The position numbers and the translations under genes are program-made. The notes under the pieces are model-generated. The model made no database searches, was not told the origin of the DNA, and saw only the letters and a program-made list of their open reading frames with translations. A stretch of 64,000 bases of DNA from Bacteroidota bacterium. GTDB taxonomy: Bacteria; Bacteroidota; Bacteroidia; Chitinophagales; Saprospiraceae. Of this stretch, positions 1 to 64,000 are shown piece after piece (the first letter of the stretch is position 1; each line of letters starts with the position of its first letter). The stretch lies in assembly GCA_029781865.1 (NCBI GenBank), contig JAKOVW010000062.1, positions 1 through 64,000 of the forward strand. Direction: 5' to 3'.

Positions 1-187
1 CGTAACTTGTATGGAATTATAATTACAATTCTATTTCTTCAACCCCGAAGGGGTGACACTCTTGTAGTTAGCGATCACATATACGTTGAACCCTGAAAGG
101 GTGACATAATTTTTTTCATTCTTCGAAAATCATGACATCCCGTCGGGGTTTATATTCACGTTGATTCAGACAGGGAATTTTAAAACG

Positions 188-222
188 AAAAACGGGATGC
201 CTTATGCAGTCATCCCGTTTTT
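188..222 (-). terminator. Hairpin terminator, duplicated copy
   Basis: AAAAACGGGATG (188-199) pairs perfectly with CATCCCGTTTTT (211-222), giving a 12-bp stem with an 11-nt loop. A T-rich tract follows on the minus strand. It sits just 3' of the gene remnant at 255-321 and is homologous to the terminators at 641, 12367 and 16633. Confidence 0.8.
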
Positions 223-254
223 CTTTCACACGAATTTATAATTAGCGATGTTTC

Positions 255-321
255 TTAATTGCGCTCAATCATCAATTGCGCTGTTTTTTGTTTTTCTGTA
301 TCTGATACTCTGATTAAATAG
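255..321 (-). pseudogene. 3'-end remnant of a T9SS/HYR gene
   Basis: These 67 bases are identical to 708-774, the last ~21 codons plus stop of the neighbouring HYR protein, encoding a C-terminus that ends in QLMIERN. Homology stops abruptly at 321/322, where palindromic repeat sequence begins with GTGACAC. The 5' remainder of this gene copy is absent. It is best read as a leftover from a 453-bp tandem duplication or from deletion of a fourth family member. It has no start codon of its own and should not be translated. Confidence 0.85.
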
Positions 322-640
322 GTGACACTACAATTATTTCACCCCTTCGGGGTTAGGTTGACGTAACTTGTATGGAATTATAATTAGAATTCTATTTCTT
401 CAACCCCGAAGGGGTGACACTACAATTATTTCACCCCTTCGGGGTTGGGTTGACGTAACTTGTATGGAATTATAATTACAATTCTATTTCTTCAACCCCG
501 AAGGGGTGACACTATTGTAGTTAGCGATCACATATACGTTGAACCCTGAAAGGGTGACATTATTTTTTACAATCTTCTACAATCATGACAGCCCTTCGGG
601 GTTTATATTCACGTTGATTCAGACAGGGAATTTTAAAACG

Positions 641-675
641 AAAAACGGGATGCCTGATGCAGGGATCCCGTTTTT
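641..675 (-). terminator. Hairpin terminator of the first HYR gene
   Basis: AAAAACGGGAT (641-651) pairs with ATCCCGTTTTT (665-675). The inner CCT/AGG can extend the stem. The hairpin lies about 33 bp past the stop codon of the minus-strand gene ending at 708, and an oligo-T tract follows it in the direction of transcription. Near-identical elements follow the other two HYR genes. Confidence 0.85.
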
Positions 676-707
676 CTTTCACACGAATTTATAATTCGCG
701 ATGTTTC

Positions 708-3700
708 TTAATTGCGCTCAATCATCAATTGCGCTGTTTTTTGTTTTTCTGTATCTGATACTCTGATTAAATAGACACCAGTATGTACACCTAATCGTTG
801 TAAATCCAATTCCAACTGATTCTGTTTGGCTTCAACCCGTACACTGAATACCAGTTTGCCATACAGATCAAACATCGTAACTGTCTTTTGATGATTTTCG
901 AATCCTTCAATCAATACGGTTGTAAACTCATTTGCAGGATTCGGTACAAATACCAGGTTAGTTGGCAATTCTAAATGATTATTTTCCTTTTCATTGGATA
1001 CTCGGCTATCAATACTTCCCTGGAAGGGAACAGGTAAGGTATGGAACCAATCATTTATCGCGGCTGATGTTGACATTCCACAAATAGTTCTAATCTGGTA
1101 ATTGTAAAAACTATTTGCATCGAGTCCGGTGTATTGATGCAACAATCCAGGACCACTGGCTGGTGTCCAGGCTGACCAGGGTCCCCATACTCCCGGCGAT
1201 AATTCTTTTCTGATTCTCAGTTCATATGCTGTTCCACATTTGCCTGCGACCCATTTTACTTTTGCTGAATTGAACGTTGTATCATAATGCAATACCTGTA
1301 TAGGTGTTCCGCATGAATAAGCAGTTACAGTTACTTTCTGATTGCAGGTCGCTGTGTTGCCACTCATATCTGTAACCTTCCAGGTTACTGTTGTCATCCC
1401 TACCGGATAAGAAGACAATCCGTTATTTGTTACAGTTGTCATTCCACAGTTATCTCCAACACCTGTTGGATTTCCTAATATCAAACCTGATACTGAACAC
1501 TGACCAGGCAATGTAATTACGGTAAGATTTGGAGGACAGGTGATCGTTGGCAATTCTGTGTCTTTCACTTCAATTGTAAACATGCATGTATTCATGTTTC
1601 CATTTACATCTGTTGCCTTCCATAATGCTGTGGTAATTCCTTTATTCAACATTACTCCGTTTAAGGTTGCTAATCCACTTCCAGTTGTTGCACCAGACAA
1701 GGTGCAGAGCAATGTAGAAATACCGCAGGCATCCGATGCGGTTGCATTGAATTCCGTACCTGATACAGTGTATTTGCATACACCGGCAGCTGTGTTGCGT
1801 GTTGCATTTCCAGGACAATTTATCGTTGGCAATTGTGCATCGGTTACTGTTACTGTGAATGAACAAGTTGCAGTATTTCCGGACATATCCGTTGCCGTGT
1901 AAGTAACTGTCGTCATTCCAACATTGAAAGTGGAACCCGGATTTTTATTCGTAGTAAATGAACTGATCATGCAATTGTCAGTTGCCGTGGGTGCAACCCA
2001 ATTCACTGTTGCAAAACACTGATTTACATCTGTGTTTTGTGCAATATTACCCGGACAACCATTGATTACCGGTAATTGATTATCATTAACTGTTACTGTA
2101 AACGTGCAAGTCGTTTTATTGTTGGATGCATCCGTAGCTGTATAATTTACCGTTGTAACTCCTTTAGAAAATGTTGAGCCCGGTGCAAAATTAGAAGTGA
2201 AGGAAACTCCCGGACAATTATCTGAAGCCGTTGGAGCAACCCAGGTTGCAGTAGTACTGCACACACCGGGATCTGTATTCTTCACTATATTGGATGGACA
2301 ACCAGTAATGATCGGATTCTGATTATCAATAATCGTAATCGTAAATGAACAAGTTGCCGTGTTTCCTGCTGCATCAGTTGCTTTCCAACTCTCTGTTGTT
2401 ACTCCAACTGGAAAAATCTGACCGGATCCTAAACCACTGGACAATGTTGTTCCAACTCCAGGGCAATTATCACTTGCTGTTACCGAATAGGTGATGACTT
2501 TACCACAAACTCCAGTCACCGCAAAATCAGTAATGTTGGATGGGCAAGTAATCTTCGGCAATTCATTGTCATTAACAGTAACTGTAAATGAACAGCTGGC
2601 CGTATTACTGCTTGCGTCTGTTACCTTCCACGTGTTTGTGGTTACCCCTTTAGGAAATGCGGAACCACTAGACAAACCTGCTATCTGCATATTTGATTGC
2701 CCGGGACAATTATCTGATGAGTTTACAGAATAACTAAAAGTGGCACTACACAATCCTGGATTTGTATTCAGAGTAGTACTTGCCGGACATGTGATCTTTG
2801 GCAATTCAGCATCATTTACGGTAATAGTAAAAGAGCAAGTTGCATCAGGCGCGCAGCCATTTGTAGCTGTTATGGTAACATTAGTAATTCCTTTATTAAA
2901 ACTTGAACCTGAACCGGTACCAGATCCACTGCCCATAGTTGCTCCTGAAAATACATAGGAATAGGTTGGAGCCGGAGATCCCGTTGCCGAGGCAGTATAT
3001 GAAACAGTCGCAGCACAGGTTGATGGAGCTGTATTGACGGTTACATTTCCAGGACATGGAGAAAAAGAAGGTGGAGTACAAGGTGGATTTACTGTGATTG
3101 AACCCATTGAAGTAATATTTCCGCAACCTCCCGTAAGTGTTACTGTATAATTGAACACTCCAGTTGTAGTTGGTGAACCATTTATGGTTACCAGATTACC
3201 AGCCCAGTTGCCACTGACACCAGGAGGCAAACCGGCAAACATGGCACCTGTTGCACCTGTGGTTGCATAATTAATAGTTGTTATTGGAGTCATTAGAATG
3301 ACTGTTTGTGCATCTGTACCGGGAGCTGAAGTTAATGTGGATGTATTGTTTGGATTTACAGTTACTGTTATGCAATTGCTGTTTGCTGTACATGGAAATC
3401 CACCAAGTGTGCTGGTGGTTACCCTCCTGTAAAAAGTAGTATTCAATAAACCCGCCGGAGGATCGTAGGTTGTTGCATTTGCACCTCCGATATCACTGAA
3501 ACCTGCTGAACAATTTGTTGTACTGCTCTGCCATTGATACGTTAGTGTTCCACTTCCGGTGGATGCTACACTTTGAGTAAATGCTGCAGGGTCAGCCGGA
3601 GTGCAAATTGTTTGGTCTGATCCTACAGTTCCACCCGTAACGGCATTAACCGTAACAGTTATACAATTGCTAAATGCAGTACATGGAACACCACCGAGTG

Positions 3701-5684
3701 TACTTGTCGTAACACGCCTGTAGTAAGTAGTTACTGTCAGTCCAACAGGTGGGTCATACGTTGTTGACATTGCCCCGCCGATATTACCAAAGCCACTCGA
3801 ACAATTTGTAGTACTACTCTGCCACTGATAGGTCAATGCACCACTTCCGGTTGATGCTACACTTTCAGTAAAAGCAGCCGGATCACCTGCCGAACAAATC
3901 GTTTGATCTGTTCCGACGGTTCCACCCGTTACGCTATTAACAGAGAGAGAAGCATTTGCAGAAGTTGCAGTTCCGCACTGATTGCTGGCAACTACATTAT
4001 AATTAGAAGCAGCATCACCGACTTGTACATTGGTAATGGTAAGAATATTTGTCCCTTGTCCTGACACAGTGGATCCGGAAGCCTGTAGTCCATTTACCAA
4101 AGGCGTAGATCCGATATTCCATACAATTGTCGGGGCCGGTGTACCTGTAATAGTTGAGATAAACATCACTGTACCACCAACGCATGATATCGCATTGGCC
4201 GGATTGGTCACAGTTGGTATTGTATTCACAGTAATATTTGCTCTTGCCGGAGTTGCTTCCGATGAAGGCACATTATCTACCTGTGCATTAACTGTAGCTA
4301 CTCCACCTGTTCCATTTGAAGTAAATAAAGCTGTTGCTGTTCCGGATGCCTGTATTGAAAACTGCTGCGCTGAAAGGCTTCCCAATGTTGATGTCCACGC
4401 AACAGGTAATCCAATTAACCTTGATAGACTGTCAACCGGAATCGAAGTTCCACTTGAATTTTTTAAAAAGCTGGCTGTAACGTTAGATGTATTTCCAAGA
4501 CCAGCTGCAGTATTACAAATCGGATTTGGTGACGCGGTGACTTTTAATTGTAGCCAGGGATCGGCATCCAAAGAACCTCCGCCAGCTACATCTCCGCCAG
4601 CCTGGTTGCATGGAGCGGTAGAACTGGCACCAACCGGATTTGTGTTACAACCCCACCAATTGTTTTCTGCATTTACACTTCCGGCAGACTCAACAAAATG
4701 CAGGCCACTGGACAATGCTGATGCGGCGCTTGTATTATTATAAAACCGGTTATAATGTATTTGTGATATAGACAAATTTGGAGAGTTGTTTGCAGAAATA
4801 GCTCCACCTAAACCGTCTGCTGAATTATTACTAAATGTATTATGACTAATCATGACACTGAATGTACCCACGATGCCCCCTTGACCTGAAAAAGCAAGCG
4901 CACCGCCATTGGATGTACCTGCGCCCGGGAAGATCACTGAATTTCCAGTAAACGTAGAATGCGTTACAACCAGATCACCCTGATATCCAGGGTTATTGAA
5001 AATGATAAATAAAACGGCTCCGCCATCGGCGTCATTACTGACATTATTTGTAAAAGTAGAATTATCAATCGTTAAGCTTCCGGAAACCTGCATACAAACT
5101 GCTGCCCCACCAAAAGCATTAGCAGGAAGCACATTATTATCAAATACGCAATTGGAAATACTTAGAAAATTACCTGTACCTCCACCGGCACAGATTCCTG
5201 CACCTCCATAAGGATCAGAACTTAAGTAGCCATTTTGAAATTTAATACCCTGAACAATTGTAACAACATTGTTTGTAGTACCAAGCGGATTGATAAATAA
5301 TATACGATCCTTATCTGCATCAAGAGTATTGCTTATTATAGTATTTGCAGGACCATTACCATTGATTGTTATATTTTGTGATGTATTTCCAATTGTTATC
5401 TCTCTGTTTGGAATAGCCTGCGTCAAATTGTACGTTCCGGTTGACAAGTTAACTGTATGGGTCCCTCCCAAATTATCTGCAGCCATCAGAGCAGATCGAA
5501 GAGAAATAGTACTTCCTCCGTTAATTTTACCGGTGGCATTATCCAGTGTCATTATAACAGGATCTGCAAAAGTATTAGGAACATATACATTCGCTATTCC
5601 TATTGAGGAAAAGAGCATTGAGTATAAGAATACCAAACCATAACTAATGGAGTTATTTACATGGAACTTATTTAATGATTTCAT
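708..5684 (-). CDS. Giant secreted beta-helix/Ig/HYR-repeat protein with T9SS sorting domain
   Basis: The 1658-aa product has an N-terminal hydrophobic export signal (residues ~12-32). Residues ~40-390 form a beta-helix-like region with a CSLREA-like start (ISLRSALMAAD) and many N/G turns, as in polymorphic outer-membrane-type adhesins. Residues ~400-880 are Ig-like and include two nearly identical ~95-aa units starting VTGGTVG. About seven HYR (hyalin repeat) domains follow, each opening with CPxN or CPAS. Next come an FN3-like domain (PIQVLHYDTTF...) and a type A T9SS sorting domain (FVPNPANEFTTV...). The C-terminal half closely matches the genes ending at 12434 and 16700. It is predicted to be exported by Sec, crosses the outer membrane through T9SS and is displayed on the surface. 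An adhesive or matrix role is inferred from domain type only. It may be co-transcribed with the tail-collar genes 98 bp upstream. Confidence 0.85.
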   Translation of the reverse strand: MKSLNKFHVNNSISYGLVFLYSMLFSSIGIANVYVPNTFADPVIMTLDNATGKINGGSTISLRSALMAADNLGGTHTVNLSTGTYNLTQAIPNREITIGNTSQNITINGNGPANTIISNTLDADKDRILFINPLGTTNNVVTIVQGIKFQNGYLSSDPYGGAGICAGGGTGNFLSISNCVFDNNVLPANAFGGAAVCMQVSGSLTIDNSTFTNNVSNDADGGAVLFIIFNNPGYQGDLVVTHSTFTGNSVIFPGAGTSNGGALAFSGQGGIVGTFSVMISHNTFSNNSADGLGGAISANNSPNLSISQIHYNRFYNNTSAASALSSGLHFVESAGSVNAENNWWGCNTNPVGASSTAPCNQAGGDVAGGGSLDADPWLQLKVTASPNPICNTAAGLGNTSNVTASFLKNSSGTSIPVDSLSRLIGLPVAWTSTLGSLSAQQFSIQASGTATALFTSNGTGGVATVNAQVDNVPSSEATPARANITVNTIPTVTNPANAISCVGGTVMFISTITGTPAPTIVWNIGSTPLVNGLQASGSTVSGQGTNILTITNVQVGDAASNYNVVASNQCGTATSANASLSVNSVTGGTVGTDQTICSAGDPAAFTESVASTGSGALTYQWQSSTTNCSSGFGNIGGAMSTTYDPPVGLTVTTYYRRVTTSTLGGVPCTAFSNCITVTVNAVTGGTVGSDQTICTPADPAAFTQSVASTGSGTLTYQWQSSTTNCSAGFSDIGGANATTYDPPAGLLNTTFYRRVTTSTLGGFPCTANSNCITVTVNPNNTSTLTSAPGTDAQTVILMTPITTINYATTGATGAMFAGLPPGVSGNWAGNLVTINGSPTTTGVFNYTVTLTGGCGNITSMGSITVNPPCTPPSFSPCPGNVTVNTAPSTCAATVSYTASATGSPAPTYSYVFSGATMGSGSGTGSGSSFNKGITNVTITATNGCAPDATCSFTITVNDAELPKITCPASTTLNTNPGLCSATFSYSVNSSDNCPGQSNMQIAGLSSGSAFPKGVTTNTWKVTDASSNTASCSFTVTVNDNELPKITCPSNITDFAVTGVCGKVITYSVTASDNCPGVGTTLSSGLGSGQIFPVGVTTESWKATDAAGNTATCSFTITIIDNQNPIITGCPSNIVKNTDPGVCSTTATWVAPTASDNCPGVSFTSNFAPGSTFSKGVTTVNYTATDASNNKTTCTFTVTVNDNQLPVINGCPGNIAQNTDVNQCFATVNWVAPTATDNCMISSFTTNKNPGSTFNVGMTTVTYTATDMSGNTATCSFTVTVTDAQLPTINCPGNATRNTAAGVCKYTVSGTEFNATASDACGISTLLCTLSGATTGSGLATLNGVMLNKGITTALWKATDVNGNMNTCMFTIEVKDTELPTITCPPNLTVITLPGQCSVSGLILGNPTGVGDNCGMTTVTNNGLSSYPVGMTTVTWKVTDMSGNTATCNQKVTVTAYSCGTPIQVLHYDTTFNSAKVKWVAGKCGTAYELRIRKELSPGVWGPWSAWTPASGPGLLHQYTGLDANSFYNYQIRTICGMSTSAAINDWFHTLPVPFQGSIDSRVSNEKENNHLELPTNLVFVPNPANEFTTVLIEGFENHQKTVTMFDLYGKLVFSVRVEAKQNQLELDLQRLGVHTGVYLIRVSDTEKQKTAQLMIERN

Positions 5685-5782
5685 TTTGACGAATTGGTTA
5701 AAGAATGATTATATTAAAATACAACTGCTATTTAATCAGCAAAAACTACAATTGCCCTTAAGTGAAGAAGCAACTTACTTCT

Positions 5783-6313
5783 TTACGTTCTTGGAGGAAA
5801 AACCCCCTGAAGAGCAATATTAAAGTAAAAGGTATTGTATGGCATCATGTTATTATGCGGAAAACTTTGGCCATTATTGGCCAATGCCAAAGGATTCATA
5901 ATTACTGGTGGATTTGCGACGGCAGGCGCATAGAAATTTGCTGCCACTTTGGTGGCATTGGATGTGCCCCAGACCATATTTGTTGGGTTGGCAATTCCAC
6001 CGGCTACTTTCGCATTGGCCGCATGGGTATGTGATGGCATTTCTGAAATGATCAATGTGACCGTTTGGACTCCCCCTTGTTCACCCAGTGAACGGAAGGA
6101 AAGCCCCGGACCTTGACCGTCAAACATAGCAGCTCTGCCTTGAAGGTCTGGTAATGCGAATGTCGATTTCCCATCGCCCCCATACGTAGTTCCCAATAGT
6201 GAAAACAGCGCCGTATTCTGGCTGATGGGTAATAACTGACCATTACACCAGGCCCAGCCTTTGGGAGCAAAATTGAAAGGAAATATTCTTATTTCTGCTA
6301 CAAATGGATCCAT
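5783..6313 (-). CDS. Phage tail collar domain protein (third of triad)
   Basis: This 176-aa protein belongs to the tail-collar (microcystin-dependent protein MdpB-like) family. Visible motifs are EIRIFPFNFAPKGWAWCNGQ at the N-terminus, LFSLLGTTYGGDG, LPDLQGRAAMF, a central PSHTH, and a C-terminal NTFYFNIALQGVFPP. The length is typical of non-phage members, which usually come as tandem sets of three. It lies 24 bp after the preceding collar gene and no structural phage gene is present nearby. There is no Sec signal peptide. The function of the bacterial family is not established; a role as a secreted or particle-associated trimeric tip is inference. Confidence 0.85.
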   Translation of the reverse strand: MDPFVAEIRIFPFNFAPKGWAWCNGQLLPISQNTALFSLLGTTYGGDGKSTFALPDLQGRAAMFDGQGPGLSFRSLGEQGGVQTVTLIISEMPSHTHAANAKVAGGIANPTNMVWGTSNATKVAANFYAPAVANPPVIMNPLALANNGQSFPHNNMMPYNTFYFNIALQGVFPPRT

Positions 6314-6337
6314 ATCAGCGTATTATTAATTATGAAA

Positions 6338-6838
6338 TTAATTTGAAGAAGGAAATATCCCCTGTAGTGCGATACAAAAATTCAGCACCAGGTAAGGAGA
6401 TCTATTTTCATGTGGTTGGCTTCCACCAGTATTTCCAATAGCCTGTGCCGACATTGCTGTATCAGCAACAGTTCCATATGGAGTGAAACCAGTATTCGAA
6501 GCCCAGAAATTATTTGAGGGTGAAGAAACTGAAGGTCCATTAGCACTGGCCCTGACCTGATGCGTATGAGCAGGCATTTCATTTAAATTCAGGGTATGGT
6601 TTTCTTCGCCGGCCTTATCTCCCAAATTCAATCCATCACCCACATGCATAGGCACGCGGCCGCGCAATTCAGGCAAACCGAAATTAACACGCCCATCTCC
6701 ACCAAAAGTAGTTCCGAGTAGAGAGAATAATGCCTGATTTTGATTGATAGGAAGTAATTGCCCATTGCATTGAGCCCAACCCTTTGGTGCAAAGTTGAAA
6801 GAGAAAATCCGTATTTCAGATAATAGAGGTTCAGCCAT
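6338..6838 (-). CDS. Phage tail collar domain protein (second of triad)
   Basis: The 166-aa product is a paralogue of its two neighbours. It has EIRIFSFNFAPKGWAQCNGQ at the start, then LFSLLGTTFGGDG, LPELRGRVPMH, PAHTHQV, and a C-terminal PHENRSPYLVLNFCIALQG. It overlaps neither neighbour (49 bp from the first, 24 bp to the third), so one transcript is likely. No signal peptide or membrane segment is visible. The conserved GW-x2-C-x-G and H-T-H motifs are those of the tail-collar family, where His residues in phage tip proteins can hold metal. Whether that holds here cannot be seen. Confidence 0.85.
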   Translation of the reverse strand: MAEPLLSEIRIFSFNFAPKGWAQCNGQLLPINQNQALFSLLGTTFGGDGRVNFGLPELRGRVPMHVGDGLNLGDKAGEENHTLNLNEMPAHTHQVRASANGPSVSSPSNNFWASNTGFTPYGTVADTAMSAQAIGNTGGSQPHENRSPYLVLNFCIALQGIFPSSN

Positions 6839-6887
6839 TTTATTGAATTTAAGTTGTACTAAATTTAATTCTCATCGAATACCCATT

Positions 6888-7403
6888 TTAGGATTGACTT
6901 GGGAAAATCCCAAATAAAGAAATGATATACGATACACATAGGAAGGGAATCATATTCTCATGAGGCTGACTACCCCCTTGAGGTAAAATAGTTCCGGCAT
7001 TCATCTGAACGGTAGGAGGGGCAGCAACATAGGGTTTGCCTGTAGCCGAATTTCCCCAGAAATTATTTGCAGGGTTATCACTACCTCCGGAATTGGATGC
7101 ATTTGGAGTATGAGAATGTATAGGTATTTGATTCGGGGATAGTGTAACTACTTCTACTCCTCCAGATTCTCCAATAACATAACTTGATAATCCCGGGCCC
7201 TGTCCCTGATGAATAGGTACACGACTCCTGAGGTCCGGTAAGGCAAATGAATCCTGACCGTCACCACCATAGGTGGTGCCAATTAATACAAAAAGTGTAT
7301 CGTATTGAGAAATTGGAAGTAATGAGCCGTCGCAAAACATCCATCCGGCAGGGGCAAAATTACCTGCAAACATCCTGATCTCTCCAACATAAGGCTGTGC
7401 CAT
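6888..7403 (-). CDS. Phage tail collar domain protein (first of triad)
   Basis: The 171-aa product is the upstream member of the triad. Its motifs are EIRMFAGNFAPAGWMFCDGS, LFVLIGTTYGGDG, LPDLRSRVPIHQGQGPGL, IPIHSHTP, and PHENMIPFLCVSYIISLFG. It is separated by 180 bp of AT-rich sequence from the formyltransferase gene upstream on the same strand, so a promoter for the triad could lie at 7404-7583. All three copies differ substantially in the central SHTH-to-PHEN segment, which is the expected variable tip, while the N-terminal ~60 residues are well conserved. Confidence 0.85.
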   Translation of the reverse strand: MAQPYVGEIRMFAGNFAPAGWMFCDGSLLPISQYDTLFVLIGTTYGGDGQDSFALPDLRSRVPIHQGQGPGLSSYVIGESGGVEVVTLSPNQIPIHSHTPNASNSGGSDNPANNFWGNSATGKPYVAAPPTVQMNAGTILPQGGSQPHENMIPFLCVSYIISLFGIFPSQS

Positions 7404-7583
7404 AATAAAATGTTTGTTTTTAAAAAAGAAGGTATAACATCATTTAGGATGTTCTTTTTCAAAGATTAAAACTACATCATATATATTAATCAACCAAAAA
7501 AAATGCTCCATTCTTAAATTTTATTTAGCAAGTACCGATTCTCATAAAATGCATTGTTCCAATAAATTCAAGAAACATTTTGA

Positions 7584-8522
7584 TTAAAAACCTTCAAACC
7601 GATTACCCGGCATTATTCCTAACTTGATTAAATCGTTCGCCAAAAGAAAACCTTCATCACAGTAAACCATGCGGATCAGTATGGCACCCCCATTTAGAGT
7701 GGAAACACAGATGCCCTCATTTCCGATAGTACGGATATTACCAGGTTCTTGTATTGAGTCTTTGTTCTCTGCTAGCTTTACGGCATCCAATAGACGTATG
7801 ACCTGGTTATTAATTTTGGTTACCGCACCTTTATTCCAAGGATTGCAGGCATGTATCAAAGCAATCACGGCATCAGCATTCATGGTTTGCCAGTTTACGA
7901 CGATATCCGCAGCCTGCTGCCTTTTGTAATACCTGGCTTTGGTTTCATCCTGAGGCTTCAAAGCAATGTTCAATTCCATGTTCAATAACTTGATCAAATT
8001 ACCGGTCAATTTGGCAGCAAGATTTGCAAGTTTTGTGGTTAACCAGCCATAGGTATCTGTTGGATCAATTTTTAGCATTTCTATAATTACCAAAGGTCCG
8101 GTGTCAATGCCAACATCTATTTTGTGTAGAGTTACTCCTGCCTGCTTTTCCTGATTCACTAATTGCCGGAAGACGGGATCAGCTCCCCTGTATTGAGGCA
8201 ATGGCCCCGGATGAAGATTATAAAACCCCAATAAAACGCTATCGAAAACAGAGGAAGGAATTTTAAAGGGAAAAGTCAAGACAAGGCCAAGATTAATTTC
8301 ATTAGTTCGTATAGCCCCGGCAATTTCAGCAGCAAATGTATTTTTGTCCAGCTTCAACACGGGAATATTTGTGCCCTGTAAAATGGTTTCTACATTTTCT
8401 ATAATCTCATCACAGTAAGCTGGTATTGCAACAATTGACAACATCCTATAAAATGCCAGTTCTTTTATGGCAGGCAATGCAAACCTCGAACTGCACAATA
8501 GTATAATTTTTAAATCCTTCAT
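7584..8522 (-). CDS. Formyltransferase family protein (Fmt-like fold)
   Basis: This 312-aa enzyme has the formyl-transferase N-terminal domain. It carries the catalytic triad pattern Asn102-x-His104 in FYNLHPGPLPQYRG and Asp140 in VGIDTGPLV. The C-terminal ~100 residues match an Fmt C-terminal-like domain. Family members transfer formyl from 10-formyl-tetrahydrofolate to a primary amine. The context argues against housekeeping Met-tRNA formylation: it follows a binding-protein-like gene by 3 bp and precedes the tail-collar triad. A sugar, peptide or small-molecule amine substrate is more likely. It has only distant similarity to the second formyltransferase at 61521. Confidence 0.8.
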   Translation of the reverse strand: MKDLKIILLCSSRFALPAIKELAFYRMLSIVAIPAYCDEIIENVETILQGTNIPVLKLDKNTFAAEIAGAIRTNEINLGLVLTFPFKIPSSVFDSVLLGFYNLHPGPLPQYRGADPVFRQLVNQEKQAGVTLHKIDVGIDTGPLVIIEMLKIDPTDTYGWLTTKLANLAAKLTGNLIKLLNMELNIALKPQDETKARYYKRQQAADIVVNWQTMNADAVIALIHACNPWNKGAVTKINNQVIRLLDAVKLAENKDSIQEPGNIRTIGNEGICVSTLNGGAILIRMVYCDEGFLLANDLIKLGIMPGNRFEGF

Positions 8523-8525
8523 GAT

Positions 8526-9677
8526 TTAATAACAGAGATAGGTGTTTGTCCATCCTGAACTCACTCCTTCAGTTGAATTAGCCACAAATGATTTCCATTC
8601 TTGTTCGGGAAATTCTATTTGCTCAATGGACAGCACGCCTGATTGTTGAGAAACGACACATGAATAAACCGGAGCCGTAAAATAATTGGTTTCCGTATCG
8701 AGATTCAATACGCCACGTGGACTGTTGATGCTTTTACCTGCAAGATTTCCAACAATCTGAATTCCATCTGCATAATTTTCAGCACTGCTTAAAAAGACCT
8801 GGTGCAGGATCAAACCGGATTCCCACCCGAGTAGCGAAAAAATGGTCGGCTGTTTATTTGTTTTTTGCTGATAACTCTTAATAAAATCCTGATTCGCATT
8901 ATTTTCTAAGGATATATGCCAGGGCAGGTATCCTGCTATTGAAAAATCAAATCCAGCTTTAAGAGGTTCTAGTGCTTTTTCTTCCAACATCATTGGCGAA
9001 ACAAATAGATGCAAATTCCTTGCTTCTGCATAGTTTCTCAAACACAAATAGAACAAAGAAGCAGGAAGGGAATCGAAGATACATAGCAAGCCATTAGACT
9101 CTTTATCAGAAATCAGAAAATCTGTTAACTGCTTAATTTCAAATGCATCGTCATAGCGTTGATTATTTATGTAATTAAAGGAAATGTGCCCTCCGCTATT
9201 TACAAATGCTTTAACCATTGCTGCCGTGTGAAGGTAGCCGCAATCGTAGAATGTACTTGCCATCACGGAATTCGTGATATTCTTCGACGCAGCCTGTTTT
9301 CCTGTCAACCAACATAAAAAGCCGTGTTGTAGGGATAAGTTTAGAATATTTGGCTGAGGAATCCAGTTTTCGGGGTAATTCGCACCAGGATTCACAATCA
9401 GAATCAACCTGCCTGATGCAAAGAACAGTGGCTTAATAAGCTCCAGGATCCGGAGATCCAAAAAAGCTACCAGTACATCTACCCCCTCTATTATAAGCAG
9501 CTTCTCTGCTTTTTCATAAACCTCTTTTTCTACCCCACCATATCCAATAGTCTCTGAGATCAGTTGAGCTGTATTATTCTTTTGGAAATGGCCCAAAGCG
9601 GCTTTGATCCCTTCTATAAAATCAAACATAATACCTGGATGAGCTTTGGAGCGTGGGTAAAGAATACCTATTTTCAT
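8526..9677 (-). CDS. Periplasmic-binding-protein-like (type I fold) protein without signal peptide
   Basis: The 383-aa product resembles ABC-transporter amino-acid-type substrate-binding proteins (Peripla_BP_6/receptor ligand-binding class). It opens KIGILYPRSKAHPGI, has VDVLVAFLD in the first lobe, and ends with a NSPRGVLNLD motif typical of the family's C-terminal lobe. There is no signal peptide or lipobox, because the protein starts directly with the first beta-strand, so a cytoplasmic location is predicted. No permease or ATPase gene is nearby. It lies 3 bp before the formyltransferase gene on the same strand, indicating tight co-expression. It may be a small-molecule sensor or carrier for the enzyme encoded next to it (inference). 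Confidence 0.65.
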   Translation of the reverse strand: MKIGILYPRSKAHPGIMFDFIEGIKAALGHFQKNNTAQLISETIGYGGVEKEVYEKAEKLLIIEGVDVLVAFLDLRILELIKPLFFASGRLILIVNPGANYPENWIPQPNILNLSLQHGFLCWLTGKQAASKNITNSVMASTFYDCGYLHTAAMVKAFVNSGGHISFNYINNQRYDDAFEIKQLTDFLISDKESNGLLCIFDSLPASLFYLCLRNYAEARNLHLFVSPMMLEEKALEPLKAGFDFSIAGYLPWHISLENNANQDFIKSYQQKTNKQPTIFSLLGWESGLILHQVFLSSAENYADGIQIVGNLAGKSINSPRGVLNLDTETNYFTAPVYSCVVSQQSGVLSIEQIEFPEQEWKSFVANSTEGVSSGWTNTYLCY

Positions 9678-9900
9678 TCGATTTAGATCTTAGTATTTAA
9701 CTTTTTCCAAAACACCACTAGAATTTGGTGCAGGCTGATATACAGCAAAGATGTAAAAAAAACGCATTGATTTCCTGAATTTCAAAAAACAGGTGAATCG
9801 TTTTAACACATAGACTATTTCTTTTGAACCCGGAAAAATTTCAATTAAATTATGCGAATTTTGTACATTGCAAAAGTTTTAACATCAAACCCTTCCCAAT

Positions 9901-10602
9901 ATGTTTACCAGAAGAAAATTTATGATTCAGGGTAGCATGGCAACAACCGCCATACTTGCATTAAAACCATTAAAAACCCTTTCTGCTTTTACAGATTTGG
10001 GGTTAGGCTCAGGAAAGCTTATTTTTTTGCACACGGCCAATCCGGATTCCCAAATGGATCAAAAGCTGACAACCCATCTTGCAGGCATCGAAAGCACTAA
10101 TGCGAATACAATAGTCTTGCAAGCAGGACAAACGAATAAGCAGCAGAAACAGGGCAAACAGATTTATGATTATTGCATGAGTGAATTTCATGAAACAACT
10201 GCAGTAACAAACAGTTATAAGATTATCAGGAAAGGCAATATCCATATTGGCTTAATCAGTGCCAGACCGGATGAAGAAGATGTAATCCAAAAAGTAAATA
10301 CCTTGTCTTCCTATTTAAAAAATGAAAAGGATTGTGCCATCGTTGTTTGCCTCTCACAACTTGGGTACAAAAACAAGAACACTCCGGATGATATTACACT
10401 GGCAAAACAATCCAATCACCTGGATTTTATTATAGGAGGCAATGACCAAAATGTTTATCCACATCCTGTTATTTTATTAAACCAAAATAATGAAGAAGTT
10501 ATCATTCATGCCGCTGCTAATGATTCAGCTACTTTTGGAAAAATAGATCTTGACATTAATGAACAGGGACAAAAAAAGTATATCAGCTTTAGTTATTGCT
10601 AG
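9901..10602 (+). CDS. Tat-exported, degenerate 5'-nucleotidase/metallophosphatase-like protein
   Basis: This 233-aa protein starts with a clear twin-arginine signal (TRRKFM at residues 3-8, then a hydrophobic stretch to about residue 30). The rest follows the 5'-nucleotidase N-terminal domain: a strand ending LHTANPDSQM, where active enzymes have LHTND-x-H, and DFIIGGNDQN, where they have GGHxH. It then has VIIHAAANDSATFGKIDLDI. The metal-ligand Asp/His positions and the GNHE motif are therefore missing, and the domain is shorter than usual. It was probably derived from the phosphatase family but is catalytically dead or repurposed. It is transcribed divergently from the binding-protein gene, with 223 bp between them. 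Confidence 0.65.
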   Translation: MFTRRKFMIQGSMATTAILALKPLKTLSAFTDLGLGSGKLIFLHTANPDSQMDQKLTTHLAGIESTNANTIVLQAGQTNKQQKQGKQIYDYCMSEFHETTAVTNSYKIIRKGNIHIGLISARPDEEDVIQKVNTLSSYLKNEKDCAIVVCLSQLGYKNKNTPDDITLAKQSNHLDFIIGGNDQNVYPHPVILLNQNNEEVIIHAAANDSATFGKIDLDINEQGQKKYISFSYC

Positions 10603-10912
10603 TCAGATGATACGCCCTCTGATATAAATATCAGGCCCCTTGATCCCTTTAGATCAAAACTTCTTATTTAGCCTGTGGTGAGACTGCATTTACAATCAAA
10701 AGATATTATTGAATTTTTTTGATTCTGAATTTAATATTTGGATGTCCGTAATGTTTAATATATTTTAGCAATCTATACTTTAATAATTTCGAAATTCATC
10801 CCTCGTTAATCGTTATTCGATAATGTGATCATAATTTTAAGCTCAATCCTAATATTGGTGGAATAACAAACATCCATTCTCAAATGATTTTTCAGAAGTA
10901 ACACGATATCAA
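10603..10912. other. Intergenic, no gene seen
   Basis: This 310-bp AT-rich stretch lies between two plus-strand genes. The only structure noted is a small palindrome, TTGATC (10640-10645) with GATCAA (10652-10657), 38 bp after the preceding stop. No oligo-T tract follows, so it is not a convincing terminator. No open reading frame with coding character was seen. Confidence 0.5.
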
Positions 10913-11566
10913 ATGCCAGAGCTTCCTTATAGTTTCGAACCTGTACCGGGATACAATGCTTATAAAGTGACCACGATGCTCCGGGATTATCTCGAACTCC
11001 TGATGGAAAATCCGGAAAACCGCAGCACGATAGATCAGATACTGAAGTTGATAAATGACTACATTGTCCAGCTAAAGAATCTGAGGGCTCAAAACCGTAA
11101 AGAAACAATCCTTCAAATTGATCAGGCAATTGATCATTTTTGGCTTCGCGCTCCTGAAGAAAACAAAAAAGACATTCAATGTAAATCAGGTTGCACGGCA
11201 TGTTGTTTTATTGATGTTGAGATTTCCCGGGATGAAGCAAAGCTGATCGTTGATTATTGCCAGGAGAATGAAATAGAAATAGATAAATCTTACCTGGTTG
11301 AACAAGCAAAAGCAGGTCGAAAGACATTCTCATCATTGTCCCGTTGTGTTTTTCTAAAAAATAATATGTGCAGTATTTACCCGGTGAGGCCAATTGCCTG
11401 CCGCAAGCATTGGGTAAAAACAGATCCGGCATTATGTGATTTTTCAAATAATGTAATTAATCAGATAGGAGGATATTTTGATGTGAATACAGAAATACTT
11501 GCGAGTGCATTATTGAATGTTGATGAAACAGGATCATTCGAAAAAATATTACTCAGTGAACTTTGA
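10913..11566 (+). CDS. YkgJ-type cysteine cluster protein
   Basis: The 217-aa product carries the YkgJ/Fe-S (or zinc) cluster signature. CKSGCTACC sits near residues 90-98, followed by C in LSRCVF, then NMCSIYPVRPIACRKHW with the family's IYxxRPxxCR motif. A Cys at TDPALC completes the pattern. The N-terminal ~80 residues are helical and not conserved in the family. Members are soluble metal-cluster proteins of unknown biochemical role. The gene ends at TGA and converges on repeat array R2. No partner gene is evident. Confidence 0.8.
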   Translation: MPELPYSFEPVPGYNAYKVTTMLRDYLELLMENPENRSTIDQILKLINDYIVQLKNLRAQNRKETILQIDQAIDHFWLRAPEENKKDIQCKSGCTACCFIDVEISRDEAKLIVDYCQENEIEIDKSYLVEQAKAGRKTFSSLSRCVFLKNNMCSIYPVRPIACRKHWVKTDPALCDFSNNVINQIGGYFDVNTEILASALLNVDETGSFEKILLSEL

Positions 11567-11589
11567 AAATGAATGTCCACCATCAGATC

Positions 11590-12335
11590 TACAATGATTA
11601 CACCCCCTACAATCATTTCACCCCGTCGGGGTTGGACGTAACTTGTATGGAATTATGATTTCAATTCTATTTATTCAACCCCGAAGGGGTGACAATATTG
11701 TAATAAATGATCGCATTTACGTTGAACCCTGAAAGGATGACATTATTTTTTTGCAATCTTATTATATCATGACACCCTTACAATCATGTCACCCCTTCGG
11801 GGTTTGACGTAACTTGTATGGAATTATGATTTCAATTCTATTTATTCAACCCCGAAGGGGTGACACTATTGTAATACGCGATCTCATATACGTTGAACCC
11901 TGAAAGGGTGATATTATTTTTTCATTCTTCTATAATCGTTTCACCCCTTCGGGGTTGGATTGATGATAATCTTATTGATTTTCTATTCCCAATCTTTACA
12001 TTCAACCTCGAAGATGTGACATTTTTGTAACACATCATCTTGTCCAGGTTGAACCCTGAAAGGGTGACATTGTTTTTTGCAATCTTCTATAATCGTTTCA
12101 CCCCTTCGGGGTTGGATGTGTTGCAGCGATCGCGATTCGTTGCTACAATCATTTCATCCCTTCGGGGTTGGATTTACGTAACTCTTATGAAATTATAATT
12201 TCAATTCTATTTATTCAACCCCGAAGGGGTGACACTATTGTAATACGTGAACACATATACGTTGAACCCTGAAAGGGTGACATTATTCTTTGCAATCTTC
12301 TACAATCATTTCACCCCTACTTCAGGGTTTATATT
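11590..12335. repeat. Palindromic repeat array R2 downstream of the second HYR gene
   Basis: This gene-free region has about a dozen copies of the ACCCC/GGGGT palindromes in both orientations, plus ACCCTGAAAGGGT-type hairpins. It shares the CGTAACTTGTATGGAATTATGATTTC lead-in class at 11637 and 11808, and a diverged copy at 12177. Spacing is irregular compared with the strict 92-bp arrays at 362-454 and 15821-16096. It lies between the convergent ends of the YkgJ-like gene and the HYR gene ending at 12434. Confidence 0.8.
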
Positions 12336-12366
12336 CATGTTGATTCAGACAGGGAATTTTAAAACG

Positions 12367-12401
12367 AAAAACGGGATCCCTGATGCAGGAATCCCGTTTT
12401 T
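12367..12401 (-). terminator. Hairpin terminator of the second HYR gene
   Basis: AAAAACGGGAT (12367-12377) pairs with ATCCCGTTTTT (12391-12401), with an inner CCTGATGCAGG extension. It is 33 bp beyond the stop at 12434 on the minus strand and nearly identical to the element at 641-675. Confidence 0.85.
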
Positions 12402-12433
12402 CTTTCACACGAAATTATTATTCGCGATTTTTC

Positions 12434-15220
12434 TTAATTGCGCTCAATCATCAACTGAGCTGTCTTTTGTTTTTCTGTATCTGAAACTCTGATTAGAAAG
12501 ACACCTGTATGTACGTTTAATCGTTGTAAATCCAATTCCAATTGATTCTGTTTTGCTTCAACCTTTACACTGAATACCAGTTTGCCATACAAATCAAACA
12601 TCGTAACGGTCTTCTGGTGATTTTCAAATCCTTCAATCAACACTGTTGTAAATTCATTTGCAGGATTCGGTACAAATACCAGGTTTGTTGGCAACTCTAC
12701 ATTGTTGCTTTCCTTTTCATTGGATACCCTGTTATCAATACTTCCATTAAACGGAACTGGCAAAGTATGGAACCAATCATTTATTGCTGCTGAGGTTGAC
12801 ATTCCGCAAATGGTTCTTATCTGATAGTTGTAAAAACTATTTGCATCCAGTCCGGTATATTGATGCAACAATCCAGGGCCACTGGCTGGAGTCCAAGCTG
12901 ACCAGGGACCCCAAACACCGGGTGATAATTCTTTTCTGATTCTCAACTCATACGCTGTTGCACATTTTCCTGCGACCCATTTTACTTTGGCTGCATTGAA
13001 TGTCGTATCATAATGCAATACCTGTATTGGTGTTCCACATGAATATGCATTTACAGTAACTTTCTGATTACAGGTTGCAGTGTTGCCACTCATATCTGTA
13101 ACTTTCCAGGTTACTGTTGTCATCCCTACCGGGTAAGAAGTCAATCCATTATTAGTCACTGTTGTCATTCCACAATTATCACCTACACCTGTCGGATTAC
13201 CCAATACCAATCCCGATACGGAACACTGACCCGGTAAAGTGACCACAGTGAGATTCGGAGGACAGGTGATCGTTGGCAATTCATTATCTTTCACTTCTAT
13301 GGTCAACATGCAGGTGTTCATGTTTCCATTTGCATCTGTTGCTTTCCATAGCGCGGTTGTAATTCCTTTATTCAACATTTGTCCGCTTAATGTTGCCAAT
13401 CCACTACCGGTTGTTGCGCCGGACAAAGTGCAAAGCAATGTAGAAATACCGCAAGCATCCGATGCGGTTGCATTAAACTCTCCATCATTGACTGTGTACT
13501 TACACACTCCTGCTGCTGCATTGCGCGTGGCATTACCCGGACAAGTTATCGTTGGCAATTGTGCATCGGTCACTGTTACTGTGAACGAACAGGTTTTGGT
13601 ATTACCGGACATATCCGTTGCAGTATAGGTAACTGTCGTCATTCCAACATTGAATGTGGAACCCGGATTTTTATTCGTAGTAAATGAACTAATCATGCAA
13701 TTGTCAGATGCGGTTGGTGCTACCCAATTCACGGTTGCAAAACATTGATTCACATCTGTATTTTGTGCAATATTGCCCGGACAACCATTGATCACTGGTA
13801 ATTGATTGTCATTAACCGTTACTGTAAATGTGCAGGTCGTTTTATTGCTGGATGCATCCGTTGCCGTATAATTTACTGTAGTAACTCCTTTTGAAAATGT
13901 AGAGCCCGGTGCAAAATTGGATGTGAATGAAACTCCGGGACAATTATCTGACGCTGTTGGAGCGACCCAGGTTGCTGTAGTATTACATACTCCGGGATCA
14001 GTATTCTTCACTATATTGGATGGACAACCCGTAATGATCGGATTTTGATTATCCACAATAGTTATTGTGAATGAACAAGTTGCAGTATTGCCAGACGCAT
14101 CTGTTGCTTTATAAGTTTGAGTAGTAACACCAACAGGGAATATCTGACCTGAGGTAAGCCCTGAACCATCAATTTGTGTTATTGTAATTGGCAAACAGGT
14201 TCCTGTTGCTGAAACCACATAAGTAATGACTTTACCGCATACACCTGTTACAGCAAAATCTACAATATTTGAAGGACATGATGTAAACGTGGGCGCAGTA
14301 CAATTTTGGTAAGTAATTTTAACCAGTCCATTTCCAGTTCTAACTCCTGCCATTACAACTCCATTTGTAACACCAGCGGTACTTGAAGAGCCACCTGCTC
14401 CTCCGCCACCGCCACCTTTATTATTTCCATTGCAGCTTGTAGTTCCGGCCGAACCGCCGCCGCCGCCGCCGCCGCCGACATTGCCGCCGCCGCCGCCGCC
14501 ACCGCCTGGGATGCTTCCAAAAGTAAAGCAGCAACAACTTTGACCACCTCCACCATTAGCTCCATTTTCATTTGAACTATTCAATCCCGGCAAACCTAAA
14601 AATCCTGAACAGCCTATACCAGCAGCTCCACCTGTAACACCTACACCCGGAAAACCTCCGCCTCCGTCAGGTGAATCAGTACCTTTTATTCCATTACCAT
14701 CACCTGTTCCTCCATTTCCTCCATTTGGCGAACTCATTTCACAACCTCCACGGCCACCGCCACCGCCGCCAGCTCCTACTATTTTACGATCTGAAGCTAA
14801 AGTACCTGGAGTTCTAACATCACTTGCACCGCCGCCACCGCCTGCGTTTGCAGATCCTCCTGTACCTCCTCCGTTAAAACCTCCGGTTGGCGTTCCTCCT
14901 GCTCCACCCACGAATATATTCAGAATTTGACCTGGTACAACAGCCAAGGTTCCTGTAGCCTTTGATCCATTTCCCCCGGCACCACCATTACTATTTCCAC
15001 CAACTGCTCCTGACCCACCCTGGGCCCCATTGCACTCTATGTCAACGGAAACTACGCCTGCCGGTACTGTGAATGTTTGCATTCCTCCGGTGTAATTAAA
15101 GGTTACAGTAGTCTGAGCATAATTTAGTTTACATAATATCAGAATAAAAAGCAAGGTCAAGTTTAAGCTCAGATTTTTGAGCTTAGAACCATGTTTAAGA
15201 TTTGAAGATTGGTTTTTCAT
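12434..15220 (-). CDS. Secreted glycine-rich/HYR protein with T9SS sorting domain
   Basis: The 928-aa product has a hydrophobic signal segment (~residues 18-36). Residues ~37-305 are glycine-rich, opening TFNYTGGMQTFTVPAGV, which resembles the ALK/LTK-type glycine-rich domain (Pfam Gly_rich) with runs of GGGGG. Five HYR domains follow, then an FN3-like domain and a T9SS type A sorting domain ending QLMIERN. From the first HYR domain onward it is highly similar to the genes ending at 708 and 16700, while the N-terminal domain is unrelated to theirs. The glycine tract is encoded by GCC/GGC triplet runs near 14453-14510. It is predicted to be surface-exposed, perhaps as a structural or adhesive tip on a conserved stalk (inference). 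Confidence 0.85.
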   Translation of the reverse strand: MKNQSSNLKHGSKLKNLSLNLTLLFILILCKLNYAQTTVTFNYTGGMQTFTVPAGVVSVDIECNGAQGGSGAVGGNSNGGAGGNGSKATGTLAVVPGQILNIFVGGAGGTPTGGFNGGGTGGSANAGGGGGASDVRTPGTLASDRKIVGAGGGGGGRGGCEMSSPNGGNGGTGDGNGIKGTDSPDGGGGFPGVGVTGGAAGIGCSGFLGLPGLNSSNENGANGGGGQSCCCFTFGSIPGGGGGGGGNVGGGGGGGGSAGTTSCNGNNKGGGGGGAGGSSSTAGVTNGVVMAGVRTGNGLVKITYQNCTAPTFTSCPSNIVDFAVTGVCGKVITYVVSATGTCLPITITQIDGSGLTSGQIFPVGVTTQTYKATDASGNTATCSFTITIVDNQNPIITGCPSNIVKNTDPGVCNTTATWVAPTASDNCPGVSFTSNFAPGSTFSKGVTTVNYTATDASSNKTTCTFTVTVNDNQLPVINGCPGNIAQNTDVNQCFATVNWVAPTASDNCMISSFTTNKNPGSTFNVGMTTVTYTATDMSGNTKTCSFTVTVTDAQLPTITCPGNATRNAAAGVCKYTVNDGEFNATASDACGISTLLCTLSGATTGSGLATLSGQMLNKGITTALWKATDANGNMNTCMLTIEVKDNELPTITCPPNLTVVTLPGQCSVSGLVLGNPTGVGDNCGMTTVTNNGLTSYPVGMTTVTWKVTDMSGNTATCNQKVTVNAYSCGTPIQVLHYDTTFNAAKVKWVAGKCATAYELRIRKELSPGVWGPWSAWTPASGPGLLHQYTGLDANSFYNYQIRTICGMSTSAAINDWFHTLPVPFNGSIDNRVSNEKESNNVELPTNLVFVPNPANEFTTVLIEGFENHQKTVTMFDLYGKLVFSVKVEAKQNQLELDLQRLNVHTGVFLIRVSDTEKQKTAQLMIERN

Positions 15221-15560
15221 TTAAGTATGATTGAGTTTAAGTAAATTATTATTTGCATGGAAAACAATCTGGAATGCAGATATTCTTGAATTACCTTTCA
15301 AAAAGACCTAATAACCAACGACATATGATTGTTTATTGTGTAAAAATGATTTGCCAATTCTAATGAAAAGCTATAAATCGAACCAAAAATAAATGGATTC
15401 GGTGAATATATTTAGATTTAATATATCTATTTTTTATAAATATAAGGAATTTCCAAGAGGTGAATTGACATCAATGAAATTCTTTATAATTCTCTCGATT
15501 TATAAAAAATCAATAGATCCGGAGAAATTCAAACAGAGAATATCCAATAAATTTATGACC
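15221..15560. other. AT-rich upstream region of the second HYR gene
   Basis: No gene is convincing here. A minus-strand match to the Bacteroidota -7 box (TATTTTTG, read at 15391-15384) lies 164 bp before the start codon. No clear -33 element was seen at the expected distance. A plus-strand reading frame at 15393-15692 runs into palindromic repeats and is not coding-like. Confidence 0.35.
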
Positions 15561-16600
15561 ATGTCAGCCCTGCAATCATGTCACCCCTACAATCATGTCA
15601 CCCCTTCGGGGTTTGGATACATTGGCACAATTGAGATTCTTTACTATAATTATTTCACCCCTTCGGGGTTCGATCATTCTTACAATTATTAGTTTCGTTT
15701 AAATTCACCAATTAAGAAATCACTCATAATTCAGATCTCATAAATCAGATTTCATCCTCCTCAACATTTTATTGTAAGATCATTACACCCCTATAATCAT
15801 GTCACCCCTTCGGGGTTTGACGTAACTCGTATGCAATTATGATTACAATTCTATTTATTCAACCCCGAAGGGGTGATACTACAATTATTTCACCCCTTCG
15901 GGGTTAGGTTGACGTAACTCGTATGCAATTATGATTACAATTCTATTTATTCAACCCCGAAGGGGTGACACTACAATTATTTCACCCCTTGGGGTTGGGT
16001 TGACGTAACTTGTATGGAATTATAATTACAATTCTATTTCTTCAACCCCGAAGGGGTGACACTACAATTATTTCACCCCTTCGGGGTTGGGTTGACGTAA
16101 CTCGTATGCAATTATGATTTCAATTCTATTTCTTCAACCCCGAAGGGGTGACACTATAATTATTTCACCCCTTCGGGGTTCGATCATTCATACAATTATT
16201 AGTTTCGTTTAAATTCACCAGTTAAGAAATCACTCATCACTCATAGTTCAGATCTCATAACTCAGATTTCATCCTCCTCAACATTTCATTGTAAGATCAT
16301 TATACCCCTACAATCATGTCACCCCTACAATAGTGTCACCCCTTCGGGGTTTGATGTAACTTGTATGGAATTATAATTTCAATTTTACTTATTCAACCCC
16401 GAAGGGCTGACACTACAATTATTTCACCCCTTCGGGGTTGGGTTGACGTAACTTGTATGGAATTATAATTACAATTCTATTTATTCAACCCCGAAGGGGT
16501 GACACTATTGTAGTTAGCGATCACATATACGTTGAACCCTGAAAGGGTGAAATGATTTTTTTCATTCTTCGAAAATCATGACATCCCGTCGGGGTTTATA
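15560..16600. repeat. Palindromic repeat array R3 with 92-bp tandem units
   Basis: This is the largest array in the window. From 15821 there are four tandem units whose conserved CGTAACT starts lie at 15821, 15913, 16004 and 16096, spaced 92, 91 and 92 bp. A second run starts at 16355 and 16447, again 92 bp apart. Each unit carries AACCCCGAAGGGGT and the inverted ACCCCTTCGGGGTT. The segment 15668-15820 (GATCATTCTTACAATTATT onward) recurs at 16181-16354, so a ~510-bp block containing the tandem units was itself duplicated. No gene is present. Confidence 0.85.
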
Positions 16601-16632
16601 TTCAGGTTGATTCAGTCATGCAATCATAAACG

Positions 16633-16668
16633 AAAAACGGGATCCCCTTTTACAGGAATCCCGTTTTT
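16633..16668 (-). terminator. Hairpin terminator of the third HYR gene
   Basis: AAAAACGGGAT (16633-16643) pairs with ATCCCGTTTTT (16658-16668). It lies 32 bp beyond the stop at 16700. The stem matches those at 641 and 12367, while the loop has diverged. Confidence 0.85.
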
Positions 16669-16699
16669 CTTCACACGAATTTGTTATTCGCGATTTTTC

Positions 16700-19660
16700 T
16701 TAATTGCGCTCAATCATCAACTGAGCTGTCTTTTGTTTTTCTGTATCTGATACTCTGATTAGATAGACACCTGTATGTACGCCTAATCTTTGCAAATCCA
16801 ATTCCAATTGATTCTGTTTTGCTTCAACACGTACACTGAATACCAGTTTGCCATACAGATCGAACATCGTAACGGTCTTTTGATGATTTTCAAATCCTTC
16901 AATCAATACGGTTGTAAACTCATTTGCAGGATTCGGTACAAAGACCAGGTTCGTTGGCAATTCCACATTGTTGCTTTCCTTTTCATTGGATACTCTGTTA
17001 TCAATACCTCCCTGGAATGGTATAGGCAAGGTATGGAACCAATCATTTATTGCTGCTGAGGTAGACATTCCACAAATGGTTCGTATCTGGTAATTGTAAA
17101 AACTATTTGCATCCAATCCGCTGTATTGATGTAATAATCCTGGCCCACTTGCCGGAGTCCATGCTGACCAAGGGCCCCATACTCCGGGTGATAATTCTTT
17201 TCTGATTCTCAACTCATAAGCTGTTGCACATTTTCCTGCAACCCATTTTACTTTGGCTGCATTAAATGTTGTATCATAATGCAATACCTGTATTGGTGTT
17301 CCGCATGAATATGCTGTTACAGTTACTTTCTGATTGCAGGTTGCGGTATTACCACTTGCGTCTGTAACTTTCCATGTTACTGTAGTCATTCCTACCGGAT
17401 AAGAAGACAATCCATTGTTTGTTACCGTAGTCATTCCACAATTATCTCCTACCCCTGTTGGATTACCTAATATCAAACCTGATACCGAACACTGACCAGG
17501 TAAAGTAATTACTGTTAGATTTGGCGGACAGGTGATTGTTGGCAATTCGGTGTCTTTTACCTCAATGGTTAACATGCACGTATTCATGTTTCCGTTTACA
17601 TCTGTCGCTTTCCATAATGCAGTTGTAATTCCCTTATTCAACATTTGTCCGTTTAATGTTGCCAATCCACTTCCCGTTGTTGCACCTGATAAAGTGCACA
17701 GTAATGTAGAAATACCGCAGGCATCTGATGCAGTTGCATTAAATTCTGCTCCTGATACGGTGTATTTGCATAGACCGGCAGCAGTGTTGCGCATTGCATT
17801 TCCAGGACAATTAATAGTTGGCAATTGTGCATCGGTCACTGTTACAGTGAATGAACAAGTCTTGGTATTTCCTGACATATCCGTTGCCGTATAGGTAACT
17901 GTAGTCATTCCAACATTGAATGTGGCACCCGGATTTTTATTCGTAGTAAATGAACTGATCATGCAATTATCCGATGCAGTGGGTGCAACCCAATTTACAG
18001 TAGCAAAGCACTGGTTCGCATCTGTGTTTTGTGCAATATTTCCGGGGCAACCATTGATTACCGGCATTTGATTATCATTAACCGTCACTGTAAATGTGCA
18101 GGTTGTTTTATTGTTGGATGCATCTGTTGCTGTATAATTTACAGTTGTAACACCTTTGGAAAATGTAGAGCCAGGTGCAAAATTGGAAGTAAAGGAAACT
18201 CCCGGACAATTATCAGATGCAGTTGGTGCAACCCAGGTTGCAGTTGTATTACACACACCCGGATCAGTATTCTTCACTATGTTGGATGGACAACCGGTGA
18301 TGATCGGATTCTGATTATCAATGATTGTTATGGTAAATGAACAGGTTGCTGTTGCGCCATTTGCATCCGTTACCTTCCATGTTTGCGTAGTAACACCGAC
18401 AGGAAAAATTTGTCCTGATGTCAAACCGGTACCATCTATTTGAGTTAATGTAAGAGGATTTGTTCCACCGGATGCAGTAACTGTATATGTAATCACTTTT
18501 CCACAATTACCAGGAATAGCAAAATCACTTATATTACCCGGACAAGTAATTTGCGGAGGTGAACCCATACAATTTGAAACGGTGACCACAGCAGACGCAA
18601 ACGTATCAGCCGGATTGCAATTGTTTTTGAAAACCACATAGCTGTTAAATGTTCCACAGGAGGTATAGGTATGTGTTTTATTTGCAGGCGTAAACAATGT
18701 ATCATGAGCACCATCCCCCCAATGATAGATTAATGTATCAAATGATAAACCTGCATAAGTCCAGGTCACTGTTTGATTGACATTTATATTCGTATTTGAA
18801 ACGGAGAAATAAGGAGGCATAACTAAACCTCTCAAATCGTCCGGATTAGCTCCAAATTGAGCACCCCATCCACCAGCAGCTGTACAATAATTAAATGTGG
18901 ATTGTATAGTTGAAATGATGAATGTTGAATTTCCTAAATACAGCGCACCGAATGTTTCACCATGTGTACTACCGCTTATTGGAATATCGGTTACCGTATA
19001 TGGTGGTGATGATTGTACTTTTTCATAAACGACAGTACCATTTCCGCTCCAGTGGTAAAAAAAGCCATCCGTAAAGTTGTAACTTAATATTTCTCCGTCT
19101 GCACCATTACCCAAATGCACAGCAAGTGTTGTTGCTGCAGTTGTTTTATCAATCATGTACATGGTCTCACCATTGGCACCACCATCTCCGACAACACCAA
19201 AAAGTTGCCCGTCACCTCTGAAAGTTATCGTGCTGAAGTTATCACCCAGGTTTCCAATCTGTGTACATACTCCTGATTCCAAATCAATTTTTGCGAGGAC
19301 ACGGCCACTTACGCCACTTAATTTCAGAACACAATAGGTTTCATGAGCACAATGATCCCAGGCTAAACTATTAATACCGGTAATGGTAAATCCGGCCAGA
19401 GTTGGTCCAACATGTGCTACTATTGACCAGTTAGATGTGTCCACCGCCCATAATGAATCCTGAAATGGTGAAGCCCCCCAGAGAAATGGGCCATTGCCCG
19501 GAGGTGGTGCTAAAGGAGCAGGACTTTGAATGCTTGTTCCTGAATTTTTAGTAATCTTAGGATCCGCGGAGAATCCTGAAAAAAGGAAAAATAGCACTGC
19601 AATACAGGAAATGTTATATGCTACCTGCATATACCGATTTTGAGTTTTAATTGGCTTCAT
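16700..19660 (-). CDS. Secreted propeller-like/PKD/HYR protein with T9SS sorting domain
   Basis: The 986-aa product has a membrane-type signal (~residues 14-32). Residues ~55-290 read like a beta-propeller (PFLWGASPFQDSLWAVD, DLESGVCTQIGNL, and similar strands). Next is a PKD domain with a WGDG motif and THTYTSCG, then five HYR domains, an FN3-like domain and a T9SS sorting domain ending QLMIERN. The C-terminal ~600 residues are near-identical to those of the genes ending at 708 and 12434, although many codons differ silently, so selection has kept the protein sequence. The likely role is surface display of a variable head on a shared stalk. It is divergent from the CDS-repeat gene at 20668. 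Confidence 0.85.
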   Translation of the reverse strand: MKPIKTQNRYMQVAYNISCIAVLFFLFSGFSADPKITKNSGTSIQSPAPLAPPPGNGPFLWGASPFQDSLWAVDTSNWSIVAHVGPTLAGFTITGINSLAWDHCAHETYCVLKLSGVSGRVLAKIDLESGVCTQIGNLGDNFSTITFRGDGQLFGVVGDGGANGETMYMIDKTTAATTLAVHLGNGADGEILSYNFTDGFFYHWSGNGTVVYEKVQSSPPYTVTDIPISGSTHGETFGALYLGNSTFIISTIQSTFNYCTAAGGWGAQFGANPDDLRGLVMPPYFSVSNTNINVNQTVTWTYAGLSFDTLIYHWGDGAHDTLFTPANKTHTYTSCGTFNSYVVFKNNCNPADTFASAVVTVSNCMGSPPQITCPGNISDFAIPGNCGKVITYTVTASGGTNPLTLTQIDGTGLTSGQIFPVGVTTQTWKVTDANGATATCSFTITIIDNQNPIITGCPSNIVKNTDPGVCNTTATWVAPTASDNCPGVSFTSNFAPGSTFSKGVTTVNYTATDASNNKTTCTFTVTVNDNQMPVINGCPGNIAQNTDANQCFATVNWVAPTASDNCMISSFTTNKNPGATFNVGMTTVTYTATDMSGNTKTCSFTVTVTDAQLPTINCPGNAMRNTAAGLCKYTVSGAEFNATASDACGISTLLCTLSGATTGSGLATLNGQMLNKGITTALWKATDVNGNMNTCMLTIEVKDTELPTITCPPNLTVITLPGQCSVSGLILGNPTGVGDNCGMTTVTNNGLSSYPVGMTTVTWKVTDASGNTATCNQKVTVTAYSCGTPIQVLHYDTTFNAAKVKWVAGKCATAYELRIRKELSPGVWGPWSAWTPASGPGLLHQYSGLDANSFYNYQIRTICGMSTSAAINDWFHTLPIPFQGGIDNRVSNEKESNNVELPTNLVFVPNPANEFTTVLIEGFENHQKTVTMFDLYGKLVFSVRVEAKQNQLELDLQRLGVHTGVYLIRVSDTEKQKTAQLMIERN

Positions 19661-19845
19661 GGTAAAATAATAATCAGGTTAAATAAAGCAAGGTGGTTTT
19701 TAGAATGGAAAGGGACTTGAAAATCGCTTTCAGATATACCCCAAAATTAGCGCTGTTCCTTCATATTTGTATTCTTTTATATCAGAATTAATTTTGTTTA
19801 TAACTCATTGTTTTTCTGCTATTTATATTGTTAGCTTAAATCAAT

Positions 19846-20230
19846 AAACACATAAGGCACATAGGGCACATTAGGAATATTTGGATTTGCTCTTCTTATG
19901 TGTCTAATGTGTCTATGTGGTGATTTTTTTATTGAAACACATAAGGCACATTAGGAATATTTGGATTTTGCTCTTCTTATGAGTCTAATGTGTCTATAAG
20001 GTGATTTTTTTATTGAAACACATAAGGCACATAGGGCACATTAGGAATACAGGGATTTGGTATTCTTATGTGTCTTCTGTGTCTATGTGGTGTTTTCTTT
20101 TGAAACACATAGGGCACAATAGACATACATAGCTATTGGCTTTCTATGTGAATTTTATGTGCTCTATGTGTTTAGAATTATTTATTCCATCGCATTCTAT
20201 TTTTGAAACATATAGGGCAAATAGGACATA
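19846..20230. repeat. Five imperfect hairpin-forming direct repeats
   Basis: Units start AAACACATAAGGCACA near 19846, 19936, 20016, 20103 and, degenerate, 20206, with a period of ~80-90 bp. Within each unit the left arm (CACATAAG...CACATTAGG) is an inverted repeat of the right arm (CTTATGTG...TAATGTG). Each unit can therefore fold into a long stem with a loop around GGAATATTTGG. The units are unrelated in sequence to the ACCCC/GGGGT palindromes. Confidence 0.75.
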
Positions 20231-20566
20231 ACAGGAATACTTCTCGTGTCAATAAAAAAAAGCATAAATAAATAATCCGGGTGTTCGTGTTCATGATGAT
20301 AAAATTTATGTTATTCAATAAGAATACAAAATTAAATCAGTTCTATTTATGCCGAAATTTATTACTGTGTATTCTTTAGAATTTTATTCAGCAAGCATTT
20401 TGATTTATTTAAATCTGCGTTCCGCTGATTCAAGCAGGCAAAAAAAAGTTGTAATTATGCTGGTTCGCAAACTATAGCTTAAGAATATAGCAACCAGGAT
20501 ATAAAAAGCAATTGGAATCTGCCCTAAAAAAATGGTCATTCATATTAAAAAAATCGCAAATATTAT

Positions 20567-20574
20567 TACTTTTG
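20567..20574 (+). promoter_or_regulatory. Candidate -7 box of the CDS-repeat gene
   Basis: TACTTTTG fits the Bacteroidota consensus TANNTTTG. It would give a leader of about 85 nt before the ATG at 20668. No good TTTG -33 box is seen 19 bp upstream, so support is partial. Confidence 0.35.
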
Positions 20575-20667
20575 TATACCTTACCTGTAGTTCTATAACG
20601 AACTAACATTTGCGATAACCCAGAATTTACGAGAGCCGGAATGCATTCATTCAGTTAAAATTAGTTC

Positions 20668-23600
20668 ATGATCAGAAAAATACATTTCATACTTTTTTCA
20701 TGCAGTCTACTCCTCCAAATGGCCGGAATTAGTCAGAAAACCCTGGTTTTGCATCCGTCCAATGATGTTTACTATTTTACCAACACCAATGGACTCGGCA
20801 CCAAGAGCGTTATCAAATATGACATTTCAGCGATACCGGCCGGGGCTACTATTAAAAGTGCCATCCAGGAGTTTCATGTGAAATCTTCAGGTGCCAATTG
20901 GGATGGAGACCTTCTTTTTATGAATCTCAACAATCAATTCTGGTCTGATACCATTACGTCTGATTCACTTGATTCATACCTAAAAAGCGATACGATTCTA
21001 CAAAAAACTGGTTTGGGGATTTCGCCCGGCCTGACCTATTCTATAAATCTGGCTCCAATTGTACTGAAAGATTATAAAACTCCGGGTCATAAGTACTGCA
21101 GTATTTACTTAAAGGATCCAGATGACACGACTCATTTGAATTCGAGTGGTATCAAAGTAAAAAACCTGGATTCTCTGATTTGTGGTGACTTAAGTTTAAA
21201 TGCTTCTATGACCTTCTGGTCCCGTGAAAGCAAAGACACGACGTTGATTCCTAAATTGATTCTCAATTACTGCGTCGATAGTCAATTCGAGACAGACCAG
21301 GAAGGCTGTGACAGTCTGCGCATCAATGGTCAAACCTACACAAGCAGTGGAAAATACACACAAAAGTTAATCAATAAAGATGGCTGTGATTCAACTTTGA
21401 TACTTAACCTTACCATAGTACACAGCAGCGCCCAAACGATTCAAAAAACAGCTTGCGACAGTATCGCAATCAACAAACAAGTGTATAAGTCAAGCGGCAT
21501 ATACATGCAGCAACTGATCAATTCGCAAAACTGCGACTCACTGCTGACCATTGATTTAAAAATAAATCATAGCAGTTCGACTTTTTTAAAACTGGCCAAT
21601 TGCGATAGTGTTGAAATCAACGGCCAGGTATATCATACTTCCGGTACGTATATCCAGAAGTTACAGAATGCAGAAGCTTGCGATTCATTGCTTCACCTGG
21701 ATGTAACTGTTTATCCGGTATACCATGACACCATCATTCAGGAAGCCTGCGACAGCTTTGAATTTAATAACATTGTTTATACCTCTTCCGGAATTTATAC
21801 ACATCACTTTACATCCAGTCAGGGATGCGACTCCACTGTTGTCCTGGATCTCACCATAAATACGTATTCCACCGAAATTAAAGAATATACAGCCTGCGAC
21901 AGCATTACCATAAACGGAGAATATTTTGATTCGGAAGGCATTTATCTCCAGCATTTCACCAATCAAAAAGGCTGTGATTCGTTACTTGGACTGGTATTAC
22001 ATATCAATTACAGCAGTGCAGAGAGCTATTCTCTTTCCAGCTGTGATAGTGCAACATTCAGCGGTATCACGTATTACCAGAGTGGAACCTATGTTCATAA
22101 ATATACCTCAGTATCAGGTTGTGATTCGACTGTTATTTTAAGCTTGAACATTTACCCCAGTTACCATAAGGACACGCTTATTCAAACCAGTTGCGATAGT
22201 TTTAGCCTCAATGGGGAATCCTATTACGCTTCCGGTTTTTACCAGCAAAAATTATATTCTGAAGCCGGTTGCGACTCCATTATTTCTATTGATCTAACGA
22301 TTCATCATAGCAGTACGTTTTCTTTGACGGACAGCGCATGTGGAGTTTACACCATAAATAATATCGAATATACCAAAACCGGTAATTATACTCAGGTACT
22401 AACGAATGCCGTCGGATGTGATTCGATACTCAACCTTGATCTGATCATCTTTCCGGTTTATCATGACACATTGAAATTGTCTGTCTGCGACAGCGTAACT
22501 TTTGAAAATGCGTTTTACGATGAAAGCGGTGTATATACCTTTGCAGAAAGAACCAATCACGGCTGCGATTCCATTTTTGTACTTGAACTAACCGTTCATA
22601 AACCCAGTCTGGATAGTATTTCCCTGATTGCCTGCGATAGTATATTACTTGGAAATCAATATTTCTCCCAGGAAGGAATTTATACTTTGTTTCTCCAGAG
22701 TCAATTTGGATGTGATTCAACTGTCGTTGTGAATTTAAGCATTCATCACAATTCTGCGGCATCATTTTCTGCAACTTCCTGTGACAGCATTGTTGTAAAC
22801 AACCAAACATACCGCTCCAGTGGAATCTATACTCAAATCTTAACCAATGCAGAGTCCTGCGACTCCATACTCACCCTTTATCTAAATATTCATAAAGCGT
22901 ATCACGATACTCTAAAAGTAGACGCCTGCGATAGTTTTGTTTATAAAAATACCCGTTACGACTCCAGTATCATTGTAAAAGAATCGTACACCAGTGTAGA
23001 AGGTTGTGATTCTATTTTCGTACTATGGCTAACTATCCATCATAGCACCCTGGATAGTGTATCTCTGACTATTTGCGATAGCATTCAACTCAATAATAAA
23101 TACTATAAACAAGATGGCAGCTATAAAATTGAATATAAAAGCATATTTGGCTGTGACTCCGTTGTGGTTTTTGATCTCACCGTTCATCACCGGACCAAAT
23201 CAATCATAACAGCCTTTTCCTGTAGTCCTTTGACGTATAACAATCAAACCTACACAAAAAGTGGCACCTACACGCAATTGCTGGTCAATTCGGAATATTG
23301 TGACTCTATCCTGGTATTGAATTTATTTATTACCGTATTGGATACAACATTAAATCAAAACGGCATAAGCCTGACAGCTAAAGAAATTGGCGTGAACTAC
23401 CAGTGGGTTGATTGCGATAATGGGTACGCACCGATTCCCAATGAAACATTACAGAAATTTACCGCTTCAAAAGATGGAAATTATGCAGTCATTCTCAAAA
23501 AAGGTTCATGTATCGACACTTCCAATTGTTATAGAGTAATGCTGGTAGGCACAAACACAGAAATCGATCATGCATTTATCCGCATATTCCCAAATCCCAA

Positions 23601-23808
23601 TCTTGGTTATGTGAATATCCAAAGCAGCAGAGCTTTGACGGATGCAGAAATCAGAATTTATAATTCCGATGGCCATTCAATTAAATACATTTACCCTCTC
23701 AATGGCAGCTTGTTTTCGATAGACCTTAGTGAATTCAATTCCGGAATCTATTTTGCTGAAATCAGGGAAGGAAAAGAAATACAGCGATTTAAGCTGATAA
23801 AAATGTAG
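20668..23808 (+). CDS. Secreted protein with 14 CDS-type repeats and T9SS sorting domain
   Basis: The 1046-aa product has a Sec signal (residues ~1-24). Residues ~25-200 form a CBM96/DNRLRE-like beta domain (TLVLHPSNDVYYF...). Residues ~210-890 contain fourteen ~49-aa repeats. Each opens xCDSxxxNxxxYxxSGxY and closes with GCDSxxxLxLxI, so most carry two conserved cysteines that could form a disulphide. A spacer then leads to a T9SS C-terminal sorting domain (FPNPNLGYVNI... to the end). Two repeats are altered (CGVY in repeat 8, CSPL in repeat 14). It is followed 36 bp later by a TMTC-like glycosyltransferase gene, suggesting co-expression. It is predicted to be a long surface stalk; no enzymatic domain is seen. 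Confidence 0.85.
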   Translation: MIRKIHFILFSCSLLLQMAGISQKTLVLHPSNDVYYFTNTNGLGTKSVIKYDISAIPAGATIKSAIQEFHVKSSGANWDGDLLFMNLNNQFWSDTITSDSLDSYLKSDTILQKTGLGISPGLTYSINLAPIVLKDYKTPGHKYCSIYLKDPDDTTHLNSSGIKVKNLDSLICGDLSLNASMTFWSRESKDTTLIPKLILNYCVDSQFETDQEGCDSLRINGQTYTSSGKYTQKLINKDGCDSTLILNLTIVHSSAQTIQKTACDSIAINKQVYKSSGIYMQQLINSQNCDSLLTIDLKINHSSSTFLKLANCDSVEINGQVYHTSGTYIQKLQNAEACDSLLHLDVTVYPVYHDTIIQEACDSFEFNNIVYTSSGIYTHHFTSSQGCDSTVVLDLTINTYSTEIKEYTACDSITINGEYFDSEGIYLQHFTNQKGCDSLLGLVLHINYSSAESYSLSSCDSATFSGITYYQSGTYVHKYTSVSGCDSTVILSLNIYPSYHKDTLIQTSCDSFSLNGESYYASGFYQQKLYSEAGCDSIISIDLTIHHSSTFSLTDSACGVYTINNIEYTKTGNYTQVLTNAVGCDSILNLDLIIFPVYHDTLKLSVCDSVTFENAFYDESGVYTFAERTNHGCDSIFVLELTVHKPSLDSISLIACDSILLGNQYFSQEGIYTLFLQSQFGCDSTVVVNLSIHHNSAASFSATSCDSIVVNNQTYRSSGIYTQILTNAESCDSILTLYLNIHKAYHDTLKVDACDSFVYKNTRYDSSIIVKESYTSVEGCDSIFVLWLTIHHSTLDSVSLTICDSIQLNNKYYKQDGSYKIEYKSIFGCDSVVVFDLTVHHRTKSIITAFSCSPLTYNNQTYTKSGTYTQLLVNSEYCDSILVLNLFITVLDTTLNQNGISLTAKEIGVNYQWVDCDNGYAPIPNETLQKFTASKDGNYAVILKKGSCIDTSNCYRVMLVGTNTEIDHAFIRIFPNPNLGYVNIQSSRALTDAEIRIYNSDGHSIKYIYPLNGSLFSIDLSEFNSGIYFAEIREGKEIQRFKLIKM

Positions 23809-23844
23809 TGTTGAATTTAATTGCGCATTTTACCTTGTGCCTTG

Positions 23845-25656
23845 ATGAAAAAGAAACACGAACTCAAGCAAACTCCGGGAAAGGAGTTCTCTTCCGGGAT
23901 AGAAAATTTAAAGGCTCCCGGAAATTGGAAAATTGCAGGGATCCTATTCTTCATACTGCTGATTTCCTTTCTGGTTTATTTACCGGTATGGCATGGCCAG
24001 TTCCTCAACTGGGACGATGACCATTACATCCGGGAAAATCCGCTGATCACTTCCCTAAATTTAAAAGATATATTTACGACCAATGTCGCAAGCAATTATC
24101 ATCCGCTTACCATACTCTGTCTTGCAATCGAATATCAGTTTTTTAAATTAAATCCGACCGGTTATCATGTCTTTAATCTCTTTCTTCATTTGTTGAATAC
24201 TCTTCTTGTTTTTCAGGTTATAAACAAATTGAGCAAAAACCAACTGATTGCATTGGTTGCAGCATTATTATTTGGCATTCATCCCATTCATGCGGAGTCC
24301 GTTGCATGGGCCGCCGAACTGAAAGACTTGCTTTACACTTTTTTCTTTTTATTATCCTATTTGTTTTATTTAAAATACATCGCTGAGCAGAAAACATCGT
24401 TTTATGTTTTCGCATTATTGCTGTTTTTACTCTCCTTACTTTCAAAAGCCATGGCAGCCTCTTTGCCCGTTGTATTTATTTTAACCGACTTTTACCTGGA
24501 TCGCAAGTTTACGATCAGGACTGTGTTAGAAAAAATACCATTCTTTATTCTTGCACTGATTTTGGGTATTGTTGCGGTAATTGCGCAAAAGTCAACCGGC
24601 GCTACAGAGATGATTGTTTTTCCATTTGTCGAACGCATACCTTTTGCCTCCTACGCTTACATCCATTATCTTTATAAACTTGTATTCCCGTTCCAACTTT
24701 GTGCCTATTATCCCTATCCAATACGACCCGGAGCAGAATTGCCTGTCATTTATTACGCTTATGTTTTCCTGGTGATCGCACTTGCCATTCTCCTTTTTTA
24801 TAGTCTCCGGTATTCGAAAAAACTCTTCTTTGCATTTGGTTTTTTTACGATAACCGTTTTTTTGGTTTTGCAATTGTTGCCGGTTGGTGGAGCAATTATG
24901 GCTGACCGTTATAGTTATATTCCATCTATCGGAATCTTTTATCTGGCCGGAGAAGGCATTCAATTTTTATTCGACAAAAAATTAAAAAATGCTGCAATCC
25001 TGCTTCTTGCCGTATTCGTCATTTTCTTTTCTTTTAAAGCTTACGAACGAAGCACGATCTGGAACAACTCCTTTTCACTTTGGAACGATGTTATCAAGCA
25101 ATATCAGAATGTCCCACCGGCATACAATAATCGCGGTCTGATCTACAGAAGTGATAAGAAACCCAAGCTTGCCATTGAAGATTTCAGCAAAGCCATTGCA
25201 CTGGATACCACATATTTTGAATCCTATATCAACAGGGGGAATGCATATCGGGATATCAACAAATTTGATGAAGCGCTTGCAGATTACAACAGAGCCATTG
25301 AGTTAAAACCCAATTTTTTTAAAGCCTATATCAACCGTGGCATTCTGTTTCTCGGCAACAAACGCAATGACGAAGCACTTGCCGATTTTAACCGGACCGC
25401 ACAACTCAAACCCGAGTTTTCAGAATCATATTATCACATCGGATTGGTCAACTACGAAACTAAAAACTATGATGAAGCCATCAAAAATTACAACAAAGCG
25501 CTTCAACTCAGACCGTCCTATGCGGAAGCCTTCTACAGCAGAGGAGTATCAGAATATTATTCAGGACAAAATGGAGTCGCCTGCAGTGACCTGAAGAAAG
25601 CGGCTGGTTTGGGTTATCAGGTCCCTTCAGAAGTGATGAAACTGATTTGTAAATAG
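23845..25656 (+). CDS. TMTC-like membrane glycosyltransferase with TPR tail
   Basis: The 603-aa product has about 9-11 predicted membrane segments (residues ~25-400) followed by four to five TPR units (~430-600). The membrane part has the GT-C hallmarks of TMTC-type proteins: NWDDDHYIRENP with acidic residues in the first periplasmic loop, SNYHPLTILCLAIEYQFF, and ALLFGIHPIHAESVAWAAEL. Eukaryotic relatives O-mannosylate cadherins. Bacterial members are presumed lipid-linked-sugar-dependent glycosyltransferases with unknown targets. I chose the ATG at 23845 over an in-frame TTG at 23821, because MKKKHELKQ is a natural start. It directly follows the CDS-repeat surface protein, a plausible substrate (inference). 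Confidence 0.75.
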   Translation: MKKKHELKQTPGKEFSSGIENLKAPGNWKIAGILFFILLISFLVYLPVWHGQFLNWDDDHYIRENPLITSLNLKDIFTTNVASNYHPLTILCLAIEYQFFKLNPTGYHVFNLFLHLLNTLLVFQVINKLSKNQLIALVAALLFGIHPIHAESVAWAAELKDLLYTFFFLLSYLFYLKYIAEQKTSFYVFALLLFLLSLLSKAMAASLPVVFILTDFYLDRKFTIRTVLEKIPFFILALILGIVAVIAQKSTGATEMIVFPFVERIPFASYAYIHYLYKLVFPFQLCAYYPYPIRPGAELPVIYYAYVFLVIALAILLFYSLRYSKKLFFAFGFFTITVFLVLQLLPVGGAIMADRYSYIPSIGIFYLAGEGIQFLFDKKLKNAAILLLAVFVIFFSFKAYERSTIWNNSFSLWNDVIKQYQNVPPAYNNRGLIYRSDKKPKLAIEDFSKAIALDTTYFESYINRGNAYRDINKFDEALADYNRAIELKPNFFKAYINRGILFLGNKRNDEALADFNRTAQLKPEFSESYYHIGLVNYETKNYDEAIKNYNKALQLRPSYAEAFYSRGVSEYYSGQNGVACSDLKKAAGLGYQVPSEVMKLICK

Positions 25657-25795
25657 ATTTGAGGATTAAGTGGAACATTAAATCTAATGATGCTTTTAAA
25701 TTTGATCGCCGGATTAAACCTGTAAATGTCTGAAATTGTTAGTTGATCCACATTGCAGTATGAAACCTGCCAATTGACCATAAACTCTGTAAAAA

Positions 25796-26362
25796 ATGAC
25801 AGCACAGAATTATCTTGATTGCTGTATTCAGCAATTTGAATCGTATAAAATGCTTGGAGAGAAAGCTATGAATCAGATTCCCGATTCTGCTTTGTTTTAT
25901 AATTTAAGCCCGGAAAGCAATAGCATTGCCATCATCGTCCAACATCTAAGCGGTAATATGTTATCCCGCTGGACCGATTTTTTACAAAGCGATGGCGAAA
26001 AAACATGGAGAGACCGTGATGCAGAATTTGAAGAGCATATTACCAATCGCGAAGAACTACTCACTTGCTGGAATACCGGCTGGGCCTGTCTACTCGACGC
26101 ATTGCGCGCACTCAAAGAAGATGATTTGGATAAAATCGTACATATTCGAAACACAGCACATACTGTAGTCGATGCCATCAACCGTCAATTAGCTCATTAT
26201 GCTTATCACATCGGGCAGATTGTGTTCATTTGCAAAGCCGCGGCAAATGAAAACTGGCACTCGCTGACCATTGCCAAAGGAAAATCGAAAACCTTTAATG
26301 ATCAAAAATTTTCTGCTGAACCAGGTAAGGATCATTTTACCAAAGAATATGAGGGGAGGTGA
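25796..26362 (+). CDS. DUF1572/DinB-like four-helix protein
   Basis: The 188-aa product matches the DUF1572 branch of the DinB/YfiT metalloenzyme-like fold. It has a helical N-terminus, NSIAIIVQHLSGNMLSRWTDF with a candidate metal-binding His, RDAEFEE, and a C-terminal QLAHYAYHIGQIVFICKA carrying further His residues. Related enzymes are thiol-dependent S-transferases or hydrolases (bacillithiol and mycothiol systems), but no substrate can be assigned. The coding sequence ends EYEGR in a purine-rich stretch that continues as a simple repeat past the TGA. Confidence 0.8.
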   Translation: MTAQNYLDCCIQQFESYKMLGEKAMNQIPDSALFYNLSPESNSIAIIVQHLSGNMLSRWTDFLQSDGEKTWRDRDAEFEEHITNREELLTCWNTGWACLLDALRALKEDDLDKIVHIRNTAHTVVDAINRQLAHYAYHIGQIVFICKAAANENWHSLTIAKGKSKTFNDQKFSAEPGKDHFTKEYEGR

Positions 26363-26525
26363 GAAGTTAGGGGTTAGGAGTGAGAAGTTAGGGGATAGGA
26401 GCTAGGAACTAGGAACTAGTAGTGAGGAGCTAGGAGTTAGGAGTGAGGAGAGTTATGAGATATGAGTGATGAACGATGTGCTATGAAATAGTTAATTAGA
26501 ACTAGAAGTTAGGAGTGAGGAAATT
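26363..26525 (+). repeat. Heptamer-based simple repeat after a stop codon
   Basis: Tandem GGAGTTA, GGAGCTA, GGAACTA and GGAGTGA heptamers begin within a few bases of the TGA of the DUF1572-like gene. The stretch is purine-rich on the coding strand and full of TAG and TGA triplets. The reverse complement of the same repeat follows folA (42700-42897). Confidence 0.75.
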
Positions 26526-26607
26526 AGTGAAAATGTAAAGTGATTTGGTAAAAAGATTACGAAGAATTCAATTTTGTTTTGTTTCAACCGGATAATTTAA
26601 AATCCAT

Positions 26608-29600
26608 TTATTTTTGAATCTGCTGTTGTAAGTCGGAAAGTAATTTCATAGCCATGACAAATCCGTTTACTTGTTCGGCAATTAAGATCAAACTTGTGTT
26701 CGATTGTTTGACGGAAAATTTGGTATTCAATCCAGCTACAGATTTCATAATCGATTGAAATGTAGGAGACTCAAAAAACAATGACGCCGGATTAGAAATA
26801 AAATAGCATTGCAGTTTTTTCTTTTTCAAAATCACCCGCTCAAATCCCAGTTGCTTTGCAATCCAACGCAATCGAAGTCCATTTAATAATTCTTCGACTT
26901 GTTCCGGAACCGGGCCAAACCGATCCCTCAGCTGGTTGCAAAAATTCTGGACGGCTTCTTCATTTTCTAATTTGTCCAATGCCTGATACAAATTCAAACG
27001 CTCCTGGATATTCGAAATATAATCATCCGGAATAAGCATTTCTATATCGCTGTCTATCGTGACGTCCCGAATGAATTGCTTTTCTTCTTTTTTGTCTTCG
27101 TCAAATAAATCTTTGAATTCATTTTCCTTTAATTCCAGCACTGCTTCTTCAAGAATGCGTTGATAGGTTTCGTAGCCGATATCCGCAATGAACCCACTTT
27201 GCTCTCCTCCCAGCAAATTTCCGGCGCCGCGTATATCCAGATCGCGCATGGAAACATGAAATCCGCTACCGAGGTCTGAAAATTCTTCAATCGTTTTTAA
27301 TCGCTTGCGGGCCTCCATGGTCAGGGTCGACGAAGGTGGTGCAAACAAATAACAATAGGCTTTCCGGTTGGAACGCCCTACCCTTCCGCGCAACTGATGC
27401 AAATCACTTAATCCGAATTGATGTGCATTATTGATGATGATCGTGTTTGCATTCGGAATGTCCAAACCGGTTTCAATGATGTTGGTACAAGCCAAGACAT
27501 CGTATTTCATGTCGATAAAATCTACCAATACCTTCTCCAGTTTTTCGGCTTCCATCTGACCATGAGCAACTGCAATATCTACCGTTGGACACATCCTGTG
27601 CAACATTGCAGCAATCTCTCCCAAAGACTTTACTTTATTGTGGACGAAAAATACCTGTCCACCGCGATACACTTCATGCATGATCGCATCGTGTATTAAT
27701 TGATCATTGAATACACGTCGTTCGGTATGAATTGGTTGCCGATTGGGTGGCGGAGTCTGAATTACGCTTAAATCCCTCGCAGACATCAAAGAAAACTGCA
27801 AAGTTCGGGGAATAGGCGTCGCAGTCAGAGTCAATGTATCTACATTGTATTTGAGATGCCGCAATTTTTCTTTTGCCGCAACTCCAAATTTCTGTTCTTC
27901 ATCAATAATCAGCAGACCAAGATCTTTGAACTTAATTTTTGAATTCAGCAAACTGATCGTACCAATAATGATATCCAACTTCCCGTCGGCAAGATTTTTG
28001 CTGATCTGTGTTTTTTCTTTTGTTGTACGAAATCTGGATACATAATCTACATCCACCGGGAATTCCTTAAATCGCTCGGTAAATGTACGGTAATGTTGTA
28101 AAGCCAGAATCGTAGTTGGAACCAGGACAGCGACCTGCTTTCCATCCTGAACGGCTTTAAATGCAGCGCGAATAGCAACCTCCGTTTTTCCAAATCCGAC
28201 ATCACCGCAGATGAGTCGATCCATGGGATGCGGTTTTTCCATATCTGCCTTGACATCCATTGTCGCTTTGAACTGGTCCGGAGTATCTTCATACATAAAA
28301 GATGCCTCAAGCTCTGCCTGTAAATAATTGTCCGGATGAAATGCGAATCCCTTTGCTGCTTTTCGCATTCCGTAAAGTTTGATCAGTTCTTTGGCAATAT
28401 CCTTTACTTTCTGCTTGGTTTTATTTTTCAGAATTTTCCAATGATCCGATCCCAGTTTACTTAGATTGGGTTCAGTTCCTTCCTGTCCGACAAACTTGGA
28501 AATCTTATGTAAGGAATGAATGCTGACGTATAAGATGTCATCATTTTTATAAATCAACCGTACTGACTCCTGCAATTGGCCATTGATATTTATTTTTTCC
28601 AGTCCGGCAAACCGCCCTACGCCATAATCCATGTGGGTAACAAAATCACCGGGTTGTAATTCCTTCAGTACTTTCAAACTTAGAGCCTGATCCTTGGTAA
28701 ATCCTTGTTTGATTTTGTATCCATGGAAACGGGAAAAAATCTGGTGATCGGTGTAACAGGCAATTTTTAAATCATGATCAATAAATCCCTCACGGATGGA
28801 CTTCACCTCGGGGATATATTGTATATCTGCTTTCAGGTCTTCGAAAATATTATAGAACCGCTCAATTTGCGCCGTGCTGTTTGTACAAATAAAGCAGTGG
28901 TAATTTTTTTGATTCAGATTTTTAATATCCTCAATGAGCAGATTAAAATTTTTATTAAAACTTGGTTGTGCCTGACTGCTGATACTTAATACCTGCATTT
29001 CCTCAATTCTGTCCGGGCGATTCTGGTAAAATACCAAGCGGAATTTTTCAAGTCCCTGCATAAACTCATCCGTGCTAATGAACTCGCGGTTATGTATGAG
29101 CTGAATGAACCGTTCCTCATCGTAATGTTTCATTTTATCCGCCTGACGGTTCGCTGATTCAAAACATTTGTTCAAAGATTCAATCGCTGCATGTAAATCA
29201 CGGATCCAAACGATGGTATTCTCCGGCAATAATTCAAACAGACTTTCCTTTGCATCCGTCTTATAATCGGAATGCATATTCGGTATAATTGAAAACCGCG
29301 AAATAGTTTGCTTTGAAAGTTGAGATACGGTGTCAAAGCTTCGGATACTTTCTACAAGTTCGTCATTCAATTCGATACGGAAAGGCAGGTCTGATGCATA
29401 CGAAAACACATCCAATATCCCTCCGCGAACTGAAAACTGCCCGGGTTCATAAACAAAATCCGTTCGGGTAAAACCGTATTGATTGAGTTTGATAAGAATA
29501 TCATCGAGATCCAGTTTATTGCCAATTGAAAATTCGATTTTAGAATGTTCAATAGCTTTTCCGGAAATCATTTTTTCAAAAATCGCTTCCGGATAAGTGA

Positions 29601-29970
29601 CCATGATGTGAGCCGGTCCCTTGATGAGCTTATGGATGGCATCAATTCGCTGTTGCGTCTGAAAGGAATCCAGTTCCTCAAAAAAGAGTGGCCGGCGGAA
29701 TGAATCCGGAAAAAACGAAATTTTGGCATTCGGAGCGAACTGTTCAATATCATTTAGGACATATGCGGCTTCTTCCTTATCTGAGCAAATGACTAAAAAT
29801 GATTCGGATTGATGGACGAAGCTTGATAAAATCAAAAAGCTATCCCTGGATCCACACAGACCCTCAATGATAATATTTTGCTTTTTGTCCTGACCCAAAA
29901 GTCTGGAAAGTTCCTTTCCTTTTGGATCCCGGGCGATGTAATCCTCCACCCGGATAATGTCCTGCTCCAC
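26608..29970 (-). CDS. mfd: Transcription-repair coupling factor Mfd
   Basis: The 1120-aa protein is a full-length Mfd with the expected order of domains. A UvrB-like N-terminal half comes first. An RNA-polymerase-interacting CarD-like domain follows near residues 455-520 (GDFVTHMDYGVGRFAGL). The RecG-like translocase has Walker A GDVGFGKTEVAIRAA, box II DEEQKFG, TATPIPRTL, and QLRGRVGRSNRKAYCYL. The TRCF domain is C-terminal. It removes stalled RNA polymerase at lesions and recruits UvrA. The start codon is GTG, with a TATCTTTG -7-like box only 5 bp upstream. The gene ends at 26608, converging on the DUF1572-like gene. Confidence 0.95.
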   Translation of the reverse strand: MEQDIIRVEDYIARDPKGKELSRLLGQDKKQNIIIEGLCGSRDSFLILSSFVHQSESFLVICSDKEEAAYVLNDIEQFAPNAKISFFPDSFRRPLFFEELDSFQTQQRIDAIHKLIKGPAHIMVTYPEAIFEKMISGKAIEHSKIEFSIGNKLDLDDILIKLNQYGFTRTDFVYEPGQFSVRGGILDVFSYASDLPFRIELNDELVESIRSFDTVSQLSKQTISRFSIIPNMHSDYKTDAKESLFELLPENTIVWIRDLHAAIESLNKCFESANRQADKMKHYDEERFIQLIHNREFISTDEFMQGLEKFRLVFYQNRPDRIEEMQVLSISSQAQPSFNKNFNLLIEDIKNLNQKNYHCFICTNSTAQIERFYNIFEDLKADIQYIPEVKSIREGFIDHDLKIACYTDHQIFSRFHGYKIKQGFTKDQALSLKVLKELQPGDFVTHMDYGVGRFAGLEKININGQLQESVRLIYKNDDILYVSIHSLHKISKFVGQEGTEPNLSKLGSDHWKILKNKTKQKVKDIAKELIKLYGMRKAAKGFAFHPDNYLQAELEASFMYEDTPDQFKATMDVKADMEKPHPMDRLICGDVGFGKTEVAIRAAFKAVQDGKQVAVLVPTTILALQHYRTFTERFKEFPVDVDYVSRFRTTKEKTQISKNLADGKLDIIIGTISLLNSKIKFKDLGLLIIDEEQKFGVAAKEKLRHLKYNVDTLTLTATPIPRTLQFSLMSARDLSVIQTPPPNRQPIHTERRVFNDQLIHDAIMHEVYRGGQVFFVHNKVKSLGEIAAMLHRMCPTVDIAVAHGQMEAEKLEKVLVDFIDMKYDVLACTNIIETGLDIPNANTIIINNAHQFGLSDLHQLRGRVGRSNRKAYCYLFAPPSSTLTMEARKRLKTIEEFSDLGSGFHVSMRDLDIRGAGNLLGGEQSGFIADIGYETYQRILEEAVLELKENEFKDLFDEDKKEEKQFIRDVTIDSDIEMLIPDDYISNIQERLNLYQALDKLENEEAVQNFCNQLRDRFGPVPEQVEELLNGLRLRWIAKQLGFERVILKKKKLQCYFISNPASLFFESPTFQSIMKSVAGLNTKFSVKQSNTSLILIAEQVNGFVMAMKLLSDLQQQIQK

Positions 29971-31413
29971 ATTGCAAAGATAAAGATAATTATAGAAAGG
30001 TCCGGAGAAAGGAATGGGGTTTCATGATAAAGTCTGAAAATAAGGGCATTGCATAAATGGAGTTACAACTATGGAATTGCAACCTATAGAGTTGCCAACT
30101 CTGTACGAAAATTAATTGGCATTCTACAAATTATTTTGTCGAAGAATATGTTGAAATTGGATTGTTAATTTAAACGGATAATATAAAATTGATTTTAAGT
30201 GACGTCGATAGAAAACTTATAATTTCATGATTTTGTATCCGGATTTATCAATATAGATTTGGCAACTCTGTACGAAATTATTTCAGCATTGCAAAATTAA
30301 TTTGGTAGGCACACATTTATTATATGTATTGTTAATTTACCAGAAATCTTACCAGACGAAGCTTAATTTTTCAATACCCAAGGGCTATGAATTCTTAAAA
30401 CAAATTTGTCCACTCCACTGAACGCAACTCCCGACAAAATTTGGCCGGAATTTCTCCAATCTTATTTTTCGAAGAATATCTTGAAATTGACTTGTTAATT
30501 TAAACGGATAATATAAAATTGATTTTAAGTGACGTCGATAGAAAACTTATAAATTCATGATTTTATATCCGGATTTATTAATATAGATTTGGCAACTCTG
30601 TACTAAATTAATTCAAGATTGCAAAATTTATTTGGTATCCGCGCCTTTCTTACATGCATTGTTAATTTAACGGAACTTCTACCAGGCCACGTTTATTTCC
30701 CCATTACTAAAGGTCAACGAACTCTTGAAAAAAATTTGTCTGCCTGAATACGCTCAACCCGATTTGAAACTTGACTGGATTTTCCTAAATTCTATTTTTC
30801 AAGAATATTTTGAACTTGAATTGTTAATTTATACGGGTAATAACAAATTGAATTTTTGTAGAAATTGATAGAGATCGCATCATTTCATGATTTTATATCC
30901 GGATTTATCAATATAGATTTGGCAACTCTGTACTAAATTAATTCAGTATCGCAAAATTTATTTGGTATCTATGCATTTATTATACGCATTGTTAATTTAG
31001 CGGAAAATCAGTAGGAATAAAATTCCATGCAAAAGTTACCCTAAAACGACAATTCCTCAATATAATGTGGCTTAACTACAACTGATCATAAACTCAATAT
31101 TATTAGAATTTGATCTGAAACCATTTATGAATTCTCCAGGAACTATTCAGAACGCATTGTTAAACTTTGCAAAATCCGACTAAAACAAATGTTTGCTTTC
31201 CGATGAATTTTGTTGCCTTAATTCCGTTCCATCCCACAATGGAACGAACATAGATTTGGCAACTCTGTACGAAATAATTTTCATTTCATCCGATAAAATT
31301 TAATTCACTACCCGGGTCACAACCGTCTTGTTAATTAATTTTATTTTTCGCAGACTTTACGAACAACTCAAGTCCCTGAAAATTTGACAGAATAAGAAAA
31401 GGAATTTGTATGT
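29971..31413. repeat. 1.4-kb non-coding array with ~165-bp phased motif
   Basis: The motif TGTTAATTTA or a close variant recurs at 30163, 30330, 30493, 30660, 30822, 30990, 31159 and 31329, at intervals of 162-170 bp. Two alternating ~165-bp subunits make a 330-bp superunit. One subunit is well conserved and carries GGATTTATCAATATAG, then GGCAACTCTGTAC (30260, 30590, 30920; also 30094 and 31257). The other subunit is more diverged. The array lies between the divergent starts of mfd and the GHMP kinase gene. No long reading frame, tRNA or known repeat family is recognised, and no direct-repeat/spacer structure of CRISPR type is present. Confidence 0.8.
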
Positions 31414-31422
31414 TTGTTTCTC

Positions 31423-32304
31423 ATGTATTCCAAAAGGATTTACCCCTCTAAAATTTTACTGACCGGCGAATATTCCGTATTGCTTGGAAGCCCGGCTCTG
31501 GCAATACCATGGACCGGAAGATACGCAGAATGGATTGATTCAGGTACACAGGTCAATCGTCCTTTACTGGACTTCTTTCATTATATCCAAAATCATCCAA
31601 CTCTGAAAACCTGCTTCTTGCTGGATTCATTTGATGCCTATATCAAACAGGGAGCTTATCTGAAAAGTACTATTCCTTACGGATATGGCTTAGGTAGTTC
31701 GGGCAGTTTTTGCGCAGCCATTTTCCATCGATTTTCAAATGTCGAAGATCAAGATACCCATTTGGTGCATCATTTATTGAAATTAATGGAAAGTCATTTT
31801 CATGGAGAAAGCTCCGGATTGGATCCAATGGTTTGTTATTATAACAGCGCTGTAAAGATTTGCAATGGAATCATCTTATTTCCGGAAATAGCTAGCGATG
31901 AGGTATTCATAAAACATAATCTCAAACTGATTGATACCAAACTTTCCAGAAACACACAAGGATTGGTATCCCATTTTAAAGAATCCATTGAGCACAAAAC
32001 TTATTTATCCAAAATTAATGAAGAGATTATTCCAACAAATAATTTAATCATGGACTCGTTGCTAAATAATAACACTCCTGATTTTGTTTACAACTGGAAG
32101 AAATTGAGCATATCCAGTATCGATGTGTTTAACCAAATGATTCCCGGATCATTTATTGACTTCTGGAAAAATGGCATTGAAACGGATACTTATTATTGTA
32201 AACTATGTGGTGCCGGAGGTGGAGGATTATTTCTTGTAATGGTCTTAGATGAACTTGCTTTCACCTCCTCATTAAGTATACATGCACTTGAGTTGTTTCA
32301 GTAA
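31423..32304 (+). CDS. GHMP-family kinase (mevalonate-pathway-like)
   Basis: The product is 293 aa from the ATG at 31423; a TTG at 31414 would add three residues. It carries the GHMP hallmarks: SKILLTGEYSVLLGSPALAIP at the N-terminus and the phosphate-binding loop PYGYGLGSSGSFCAA near residue 90. HGESSGLDPMVCYY follows, as in mevalonate-type kinases, and then a glycine-rich CGAGGGGLFLVM motif. It is a soluble ATP-dependent small-molecule kinase. It resembles the Bacteroidota GHMP kinases placed in or near the mevalonate route to isoprenoids, but no other isoprenoid gene is adjacent, so the exact substrate is open. Confidence 0.75.
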   Translation: MYSKRIYPSKILLTGEYSVLLGSPALAIPWTGRYAEWIDSGTQVNRPLLDFFHYIQNHPTLKTCFLLDSFDAYIKQGAYLKSTIPYGYGLGSSGSFCAAIFHRFSNVEDQDTHLVHHLLKLMESHFHGESSGLDPMVCYYNSAVKICNGIILFPEIASDEVFIKHNLKLIDTKLSRNTQGLVSHFKESIEHKTYLSKINEEIIPTNNLIMDSLLNNNTPDFVYNWKKLSISSIDVFNQMIPGSFIDFWKNGIETDTYYCKLCGAGGGGLFLVMVLDELAFTSSLSIHALELFQ

Positions 32305-32451
32305 ATTTCTGTTGCTAAGTTGAGATAAAAGGTTCTTTAATGGTAGCATTTTATGCTCTAATGTGAATGCCCATTGATTCATTTAGCATTACTTTCTAAA
32401 TTCTAAACACGTCCTGAACTAAACGATCGCAAAAGGCAAATATCTTTATCC

Positions 32452-34656
32452 TTATTTCTCCATTTTGTTTAAATAATTCAGATAAAGCAAAAGATCTTCA
32501 TCCTGTAAAACGTGATCGATAATTTCCTTTCTGGAAAGTTCTTTACCGGAATCAAATGCTTTCAGATCCAGATGTAACTTATATTGCGACTGATACCTGA
32601 TCATATCTGCCTCTGCTGATTTGAACGATTTGTAAATACCAAAATAGTATTTATACCTACTTTCATCCCCCTTTTTCTCAACAAAAACAACACCCTCTGA
32701 GAAACGCACCAATGGATGATTCAGAATACTTGCGGATTCTCCAAGGTATATTGAATACGTCAGCCCGGTTCTCCATATCCTGAATGATTCCTGCCGCTCT
32801 GATTTTAAAGCTGCTGGCACAGGAATGGAAGCATAATTTATTTTAAGTCTGTTTGAATCAACTTGCAACACATTGGTTTCAATCCGTTTATTTAATTTTT
32901 CTGCTGCAACGGATTTGATGCCATTGATTTTTAAATTGGCAACAGGCAATGATGAACCAACCCCGATGCAACTGATTCTTTGTTTCGCTATCTTTTTATC
33001 GACTAAATACTTCTCCAGTTCTTCAGCCTTTTTGATCGAAAAATATAAATTGACCGGATCCTGACTGTCTTCATATGAGTGACCTATGAATTGGATCTTT
33101 AAATCCGATTGGACTTGCATCATCGCAACCAATTTATCGAGATTCTTCTGCGTTTTGCTTTCATTTATAAAATTCTCTTCATTGTAATACACGGGCTCGA
33201 TAAAATAATTTTTTCGCTCTTCTTTTTTTAAATTCTCTGCTAACAATTCATCCTCTCTTCCCAATATGCTATTCTCATTTCCCGAAGATTCAATATCCAC
33301 TATTGAATTTAAAGCACTGCCTTTAGCTTCTGTCAATTGCTCTGTTAGTTCGCCTTTAAAATAACAAAGGTAGATATCCTGACCTCCCAGATTATCTATT
33401 TTTCGATCTGAACTAAAGATGCCCGCTAATCCATCGTTACTCAATCTGAAATACAAATCATTACCTGCAGAATTAATGGGTATTCCCAAATTTTGTGGTT
33501 CTGACCATTGCTGAGCTTCCGGTTGATACCTGGATTTAAAAATATCAAAACCTCCTATTGAATGTAAATTATCAGATGAAAAATATAAAGTAAGTCCATC
33601 TTTGGCAAGAAATGGATTCTCCTCATTAAATGGTGTATTTATTTTCGGCCCGAGATTAACTGGACGCGACCAGGTTGAATTTCTCTTGACCGAAAAGTAT
33701 AGATCATACGCCCCGTAACCACCTGCGCGACAACTCGAAAACAGCAACAGAGAATCCTGAAAGATACAAGCAGAATGATCTCCGATTTCCGCAATCATCG
33801 GACCATTGAATAATGAATAATTTAATTTAGAATTCTTATGGTCAAGACTATCTGTTAAAATTGTTCCCTGATCATCGTTCCAACTTCGATAAAAAACCAG
33901 GACAGTGCCATTTTCGGCAACAGCAAGAATCCGGTCTTCCATATTGCTGTTTAATTCAGGTTCGCTAAGACGATTCAGGGACCAGCTACCATTGGTTTGT
34001 TTCATGTAAAAAATGTCCGATCTCCATCTGCCCTGTTCAGTATCATTTAATCCTTGCGAATTTCGCTTACCTCCTGTATTGTTTTCGCGAACGGCACTGA
34101 TGTAATATCCTGTATTATTTTTAGGATCCGGAACCGGAGCAAATTCATCCAGACTGGTATTGATGGAAGATCCTATTGATTCAACGATGGCGAGCGGTTG
34201 TCTTCGATTCAATTTTATTCCTGATTCACAACGAAGCAATTCGTTCTTTACAAATGGCTTTTGTGCATCATTATTTTTTACTGCTTTCAAATAATTTTTA
34301 TACTGAACTATAGCTTCTTCGAATTTATATTTGTGCTGATAGCATTTCGCCAGGTTCCAGTTGGCCACTTTATCGATTGGATCGCCGACAACTAATGCTT
34401 TTTCGAAACAGCGGATTGCAAAATCAAGATCATTGGCTTTGTAAGCACTGCTGCCTGCATCCATTAAGTACGTCTTGTCTTTTTCTATTTTATTCCAGGA
34501 TAGCTTAAAATATTTACTCGCTTCAAAATAGTCCTGTCTCTTATATTTATCAACCGCAAGCCTGAGCATTTCTGACTCGGATTGCGCATAAAGCAGCGAA
34601 AAAGAAAAAAAAAGTAAAGCTATTGGAAGCTGCCTGATATTGAAACAGTAATTCAA
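32452..34656 (-). CDS. TPR/PD40-propeller/OmpA-like envelope protein
   Basis: The 734-aa product has a signal peptide (~1-24). TPR-like helices lie at ~28-140. A PD40/WD40-like beta-propeller spans ~160-430 (repeated blades such as GLTLYFSSDNLHSIGGFDIFKS). An OmpA C-terminal peptidoglycan-binding-like domain lies at ~500-615 (KIQFIGHSYED... and RISCIGVGSSLP), followed by a short SPOR-like tail. This order recalls PorE-type proteins that tether T9SS parts to peptidoglycan, although the regulatory-fold domain of PorE is not evident. It lies 11 bp downstream of the E2 gene on the same strand. The assignment to T9SS is inference. Confidence 0.75.
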   Translation of the reverse strand: MNYCFNIRQLPIALLFFSFSLLYAQSESEMLRLAVDKYKRQDYFEASKYFKLSWNKIEKDKTYLMDAGSSAYKANDLDFAIRCFEKALVVGDPIDKVANWNLAKCYQHKYKFEEAIVQYKNYLKAVKNNDAQKPFVKNELLRCESGIKLNRRQPLAIVESIGSSINTSLDEFAPVPDPKNNTGYYISAVRENNTGGKRNSQGLNDTEQGRWRSDIFYMKQTNGSWSLNRLSEPELNSNMEDRILAVAENGTVLVFYRSWNDDQGTILTDSLDHKNSKLNYSLFNGPMIAEIGDHSACIFQDSLLLFSSCRAGGYGAYDLYFSVKRNSTWSRPVNLGPKINTPFNEENPFLAKDGLTLYFSSDNLHSIGGFDIFKSRYQPEAQQWSEPQNLGIPINSAGNDLYFRLSNDGLAGIFSSDRKIDNLGGQDIYLCYFKGELTEQLTEAKGSALNSIVDIESSGNENSILGREDELLAENLKKEERKNYFIEPVYYNEENFINESKTQKNLDKLVAMMQVQSDLKIQFIGHSYEDSQDPVNLYFSIKKAEELEKYLVDKKIAKQRISCIGVGSSLPVANLKINGIKSVAAEKLNKRIETNVLQVDSNRLKINYASIPVPAALKSERQESFRIWRTGLTYSIYLGESASILNHPLVRFSEGVVFVEKKGDESRYKYYFGIYKSFKSAEADMIRYQSQYKLHLDLKAFDSGKELSRKEIIDHVLQDEDLLLYLNYLNKMEK

Positions 34657-34667
34657 ATCAGAATGTA

Positions 34668-35969
34668 TTAAATGGTCTGATTCACATCAAATTGTTCAAG
34701 ATAGTCGCCGATTCTTCTCAGGAAAGAACCACCCAACGCACCATCGACAACCCGATGATCATAAGATAAGGAAAGAAACATCATGTGTCTGATTCCGATG
34801 CTGTCTCCGGTTGGGGTTTCTATGACAGCCGGCTTTTTCTTGATTGCTCCGGTAGCCAATATGGCAACCTGTGGCTGATTGATAATCGGAGTGCCCATGA
34901 CATTGCCAAAGGTACCCACATTGGTTATTGTAAACGATCCATCCTGGATTTCCTCAGGTTTTAATTTATTATTCCGTGCACGATCTGCAAGATCGTTTAC
35001 CTGATAAGTCAATCCAACGAGATTTAAGCGGTCTGCATTTTTGATTACAGGAACAATTAAATTACCTGACGGAAGCGCTGCCGCCATACCGATATTGATA
35101 TCCGGTTTTTTAATTATCTGTGTGCCTTGCACAGAAATATTGACCATTGGATAGTCTTTGATCGCTTTTGCAACGGCTTCAATAAACACAGGAGTGAACG
35201 TAATTTTTTGCTGGTATTTTTTGATAAACGCATCTTTTACTTTATCGCGCCATAATACAATCGGAGTCACATCAATTTCAACAAAAGAGGTAACATGCGG
35301 AGAAGTATGCTTGCTCATGACCATATGATCGGCAATGAGTTTGCGCATGCGATCCATTTCAATGATCTCTACATTACCGGACATGGAAATTGCAGGAGCA
35401 GCTGGGGCGGTATAAACCGGAACCGATTTTGCCGGAGTTTCCGGTGCTGAAGTACTCACTTCTTTATTGCTGGATAAATAAGCTATGAGATCTCTTTTTG
35501 TCAATCGACCCTCCAATCCGGAACCCTGTATTCCTTCCAGTTTTGACATGGGAATATTTTCCTGTTTCGCAATATTTCGCACGAGGGGTGAATAAAAGCG
35601 ATTCGATGAAATTTTTTGTTCTTCTGGAATATTCACTTCCTCTTCAACAACCGGAGATTTGGAAGGCGTTTGTGTTTTAATGCCGGTATCGGCAACCGGA
35701 CTTCCATTCGTTACAACTGCAGATTTGGCTTCAGTTTCAATATGAGCAATGACTTTACCAATGGCAACCACTTCATTTTCTTTATACAAAATTTTGGTTA
35801 TAACACCTTTGGAAGGGGATGGAATTTCACTATCCACTTTATCGGTCGCTATTTCTAGAATGGTTTCATCCTGTTCAACCGTATCGCCCTCTTTTTTCAG
35901 CCATTTTAAAATGGTAGCTTCCATGATGCTTTCCCCCATCTTGGGCATAACCAGATCCACTTTAGCCAT
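34668..35969 (-). CDS. 2-oxoacid dehydrogenase E2 (dihydrolipoamide acyltransferase)
   Basis: The product is 433 aa from the ATG at 35969; a TTG at 35975 would add two residues. An N-terminal lipoyl domain has the lipoyl-lysine motif EIATDKVDSEIPSP. A Pro/Ala linker leads to a peripheral-subunit-binding domain (SPLVRNIAKQENI...GLEGRLTKRDL). The catalytic domain ends with SYDHRVVDGALGG, which contains the essential His and Asp. It transfers acyl groups to CoA in a pyruvate or, more likely, branched-chain/2-oxoglutarate-type complex; the sequence alone does not decide. E1 and E3 genes are not adjacent. Confidence 0.9.
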   Translation of the reverse strand: MAKVDLVMPKMGESIMEATILKWLKKEGDTVEQDETILEIATDKVDSEIPSPSKGVITKILYKENEVVAIGKVIAHIETEAKSAVVTNGSPVADTGIKTQTPSKSPVVEEEVNIPEEQKISSNRFYSPLVRNIAKQENIPMSKLEGIQGSGLEGRLTKRDLIAYLSSNKEVSTSAPETPAKSVPVYTAPAAPAISMSGNVEIIEMDRMRKLIADHMVMSKHTSPHVTSFVEIDVTPIVLWRDKVKDAFIKKYQQKITFTPVFIEAVAKAIKDYPMVNISVQGTQIIKKPDINIGMAAALPSGNLIVPVIKNADRLNLVGLTYQVNDLADRARNNKLKPEEIQDGSFTITNVGTFGNVMGTPIINQPQVAILATGAIKKKPAVIETPTGDSIGIRHMMFLSLSYDHRVVDGALGGSFLRRIGDYLEQFDVNQTI

Positions 35970-36169
35970 AGTCAAAAATTTGTGTAAAACTAAGCAAATT
36001 CGGGCATGAGTTGATAGCTTAATAGTCTATTGCCTATGCCTTTTCCTCAAAATCCGACAGGACTGCTTGAATTACAGAGCATTTCTTATTAGGGTATAAA
36101 ATGTTGAGATTTCCTGTACAAGCCACAAAATGAATCAAAAAAGAGATCCTCGCTCCATTTCACGGAATC

Positions 36170-37405
36170 TTATTTCAACATTTTCCAAAATTCAATCAAT
36201 GCATAGGTTGCAGAAGCCTCAATGTTCCGCAAACGGTCACGGCTGAACAAAAATTTCCTGGTCTTAATTTCTACTCTGCTGCCAAAGGCCATCCATACTG
36301 TACCAACAGGTTTGTCCGGAGTGCCTCCACCAGGTCCTGCAATACCGCTTATCGCAATTGCATAATCCGTATTGAATACTTCACAAGCGCCTTTCACCAT
36401 AGCACGCACACATTCTTCACTTACTGCTCCATGATTATTTAAAAGTTCTTCCGGAACACTAAGAATTGATTCTTTAATATCATTTAAATAAGCAATCACT
36501 CCTCCTTTATAGTATTCAGAAGCTCCCGGAACTGATGTGATTTTATGTGATAAAAATCCACCGGTACAACTTTCAGCTATACTCAGAAATTTATTTTGAT
36601 TCCTTAATAGGTTACCTATTTCCTGCTCAAGACTGGTGTCACCATATCCAAGAATCTGCTCTTTTAAACATTCATCAATGATATGCTTAAACTGCATTAG
36701 CTCCTGCTGAATAAGTTCGGTATCAGTATGTCTGCCTGTTAATCTCAGTTTAACCTGTCCCGCAGATGGCAAATAAGCCAATGAAATATAGTCCGGAAGT
36801 GCTCCTAATTTTGGTTCGATGATACTGGCAATTTCTGTTTCTCCCATTCCAACAGTGTGAATGGTCTGGTGAATTACCTTTATATTTTGATTCATTTCCG
36901 CCAACCTTGGCATCACCCCATGAATCATAATGTATTCCATTTCATAGGGGACTCCCGGCATGGAAATATAAATTTTCTGCTTGTATTCCATCCACATACC
37001 CATTGCTGTACCCAATTTATTATCGAGCAATTCAGCATTTGCCGGCAGGTAACATTGCGCCATATGTAATTCGGTAACCGGAATATTTCGTTTGGTCAGC
37101 ATCATAGTAAGATGCTCTTTATTGATTTCACTAAAAACCAATTGCACATTCATATACCCCGCTAAAGTTTTCTTGGTGATATCGTCTTTGGTAGGACCTA
37201 AACCACCTGTTATCAAAATGAGGTCAGCTTGTTGCGAGGCTTCATTCAGTGCCTGGATAATTTCACTTTCCTGATCGGCAACAGTCCATTTTTTAAATAC
37301 TTCCAAACCTTGCTTGTACAACAGTCTCGCAATTGTACTTGCATTGGTATCTGTCACCTGTCCTAATAAAACTTCATCCCCAATGATGATAAGTGCTATT
37401 TTCAT
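36170..37405 (-). CDS. cinA: CinA family protein (nicotinamide-nucleotide amidase type)
   Basis: This 411-aa protein is a full-length CinA. The N-terminal MoCF-like domain starts MKIALIIIGDEVLLGQVTDTN and includes ITGGLGPTKDDITKK. The C-terminal amidase domain has SIAESCTGGFLSHKITSVPGAS and AISGIAGPGGGTPDKPVGTVW. The family recycles NMN to nicotinate mononucleotide and in some species also cleaves ADP-ribose-type compounds. It stands alone on the minus strand, 174 bp from the Wzi/RemB-like gene and 200 bp from the E2 gene, with no evident operon partner. Confidence 0.92.
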   Translation of the reverse strand: MKIALIIIGDEVLLGQVTDTNASTIARLLYKQGLEVFKKWTVADQESEIIQALNEASQQADLILITGGLGPTKDDITKKTLAGYMNVQLVFSEINKEHLTMMLTKRNIPVTELHMAQCYLPANAELLDNKLGTAMGMWMEYKQKIYISMPGVPYEMEYIMIHGVMPRLAEMNQNIKVIHQTIHTVGMGETEIASIIEPKLGALPDYISLAYLPSAGQVKLRLTGRHTDTELIQQELMQFKHIIDECLKEQILGYGDTSLEQEIGNLLRNQNKFLSIAESCTGGFLSHKITSVPGASEYYKGGVIAYLNDIKESILSVPEELLNNHGAVSEECVRAMVKGACEVFNTDYAIAISGIAGPGGGTPDKPVGTVWMAFGSRVEIKTRKFLFSRDRLRNIEASATYALIEFWKMLK

Positions 37406-37579
37406 TTTATTGAATGCTGTTAAATGATATAAATGTCAATTTCAAATGGAAGACTTTTACAATCGCATGTATTTAATTGTAACGGATTTACTTTACAATG
37501 ATCAAATTTAGAATGACAATACTCGATATTTTTACGGGTATTCCACTCTAAAATTTTCAATCAGCAGGATACACCTTGT

Positions 37580-39277
37580 TTAAAAATCAAATCGCAATTT
37601 ATCCAGGTTCATTCTAAAGCCTCCACTAAACCAAATTACTGATTTTTTACTATTCTCAACATTCGTAGATCTGTAATTCAGATTCAGATCCAGCCATGCT
37701 CTGTGAAAAAGTCGGTAAGAAACACAAAAATTTCCTGCAATTACTTTGTTTGATACTCCTTGCGCAATCGTATTTCCATAATCTGCAAGCCTTGTATCAT
37801 AGTTCAACAATATATTCCCTCCATTATTGATGCCTGTGCTGTCTGTTCCTTTATGATAAGCAAGCCATTGACTGGAAAAGACCCAACGTTCATCAGGCTG
37901 ATAATGAACTTTAAAAATCAGTTCCTTGAAATTGGCTCCAAGCGGATGTGCCAAAGCCTGGTGGTATTGCGTGTAATTGGATATGCTGTCCCTGAACGTG
38001 TATGTATAAGGCCTGATCTGGTTATATTCTATTTGCAGCAATAAATGGTTCAGACCAAAGGCATTGATATATTTACATCCAAGCTGGACCGCATATTTAT
38101 TTCCCCACCAACCTTTTGAACTAAAAAATTCCTTCAGTACAAATTCATCAAAAAGCATTTGCCCGTAAACAGAAAATCGATTCAACAGCAGAACATTGGA
38201 ATGAAGACCAATAAATACATTATCCGGACTGCCCAGGGAATGCTCAATAAAACGATAGAGTATGACCGGATTCAGGTATTGCAACTCAAACCCGTTTCTC
38301 CTTGCAAAAACTACGGATTCAAAAATGCCTGCATTCCAGTTTTTGGTAATGTTCATACTTAGATAATGAGCAGCCATGTATTTCTTTTCAATCAAATGAT
38401 CTCCCTGCTCTCCTAAACTTTCGGGACTTAATTCGGCAAATAGGTTCTGATAGTGCAACTTCCACACATTCGTATTGATTTGCAAATAAAAATGCGGAGC
38501 TGAAAAATCTGAAAGGAACATACTGCGAATGCCACTTCCTATAAAATGAGTACCATGACCCAGGCTTACGTTAATGTGCCTGCTGGCTTTGAATTCAACT
38601 GCAGCGTTGGAAATTAAAAAATCATAGGCACGTTCTGATCCCGGAAACCGGCTTTGATATCGCTTGTACAAACCAGCTCCAGGAAAGGTTTGATACAAAT
38701 CGACATAATTATGCACATAGTCCGGTACGGACAATTGGGTTTCGATAATATCTGTATGAAAAAAAACACGCTGATCCACACTTCCTGCAATCCTCAATCC
38801 CCGTCTGTTGATAAATAATAATGTGGAATCTTCTTTGCCTATGTCAAAATACAGCAGCGGGTCGATACTGATTTGGAAATTCCTTTTGTAAAGACTTAAA
38901 AAATGAGCACCGTCTTTATAAAAATACTTCAGAAATGGTTTGGATGATTTAAAATAGGAATTCGGTGAATCATTCATTTTCTCTTCATTATACAATGCTT
39001 CCACATGATCTGCAATCATTTGATTGGCGAATACAGTATCGCCAATTGCATTGTTGTTGTCCGGCTTTCCGGAACTATTCGATTTGAAGCGGAGGAGTTC
39101 ATTGATCGTCCTGATTTTATTCAGAGCCTGTATCTGCAAGTGATTATTGAATAAAACCCCATTTTGAATTTCTATGGCATCAAGTTGAATTTTTTGTTCA
39201 GCGTCAGGTTGCAAATAGCCTTGTCCCGATACGGCACTCCCGAAAAAAAGCATGACGCAGATGCGGACCAGTTTCAT
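37580..39277 (-). CDS. Wzi/RemB-like outer-membrane beta-barrel protein
   Basis: The 565-aa product has a signal peptide (MKLVRICVMLFFGSAVSGQG). The body is rich in alternating aromatic strands and matches the capsule-assembly Wzi family, which in Bacteroidota includes the gliding-associated protein RemB. Typical elements are the SLGHGTHFIGSGIRSMFLSD strand-turn motif and a C-terminal strand ending in KLRFDF, an outer-membrane barrel end. It overlaps lpxK by 4 bp (ATGA), so it is translated from the same mRNA. Roles in surface polysaccharide anchoring or motility are family-level inference. Confidence 0.8.
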   Translation of the reverse strand: MKLVRICVMLFFGSAVSGQGYLQPDAEQKIQLDAIEIQNGVLFNNHLQIQALNKIRTINELLRFKSNSSGKPDNNNAIGDTVFANQMIADHVEALYNEEKMNDSPNSYFKSSKPFLKYFYKDGAHFLSLYKRNFQISIDPLLYFDIGKEDSTLLFINRRGLRIAGSVDQRVFFHTDIIETQLSVPDYVHNYVDLYQTFPGAGLYKRYQSRFPGSERAYDFLISNAAVEFKASRHINVSLGHGTHFIGSGIRSMFLSDFSAPHFYLQINTNVWKLHYQNLFAELSPESLGEQGDHLIEKKYMAAHYLSMNITKNWNAGIFESVVFARRNGFELQYLNPVILYRFIEHSLGSPDNVFIGLHSNVLLLNRFSVYGQMLFDEFVLKEFFSSKGWWGNKYAVQLGCKYINAFGLNHLLLQIEYNQIRPYTYTFRDSISNYTQYHQALAHPLGANFKELIFKVHYQPDERWVFSSQWLAYHKGTDSTGINNGGNILLNYDTRLADYGNTIAQGVSNKVIAGNFCVSYRLFHRAWLDLNLNYRSTNVENSKKSVIWFSGGFRMNLDKLRFDF

Positions 39278-40329
39278 ATTTTAAAATCCAAAAGGTAGGT
39301 CTTTATAAATTGATTGAAAATTTCTTCTTTATAAAAAATAACTTCTATGGGAATGGCATAAACCTCTATATCCCGTTGCTCGAAAAAGTCCCGGAACAAC
39401 ATCAAACGGGTAGCATCTTTTTCAGTTGTTAAAATCATTTTATTGGGATGTGAAATCTGATCGTGTTTGGATAACAAGGCTTTGATTTCTGATTCTTTAA
39501 AATAATGGTGATCCTCAAAGTTATAATCTACAACTGAAGCAACATGAGTGGATAAATAATTCAGCAGATAAGAAGATTGTGCAATAGCGCTGATTAAGGT
39601 AACATGAAGCCCGGGATTCAGCAAAAATTGCTTTGCCGGATTAAATATCTGATAAGGGATACCGTAATTGATTTTTGAAAAAAACAATTTTTGATGTTTT
39701 TTCAATTGCAGCGTGTTTCTCCAGGATAAAAAATCGGATTCAGTCAGATTATCCGGGCATTTGGTCACAATAACCACATCGGCGCGGGCAGCTCCGAATC
39801 GCCATTCCCGCAATCTGCCGCTAGGCAATAAAAAATCAGATGTATAAGGATGTGAAAATTCAGTCAGCAATATATTAAGCCCCGGCTTCACAGCAAGATG
39901 TTGAAAAGCATCATCCAGCAGTATCAGATTTAATTCCGGAAAATTTCGAATCAATCTGGGAATTCCAAGTGCCCTGCTTTCACTTACCGCTACAGGTATA
40001 TCCGGAAACTTATTTTTGATTTGCCGCGGTTCATCGCCAACTTGTTTTGCATCGTGCTCTGAGTCGACGAGAATAAATCCACTGGTATTCCGTTTGTATC
40101 CTCTGCTTAATACACCAAGGTAAAGGTGTTCTTTTAATAAGCGGATCAGATATTCAATATGTGGCGATTTACCGGTTCCACCCACAGACAGATTGCCAAT
40201 GGATATAACCGGGAAACTAAACTTTACCGCTTTAATAAATCCGGAATAATATAAAGACTGATAAATGCTCACTCCGATTCCATACAGCATGGAAAATGGA
40301 ATCAATAAAATGGAAATGAATTTCTGCAC
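39274..40329 (-). CDS. lpxK: Tetraacyldisaccharide 4'-kinase LpxK
   Basis: The 351-aa product is LpxK, which phosphorylates the 4' position of the lipid A disaccharide on the inner membrane. It has an N-terminal membrane-associated helix (ISILLIPFSMLYGIGVSIY). The P-loop-like VISIGNLSVGGTGKSPHIEY lies near residues 40-60. GVLSRGYKRNTSGF and LILLDDAFQHLAVK also match; the usual DDGFQH has Ala for Gly. A C-terminal TTEKDATRL motif is present. It starts 1 bp after the end of the barrel gene upstream and overlaps the Wzi/RemB-like gene, forming an outer-membrane biogenesis operon. Confidence 0.93.
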   Translation of the reverse strand: MQKFISILLIPFSMLYGIGVSIYQSLYYSGFIKAVKFSFPVISIGNLSVGGTGKSPHIEYLIRLLKEHLYLGVLSRGYKRNTSGFILVDSEHDAKQVGDEPRQIKNKFPDIPVAVSESRALGIPRLIRNFPELNLILLDDAFQHLAVKPGLNILLTEFSHPYTSDFLLPSGRLREWRFGAARADVVIVTKCPDNLTESDFLSWRNTLQLKKHQKLFFSKINYGIPYQIFNPAKQFLLNPGLHVTLISAIAQSSYLLNYLSTHVASVVDYNFEDHHYFKESEIKALLSKHDQISHPNKMILTTEKDATRLMLFRDFFEQRDIEVYAIPIEVIFYKEEIFNQFIKTYLLDFKI

Positions 40330-40330
40330 G

Positions 40331-40999
40331 CTATTTAAAAAAGTATTGTATTCCCAATTGCGGAATTCCGATTGTAAAATTACTGGTAGGACCTCTCAAT
40401 CCCGGTTTTTGATCAATTTCTTCGATATCCGAAAGGGAATAATCCGGTCTTATTAATGCATTCAGACAGAATTTACCCATAGTATATTGCAATCCAACGG
40501 CCACAACCAATTCGATTGGCAATGAAGTATAATAACTTTTTACATCAACCAGGGCCGGGCTATACGCACCATAAACTCCTTTTCGCGAACTCTTTGCTTC
40601 TGATAGCATGCTGAGCTGGAATCCACCCTGCAACAGGAAAGACAATTTCTTTTCAGGTCTGAGCCTGTAACAAAATAAGACCGGAATTTTAAAGTAAGTC
40701 AATTCCGTTTTGTAATTCCCTATCGGATTTCCATTGGTACTATAATTCTGCCCCTGTTGGGAATAGATCAATCCGGTCTGAATACCTGTTCTTGTAGTGA
40801 AGCGGTAACCCAGATCGAATCCGAATGCAGATTTAAACGTATTTTCAAAATCCAATTCTCCTCCCAGATTCTGATCATCCGAATTGGCAATGCGCGTATT
40901 CTGAAAAGCGGCATTAACCCCAACATACAATCCCGTATGCTGAGCATTTAAAAGATTTCCGGATATTAAAACCAATACATAAATCAACAGTCTTTTCAT
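40331..40999 (-). CDS. Outer-membrane beta-barrel protein (PorT-like/OMP_b-brl family)
   Basis: The 222-aa product has a signal peptide (MKRLLIYVLVLISGNLLNAQ) and amphipathic strands typical of the small 8-strand barrels of Bacteroidota. Examples are GLYVGVNAAFQNTRI, GFDLGYRFTTRTGIQTGLIY, TYFKIPVLFCYRLRP, and a terminal strand ending GIQYFFK. It lies directly upstream of lpxK and 47 bp downstream of the interrupted DUF2851 gene. Its role is unknown. It is shorter than, but similar in style to, PorT-type barrels; I do not assign it to T9SS. Confidence 0.75.
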   Translation of the reverse strand: MKRLLIYVLVLISGNLLNAQHTGLYVGVNAAFQNTRIANSDDQNLGGELDFENTFKSAFGFDLGYRFTTRTGIQTGLIYSQQGQNYSTNGNPIGNYKTELTYFKIPVLFCYRLRPEKKLSFLLQGGFQLSMLSEAKSSRKGVYGAYSPALVDVKSYYTSLPIELVVAVGLQYTMGKFCLNALIRPDYSLSDIEEIDQKPGLRGPTSNFTIGIPQLGIQYFFK

Positions 41000-41046
41000 T
41001 AGATGAATTTTTTAATTGTTTAAATTAATAGAATGCCGATTTGCGA

Positions 41047-42330
41047 CTATTGATAAAATGGGTTTTTGAGAATTTCATTGCCAATGGAACAGGATGTACA
41101 TTTTTTCTCGGTGCAATATCTTTGAAATAACTGAATCCCTCCCTGGCTATGACCTGCGTGATCAAACACAAAATTAAAATTTTTCCACATATGACTGATA
41201 TGATTAGTCTCCGGTTTCATCCTCTCCAGGTAATTTATAGCCCGGTCCATACAGGTATTCAACTGATAGATAGATCCGTAAGCAAAGAGAATCGGACAAA
41301 TAGCATTAATAATAATAAGCTCTTTTGTTTGTTTTCCTATTGCAGGAATTCAGCTTTTTACCGCTTTTTTTGAAAAGGTATAATGTTCCCTCCAGTATTC
41401 ATCAGGGTCAGCATCCAGCAGGCCAAGCAACTGGGCGATCCCATTGCCTTCCAGAATTTTTGAAAACAATCGTTGGTGCTTCGCCAGTAACGAGGTCAAT
41501 TGAGCAATTCGCAAGGTTGGAAAATGCGCAGGCCTCAATCGCAACAATTTCCATTCAAAGGCTTCCATCGGACTAAGATCAAATTTGGCTTTCAGAAAAT
41601 GATATTCCGTCTGAAGCGCTAAAGAATACGAATGATCCATAGTTTCATTCAGAAATCCGGCAGTACCAAAAAATAAAGCTGAAAGTGAGAAAGCGTCGTG
41701 ATATACTTTTGTAATGATGGGATACGGAAGTTTCTGACACAACCGGTCCATGGCTTCGCAATTGACAGGGGCTACAATATAATGCGCGATTCGATTAAAC
41801 AATATGGCTTCCCAATCCCATTGCAACCCTGACAAAAGAACTTTGCAGTGGTTGGTTTTTTCTTCCATCCGTTCCATCATCATTCGTTCTATCTGACTTG
41901 CTTTAATCAAAGGCGAAATGTTTTCGATAAAGCGCTGGCAGGGAATTCGTTGCCTGTTTTCCATGAGCTGCTGATAATTAATCAAAATTTCAGGGCGGAT
42001 CAAAGACTTTAATTCCAGACAGGAAATCTTTCTGCCTGACCAACTTATTTCATTATCGTGATCCCAAACCACATGCAATATGGTGTTTTGATAATTAGGA
42101 TCATGTTCATGCTGATGCAGCAACCAGTCAGAAGATTTTACATGAATTTCAACATGACCAACCCATAGTATGTCATTGATCTTAATTTTAGCAAAAAGAA
42201 AATCCGGTCCCTGATTGGTGTTTTGATGTCCGGTATGGAGAATCTCTATCGTCTCACCGTTTGTGGTCAATGGATTTTTTGAATAAATAAATTTAGATCT
42301 CCAGATAAATTGAATGAGGTCTTCTTTCAT
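41047..42330 (-). pseudogene. DUF2851 family gene interrupted by an in-frame TGA
   Basis: Reading 42330 to 41047 in one frame gives 427 codons with a single internal TGA at 41352-41350 (codon 327). Upstream of it lies a normal DUF2851 body (TNGETIEILHTGHQNTNQGPDF, HVEIHVKSSDWLLHQHEHDPNYQNTILHVVWDHD, RQRIPCQRF). Downstream in the same frame is the normal family C-terminus: INAICPILFAYGSIY, then a helical stretch with a Cys pattern YCTEKKCTSCSIGNEILK. The total length matches intact family members. TGA is a true stop elsewhere in the window (for example 11564-11566). This is therefore a nonsense mutation, a sequencing or assembly error, or readthrough. The family function is unknown. Confidence 0.85.
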
Positions 42331-42897
42331 GAGGTGTTTGATTTAGGGTTATTAAAAAACTCATTGCGTGTTGAATCAATGCACTGCTCCAACTTCAATG
42401 AACTGTTCATGTATTCTCAAAATGTCCAATTGCAGTAATTTCATTCTTAGATACATGTTGTTATCTAAGCAGTATGGGTGTTACTCAATTTTTTTACAAT
42501 GGCATATGTACCATTTCCTTCAAACTGCCAACTCAATGCAGCTCCATGCGCATCCACCCTATTCTTACAATCAGCACTTTTTATCGTAAGTCATAATAGT
42601 GTAAAACGCACCAAGCCTACATTTCCGGTTTGCCTCAAAAATGTTTGCTTAATTGAATTAATGCTTCACATAGTGTGTGTATCCTCTCTCATAGTTCTGA
42701 TCTCATAGCTTCCATCTCCACTCATCGTTCATCTCTCATAACTCATCTCTCCATTCTCCTCTCCTCTCCTCTCCTAGCTCCTAGCTCCTGGTTCCTGGTT
42801 CCTCTCTCAGATCTCATAGTTCGGATCTCATAGCTCAGATCTCCATTCTCCTCTCCTAGCTCCTAGCTCCTAGTTCCTGGCTCAGATCTCATAGTTC
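42331..42897. repeat. Gene-free stretch ending in a CTCCTAGCTCC-type simple repeat
   Basis: No coding sequence is convincing at 42331-42680. From about 42690 to 42897 the plus strand is made of CTCCTAG, CTCCTGG, TTCCTGG and CAGATCTCATAG units. On the folA coding strand this reads GGAGCTA/GGAACTA heptamers starting at the stop codon of folA, the same repeat that follows the DUF1572-like gene at 26363. Confidence 0.7.
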
Positions 42898-43389
42898 CTA
42901 CCCCCTCTCATATTGTATGAAAGAATAATTCATCTTGTTTTTTTCATCTGCTAAATGATCTTCTCTGAAGCTGACCTTCCATTCTTCTAAATTGATTTCC
43001 GGAAACCAGGTGTCTCCTTTGCAGGGCACATCGACCAGTGTTACATACAATCGATTCCAAAGATGCACAGATTGATTGTAAATTTCTCCACCACCAATGA
43101 TAAAAATTTCTTTTTCATTATTTCTTTTGGACCATAACAATCCTTCTTCAATAGAATGAACTATGATGCAATTGCTCACTATAAAATAAGGATCACGGGT
43201 TACAATAATATTTGTCCTTCCAGGAAGTGGATTGCCAATGCTTTGAAAACATTTCCTTCCCATAAGAACAGAATGACCCATGGTTTTCTTTTTAAAATAT
43301 TTGAGATCCGCCGGCAGATACCATGGAATTTGATTTTCAAATCCAATCACGCGGTCCTGGTTCATCGCAACTATTGAAGAGATAATCAT
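42898..43389 (-). CDS. folA: Dihydrofolate reductase
   Basis: The 163-aa product is a chromosomal-type DHFR with IVAMNQDRVIGFENQIPWYLPADLKYFKKKT, where the substrate-site Asp follows the IPW motif. MGRKCFQSIGNPLPGRTNIIVTRD holds the NADPH-binding motif, and IFIIGGGEIYNQ follows. It reduces dihydrofolate to tetrahydrofolate in the cytoplasm. The start codon overlaps the mrdA stop (ATGA at 43389-43386), so translation is coupled to the cell-shape operon. No thyA is adjacent. The protein ends in ERG within the purine-rich repeat. Confidence 0.95.
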   Translation of the reverse strand: MIISSIVAMNQDRVIGFENQIPWYLPADLKYFKKKTMGHSVLMGRKCFQSIGNPLPGRTNIIVTRDPYFIVSNCIIVHSIEEGLLWSKRNNEKEIFIIGGGEIYNQSVHLWNRLYVTLVDVPCKGDTWFPEINLEEWKVSFREDHLADEKNKMNYSFIQYERG

Positions 43390-45233
43390 GTTTTTGCCAA
43401 TTTGGGAACAAGACTTTTTTTAATCATCGATTCCTCAAGATCTTTTCGCTTGACTATTTTATTCAAATACTTTTCTATCATTAATGAAGCAATGGGTGCA
43501 GCTACTGCACCTCCCGCACCTGCATTTTCAACATAAACGGCAATGGCAATTTTGGGATGATCCTTTGGAGCAAAAGCAAAAAACACCGAATGCGATTCTC
43601 CATGTGGATTCTGTGACGTACCGGTTTTACCGCAGGTTGTAATTTCAGGATTGTAAGCCAGATAAGCTGTTCCACTCTGAACGGCCATTTCCATTCCTTC
43701 AATTACTGGTTCAAAATATTTTTCATCAATGGGCACCCTGTTTTGAGTCCGAAAACGCTCCGGAATCTCCAGTTGATTTCCAATAAAACTCTTAACCAGA
43801 TGCGGAGTATAATAATATCCGCGATTTGCAATAATCGCCGCCAGATTAGCCATCTGAATGGTGGACAGCTGCAACTCCCCCTGGCCAATGCCTACCGATA
43901 CAAAATAAGTAGATCTCCATTGATCTGTTTTATACATTCTGGTATAAAATTCTGAAGTGGGAATAAATCCTCCACTTTCTGTAGACACATCGGTATACAA
44001 TGGTTTTCCCAATCCAAATGCTCCCAGATATTTGACCAGGATATCGAGTCCTACCTGTGGTTTATTGAATCCTTCAATTTCGATCAGATCCCTGAATGTT
44101 TGAATAAAATACGAATTACAGGAATGCTGTAAGGCAACTGACAATTTATACGGTTGCGGATGCTGATGACATCCATAGGAAACATTTTTATAATAATAGG
44201 CTCCTGTGCAGGTATGCGAAGTATAGTCGTGTAACACGCCTTCCTGTTGTGCGATCAAAGCAAGTATTGGTTTAAATATAGAACCCGGTGGATACTTTGC
44301 ATTGGACGAACGGTCAAATAATGGTTTCAGGGTATCCTTGAGCAAGTATGCATATGCGACGCCCCTGTTGTTGTGAATGGATAATAAATTCGGATTGTAT
44401 GTCGGAGCAGTAACCTGGCATAGAATTTCGCCGGTCGATGGCTCAATGGCAACAATACCTCCGACTTTATTTTGCATAAGCGTGTCCCCGTATTTCTGAA
44501 GCTCTATGTCAATAGACATTTTGATATCCGAACCGGAAACAGCTTCCTTGTCGAGTTTGCCGTGTTCAAAATGACCTACTTCCCTTCCGAGATTATCTTT
44601 CAATACGAACTCCACGCCATTGGAGCCGCGGATGGCATCTTCATAAATTTTTTCCAAACCTGATGTGCCAATGTAATCGCCCAACCGATATTTCCCATCT
44701 GATCGCTCGATTTCCTCTTTGGTCACCTCGCTGATGTATCCAAGATAATTTGCTCCGTGTGGTTCAGGATATTCACGGATAGATCTCAGCAATCCTTTAA
44801 AGCCCGGAAAGCGAAATGAATTTTCCTGGAAAGGAAGAAAAACTTCCGGTGGAATACTTTTGAGAAATACAAAGGGAATGGACCTGCTGTACTTTCCGGT
44901 ACTCCAGTCCTTATCGAGGTTTTCTTCAAAGGTTTCTTTGCTGATATGCAGTAATTCGCAAAACAAAGTGGTATCCATTCCGGGCATTAGCTCCTTATAA
45001 GTCACATACAAATCATAGGTCGGATAATTGATGACCAGTACTTTTCCATTGCGGTCATAAAATAATCCTCTGGAAGGATAGATGGTATTTTGATTTAATG
45101 TCGTCGAACTGGCTTTATTGGAATAATATGGATTGAATAACTGGATTTTTGCCAAAGTGATGATCAGTGTAGCGCTGCATACAATGACTAAGCCTTTTAC
45201 AATCTGATATCTCTTAATGCGTTTGTCTTCCAT
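43386..45233 (-). CDS. mrdA: Penicillin-binding protein 2 (elongasome transpeptidase)
   Basis: The 615-aa class B PBP has an N-terminal membrane anchor (~13-33), a PBP dimerisation domain (IYPSRGLFYDRNGKVLVINYP), and a transpeptidase domain. Catalytic Ser318 and Lys321 lie in PPGSIFKP, the SxN motif in QHSCNSYF, and KTG in CGKTGTSQNPHGESH. It cross-links lateral-wall peptidoglycan together with MreBCD. It follows mreD by 9 bp and overlaps folA. RodA, its usual glycosyltransferase partner, is not encoded at the expected downstream position. Confidence 0.95.
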   Translation of the reverse strand: MEDKRIKRYQIVKGLVIVCSATLIITLAKIQLFNPYYSNKASSTTLNQNTIYPSRGLFYDRNGKVLVINYPTYDLYVTYKELMPGMDTTLFCELLHISKETFEENLDKDWSTGKYSRSIPFVFLKSIPPEVFLPFQENSFRFPGFKGLLRSIREYPEPHGANYLGYISEVTKEEIERSDGKYRLGDYIGTSGLEKIYEDAIRGSNGVEFVLKDNLGREVGHFEHGKLDKEAVSGSDIKMSIDIELQKYGDTLMQNKVGGIVAIEPSTGEILCQVTAPTYNPNLLSIHNNRGVAYAYLLKDTLKPLFDRSSNAKYPPGSIFKPILALIAQQEGVLHDYTSHTCTGAYYYKNVSYGCHQHPQPYKLSVALQHSCNSYFIQTFRDLIEIEGFNKPQVGLDILVKYLGAFGLGKPLYTDVSTESGGFIPTSEFYTRMYKTDQWRSTYFVSVGIGQGELQLSTIQMANLAAIIANRGYYYTPHLVKSFIGNQLEIPERFRTQNRVPIDEKYFEPVIEGMEMAVQSGTAYLAYNPEITTCGKTGTSQNPHGESHSVFFAFAPKDHPKIAIAVYVENAGAGGAVAAPIASLMIEKYLNKIVKRKDLEESMIKKSLVPKLAKT

Positions 45234-45242
45234 TTGATCCGA

Positions 45243-45764
45243 TCAGGACTTAAAGCTATAAAACAATTGAACGAGAAAAATAATAATACTGGAAACAAAA
45301 AAACTGAGAATTGTTTTGACCAGAATTTCTCCTGCATATACAAAGGTGAAAATCTCCAGTATAAAATAAGATAGAAAAAAAATAAACAATAAAACACTGG
45401 CATACTTTGAAAACCAAACGACTCCCAGATTGCTGATCGTCGGACTAATATCCGTATGATAACCATTCTTGGGTTCAAAAATCCGCAACACCAGCGGACG
45501 AAAAATGACCATCCATAAACACGCACCCGCATGTACTCCGGGTGAAACGTAAAATAAGTCGACTATAAATCCGATGGTAAATGCAATCAAGATCACAAAA
45601 AACTGTGGAATTTTTATAGGCAAAGTCAACAAGGCTACCGGATAAATCATGATGAAAATGTAATTCTGATTAGAACCCGCAAGATTAATATGCTTGAGTA
45701 CCAATACCTGCAAGGCAATGTACAGGATAAAGCGGACGATATGATTTACCCAGATATTATTCAT
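45243..45764 (-). CDS. mreD: Rod shape-determining protein MreD
   Basis: The 173-aa integral membrane protein has about five predicted transmembrane helices (for example IVRFILYIALQVLVLKHI and IIFLVQLFYSF). Conserved MreD features include the VALLTLPIKIPQFFVILIAFTIGFIVDLF stretch. It overlaps the mreC end by 8 bp and precedes mrdA by 9 bp. It scaffolds the elongation complex in the inner membrane with MreC and PBP2. Confidence 0.9.
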   Translation of the reverse strand: MNNIWVNHIVRFILYIALQVLVLKHINLAGSNQNYIFIMIYPVALLTLPIKIPQFFVILIAFTIGFIVDLFYVSPGVHAGACLWMVIFRPLVLRIFEPKNGYHTDISPTISNLGVVWFSKYASVLLFIFFLSYFILEIFTFVYAGEILVKTILSFFVSSIIIFLVQLFYSFKS

Positions 45765-46593
45765 AGCGCAACATACGTTTTTCCAGATTTTCCTTTTCCC
45801 CTAAACTATTATTGCTAATCACATACACCTGCTCAATGTTCGTCATAGACTGACTTAATGCGACATCAATTTTATACGTAAATGAGCCCGCTTCCACTTT
45901 ATACAGATCGACAAAACCAATCAACAGATTTTTGGGAAACACAATAGAATAACCGCTCGTAACAATGGTATCCCCCAATCGCACATCTGCATATTTCTGA
46001 ATGGCTTGTAAATTCATGATCGAAGGATCTTTTCCATTCCAGACTAAAGAACCAAAAAATCCACATCGCTTCAATCTTGCGCTGATATTGGTATTATTAT
46101 GTAATAAAGACATGACCAGTGAATAATGGGCACTGGTATCTGTAACTATACCCACAATTCCTTTTGAAGTGATCACACCCATTCCGGGAGCAATGTGATC
46201 ACTCCCTCCTTTATCCAGCGTAATCATATTATTACGCTTATCCAATGAATTATTAATCACCTTTGCCGGAATGAGTTTATAAATTTTTTGATTTGGAAGT
46301 TGATTAATAGAACTATCGAGTGCGGTACCGGCATTCTGACTGCGATTGATAAACTGACTCAATATTCTCGCATTTTCAGTGGCAATGCTGTCGTATTTTT
46401 CTTTTAAATGAAAATAGGAAACCATATTCTGGAAACGGGACTGAATATTTCCGGCCATGAGCTGATAGGAATGCAGATAAATTTTTTGCTGATTTTGATT
46501 GTATTTGACAATCCAAAACAAGCTGATACATTGCAAAATGATAAACAAAACCAGGGAACCATTTTGAACGATTACTCTGGCTATTTTCCACAT
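45757..46593 (-). CDS. mreC: Rod shape-determining protein MreC
   Basis: The 278-aa protein has one N-terminal membrane helix (SLVLFIILQCISLFWIVKYN), a coiled region (~40-95), and the two-barrel periplasmic MreC domain. That domain has GMGVITSKGIVGIVTDTSAHYSLVMSLLH and RLGDTIVTSGYSIVFPKNLLIGFV. It bridges MreB in the cytoplasm and PBP2 in the periplasm. It overlaps mreD and lies 191 bp downstream of mreB, with no obvious terminator between them. Confidence 0.93.
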   Translation of the reverse strand: MWKIARVIVQNGSLVLFIILQCISLFWIVKYNQNQQKIYLHSYQLMAGNIQSRFQNMVSYFHLKEKYDSIATENARILSQFINRSQNAGTALDSSINQLPNQKIYKLIPAKVINNSLDKRNNMITLDKGGSDHIAPGMGVITSKGIVGIVTDTSAHYSLVMSLLHNNTNISARLKRCGFFGSLVWNGKDPSIMNLQAIQKYADVRLGDTIVTSGYSIVFPKNLLIGFVDLYKVEAGSFTYKIDVALSQSMTNIEQVYVISNNSLGEKENLEKRMLRYE

Positions 46594-46784
46594 CGGTTTA
46601 GTCTTTTAAGCTATAGGCTTGATGCTATATACTACAGGCAATATGCTGTTGGTTGAAAAGTTAATGAATCTTGCCTCATGTGAACCGGGAATAATTTTAT
46701 TTCAGAAAGTAGTGCCAACATCGGTATTTAATATTCAAACATTATGGAATCTGATTAGTCTTAAGTCCTGAGCTTACCACATCA

Positions 46785-47816
46785 TCAGATGCTTTTCCTG
46801 TCGATCAAAAATGAAAACCGGTCTGTATTTTTTAAGGCAAGCCCGGTACCGCGCACGACAGCACGCAAAGGGTCCTGAGCCACAACCACAGGAAGTTTCG
46901 TTTTTAATGACAGCCTTTTATCCAATCCTCTCAGCAAAGCACCTCCTCCGGTCAGATAAAGACCAGTTCGGTATATATCAGATGAAAGCTCAGGTGGTGT
47001 AAGCTCCAATGCTTTCAAAACGGCTTCTTCTATTTTCATAATGGATTTATCCAACGCCTCCGCCGTTTCTTCATAGCGGATGAGTATCTGCCGGGGAATT
47101 CCGGTCATCAAATCCCTTCCGTTTATCGCATAAAGATCAGGTGGATTTTCAAGTGTTTTAAGCGCCGATCCAATATTGATCTTCATTTGTTCAGCGGTGC
47201 GCTCTCCGATAAGCATGTTATGCTCCCTCCGCATGTAATCAATGATATCACTGGTAAACTCATCACCGGCCACACGTATAGATTGATCACAGACTATCCC
47301 GGATAAGGCAATGACGGCAATTTCCGTCGTACCGCCTCCAATATCGATAACCATGTTGCCAATGGGTTCTTCGACGTCAAGCCCGATACCCAGTGCAGCG
47401 GCCATCGGTTCATGAATCAAATAAGTTTCTTTGGAGTCAACGTGATCTGCTGAATCAAAAACAGCCCGTTTCTCGACTTCGGTAATTCCCGAAGGAATAC
47501 AAATCACCATTCGCAAATGGGTGAAGAACCTCCTCTTGGTTCCGATCATATTGATCATGCCCTGGATCATGGCTTCGGCAGCCTGAAAATCGGCTATCAC
47601 ACCGTCTTTCAAAGGCCGGATGGTCTCGATGTTTTTATGGGTTTTTTCATGCATTTGCATGGCCTTATTGCCCACTGCAATTACATCCCCTGTTTTTTTA
47701 TCAACAGCTACAATGGATGGCTCATCCACCACCACTTTATCATCCTGTATGATCAATGTATTGGCTGTACCTAAATCTACAGCCAGCTCCTGAACAAATA
47801 AATTAAATACTTTCAT
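46785..47816 (-). CDS. mreB: Rod shape-determining actin homologue MreB
   Basis: The 343-aa actin-fold ATPase has the phosphate-1 motif LAVDLGTANTLI at residues ~11-22, phosphate-2 NMVIDIGGGTTEIAVIALSGIV, and the adenosine motif LTGGGALLRGLDKRL. The length matches bacterial MreB. It forms membrane-bound filaments that guide lateral wall synthesis. It is first in the mreBCD-mrdA-folA set on the minus strand. A -7-like box lies upstream at 47903-47910. Confidence 0.96.
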   Translation of the reverse strand: MKVFNLFVQELAVDLGTANTLIIQDDKVVVDEPSIVAVDKKTGDVIAVGNKAMQMHEKTHKNIETIRPLKDGVIADFQAAEAMIQGMINMIGTKRRFFTHLRMVICIPSGITEVEKRAVFDSADHVDSKETYLIHEPMAAALGIGLDVEEPIGNMVIDIGGGTTEIAVIALSGIVCDQSIRVAGDEFTSDIIDYMRREHNMLIGERTAEQMKINIGSALKTLENPPDLYAINGRDLMTGIPRQILIRYEETAEALDKSIMKIEEAVLKALELTPPELSSDIYRTGLYLTGGGALLRGLDKRLSLKTKLPVVVAQDPLRAVVRGTGLALKNTDRFSFLIDRKSI

Positions 47817-48238
47817 TCCGTCGGTCTGGTCTAGTCAAATTATCAAAAATCAATCCAATTAAGAAGATTGTCAAATCGGATAGTAGTTCAAGGAAAAGTT
47901 TGCAAAAATACATAAAATCCGAACAAAAACGCCAGGCTGCTTCTGCTGTTGAATGTAATTCATTCCAATAAAAGCACTTGTGTTCTAAACCAGCCTTTCT
48001 CCAACCCGGAATCTCATTTCATAAATGAATTTCTTAAGTCTATGAATCCGGAAAATGGGTTAAAAAATGAATCCGGTTTGCTTGTTCTGACTACTAAATG
48101 GAATTAATTGATTTAAGTTGTTGAAATGATATTTATAATTGAAAATCAATGCATTAAATGACTCCCTGCCCCTTCGTACTGACGCTTTAATGAATGCAAG
48201 AAGCTCTGGTTAAAAGGAATAGATCGAAAAAGCTGTTC
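47817..48238. other. 422-bp region upstream of mreB
   Basis: No gene is seen. A minus-strand TATTTTTG box (47910-47903) fits the -7 consensus for mreB transcription, giving a leader of roughly 80 nt. The CAAA tetramer nearest to a -33 position lies only 13 bp away, so the promoter is incomplete by consensus. The rest is AT-rich without clear repeats. Confidence 0.35.
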
Positions 48239-49516
48239 TCATGCCCCCGCAGTCACTAAGATCATTTCTCCGGGATTAAAATATCGGGCTGCAAGACGGC
48301 TAAGCATAGCTGAGTCGGCTTCCAAAATGGCATTCAGCAAACCCGGAAATGCATCTGCACTACCGTATTCCGTAACCAGTACCTTGATAAAACTCATCGT
48401 TTGAAAGGGACCATCCATGTGCCTCATGATATTTCCGCAGATATAATTTTTAACCAGGTCCAATTCATCGAAAGGTATGGCTTCCGTACTCAATTTATTC
48501 AGTTCGTCTTTTATACATGAAATGGCATTGGCAATCTGGTCCGGATTTAATTCTGCACTGATGTAAAAACAACCATCATGAACCAGAGCATCCAAAGTGG
48601 AATGGATGTCATACGTGTAGCCTTTGTCCTCTCTCAGGTTTTTCATCAGGCGCGAACCAAAATAATCCCCGAGAATGGTATTCAATAAATACAGACCAAA
48701 GAAATCCGGATGCTTCTTGGGAATGCAGCGCATACCCATCTTTAAACTGACCTGGGCACATTGGTCGATGGAGAAATGCCTGGTAACCGGAGCCCCGGGG
48801 GCTGCAGTATACTTGAATTCATCTTTTTTTTGGCCTTTTGGGAATTGCAATATGATTTGCTCTAAATGCTTTTCAGCCTGACCCCCCAAATCACCGCAAT
48901 AGAAAACCTCCAGGACGTCTGAAACGTAATTTTCTTTTTGATACTGATGAAGATCGGCGGTTTGCAGTGCTTCAATAAGCGCCGGACTCGTATTATAACC
49001 GTAGACTGTTTCGGCTCCATAAGCCAGGGCCGTAAATTCCCGGTATGAGACATAATCGGGCTCGACCAATTGATGTTGCAGCTGGGATTTAAAAAACAGC
49101 CGTGCCTTATCTAAATCCTCCTCTCTGTAGGCGGGGTTAAGTATCAGATTTACGATAAATCCGGTTAAAAATTCAAAGTGCTTTTGAAGACAACTCATTG
49201 AAATGACCGTAAAATCCAGGTCCGCATGAATCGACAGATTCGCTCCATAGAAATCTATGATGTCTGCCACCTTATGGGCATTTAAGCTGGTAGTGCCTTC
49301 CTGAATCTGGTTAGCAGCCATCCTGGAGGCCAGCTTTTTATGCTCGCTGATCCTGCCATTCCTAAACACTATTTCCAGGGAGCACAAGCCCGGTTTTGAA
49401 GTCTGGATTTGATAGAGCCGGGCCCCATTCGGGAAGTCCTTCTTCTGATAATCCGGCAAAGTCAAGTTCTTCCAATCCACCTTTACCTGTGGAATTTTCA
49501 ACCCAGATACACTCAT
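48239..49516 (-). CDS. M16 family peptidase homologue lacking the zinc-binding HxxEH motif
   Basis: The 425-aa product follows the M16 (pitrilysin/insulinase) fold in two halves. The N-terminal half has LEIVFRNGRISEHKKL and, where active enzymes have HFLEH, the residues RMAAN before QIQEGT. The second half contains SRLMKNLREDKGYTYDIHS, the conserved R..Y substrate-end motif of the M16 C-terminal domain. It therefore resembles the non-catalytic subunit of M16B heterodimers, whose catalytic partner is usually encoded next door. Here no partner gene is adjacent. It has no signal peptide, unlike many Bacteroidota M16 pairs, so it is probably cytoplasmic. Confidence 0.8.
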   Translation of the reverse strand: MSVSGLKIPQVKVDWKNLTLPDYQKKDFPNGARLYQIQTSKPGLCSLEIVFRNGRISEHKKLASRMAANQIQEGTTSLNAHKVADIIDFYGANLSIHADLDFTVISMSCLQKHFEFLTGFIVNLILNPAYREEDLDKARLFFKSQLQHQLVEPDYVSYREFTALAYGAETVYGYNTSPALIEALQTADLHQYQKENYVSDVLEVFYCGDLGGQAEKHLEQIILQFPKGQKKDEFKYTAAPGAPVTRHFSIDQCAQVSLKMGMRCIPKKHPDFFGLYLLNTILGDYFGSRLMKNLREDKGYTYDIHSTLDALVHDGCFYISAELNPDQIANAISCIKDELNKLSTEAIPFDELDLVKNYICGNIMRHMDGPFQTMSFIKVLVTEYGSADAFPGLLNAILEADSAMLSRLAARYFNPGEMILVTAGA

Positions 49517-49530
49517 CTTTGATTCTGTCT

Positions 49531-49561
49531 TTTAATGCAAGCCAAAATAAACGTATTTTTG
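49531..49561 (+). promoter_or_regulatory. Candidate promoter of dnaN
   Basis: TTTA (49531-49534) and TATTTTTG (49554-49561) are separated by 19 bp. They fit the Bacteroidota TTTG-N19-TANNTTTG promoter with one mismatch. The start would fall around 49567, giving a leader of about 90 nt before the ATG at 49659. Confidence 0.55.
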
Positions 49562-49658
49562 TCCACCATATTGAGTGTAAACTTATCGATTGGTTAAGAA
49601 TCCTCCGTATTTAATTGAAATTAAGATCTAATATCGTACAGCAAAATTGATTTGATTC

Positions 49659-50774
49659 ATGAAATTCAGCGTATCCTCCGGTAACTTTCTGGAAAAACTA
49701 AGTAAAGTATCTTCTGCATTGGCTTCTAATCCGGTCATCCCCGTTTTGGAAGATTTTCTGATTTCTTCTAAAGGGAATAACTTAAGCATCACTGCCTCCA
49801 ATCTTGAATTGACCATCACTACTCACATGGAAGCAGAAGTGTCTCAACCGGGTAAAATTGCAATACCGGGTAAAACCTTACTTGAAACCCTGAAATCTCT
49901 TGCAGAACAACCAATCAATATTGATGTCAATGAAGACAGCAATGGAATTACAATAACCTCCCAGTCGGGAAAGTATAAACTGGTCGGAGAGAAAGCGGAA
50001 GATTTTCCTGAGCTCAGCCTGCCTACCAATGAAGACAAAATCACCATCTCGGCTGAACGCCTGATGAGTGCCATAGATAAAACTTCCTTCGCTACCAGCA
50101 ATGATGAAATGAGACAGGCTATGAAAGGAGTTTGCCTCAACATTGATTTTAAATCACTCACTTTCGCTGCCACCGATGCACACAAATTGGTGAAGTACTC
50201 TTTTCTGGATATTAAAAGTGAAGCATCCTCAACGATCATTCTAACCAAGAAATCCTTACTTGCTTTGAAGTCCATTCTGCCAAGAGATGGCGAAGTGGTT
50301 CTTCATTTCGGCAGAACAAAAGCATTTTTCACTTTTGGAGAAACGGTTTTATCCACGCGTTTAATTGAAGCGAAGTATCCCGATTACAACGCTGTAATTC
50401 CAACCAACAATCCATATCAATTACAGGTCAACAGACTGGAATTGTTGTCTGCACTGAAAAGACTGATCGTGTATGCGAATAAATCAACCAATCAGGTCGT
50501 ATTCAACATTCAGGATAAAAGTCTGACCATCTCTTCACAGGATCCGGATATGTCCAATGAAGCTACAGAACAATTGAGTTGTAGTTTTCAGGGCGAACCA
50601 ATGACGATAGGCTTCAATGGTAAATTTTTAGTCGATATGTTATCCGCCATGAACAGCGAAAACATTAGCATCGATTTATCTCAACCGAATAAACCCGGAA
50701 TCCTATTGCCTTCTGAACAAGCTATGGGTGAACAATTACTCATGCTGATCATGCCGATTATGACCAATTATTAA
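49659..50774 (+). CDS. dnaN: DNA polymerase III beta subunit (sliding clamp)
   Basis: The 371-aa product has the three-domain clamp pattern: MKFSVSSGNFLEKLSKVSSAL at the start, FATSNDEMRQAMKGVCLNI, FAATDAHKLVKY in the middle, and a C-terminus ending LLMLIMPIM. The ring-forming dimer tethers polymerase III to DNA. The gene is followed by nadD after 5 bp, so both are probably co-transcribed. It is not next to dnaA or recF here, as is common in this phylum. Confidence 0.96.
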   Translation: MKFSVSSGNFLEKLSKVSSALASNPVIPVLEDFLISSKGNNLSITASNLELTITTHMEAEVSQPGKIAIPGKTLLETLKSLAEQPINIDVNEDSNGITITSQSGKYKLVGEKAEDFPELSLPTNEDKITISAERLMSAIDKTSFATSNDEMRQAMKGVCLNIDFKSLTFAATDAHKLVKYSFLDIKSEASSTIILTKKSLLALKSILPRDGEVVLHFGRTKAFFTFGETVLSTRLIEAKYPDYNAVIPTNNPYQLQVNRLELLSALKRLIVYANKSTNQVVFNIQDKSLTISSQDPDMSNEATEQLSCSFQGEPMTIGFNGKFLVDMLSAMNSENISIDLSQPNKPGILLPSEQAMGEQLLMLIMPIMTNY

Positions 50775-50779
50775 TTTGC

Positions 50780-51370
50780 ATGAATATCGGATTGTTTTTT
50801 GGTTCATTCAATCCAGTTCATACCGGCCATATGATCATCGCTCAGCATCTGGCCAATCAACCAGAAATAGATCAGGTCTGGCTGGTGGTTAGTCCGCATA
50901 ATCCGTTGAAATTAAAATCCAGTCTTGCCAATGATTATGACCGGCTTCATCTGGTCAATCTTGCTGTTGAAGACAATCCCAAAATCAAAAGTTGCAATGT
51001 GGAATTCAAATTGCCACAACCTTCCTATACTATTGATACCCTGGCTTATTTAAAAGAAAAATACCCGCAACATGTATTTGCTCTGATTATGGGTAGCGAC
51101 AATCTCGATAGTCTGACCAAATGGAAGCATTACGAACTCATCCTGCAAAATCATCTGATTTACATCTACAACAGACCTGAAACAGAAAAAGAGAATCCAT
51201 TATCAACACATCCTAATGTGAGATTCTGCAAAGCGCCGTTAATTGAAATTTCATCTACCGAAATCCGGACGATGATCAACGAAGGCCTTTCTGTCAGATA
51301 CCTATTACCGGACAAGGTGTTTGAGTATATTCAAGGCAGCACCATGTATAAATTGAAAAATGAAAAATGA
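50780..51370 (+). CDS. nadD: Nicotinate-nucleotide adenylyltransferase
   Basis: The 196-aa product has the nucleotidyltransferase signature GLFFGSFNPVHTGHMIIA at residues ~4-21 and the C-terminal ISSTEIR motif. It also has QPSYTIDTLAYLKEKYP and IMGSDNLDSLTKW. It adenylates nicotinate mononucleotide in NAD synthesis. It lies 5 bp after dnaN and ends just before repeat array R4. Confidence 0.95.
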   Translation: MNIGLFFGSFNPVHTGHMIIAQHLANQPEIDQVWLVVSPHNPLKLKSSLANDYDRLHLVNLAVEDNPKIKSCNVEFKLPQPSYTIDTLAYLKEKYPQHVFALIMGSDNLDSLTKWKHYELILQNHLIYIYNRPETEKENPLSTHPNVRFCKAPLIEISSTEIRTMINEGLSVRYLLPDKVFEYIQGSTMYKLKNEK

Positions 51371-51959
51371 ATTTGTCCGGTATCCGGAAATTTCAAATAT
51401 CATTTTCATCACAATCATTTCTACAATCCTGTCACCCCTTCGGGGTTTGATTTACAGTTATTATTCAGAATTTTGTTTTTCAACTTCGAAGAGGTGGAAT
51501 TATTATTGCATATTATAACATACATAGTAAACCATGAAAGGGTGACATTTTTTTTCTACAATCATATCACCCCTTCGGGGTTTGATGTGCCGTTATTATT
51601 TGGAATTTTGTTTTTAACCTCGAAGAGGTGGAATTATTATTGCATATTATAACATACATAGTAAACCATGAAAGGGTGACATTTTTTTCTACAATCATAT
51701 CACCCCTTCGGGGTTTGATTTACCATTATTATTCGGAATGACATTTTACAATTTTTCCCCAACCTCGAAGAGGTGGAATTATTGTAATATCATATTACAC
51801 CAATTCTGAACCCTGAAAGGGTGACATTATTGTAATTCCATAGGACGCAAATGTTGAACCCTGAAAGGGTGACATTATTATAGCACATCATGGCATCCAT
51901 TTTTAACCCTGAAAGGGTGACATTATTCCCATACATTCCTTTGAATTCCAATTTTCAAT
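51371..51959. repeat. Palindromic repeat array R4
   Basis: This gene-free region carries three tandem ~134-bp units. CGGGGTTTGA lies at 51441, 51576 and 51709, each after ACCCCTTCGGGG and followed by CGAAGAGGTGGAATTATT and CCATGAAAGGGTGACATT. Three further ACCCTGAAAGGGT hairpins lie near 51812, 51856 and 51905. The palindrome cores match arrays R1-R3, but the spacer sequences differ, so this is a separate local expansion. It lies between the convergent 3' ends of nadD and the T9SS-sorted protein gene. Confidence 0.8.
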
Positions 51960-53096
51960 TTATTTATCCACCACAATTTTTTTGGAAATCAATTTTTTCA
52001 ATTTTCCCGAAGTCGTTTGAATGAAATATATTCCATTTGAAAGATCTTTCATTGGTATAATGTTCCGCAATTTATTGAAGGTATAATTCAAACACAATTT
52101 TCCCATAAAATTGTAAATTCTGACGTCATGCGACTCGCCATCATCATGAAATAAAATCTGCAGGAATTCCTGAACAGGATTTGGATGTATTTCAAAATTG
52201 AATTCTTCTGCTTCCGTCGAATTCGTTGCCTGGTCCAGTTTCATTTCATATAAATTGCCACCCAGATTAATGGTCGAATTATATTCATCTGTCAGATACC
52301 AGGTATTATCTTTAGCATAACAAATGCCCTCCTTTTGCGTGAAGGTTGGAAGTACAATCATTTGCGATTTCCCCTGAAAAAAACGACTCGATTGAAAATC
52401 GGTGAACATCCAAATCCGATCGTGCGATAACAAGATCAATTGCTTTTCTACCGGATTGATTGCTGCTCCTGTGATCCAAAAAAACAACATTGGTCCGGGA
52501 CCGGTTTTAAAACTATCGACTGGGGATAGTTTGTAATCTCCGGGTATGGCAGGCATGGTATACTGATAGGTATAGCCGGTAAATGGGCTCGTCCTGTTTT
52601 TTGAAAATAAATGCAAACTATCCTGATACCATACCATCGCTTCCATATCAAAATTTTGTTCCGCAGACGATGGAGGAAAATCTTTTTGATTTGCATAACT
52701 GAAGGTAATCTTTTCAGCTGTGATCTGATCGGAAGAATGTTGGTCTACATTTTTCAAAATATAAATTTTAAGATTGGTGCGGTCATTATTGTTATTTCCA
52801 AAATCGCCAATGTAGATGGTTCCTTTGTAATCTGTAGTTATATCTTCCCAATCTGTTTTACTCACATTGGTCATTTTTAGAGTGCGCAAAACCCTACAAT
52901 CTGTATTAATCTCGTAAATCTCTTCCGGACTGTTGTTGTCCACCTGGGTCCAAAAGCTAAGACCCTGATTTAAACTGAGAATTCCCGAACTGTGATTCAT
53001 GCGCGAATCCAGTTTGCAGAGTTGATTCCAGGAAGAAGTCTGACTGTGCAGGTTCCAGCCGGATATCCATAACAGTATAATTGCGAAGTGTTTCAT
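51960..53096 (-). CDS. Secreted T9SS-sorted protein
   Basis: The product is 378 aa from the ATG at 53096, which gives the signal peptide MKHFAIILLWISGWNLHSQ; an upstream ATG at 53120 would add eight residues. The middle part (~30-290) is a propeller-like domain with repeated aromatic/aspartate strands (TIYIGDFGNNNNDR, NFDMEAMVWYQDSLHLFSKN, LILLSHDRIWMFTDF). Residues ~300-378 are a T9SS type A sorting domain (FEIHPNPVQEFLQI ... GIYFIQTTSGK...). It is exported and probably surface-attached or released. Substrate and role are unknown. Confidence 0.8.
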   Translation of the reverse strand: MKHFAIILLWISGWNLHSQTSSWNQLCKLDSRMNHSSGILSLNQGLSFWTQVDNNSPEEIYEINTDCRVLRTLKMTNVSKTDWEDITTDYKGTIYIGDFGNNNNDRTNLKIYILKNVDQHSSDQITAEKITFSYANQKDFPPSSAEQNFDMEAMVWYQDSLHLFSKNRTSPFTGYTYQYTMPAIPGDYKLSPVDSFKTGPGPMLFFWITGAAINPVEKQLILLSHDRIWMFTDFQSSRFFQGKSQMIVLPTFTQKEGICYAKDNTWYLTDEYNSTINLGGNLYEMKLDQATNSTEAEEFNFEIHPNPVQEFLQILFHDDGESHDVRIYNFMGKLCLNYTFNKLRNIIPMKDLSNGIYFIQTTSGKLKKLISKKIVVDK

Positions 53097-53194
53097 TAAT
53101 TTAAAATTCAATTTTTCCATTGTGATCCATTGGCTTTCGAATCAGATCGATGAAACCAATATTCACGCATTTAATTATTTGCCGGCTATCCTTA

Positions 53195-53251
53195 CCTACC
53201 CAATCTGCCTAATCTGCGTAATCTGCGTAATCTGTGTAATCTGCGTACCCA
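53195..53251 (-). repeat. Short tandem repeat directly after rsmG
   Basis: On the rsmG coding strand, ACGCAGATT-type 9-mers (GCAGATTAC) repeat about five times and begin within a few bases of the TGA stop at 53252-53254. Confidence 0.7.
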
Positions 53252-53893
53252 TCAATGCAGTTGCAAATAAATCAAATACTTCTCATCAAAATAGTCCTCC
53301 GGAAAACGATCGCGAATATTCCAGATTTCATAATAAGCCTTTGATTTAATTTCTTTGATTTCTTCGGTTATATTTCCTCCTTTATAAGCGATGACACCAT
53401 TGGGCAATGCGGTAACAGAATCTTTCCGGATCAGTGGTTTACTCAGGATGCACAATTGGTTTAGCGTAGTCACTGCGCGGCTTACGACGAAGTGATACTT
53501 GTCTTTGCAATCCTCCGCTCTCAGATGTTTAGCTTCAATATTTTTTAATTGCAATGCCTCTGCCACTTCGCGAACTACTTTTATTTTTTTTCCTGTGCCA
53601 TCAATTGCCGTAAAGGACACTTCCGGATAATAGATTGCCAGCGGTATTGCCGGAAATCCACCCCCGGTACCTAAATCCAGTACACTGCATTTGTGATTCC
53701 ATTGAATAAATTTGGTCAGTGTAAGCGAATGCAAAACATGATGTAAATAAATATGCTGTATATCCTTTCTTGATATGAGATTTACTTTTTCATTAAACGC
53801 TTCATAAATCGCTCTCAATTGATGCAAAGCCAACAATTGATTTTTATCCAGTTCCGGAAAATATTTTAAAAGTAACTCCATTATATCACTCAC
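53252..53893 (-). CDS. rsmG: 16S rRNA (guanine527-N7)-methyltransferase
   Basis: The 213-aa product is RsmG (GidB). It has the SAM-binding motif VLDLGTGGGFPAIPLAIYYP near residues 70-90, FTAIDGTGKKIKVV, and a catalytic-loop region DCKDKYHFVVSRAVTTLNQL. It methylates G527 of 16S rRNA in the cytoplasm, and loss gives low-level streptomycin resistance in other bacteria. It lies 101 bp downstream of the GT2 gene on the same strand. Confidence 0.94.
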   Translation of the reverse strand: MSDIMELLLKYFPELDKNQLLALHQLRAIYEAFNEKVNLISRKDIQHIYLHHVLHSLTLTKFIQWNHKCSVLDLGTGGGFPAIPLAIYYPEVSFTAIDGTGKKIKVVREVAEALQLKNIEAKHLRAEDCKDKYHFVVSRAVTTLNQLCILSKPLIRKDSVTALPNGVIAYKGGNITEEIKEIKSKAYYEIWNIRDRFPEDYFDEKYLIYLQLH

Positions 53894-53929
53894 TTATAAA
53901 TTGCGAATTCCATTTTTATTAGTATCATC

Positions 53930-53975
53930 AACTCCTGGTAATTAGTAATTAGTAATTGTTAATTAGTAATTGCTA
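53930..53975 (-). repeat. TTAATTACTAA-type short tandem repeat after the GT2 gene
   Basis: AATTAGTAATTAGTAATTGTTAATTAG-like units fill the gap between rsmG and the stop codon of the glycosyltransferase gene, immediately 3' of that gene on its coding strand. Confidence 0.65.
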
Positions 53976-53994
53976 AACAATCCCTCTCTCCCAC

Positions 53995-55074
53995 TCACCA
54001 TTTTCTCTTTTTTATCCATAAAAAAGGAAACTGAATCACAAGATGAATCAAATAAATGAGATTTAATACAGGATAATACATACACAGATTCTTTTCTTTG
54101 AAAATTTGACATTGCTTACAAAACAAGGGCCAGCTGATTGACCAGTAAAGCAACAGAGACCCCATTCCAATCCAATAACTTTTAAATATAAATACCCCGA
54201 ACAAGCTGATATGGTAAGCTATAAAGCAGGCAAAGAAAACGATCAGGTAAAGTTTAATGCTCGGGCTGTATCTATTGGATGTGGCATAATGTCTCCATTT
54301 CTGCTTAAAATAAGTTTCATACGAATTTGATGGACCGGAATAAACAAAAGAATCGGAAGCGATGCAGATGGCGGTGTTTGTGGCATTTGCTTTTCTGCTA
54401 ATCAGTAAATCATCATCCCCGTAAGCGAGTTCAGCTTGCAAGGCCTGTGGATCAAATATGGTCTTGTGATAAATTAAATTTCTTCCGGTACCCATATAAG
54501 GAATACCGGTTTCAGAAGCAGAAAGATATTGCAAGGCATTCAAAAGTGTTTCAAAACGGATAAGCCGGTTCAGCCATCCTGTTTTTGTCGTATAAGGCGC
54601 ATAACCAAGAATAATTTCCGTTTCCGGACCTCTTTCCGACATCATAGTTGATAACCAAAAATTTGAAGATGGTCTGCAATCGGCATCAGAAAGGGCAATC
54701 CAATTATACCTGGCATTCGCGATGCCCAAACATAATGCCTGCTTTTTCCCTTTTGTCGTTTTTTGATTGCGCAAATACGTTAACCCGGGATATATGGCCT
54801 GCTGACTTTTTACCCATTCTTCCGTATGGTCATTTGAGCCATCATCAACAAGGATAAGTTCAAACTCAGGATAACTTTGCATCAGAAATGCTTCCAGATT
54901 TCGTTCTAAATGAATTCTTGCATTCCGGGCACAAATGATCACCGAAACAGGCTCCGGATCCTTGAAAGGTTGGACTGTTTTTTTATTAGCTAACCTGTTG
55001 AAAATGAGAAGCCAGTAACATATTATACCCGTCAATGAAATAAGTAAGGAAATGAGCCAGAACGTATCAATCAC
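53995..55074 (-). CDS. Family 2 glycosyltransferase with membrane segments
   Basis: The product is 359 aa from a GTG at 55074 (MIDTFWLISLLISLTGII...). The open frame runs on to 55257, but that extension overlaps the promoter and start of the divergent PorU2-like gene and does not look coding. GT2 motifs are present: VSVIICARNARIHLERNLEAF, FELILVDDGSNDHTEEW, IALSDADCRP, and ELAYGDDDLLISRKAN. One N-terminal and about three C-terminal membrane helices flank the catalytic domain. It is predicted to add sugars from nucleotide donors at the inner-membrane face; the acceptor is unknown. Confidence 0.8.
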   Translation of the reverse strand: MIDTFWLISLLISLTGIICYWLLIFNRLANKKTVQPFKDPEPVSVIICARNARIHLERNLEAFLMQSYPEFELILVDDGSNDHTEEWVKSQQAIYPGLTYLRNQKTTKGKKQALCLGIANARYNWIALSDADCRPSSNFWLSTMMSERGPETEIILGYAPYTTKTGWLNRLIRFETLLNALQYLSASETGIPYMGTGRNLIYHKTIFDPQALQAELAYGDDDLLISRKANATNTAICIASDSFVYSGPSNSYETYFKQKWRHYATSNRYSPSIKLYLIVFFACFIAYHISLFGVFIFKSYWIGMGSLLLYWSISWPLFCKQCQIFKEKNLCMYYPVLNLIYLIHLVIQFPFLWIKKRKW

Positions 55075-55125
55075 CTTTAAAGATAAAAAAACGGGGAAAT
55101 CAATTAATATTACAATATTTTTATA

Positions 55126-55133
55126 TATGTTTG
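55126..55133 (+). promoter_or_regulatory. Candidate -7 box of the PorU2-like gene
   Basis: TATGTTTG fits TANNTTTG and would start transcription about 25 nt before the ATG at 55166. No clear -33 TTTG is seen at 19 bp. It lies inside the long N-terminal extension of the opposite-strand GT2 frame, which supports the shorter GT2 start. Confidence 0.4.
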
Positions 55134-55165
55134 TATCTGATAATCCATTAAGTCTATAGTTTTTT

Positions 55166-58100
55166 ATGCCGCGATTTCTACAAGCTTGTCTATTTACGAT
55201 GCTGATTCTGGACTTAAATGCCCAGATGACCTTCAAGTCCCAATCTCTTTTTGGCAACGAATGGATTCGCCCCGGACTTGAATACCATAAATTAAAAATT
55301 GCAGATGACGGACTGTATAAAATTAGTTACCAGCAATTGATCCAGGCCGGAATACCGGTTGGAAGCATTACTGCAGACCGATTTAAATTAATCCGCTTTG
55401 GTACAGAAACACCTCTGATCCGGTCAACTTCCGGAATAATGGGTAACCAGGATTATCTTCTTTTTTATGGCTACCGCAACAGAGCCGATCTCGATGAACC
55501 CTTATTTGATGATCCAAAAACCCTGATGAACAGAGAGTACAGTTTGTACAATGACACTTCAGCCTATTACTTAAGCTGGGATAATGTTCCTTCCGGATCC
55601 GACGTTTCGCGCATCTCCAACGACCTCTCTTCGCTGCCACCGAAAGAGGACTATTATATCAATTCGAAAACTGCTTATTTCACCGAAAACAATTTCAAAC
55701 GCAGCAATGGGGAACAACATGAAATTAAATTTCCATTGTATGATGCTTGCCAGGGATATGCAACCGATATTTTCCAAACCCGGACATTTGCTTTACAAAC
55801 TGAACATGCATTTGGGTCAGGGCCTGACGCGGTATTCAACATAAGCTATTCCGGATATGGGCAAGATGGCACTTCCCACAAAGCCAATTTTCAATTGAAT
55901 GGAACCCTGATCGATAATGATGTTTTTACCGGATATCAGTTCAGGACGAAAGATCTCAGTTTGTCTGCTGCAGAATTAAAAGATCAGACCGATTTAAAAA
56001 TAGATGCAATAGGCAATCCGGAAGATTTTCTCGTCGTATCCGTGATCGATTATTCTTATCCCAGCACGTTCAACTTCAACCAGAAAAAAACCGGATTACT
56101 ACGGTTTGATGCAAGCAACACGAATAAATATATTGAACTTGAAAATTTTGACGGAGGGGATGAGATCATTGTATATGATCTGACCAATCATTTTTATTTA
56201 TATAGTACCAGGGAAAGCAACGGCGTATACAAAATAAATCTTCCGGCATCTGCACAAAAAAGAGAACTACTTGTAATCAATAAGGCAGAAATCAAATCAA
56301 CAAACCCCCTTGAAAAAATAAATTTTACGCCTCTAAATCCCGGAGATTACGATTATGTTATTCTGTATCATCCGAAACTCATGGATGATGGCAATGGGAA
56401 TAATTACGTTCAGCAATATATCAATTACAGGTCTTCTGCTGAAGGTGGATCACATCAGGTTGCTGCTATCAATATTGAAAATCTCTATGATCAGTTTGCT
56501 TACGGCATTGAGACACATCCATTGGCGATTAAAAATTTTGCTCAATATGTGAGTACGATCTGGCCTAAGCTAAAGTATTTTTTAATCATTGGAAAAGGTC
56601 TGGATTACTATAGCTACCGGAAAACGGGCATTGATCCAAGCTACTTTTTTGTTCCAACCTATTCGTATCCGGCCGCCGACATGATGCTGATCACTGATAA
56701 CAACAAGCAGCCTCTTTATGCATTCGGCAGGTTACCGGTTATCAATGGAAATGAACTTAAATTCTACCTGGATAAAGTAAAATCACATGAACGTTATTTA
56801 AGCAATACAACATACAATATTGAATCCAGGGAATGGCAAAAACGGATCATTCATTTATCCGGTGGCGATCCGACTATTTACAGTTGGATCAGCAATGAAC
56901 TCAGCACCATGGAAGATACCATTGAAACAAATTTATTTGGTGCTCATGTAGAAACGTTTTATAAACAAAGCAGTAATACCATTGAAGTTTCCAATAGCGA
57001 GAAATTAAAATCAGATATTAATGAGGGTAGCTCTATTATTGCTTTCATGGGTCACTCTGCTGCTATTCGTTTGGACTTCAATCTCGAAAATGTAGATTCA
57101 TACAAAAACAAAGACAAGTATCATTTATTCATGGCCATGGGCTGTTATGCAGGAGCCATGTTTTCGGCCAACCGGTCGATCAGTGAAGATCACAACCTGG
57201 CACCTGAAAAAGGATCTATCGTTTATCTTGCTAATACCACAGCCGGCTATCCGAATATTTTAGGAATCTATGGCCAGGAATTTTATCATCAACTGGGCTC
57301 CGACAATTATGGAAAATCAATTGGTGAAGCTATGCGCTCTACCTTTTCAGTCCTTCAGAAACTTGGAGGAGAGTCCTTATTGACACAGGCCTATTCAACC
57401 AGTTTCAACGGAGATCCTGCTATACATATCAATATAAATAAGTCGCAGGATTACACTGTGGATTCCAAAACAGTTACAACAAATCCTTCGCTTGTTTTTA
57501 GTTCGCAAAAAGAATTTCAGTTGAAATTTGATGTAGTGAGCCTGGGCGCATATGTAAAAGACAGTCTGTTATTAACGATAGATAAAAAATTACCTTCCGG
57601 TAAAATCGTAACGATCTACAATGCAAAAATTGCAAATCCTGCATCCAGGTCTTCACAAACGATTCTGATACCAGTTGGAGGCGATGAGGCTATCGGATAT
57701 AACAGTCTATTTGTCAAACTGGATGGCAGAGATGAAATCAGTGAAGGACCACTTCCTGATGCAGAAAATAATAATGAATTAATCATTAATGGACAGAAAG
57801 GTTATACCTTCTATGTGTTTGGCAATGAAGCCAGACCGGTTTACCCGGCGGAGTTCGCCATTGTTAATAACAGCAATTTGAAACTGATAGCAGATAACGG
57901 CAATACACTTGCTACTGCAATAAATTACTTTCTTGAAATTGACACTACAGAATATTTTAATAGTCCGTTACGGAAAAATACAATCATCAAACAAACCGGT
58001 GGAACCATTACCTGGGCTCCCAACATCAGCCTGATTCCCAATACCGTTTATTATTGGAGGACTGCACCGGATAGTATTGGCTCCGGTGTATTTGCCTGGA

Positions 58101-60154
58101 GATATTCGTCTTTCATTTATCTTCCAAACAGTTCGGAAGGATGGAATCAATCTCATTATTTCCAATTTAAAAAAGATGATTTATTTAAAATGAAATTGCA
58201 GGAACCGGAACGAACCTTTAACTACGCCGATGCCTATGTGGAAATAAGGGCCAACAACGGATATATTGAATTGCCCACTTATATCCGTCCCAGAGTTTAT
58301 GTCGGTACTGATGTAGCATCCGATTATGAATACTGGTTGCATACAGCCAACTTTTCCGGAGTCGTGATCAATGTTTTTGATCCGCTAACCGGTAAAATGT
58401 GGATTAATAAAAGCGGAGGCGACTTCAATAGTGTTTCAGAATCCGGATACATCAATAAACCTTTTTTCGTTTTTAAAACTTCGAATTCAACGGAACGATC
58501 CGCACTCATGGATTTTTTACAAAATGGAATACCTTACAATCACGTAGTCATATTTAGTACACTTAGCCAATACCAATACTCTTACTATCCTGAACTTTGG
58601 GAATCCGATGGCACCCGAAATTTATACTCCGTGCTGGAATCCTTTGGTGCAACTTCGGTTCGCAATTTGAAAAATCTGAATTCAGTACCCTACATCATGA
58701 TATACCGAAAGGGACGATCCGATTTTGAAGTAAAGGAAAGTGTCGGAAACTTTACGGATGAAAATGAAATTTCGCATTCGTTTTCCATTCTTCAAACCTC
58801 CGGTTTTATTCAATCGAAATTGGTGGGTCCGGCAAAATCATGGAACAGGTATTTATGGGATTCCAAAAATTTCAATGGAAATGAAGATCAGCAGGAAATC
58901 AATATTTATGGAATTGATCCCAACGGTACTGAGAGTCTGCTCTTCGCATCCTTCACTCAGAATGATGTTAGTCTGAAAGGAATCGACGCAAAAAAATATC
59001 CACATCTGAAATTGGAATGGAAATCATCCGATACGATTTCAAGAACTGCTCCCGAATTAAATTACTGGAGAGTGCTGTATGAAGGACTTCCGGACGCTGC
59101 CTTTAACCCATCTTTATTGTTGACCAAAAGTAAGGATACCATTAACCAGGGAGATGTATTTAATGTAAAAATAGCAGCACAAAATATTGGTTCTTCAGGT
59201 ATGGACAGTTTGCTGGTAAAATTTACCATCGTCAACCAACTCAATCAACAAACTACCAGCTACAGGCGATTCATATCCTTAGCTCCGTTGGATACGATCC
59301 ATATTCCATTCAGCTATAATACATCTGCAGTGTATGGATCATTTAAACTTTTCATCGAATTAAATCCGAATAATGACCAGGCCGAGTTATATACATTTAA
59401 CAATACAGCCATCATACCGTTTTTTGTCAAGCATGACAAAAGAAAACCTTATATGGAAGTCACTTTCGACAAACATAAAATTTTAAATGACGATATCGTA
59501 TCCAGCAAGGCAGTCATTGAAATTACGTTACAGGATGAAAACAAGGATTTGCTGCTGAATGATACTTCTGCATTTACCATCAAAATCAAAGAGCCCGGAG
59601 GATCCGCGCAACGCGTGTACTTTGCACAAAACAATGTCAGTTTTATTCCGGCCGGTTTTAACGATAACAAAGTAAAGGCCATTATTAAAGGCGATTTCAA
59701 AAGAGATGGCATCTACACCCTTTACGTTTCGGCAGTAGATGGTTCCGGTAATACCGCCACCGATCAGGATTATATAACCGACTTTACTATCGTTACAAAA
59801 TCATCTGTTGGAAATTTACTCAATTATCCAAATCCGTTTACCACCAAAACCCGCTTCGTGTATACACTCACGGGTGATATCCAACCGGAAAATTATATGA
59901 TCCAAATTATGTCTGTATCCGGAAAAGTAGTCAAAGTAATCACGAAGGAAGAATTGGGCCCACTTACTATTGGCACACACATGACAGATTATGAATACAA
60001 CGGTACAGATGACTTCGGTGAACGACTCGCCAATGGCGTTTATCTCTACCGGTTTGTCGTAAAAGACAAGAATAAAAACTCCTGGGATAAATACGATACC
60101 GGAACGGATCAGTATTTTAAAAATGATTTTGGGAAAATGGTCATTATTAGATAG
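55166..60154 (+). CDS. C25-family cysteine peptidase, PorU2-like T9SS-associated sortase
   Basis: The 1662-aa product has a signal peptide (residues ~1-19, MPRFLQACLFTMLILDLNAQ). A gingipain-like C25 domain spans ~400-770. It includes FLIIGKGLDYYSYRK, AFGRLPVINGNELKFYLDKV, catalytic His630 in IAFMGHSAA, and Cys660 in LFMAMGCYAGAMF. Long beta-rich regions follow. The last ~110 residues (NYPNPFTTKTRFVYTL ... FGKMVIIR) form a FlgD-like/T9SS-type beta domain. PorU cleaves sorting domains of T9SS cargo at the cell surface; this longer paralogue type is annotated PorU2 and its exact substrate is unproven. It is divergent from the GT2 gene. No other core T9SS gene is in the window. Confidence 0.8.
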   Translation: MPRFLQACLFTMLILDLNAQMTFKSQSLFGNEWIRPGLEYHKLKIADDGLYKISYQQLIQAGIPVGSITADRFKLIRFGTETPLIRSTSGIMGNQDYLLFYGYRNRADLDEPLFDDPKTLMNREYSLYNDTSAYYLSWDNVPSGSDVSRISNDLSSLPPKEDYYINSKTAYFTENNFKRSNGEQHEIKFPLYDACQGYATDIFQTRTFALQTEHAFGSGPDAVFNISYSGYGQDGTSHKANFQLNGTLIDNDVFTGYQFRTKDLSLSAAELKDQTDLKIDAIGNPEDFLVVSVIDYSYPSTFNFNQKKTGLLRFDASNTNKYIELENFDGGDEIIVYDLTNHFYLYSTRESNGVYKINLPASAQKRELLVINKAEIKSTNPLEKINFTPLNPGDYDYVILYHPKLMDDGNGNNYVQQYINYRSSAEGGSHQVAAINIENLYDQFAYGIETHPLAIKNFAQYVSTIWPKLKYFLIIGKGLDYYSYRKTGIDPSYFFVPTYSYPAADMMLITDNNKQPLYAFGRLPVINGNELKFYLDKVKSHERYLSNTTYNIESREWQKRIIHLSGGDPTIYSWISNELSTMEDTIETNLFGAHVETFYKQSSNTIEVSNSEKLKSDINEGSSIIAFMGHSAAIRLDFNLENVDSYKNKDKYHLFMAMGCYAGAMFSANRSISEDHNLAPEKGSIVYLANTTAGYPNILGIYGQEFYHQLGSDNYGKSIGEAMRSTFSVLQKLGGESLLTQAYSTSFNGDPAIHININKSQDYTVDSKTVTTNPSLVFSSQKEFQLKFDVVSLGAYVKDSLLLTIDKKLPSGKIVTIYNAKIANPASRSSQTILIPVGGDEAIGYNSLFVKLDGRDEISEGPLPDAENNNELIINGQKGYTFYVFGNEARPVYPAEFAIVNNSNLKLIADNGNTLATAINYFLEIDTTEYFNSPLRKNTIIKQTGGTITWAPNISLIPNTVYYWRTAPDSIGSGVFAWRYSSFIYLPNSSEGWNQSHYFQFKKDDLFKMKLQEPERTFNYADAYVEIRANNGYIELPTYIRPRVYVGTDVASDYEYWLHTANFSGVVINVFDPLTGKMWINKSGGDFNSVSESGYINKPFFVFKTSNSTERSALMDFLQNGIPYNHVVIFSTLSQYQYSYYPELWESDGTRNLYSVLESFGATSVRNLKNLNSVPYIMIYRKGRSDFEVKESVGNFTDENEISHSFSILQTSGFIQSKLVGPAKSWNRYLWDSKNFNGNEDQQEINIYGIDPNGTESLLFASFTQNDVSLKGIDAKKYPHLKLEWKSSDTISRTAPELNYWRVLYEGLPDAAFNPSLLLTKSKDTINQGDVFNVKIAAQNIGSSGMDSLLVKFTIVNQLNQQTTSYRRFISLAPLDTIHIPFSYNTSAVYGSFKLFIELNPNNDQAELYTFNNTAIIPFFVKHDKRKPYMEVTFDKHKILNDDIVSSKAVIEITLQDENKDLLLNDTSAFTIKIKEPGGSAQRVYFAQNNVSFIPAGFNDNKVKAIIKGDFKRDGIYTLYVSAVDGSGNTATDQDYITDFTIVTKSSVGNLLNYPNPFTTKTRFVYTLTGDIQPENYMIQIMSVSGKVVKVITKEELGPLTIGTHMTDYEYNGTDDFGERLANGVYLYRFVVKDKNKNSWDKYDTGTDQYFKNDFGKMVIIR

Positions 60155-60300
60155 GGGGTTAGGGGTAAGTAGTTAGTGGTTAGGAGTTAGTGTTTAGTGG
60201 ATATTGAATATTGTTTATTGAACATTGATCATTGGTTATTGATTATTGGCAAAACCAAGTCTATCATAAAATTCATTCAACTTTAAAAATAGAGCTCCAA
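60155..60300 (+). repeat. Simple repeat following the PorU2-like gene
   Basis: TAGGGGTAAGTAGTTAGTGGTTAGGAGTTAGTG-type heptamer repeats begin at the stop codon (TAG at 60152-60154). TTGAATATTGTTTATTGAACATTGATCATTGG-like decamers follow. It belongs to the same class as the repeats after the DUF1572-like gene and folA. Confidence 0.7.
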
Positions 60301-60303
60301 TTT

Positions 60304-61371
60304 TTATATCACTTTCTTCATCAACCCGCAGGCATCTAAAAAAAATTTCATCGTCCAATTGGTATACCTCAAAGGAAAATAATTTTTCCAAACCGGCATA
60401 CTGGATGGCAATGCACCATTGTGCTCTGCAGAATCAGACTTTATTTGCCAATTCAATAATTGCTTAAATAAAAGTACAGCGATATCCTTATAAACCGGAT
60501 TTCGAAGATCCGAATAAAGCTTTAAATATAAGGCACAGAGCTGTGCCTGACCCGTAACACATACAAACGAAAAATCCGCTTTATAATCAGGATATACATG
60601 CGCCGGTGTTTTTTGATGTTTTTGAATCATTGAGCCAATCCGGTCCAGAATATTTACAATATACATTCTCATTTCGACTAGTCCGCTTAACCTGCTGCAT
60701 TCATAAAATCCCTCAAGAGTATATGCAACGGTATGCAGTGAAGCAGCTTTACCGGGATAAAATTCCATGTTGTTGAAAAATCCTTCCGGATTTTTGCAGG
60801 AGTATAAATAATTCAGGGAAGTCAACAACTTTGATTCGTTAGTTGAATTAAAATACTTGTGATCGATGAGCATTAATGGCCAAAGTGCGCGAGCATAATA
60901 GGCTGCAAAATAATCGCTGACATAAAGTCCTTTTTCACATTTCCCATCCTCATTCATTGCCTCAATCAACCAATGAAATGCATCAGACATAGAGCGGAAA
61001 TATTTTTCATTTCTTGTTTTTGTGTATAATACATCCAATCCAAAAATAATCTGTGCAGTATTAAATGCACTTGGCTTTTTAAACTGTGTCCCGGAATGAA
61101 AGTAGCCTTCTTTTGATTGAATGTGAATTAACCATGAACCAGCGGCTTCAGCCATTTTAGAAAGACCCGGCACAACACCGGCATTGAAATCCAAAAAATT
61201 TTCTATCAGGTATCCGGTCGTCTCTGCATAATCCCCTTGCCAGGCGAATGGAGAAGGCAAATACATCCATCTGCTGTGCGGAAAGCCTCCTTTCCCATGA
61301 CTATAGGAATTGCACAGCCATTCCATTGCTGCTCTTTCAGCGCTCATTACCTGGTTTAAAGAAAATTCCAT
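60304..61371 (-). CDS. Alpha/alpha-toroid (six-hairpin/terpenoid-cyclase-like) protein
   Basis: The 355-aa product has repeated helical hairpins of the alpha/alpha-toroid fold. Examples are GYLIENFLDFNAGVVPGLSKMAEAAGSWLIHIQ, FNTAQIIFGLDVLYTKTRNEKYF, SDYFAAYYARALWPLMLI, and SLHTVAYTLEGFYECSRL. There is no signal peptide. Such proteins occur in surface-polysaccharide loci and resemble glycosidases or epimerases, but no diagnostic catalytic pair can be picked out. It is divergent from the formyltransferase-flippase operon, 149 bp apart. The function is unassigned; a role in glycan metabolism is inferred from fold and neighbours. Confidence 0.6.
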   Translation of the reverse strand: MEFSLNQVMSAERAAMEWLCNSYSHGKGGFPHSRWMYLPSPFAWQGDYAETTGYLIENFLDFNAGVVPGLSKMAEAAGSWLIHIQSKEGYFHSGTQFKKPSAFNTAQIIFGLDVLYTKTRNEKYFRSMSDAFHWLIEAMNEDGKCEKGLYVSDYFAAYYARALWPLMLIDHKYFNSTNESKLLTSLNYLYSCKNPEGFFNNMEFYPGKAASLHTVAYTLEGFYECSRLSGLVEMRMYIVNILDRIGSMIQKHQKTPAHVYPDYKADFSFVCVTGQAQLCALYLKLYSDLRNPVYKDIAVLLFKQLLNWQIKSDSAEHNGALPSSMPVWKNYFPLRYTNWTMKFFLDACGLMKKVI

Positions 61372-61414
61372 TTCCTTAGCAAATTAAACTTAAATTCATT
61401 ACTTTTAAACATGT

Positions 61415-61422
61415 TATTTTTG
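61415..61422 (+). promoter_or_regulatory. Candidate -7 box of the formyltransferase-flippase operon
   Basis: TATTTTTG matches the TANNTTTG consensus and lies about 100 bp before the ATG at 61521. A -33 TTTG at the usual spacing is not seen. Confidence 0.35.
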
Positions 61423-61520
61423 CCAATAAATATATTTACAAGCACAATAGTCACTTAGCACAATATTTTCTATGTAGCTTACTTGTCATTGTAACTCAAT
61501 TTCTTTCTTTACAAACTTAC

Positions 61521-62456
61521 ATGAAGGATTCCGGATTAATTCTTGCATACATTGGTACTCCTGATAGCTATTTCACTAAAAGATTCATACCATCGCTTCA
61601 GGAGCTTTCATATGCGGAATTGAAATTTATTTGCGTCAATCAAAAGGAACTACTTTTGTTTCCGGATAATCCATCTCTGTTTACAAAGCTGATCAGGAAA
61701 TTCAAACGGCTAAATACGTTTATCAAAGGATTAAACAGTTCATTTTATTGGTCCATCTATAGTCAACAATATCAAATCCAATTTTATCAGACAAGTGATG
61801 TGAATTCTGAAGTGGTAATAAATAGCATCAAAGACTGCGACTTTGTACTTACCGCAGGAATCCGAAGTACATTTAATTCAGAACTTCTTGCCGCTCCAAA
61901 AAATGGCATTGTGAATTTTCATTACTCCTTATTGCCAAAATACCGGGGAACCCATCCTGTCTTTTGGCAAAAAGTCCAATCGGATTTCAATTTCGGCTAT
62001 ACGTTTCATTTAATGGATCCATTTATAGACCACGGTGAAATTCTGATGCAAAACCAAATTCCAGTGAATAATGCTCAATCGTCATCCGAGATCTGCGATC
62101 ATTTAACTGATCATGCATCGCAGCAATTAGCTCAACTGATTCAACAACCGGTATCTTCATTACCCCAGGATGAACAAAGAGCAACTGCATTTACCAATTC
62201 GGATTATTTGAAGTACATTCATATTAATACCGCCGAAGATGGCGCTACCTGGTTTGAGAAATCCGGACATACGAATCTGTTTATTTTAAATGAACGATGG
62301 ATGGTCCATTTGAAACCAATCGGGCCTGACCATTTACCCAATCAATTTACGATCCGGGGTTCATTAGTCAAAGAAGGCTATCGCTTTAAGTTCAAAAAAA
62401 TCAATTACCTTCCACCCGTATTTTATTACTTTACATTGAGAAAATACTTTGAGTAA
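61521..62456 (+). CDS. Formyltransferase family protein (probable sugar N-formyltransferase)
   Basis: The 311-aa product has the formyl-transferase core with Asn132-x-His134 in VNFHYSLLPKYRGTHPVFW and Asp170 in FIDHGEIL. This is the catalytic triad of enzymes using 10-formyl-tetrahydrofolate. The N-terminal third (~1-105) is atypical and the C-terminal ~90 residues form a small extra domain. It overlaps the flippase gene by 8 bp, which points to surface polysaccharide synthesis and an amino-sugar acceptor (inference). It is only distantly similar to the formyltransferase at 7584. Confidence 0.78.
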   Translation: MKDSGLILAYIGTPDSYFTKRFIPSLQELSYAELKFICVNQKELLLFPDNPSLFTKLIRKFKRLNTFIKGLNSSFYWSIYSQQYQIQFYQTSDVNSEVVINSIKDCDFVLTAGIRSTFNSELLAAPKNGIVNFHYSLLPKYRGTHPVFWQKVQSDFNFGYTFHLMDPFIDHGEILMQNQIPVNNAQSSSEICDHLTDHASQQLAQLIQQPVSSLPQDEQRATAFTNSDYLKYIHINTAEDGATWFEKSGHTNLFILNERWMVHLKPIGPDHLPNQFTIRGSLVKEGYRFKFKKINYLPPVFYYFTLRKYFE

Positions 62457-63879
62457 AGAATCCGCCAATCCTTCCCCCCATTTAGCACTGAATCATCTTT
62501 TCCGATGGCAGTTTGGTTCTTCCATTTACATGAGCTTATTGCAGGTGATCAGTATTGTATTATTGGGACGATTTCTTGGATATAAAGAACTAGGTATTTA
62601 TACGATATTTCAACTCATCTTCAGGTTTGCAGTTTCCGTGTTCGAACCCGGAATGTTTGTATCCATTATCCAAAAAGCCGGATTTAACCGGACCATTTTA
62701 TGGAAAGAAAAAAAGATTCAGTATGTTCTGGTTTCAATTGGAATGGTATTGTTGCTTTGCTTTTTCGCAATAGAAAAAAATTATGTTGCCAGCAATGCAT
62801 CCATTGTTATGATCAGCATTCTGTTATTTGCACTTATTGGCTTCTTTAGCCACTATCCCGCCCTACTGACCCGGCAACTCAAGCAAAAAGAAATCAGCAT
62901 TGCACAGATATCGGGTTCTACTTTTGAATTCATTTTTATAATCAGCTCGATTTGGTTTATCTCACCGCTCCTTGTTTTTAGTGGCGGATTATTCATTCGC
63001 TTCATCATTTACTATGCGATGTGCAGGTATTATCTGAGCAATCTTTCCCTGAATGAAGACACTTCCGCATCTGTTGAGGAACATGTACATTTTTCCGGTT
63101 ATCAGCTGGTCAATCAAACACTGAGTTTTGTTCAGGGCAATTTTGATACCGTATTGGTGGGATCTGTATTTGGCTTATCTGTGCTCGGACCGTACAACTT
63201 TGCTTCAGAAATCAGTTATCTGTTGTTTTCAAAAATCAATCCTATTTTTAACAAGGCAATATTTCCGGTCCTGTCCAGGTTTCAGGATAAACCTTCGGAT
63301 CGTCAACACATTATTTCTGAATCTTTACTCAGTCATGCACTCATCTGTCTGTCCTTTTATTTAGTGCTCTACTTCAATATTGAGCAGATCATTCCATTGA
63401 TTGCTAAAGATCCCGAAGGTTTAATTCTGTCCTTTGCCAGATTTATTCTCATCATGGCTATGATACGTTCGGTAAACAATGTTGTTTTTAATCAGCTCTT
63501 GTCCTTAGGGGAATCCAAAAATCTGCTTAAATGGAATATTGCCGTGCTCATCATCAATTACACATTCATTGCATTGATCTACATTACAGGAACTCCGATT
63601 TTAAAATTCCTGTTCATCAATATCTTTGTGAGCTTGTCTGTATTGGTATATTCTTCCCTCAGGCTTCGTTCGTATTACGAAGTCAAAAATCTATTTGAAA
63701 AACAATTTGCAGCTTACCTGATTTATTTTATCACCTGCATCGTCTTCCTGTTTATCATTAATTATCTGGAATTTCATTTTGTCATGTCCATATTACTTGG
63801 TTGTTTGGTCATTTTAATTCTCAACATGATATATTACAGACAAAAAATGTCAGAACTTTTTAGATTCCGGATCATCTGA
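62449..63879 (+). CDS. Oligosaccharide flippase (Wzx/MATE-like family)
   Basis: The 476-aa membrane protein has about 12-14 predicted helices and the polysaccharide-transporter N-terminus (FRWQFGSSIYMSLLQVISIVLLGRFLGYKELGIYTIFQLIFRF). FDTVLVGSVFGLSVLGPYNFASEISYLL follows in the middle. It would flip lipid-linked glycan units across the inner membrane. The start is TTG at 62449, overlapping the formyltransferase end; an ATG at 62530 would cut into the first helix. It also overlaps the next gene by one base (TGATG). Confidence 0.85.
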   Translation: MSKESANPSPHLALNHLFRWQFGSSIYMSLLQVISIVLLGRFLGYKELGIYTIFQLIFRFAVSVFEPGMFVSIIQKAGFNRTILWKEKKIQYVLVSIGMVLLLCFFAIEKNYVASNASIVMISILLFALIGFFSHYPALLTRQLKQKEISIAQISGSTFEFIFIISSIWFISPLLVFSGGLFIRFIIYYAMCRYYLSNLSLNEDTSASVEEHVHFSGYQLVNQTLSFVQGNFDTVLVGSVFGLSVLGPYNFASEISYLLFSKINPIFNKAIFPVLSRFQDKPSDRQHIISESLLSHALICLSFYLVLYFNIEQIIPLIAKDPEGLILSFARFILIMAMIRSVNNVVFNQLLSLGESKNLLKWNIAVLIINYTFIALIYITGTPILKFLFINIFVSLSVLVYSSLRLRSYYEVKNLFEKQFAAYLIYFITCIVFLFIINYLEFHFVMSILLGCLVILILNMIYYRQKMSELFRFRII

Positions 63880-64000
63880 TGAGTGATTTTTTATTTTTTC
63901 AGGATAAATCGAAGAGTGATCATTCAGTTAATTTAAAGTTACCTGAACGTTTAAAAAGATTGAATTCTATAAATCAAGGTTGTCAACTTCTGAGTTCCGG
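63879..64000 (+). CDS. 5' part of an unidentified gene cut by the window edge
   Basis: An ATG at 63879 overlaps the flippase stop (TGATG). The frame stays open to the window end, giving ~40 residues starting MSDFLFFQDKSKSDHSV. Too little is visible to assign a family. The coupling suggests it is the next member of the polysaccharide operon. Confidence 0.55.
   Translation, partial: MSDFLFFQDKSKSDHSVNLKLPERLKRLNSINQGCQLLSS

Follow-up and report, generated by a model that had tools for sequence, protein, structure and literature searches.

Unlike heads on one conserved stalk: three neighbouring predicted type IX surface proteins in a Saprospiraceae genome

Introduction

How have three neighbouring genes come to end in nearly the same protein and to begin in entirely different ones? 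The question is raised by genes A, B and C, which all lie on the minus strand within 19 kb of the window, that is, the whole 64-kb stretch of DNA analysed here, a part of contig C19 of an assembly of 4.5 Mb in 93 contigs. An earlier note on this DNA, whose coordinates and strands for the three genes were correct, had seen in them a cassette system for diversifying surface heads. We favour another answer, to which we give a probability of about 0.63: A, B and C form a lineage-specific family of type IX surface proteins, in which a 3′ module spread behind unlike heads and was kept by selection. The genes and their parts are as follows.

708..5684, minus strand: gene A (1658 aa); beta-helix-like head with an Ig domain, then HYR repeats, the shared stalk and a T9SS type A sorting domain
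12434..15220, minus strand: gene B (928 aa); glycine-rich head, then HYR repeats, the shared stalk and a T9SS type A sorting domain
16700..19660, minus strand: gene C (986 aa); beta-propeller head (supported by modelling), PKD-like stretch, HYR repeats, stalk, T9SS type A sorting domain
711..2330, minus strand: stalk unit of A, 540 codons (from HYR-2 through the FN3-like region to the sorting domain)
12437..14056, minus strand: stalk unit of B, 540 codons
16703..18322, minus strand: stalk unit of C, 540 codons
2331..2570, minus strand: HYR-1 of A, homologous, though close to saturation at silent sites; it meets the stalk at about 2330/2331
14057..14296, minus strand: HYR-1 of B, junction with the stalk as in A
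18323..18562, minus strand: HYR-1 of C, junction with the stalk as in A
20668..23808, plus strand: divergent neighbour of gene C, T9SS type A cargo

Results

Domains and heads

The HYR family PF02494 matched six, five and five stretches in A, B and C, respectively (Pfam). All three proteins carry a sorting domain recognized both by PF18962 (39.3–42.2 bits, cut-off 27) and by the NCBIfam type A model TIGR04183 (35.8–40.7 bits, cut-off 23), and each translation shows a hydrophobic stretch near its N-terminus. With limits of E ≤ 0.5 for the tail of A and E ≤ 0.01 for the complete A, B and C proteins, Pfam gave no fn3 match; a homologous M36 protein of the relative G007 has a sub-threshold fn3 match (18.9 bits, cut-off 25).

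The heads were said to differ completely, and they are indeed unrelated, the first being beta-helix-like with an Ig domain, the second glycine-rich and the third a probable beta-propeller. Their individual labels fared less evenly. In gene A, the Ig domain was placed by Pfam at residues 495–582, and the beta-helix label comes from the appearance of the sequence and a sub-threshold Chlam_PMP repeat. Head B had been called ALK-like, a label that was not upheld: at E ≤ 5 its only Pfam match was a sub-threshold one, to a plant-virus protein (E 0.15). The PKD match of head C was found only below the threshold (Pfam). The propeller label of head C stood: an AlphaFold2 model built from a three-sequence alignment has a propeller-like fold (pLDDT 77, pTM 0.82; the model from the single sequence reached a mean pLDDT of only 38), and the best PDB matches of this model in Foldseek, with TM scores of 0.49–0.60, include BtuG2, an entry titled beta-propeller lactonase and TolB. 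BtuG2 and TolB are both propellers. The predicted fold supports the assignment of head C as a beta-propeller.

Extent of the shared 3′ unit

The best local protein alignments among A, B and C all reach the C-terminus and cover 615–628 residues at 91.2–92.6% identity (BLAST); with B as the query and A as the subject, the alignment stretches to 669 columns at 86.5%. Within this length the last 540 codons show 95–96% protein identity, and HYR-1 (codons 560–625 from the stop) just 58–66%. The near identity that had been reported for some 550–600 C-terminal residues was thus confirmed, but the length was not, the sharp unit being one of 540 codons. At the DNA level, identity amounts to 88.9% over 2032 bp for A/C, 87.5% over 2009 bp for A/B and 86.3% over 2047 bp for B/C. 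The homology stops inside HYR-1 at one end and continues past the stop codon into the terminator and the first array units at the other, the identical fraction of noncoding positions after the stop being 0.909 of 287 (AB), 0.893 of 289 (AC) and 0.846 of 286 (BC). The 5′ flanks of the three genes gave no match to each other at E ≤ 1e-5.

Silent divergence and the edge of the unit

Substitution rates were estimated with a simple Nei–Gojobori script with Jukes–Cantor correction, which is rough near saturation. The stalk dS was 0.65 (AB), 0.59 (AC) and 0.70 (BC), the corresponding dN 0.029, 0.022 and 0.028, and omega 0.045, 0.037 and 0.040; fourfold-degenerate sites were identical in 0.57–0.61 of cases in these pairs. 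The proposal that the shared part is maintained at the protein level by selection is borne out by these dN/dS values (0.037–0.045). By these measures the stalk is an old unit under strong purifying selection. A scale is provided by the relatives, each species being represented by one genome and the two key ones, the sister species G005 and G007, by metagenome bins. Between G005 and G007 the Mfd gene has a dS of 0.37 (96% amino acid identity) and the stalks of a giant gene described below have a dS of 0.29, values to be read with the different composition in mind, as GC3 is about 0.65 in the G005/G007 genes and 0.32–0.35 in A/B/C. Since the dS of the A/B/C stalks exceeds that of Mfd, the stalks are, counted in silent changes, no younger than the split of these two species.

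Silent identity is not uniform along the genes. At positions where the amino acid agrees, the same codon is used in 65/165 cases in HYR-1 (0.39), in 780/1189 along the stalk up to its final 100 codons (0.66) and in 227/280 within those 100 codons (0.81), the value expected at saturation from stalk codon usage being 0.45. In 5000 column shuffles, which take no account of dependence between adjacent codons or between the three pairs, neither the contrast between HYR-1 and the stalk nor that between the stalk and its last 100 codons was ever reached. With codons counted from the stop, a single-breakpoint scan located the change at 541 for AB (p 0.001) and at 540 for both AC (p < 0.0005) and BC (p 0.21). 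The breakpoint therefore falls on the border of HYR-1 and HYR-2 in all three pairs and is significant in two of them. It supports the spread of the stalk, the terminator and the array as one unit, and with the homology running through the terminator and array it agrees with the common unit that the earlier note had described.

Full-length tandem paralogues whose heads diverged past recognition would also lie on one strand, within 19 kb, and have a common gene end. We consider this origin quite improbable, since the silent divergence is uneven and breaks at codon 540, the 5′ flanks are without homology and the heads are of different kinds (beta-helix-like/Ig, glycine-rich and propeller). Moreover, the propeller of head C recurs in another genome, G010, where a segment of 55% identity lies inside a 2019-residue frame that runs off its contig.

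Gene conversion and the rise of silent identity towards the 3′ end

The increase in silent identity over the last 100 codons was found in all three A/B/C pairs (Fisher p 0.025, 0.017 and 5e-5). The same comparison in three orthologous G005/G007 pairs was not significant (p 0.68, 0.13 and 1.0), and the increase is therefore not general to such genes. The 3′ drop in silent divergence may result from homogenization or from selection on RNA, not from selection on the protein. In the G005/G007 orthologues, from 85/126 to 125/130 of the first 130 noncoding 3′ bases are conserved.

The stalks contain 211 silent sites that are informative in the three-way comparison; A is the odd one at 54, B at 72 and C at 58, and all three differ at 27. 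The longest run of agreeing silent sites was that of AC (9 sites, p 0.0044, uncorrected for three pairs); no unusual run was found for AB (3 sites, p 0.98) or BC (4 sites, p 0.49). A shift in silent identity within the stalk was significant just for BC (codon 211, p 0.0005), and not for AB (p 0.12) or AC (p 0.07). The informative sites are mixed along the stalk and dS is 0.6–0.7, so that long recent conversion tracts are absent. Of the occasional gene conversion suggested earlier, the AC run is the only recent trace, a weak one at best. Old or short homogenization of the 3′ parts of the stalks is possible.

These data bear on concerted evolution, in which recurrent gene conversion anchored at the terminator and array would keep the stalks alike and fade towards the unlike heads. 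The stepwise increase in silent identity from HYR-1 to the last 100 codons fits this explanation, as do the noncoding 3′ identity of 0.85–0.91, the last-100-codon rise, significant in the A/B/C pairs only, the AC run and the BC shift. The mixed informative sites, the high dS and the non-significant AB and AC shifts speak against it, and selection on 3′ RNA offers an alternative cause, the noncoding 3′ ends being fairly conserved in the G005/G007 orthologues too. We regard it as an unlikely competitor of the spread of a selected module.

Terminators, palindromic arrays and the 3′ relic

Each gene had been said to share its terminator and its downstream palindromic array with the other two, and this was confirmed for A, B and C. 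The elements are listed below.

640..676, minus strand: terminator hairpin of A; positions 640-700 fold at -28.1 kcal/mol, z -6.6; conserved in A/B/C
12366..12401, minus strand: terminator hairpin of B; positions 12360-12425, z -7.2
16632..16669, minus strand: terminator hairpin of C; positions 16625-16690, z -6.8; also found in the terminator scan
1..600: palindromic array downstream of A, up to the contig edge
11589..12330: palindromic array downstream of B
15560..16600: palindromic array downstream of C; at 15791-16180 some four 92-bp units stand in tandem
255..321, minus strand: relic, the last 22 codons at the 3′ end of a fourth stalk

The terminator scan returned 19 sites, compared with a mean of 15 in shuffles, and Rfam gave no match at gathering thresholds in window positions 1-26600. 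The 92-bp array units carry paired ACCCCTTCGGGGT-type palindromes, and the arrays flank A, B and C on the 3′ side only. With a 220-base array query, 71 matches were obtained in the own genome, on several other contigs as well (BLAST; many of them short or overlapping), six short ones in G001 and one in G004. In the five other clusters examined, the palindrome motif lies outside ORFs of at least 100 aa. The matches on several other contigs point to a genome-wide REP-like family with local amplification. An array unique to the stalk genes was considered and dropped: the exact long pattern is confined to the locus (seven places), but diverged copies were found elsewhere by BLAST.

Window positions 1-321 are a 96% identical copy of positions 454-774, comprising the last 22 stalk codons, the terminator and the array. 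The start of contig C82 carries an array similar to that of positions 1-321, so C82 and the window contig may be neighbours. In G005 (C49) and G007 (C5), a hairpin followed by an array of a different palindrome (GACCCC..GGGGTC, period of about 49 bases) stands behind the tail piece of the giant gene.

Array and terminator could also act as a fixed 3′ anchor of recombination, with the stalk repeatedly homogenized from the 3′ side and crossovers at HYR borders admitting new heads in a slow exchange. To us this combination seems rather improbable.

Copy number and machinery in the own genome

A search of the own genome with the stalk DNA returned the three copies, the 22-codon relic, a match within A to HYR only and two short ones of some 35 bases each. 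The earlier note had called for such a search; the three full copies were found, but no reservoir of stalks. The head probes covered 380 aa of C, 307 aa of B and the first 405 aa of A, the middle of A lying outside, and each had one own-genome match at E ≤ 0.001. Among 60 relatives, the own genome included, the probes of C, B and A matched nine, nine and one, some of these matches being of the PKD or glycine-rich type only.

As a control, 64 sorting-domain-like ORFs were compared. They were picked by sequence pattern from 24 own-genome stretches, 20 of them around sorting-domain clusters, so that the set is neither random nor complete; some stretches cut genes at their edges, and the ORFs do not make up all of the 150 scored matches (306 candidates). 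Only A, B and C combined more than 85% C-terminal identity with more than 250 unmatched head residues. The next closest were a pair on C20 (66.5%) and tandem copies on C81 (54–71%). The C20 pair (G000:C20:1-19900) consists of neighbouring sorting-domain proteins of 1560 and 3633 aa, which share their 66.5% identity over the entire shorter protein.

A Pfam scan of 32 further window proteins, four of them without a family at the thresholds, found no recombinase or transposase. Together with A, B and C these are all but three of the 38 ORFs (the three being two at 61521-63879 and one antisense to A), and the scan was confined to the window part of C19. The 32 proteins belong to housekeeping, surface and metabolic families. 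Positions 55166-60154 encode a C25 peptidase that scores above the cut-off for the NCBIfam putative type IX sortase PorU2.

The uniform 3′ unit, the nearby repeat arrays and the duplicated 3′ relic at 1-321 might suggest that heads are exchanged within a population by an active cassette or shufflon-like system. The genome contains just three stalk copies plus the relic and one match per head probe, the proteins scanned include no recombinase, the arrays are confined to the 3′ side of the genes, and the silent divergence is old. For these reasons the cassette system proposed in the earlier note is very improbable.

Genomic context

The order of sixteen window genes between 31414 and 51370 is the same in G004; the A/B/C segment lies past Mfd. 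The collinearity with G004 stops at Mfd, and beyond this gene (positions 26608-29970 and leftward) the genomes examined have several different gene sets. An island or an empty site for A/B/C was sought, and none is definable; in G005 and G007 the contigs break off no more than about 4 kb beyond Mfd. Between A and B, positions 5783-7403 contain three genes in tandem whose products have phage tail collar domains (PF07484).

The tail family in relatives

Strong matches to the tail were found in three of nine genomes of the genus, the own one, G005 and G007; the next best in the genus, in G004, is 31% identical (E 6.5e-9). At the family level, 14 of 398 genomes pass E ≤ 1e-15 with the tail, and three have matches below 1e-100. 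Mfd of G004, G005 and G007 is 76%, 68% and 67% identical to that of the own genome. G004 is thus the closest by Mfd and yet has only a weak tail match, so the distribution of the tail is patchy. In the tail tree, A, B and C form one clade (100/100) apart from the G005/G007 tails, which group as orthologous pairs; the other inner forks are weaker (bootstrap 85–88).

On single open frames of G007, the tail is joined to an M36 metallopeptidase, to an FG-GAP protein and to a repeat protein whose head has no Pfam family. G007 also has a tail piece with many HYR domains that opens a contig and a LamG/beta-helix/HYR piece that closes another, and in G005 the head piece and the tail piece are split over two contigs in the same way. 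We infer that the two pieces are parts of one giant gene, joined across the contig gap. Its stalk shows 50% aligned identity to that of A. Of these G007 genes, the repeat, FG-GAP and giant ones have orthologues in G005.

A homologue of the window gene at 20668-23808 divergently adjoins the giant head piece in both G005 and G007; among the own-genome stretches compared, this gene is the best match of the G007 neighbour (37% over 646 aa). Head C had no match among the G005/G007 ORFs at E ≤ 1. On the basis of this one neighbour at 37% identity and the presumed contig joining, the giant gene appears to hold the position of gene C with another head.

The giant head pieces of G005 and G007 are 88–96% identical in the six 50-column bins before a block of 340–385 residues and 88–100% in the bins after it, from residue 690 to 1888. 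The block itself (approximately residues 315-655 in G007 and 315-700 in G005) aligns at 24% over just 147 residues, and its GC3 is 0.26–0.56 per 50 codons in both species compared with 0.52–0.76 in the flanks. Judged by these alignments, a head block is replaced between the sister species, within one contig in each; the head piece in question would belong to the tail gene through the same joining across the gap. The FG-GAP pair keeps one head (72% identity in the first bin, then 82–98%), and the repeat-protein orthologues retain the same kind of head. Head exchange in related genomes is thus seen in the different heads on the tail family and in the replaced block, but not in these two orthologous pairs.

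In the repeat-protein pair (C9 and C28), the head dS between the two species is 1.39 and the tail dS 0.43, and the C9 head has a GC3 of 0.35 compared with 0.61 in its tail. The head dS of 1.39 was dropped as proof of exchange: in this repeat protein of greatly different lengths, the repeats may be misaligned.

Discussion

Genes A, B and C look like an old family assembled by recombining parts rather than the product of a dedicated head-swapping machine. In the course of events that we favour, a 3′ module consisting of HYR-2 onward, the FN3-like region, the type A sorting domain, the terminator and the first array units would have been placed behind three heads, probably by ordinary recombination or duplication, the border of the first and second shared HYR domains being the likely joining point. 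Transfer of the stalk onto the heads and transfer of heads onto the stalk both fit the data. After the spread, strong purifying selection has held the module near constant, and the lower silent divergence towards the 3′ end perhaps reflects limited homogenization. The stalk probably holds variable heads, which may bind ligands, off the cell surface, and the sorting domain would send all three proteins down one route of export and attachment. Dedicated machinery for head swapping is not needed.

Such a common route may be expected from what is known of this sorting signal. Type A sorting domains are all recognized by the PorV shuttle, as described in PMC12618676, and with their shared type A end the A, B and C heads should then take the same route.

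The locus is a mapped example, timed by silent changes that can still be read, of how surface proteins of Bacteroidota change their heads and keep the export and anchor end constant. The edge of the module is sharp at a domain border, and the pair of sister species shows a head block replaced between conserved flanks. Our literature search, which left subscription papers mostly outside, found no paper joining three or more of type IX secretion, C-terminal domain, HYR and Saprospiraceae; among the papers listed, only the one on gingipains has a title close to this arrangement.

The palindromes resemble the REP and BIME elements as these are described in PMC2817692 and PMC3116915: they are short, intergenic, present in several places of the genome and arranged in composite arrays. 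Unlike those elements as described there, the local array units of A/B/C are 92-bp tandems. Fibrillar adhesins of the CshA/B-like type offer a likeness in the shuffling of adhesive domains among multidomain surface polypeptides reported in PMC10952558. The domains described for them are other ones, however, and A, B and C keep one stalk across neighbouring genes of one genome.

In the RgpA, Kgp and HagA proteins of Porphyromonas gingivalis, as outlined in PMC5266723, an Arg-specific protease, a Lys-specific protease or none precedes shared C-terminal modules and a sorting domain, and the diversity of the family arises from domain rearrangement and allelic exchange. Like them, A, B and C would be type IX cargo with unlike N-termini before a common C-terminal module. 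The shared modules of gingipains are, in that description, cleaved adhesin and DUF2436 domains, partly in identical repeats, whereas A, B and C share HYR domains with deep silent divergence in a unit that includes the terminator and the array; cleaved adhesin and DUF2436 are absent from the Pfam families of A, B and C at E ≤ 0.01. Exchange at the strain level is reported there for gingipains, whereas the block replacement seen here is one between two sister species, each represented by one genome. Among the systems compared, and as far as these are described in the sources cited, the modular type IX proteins of the gingipain/HagA type are the closest known kind to A, B and C.
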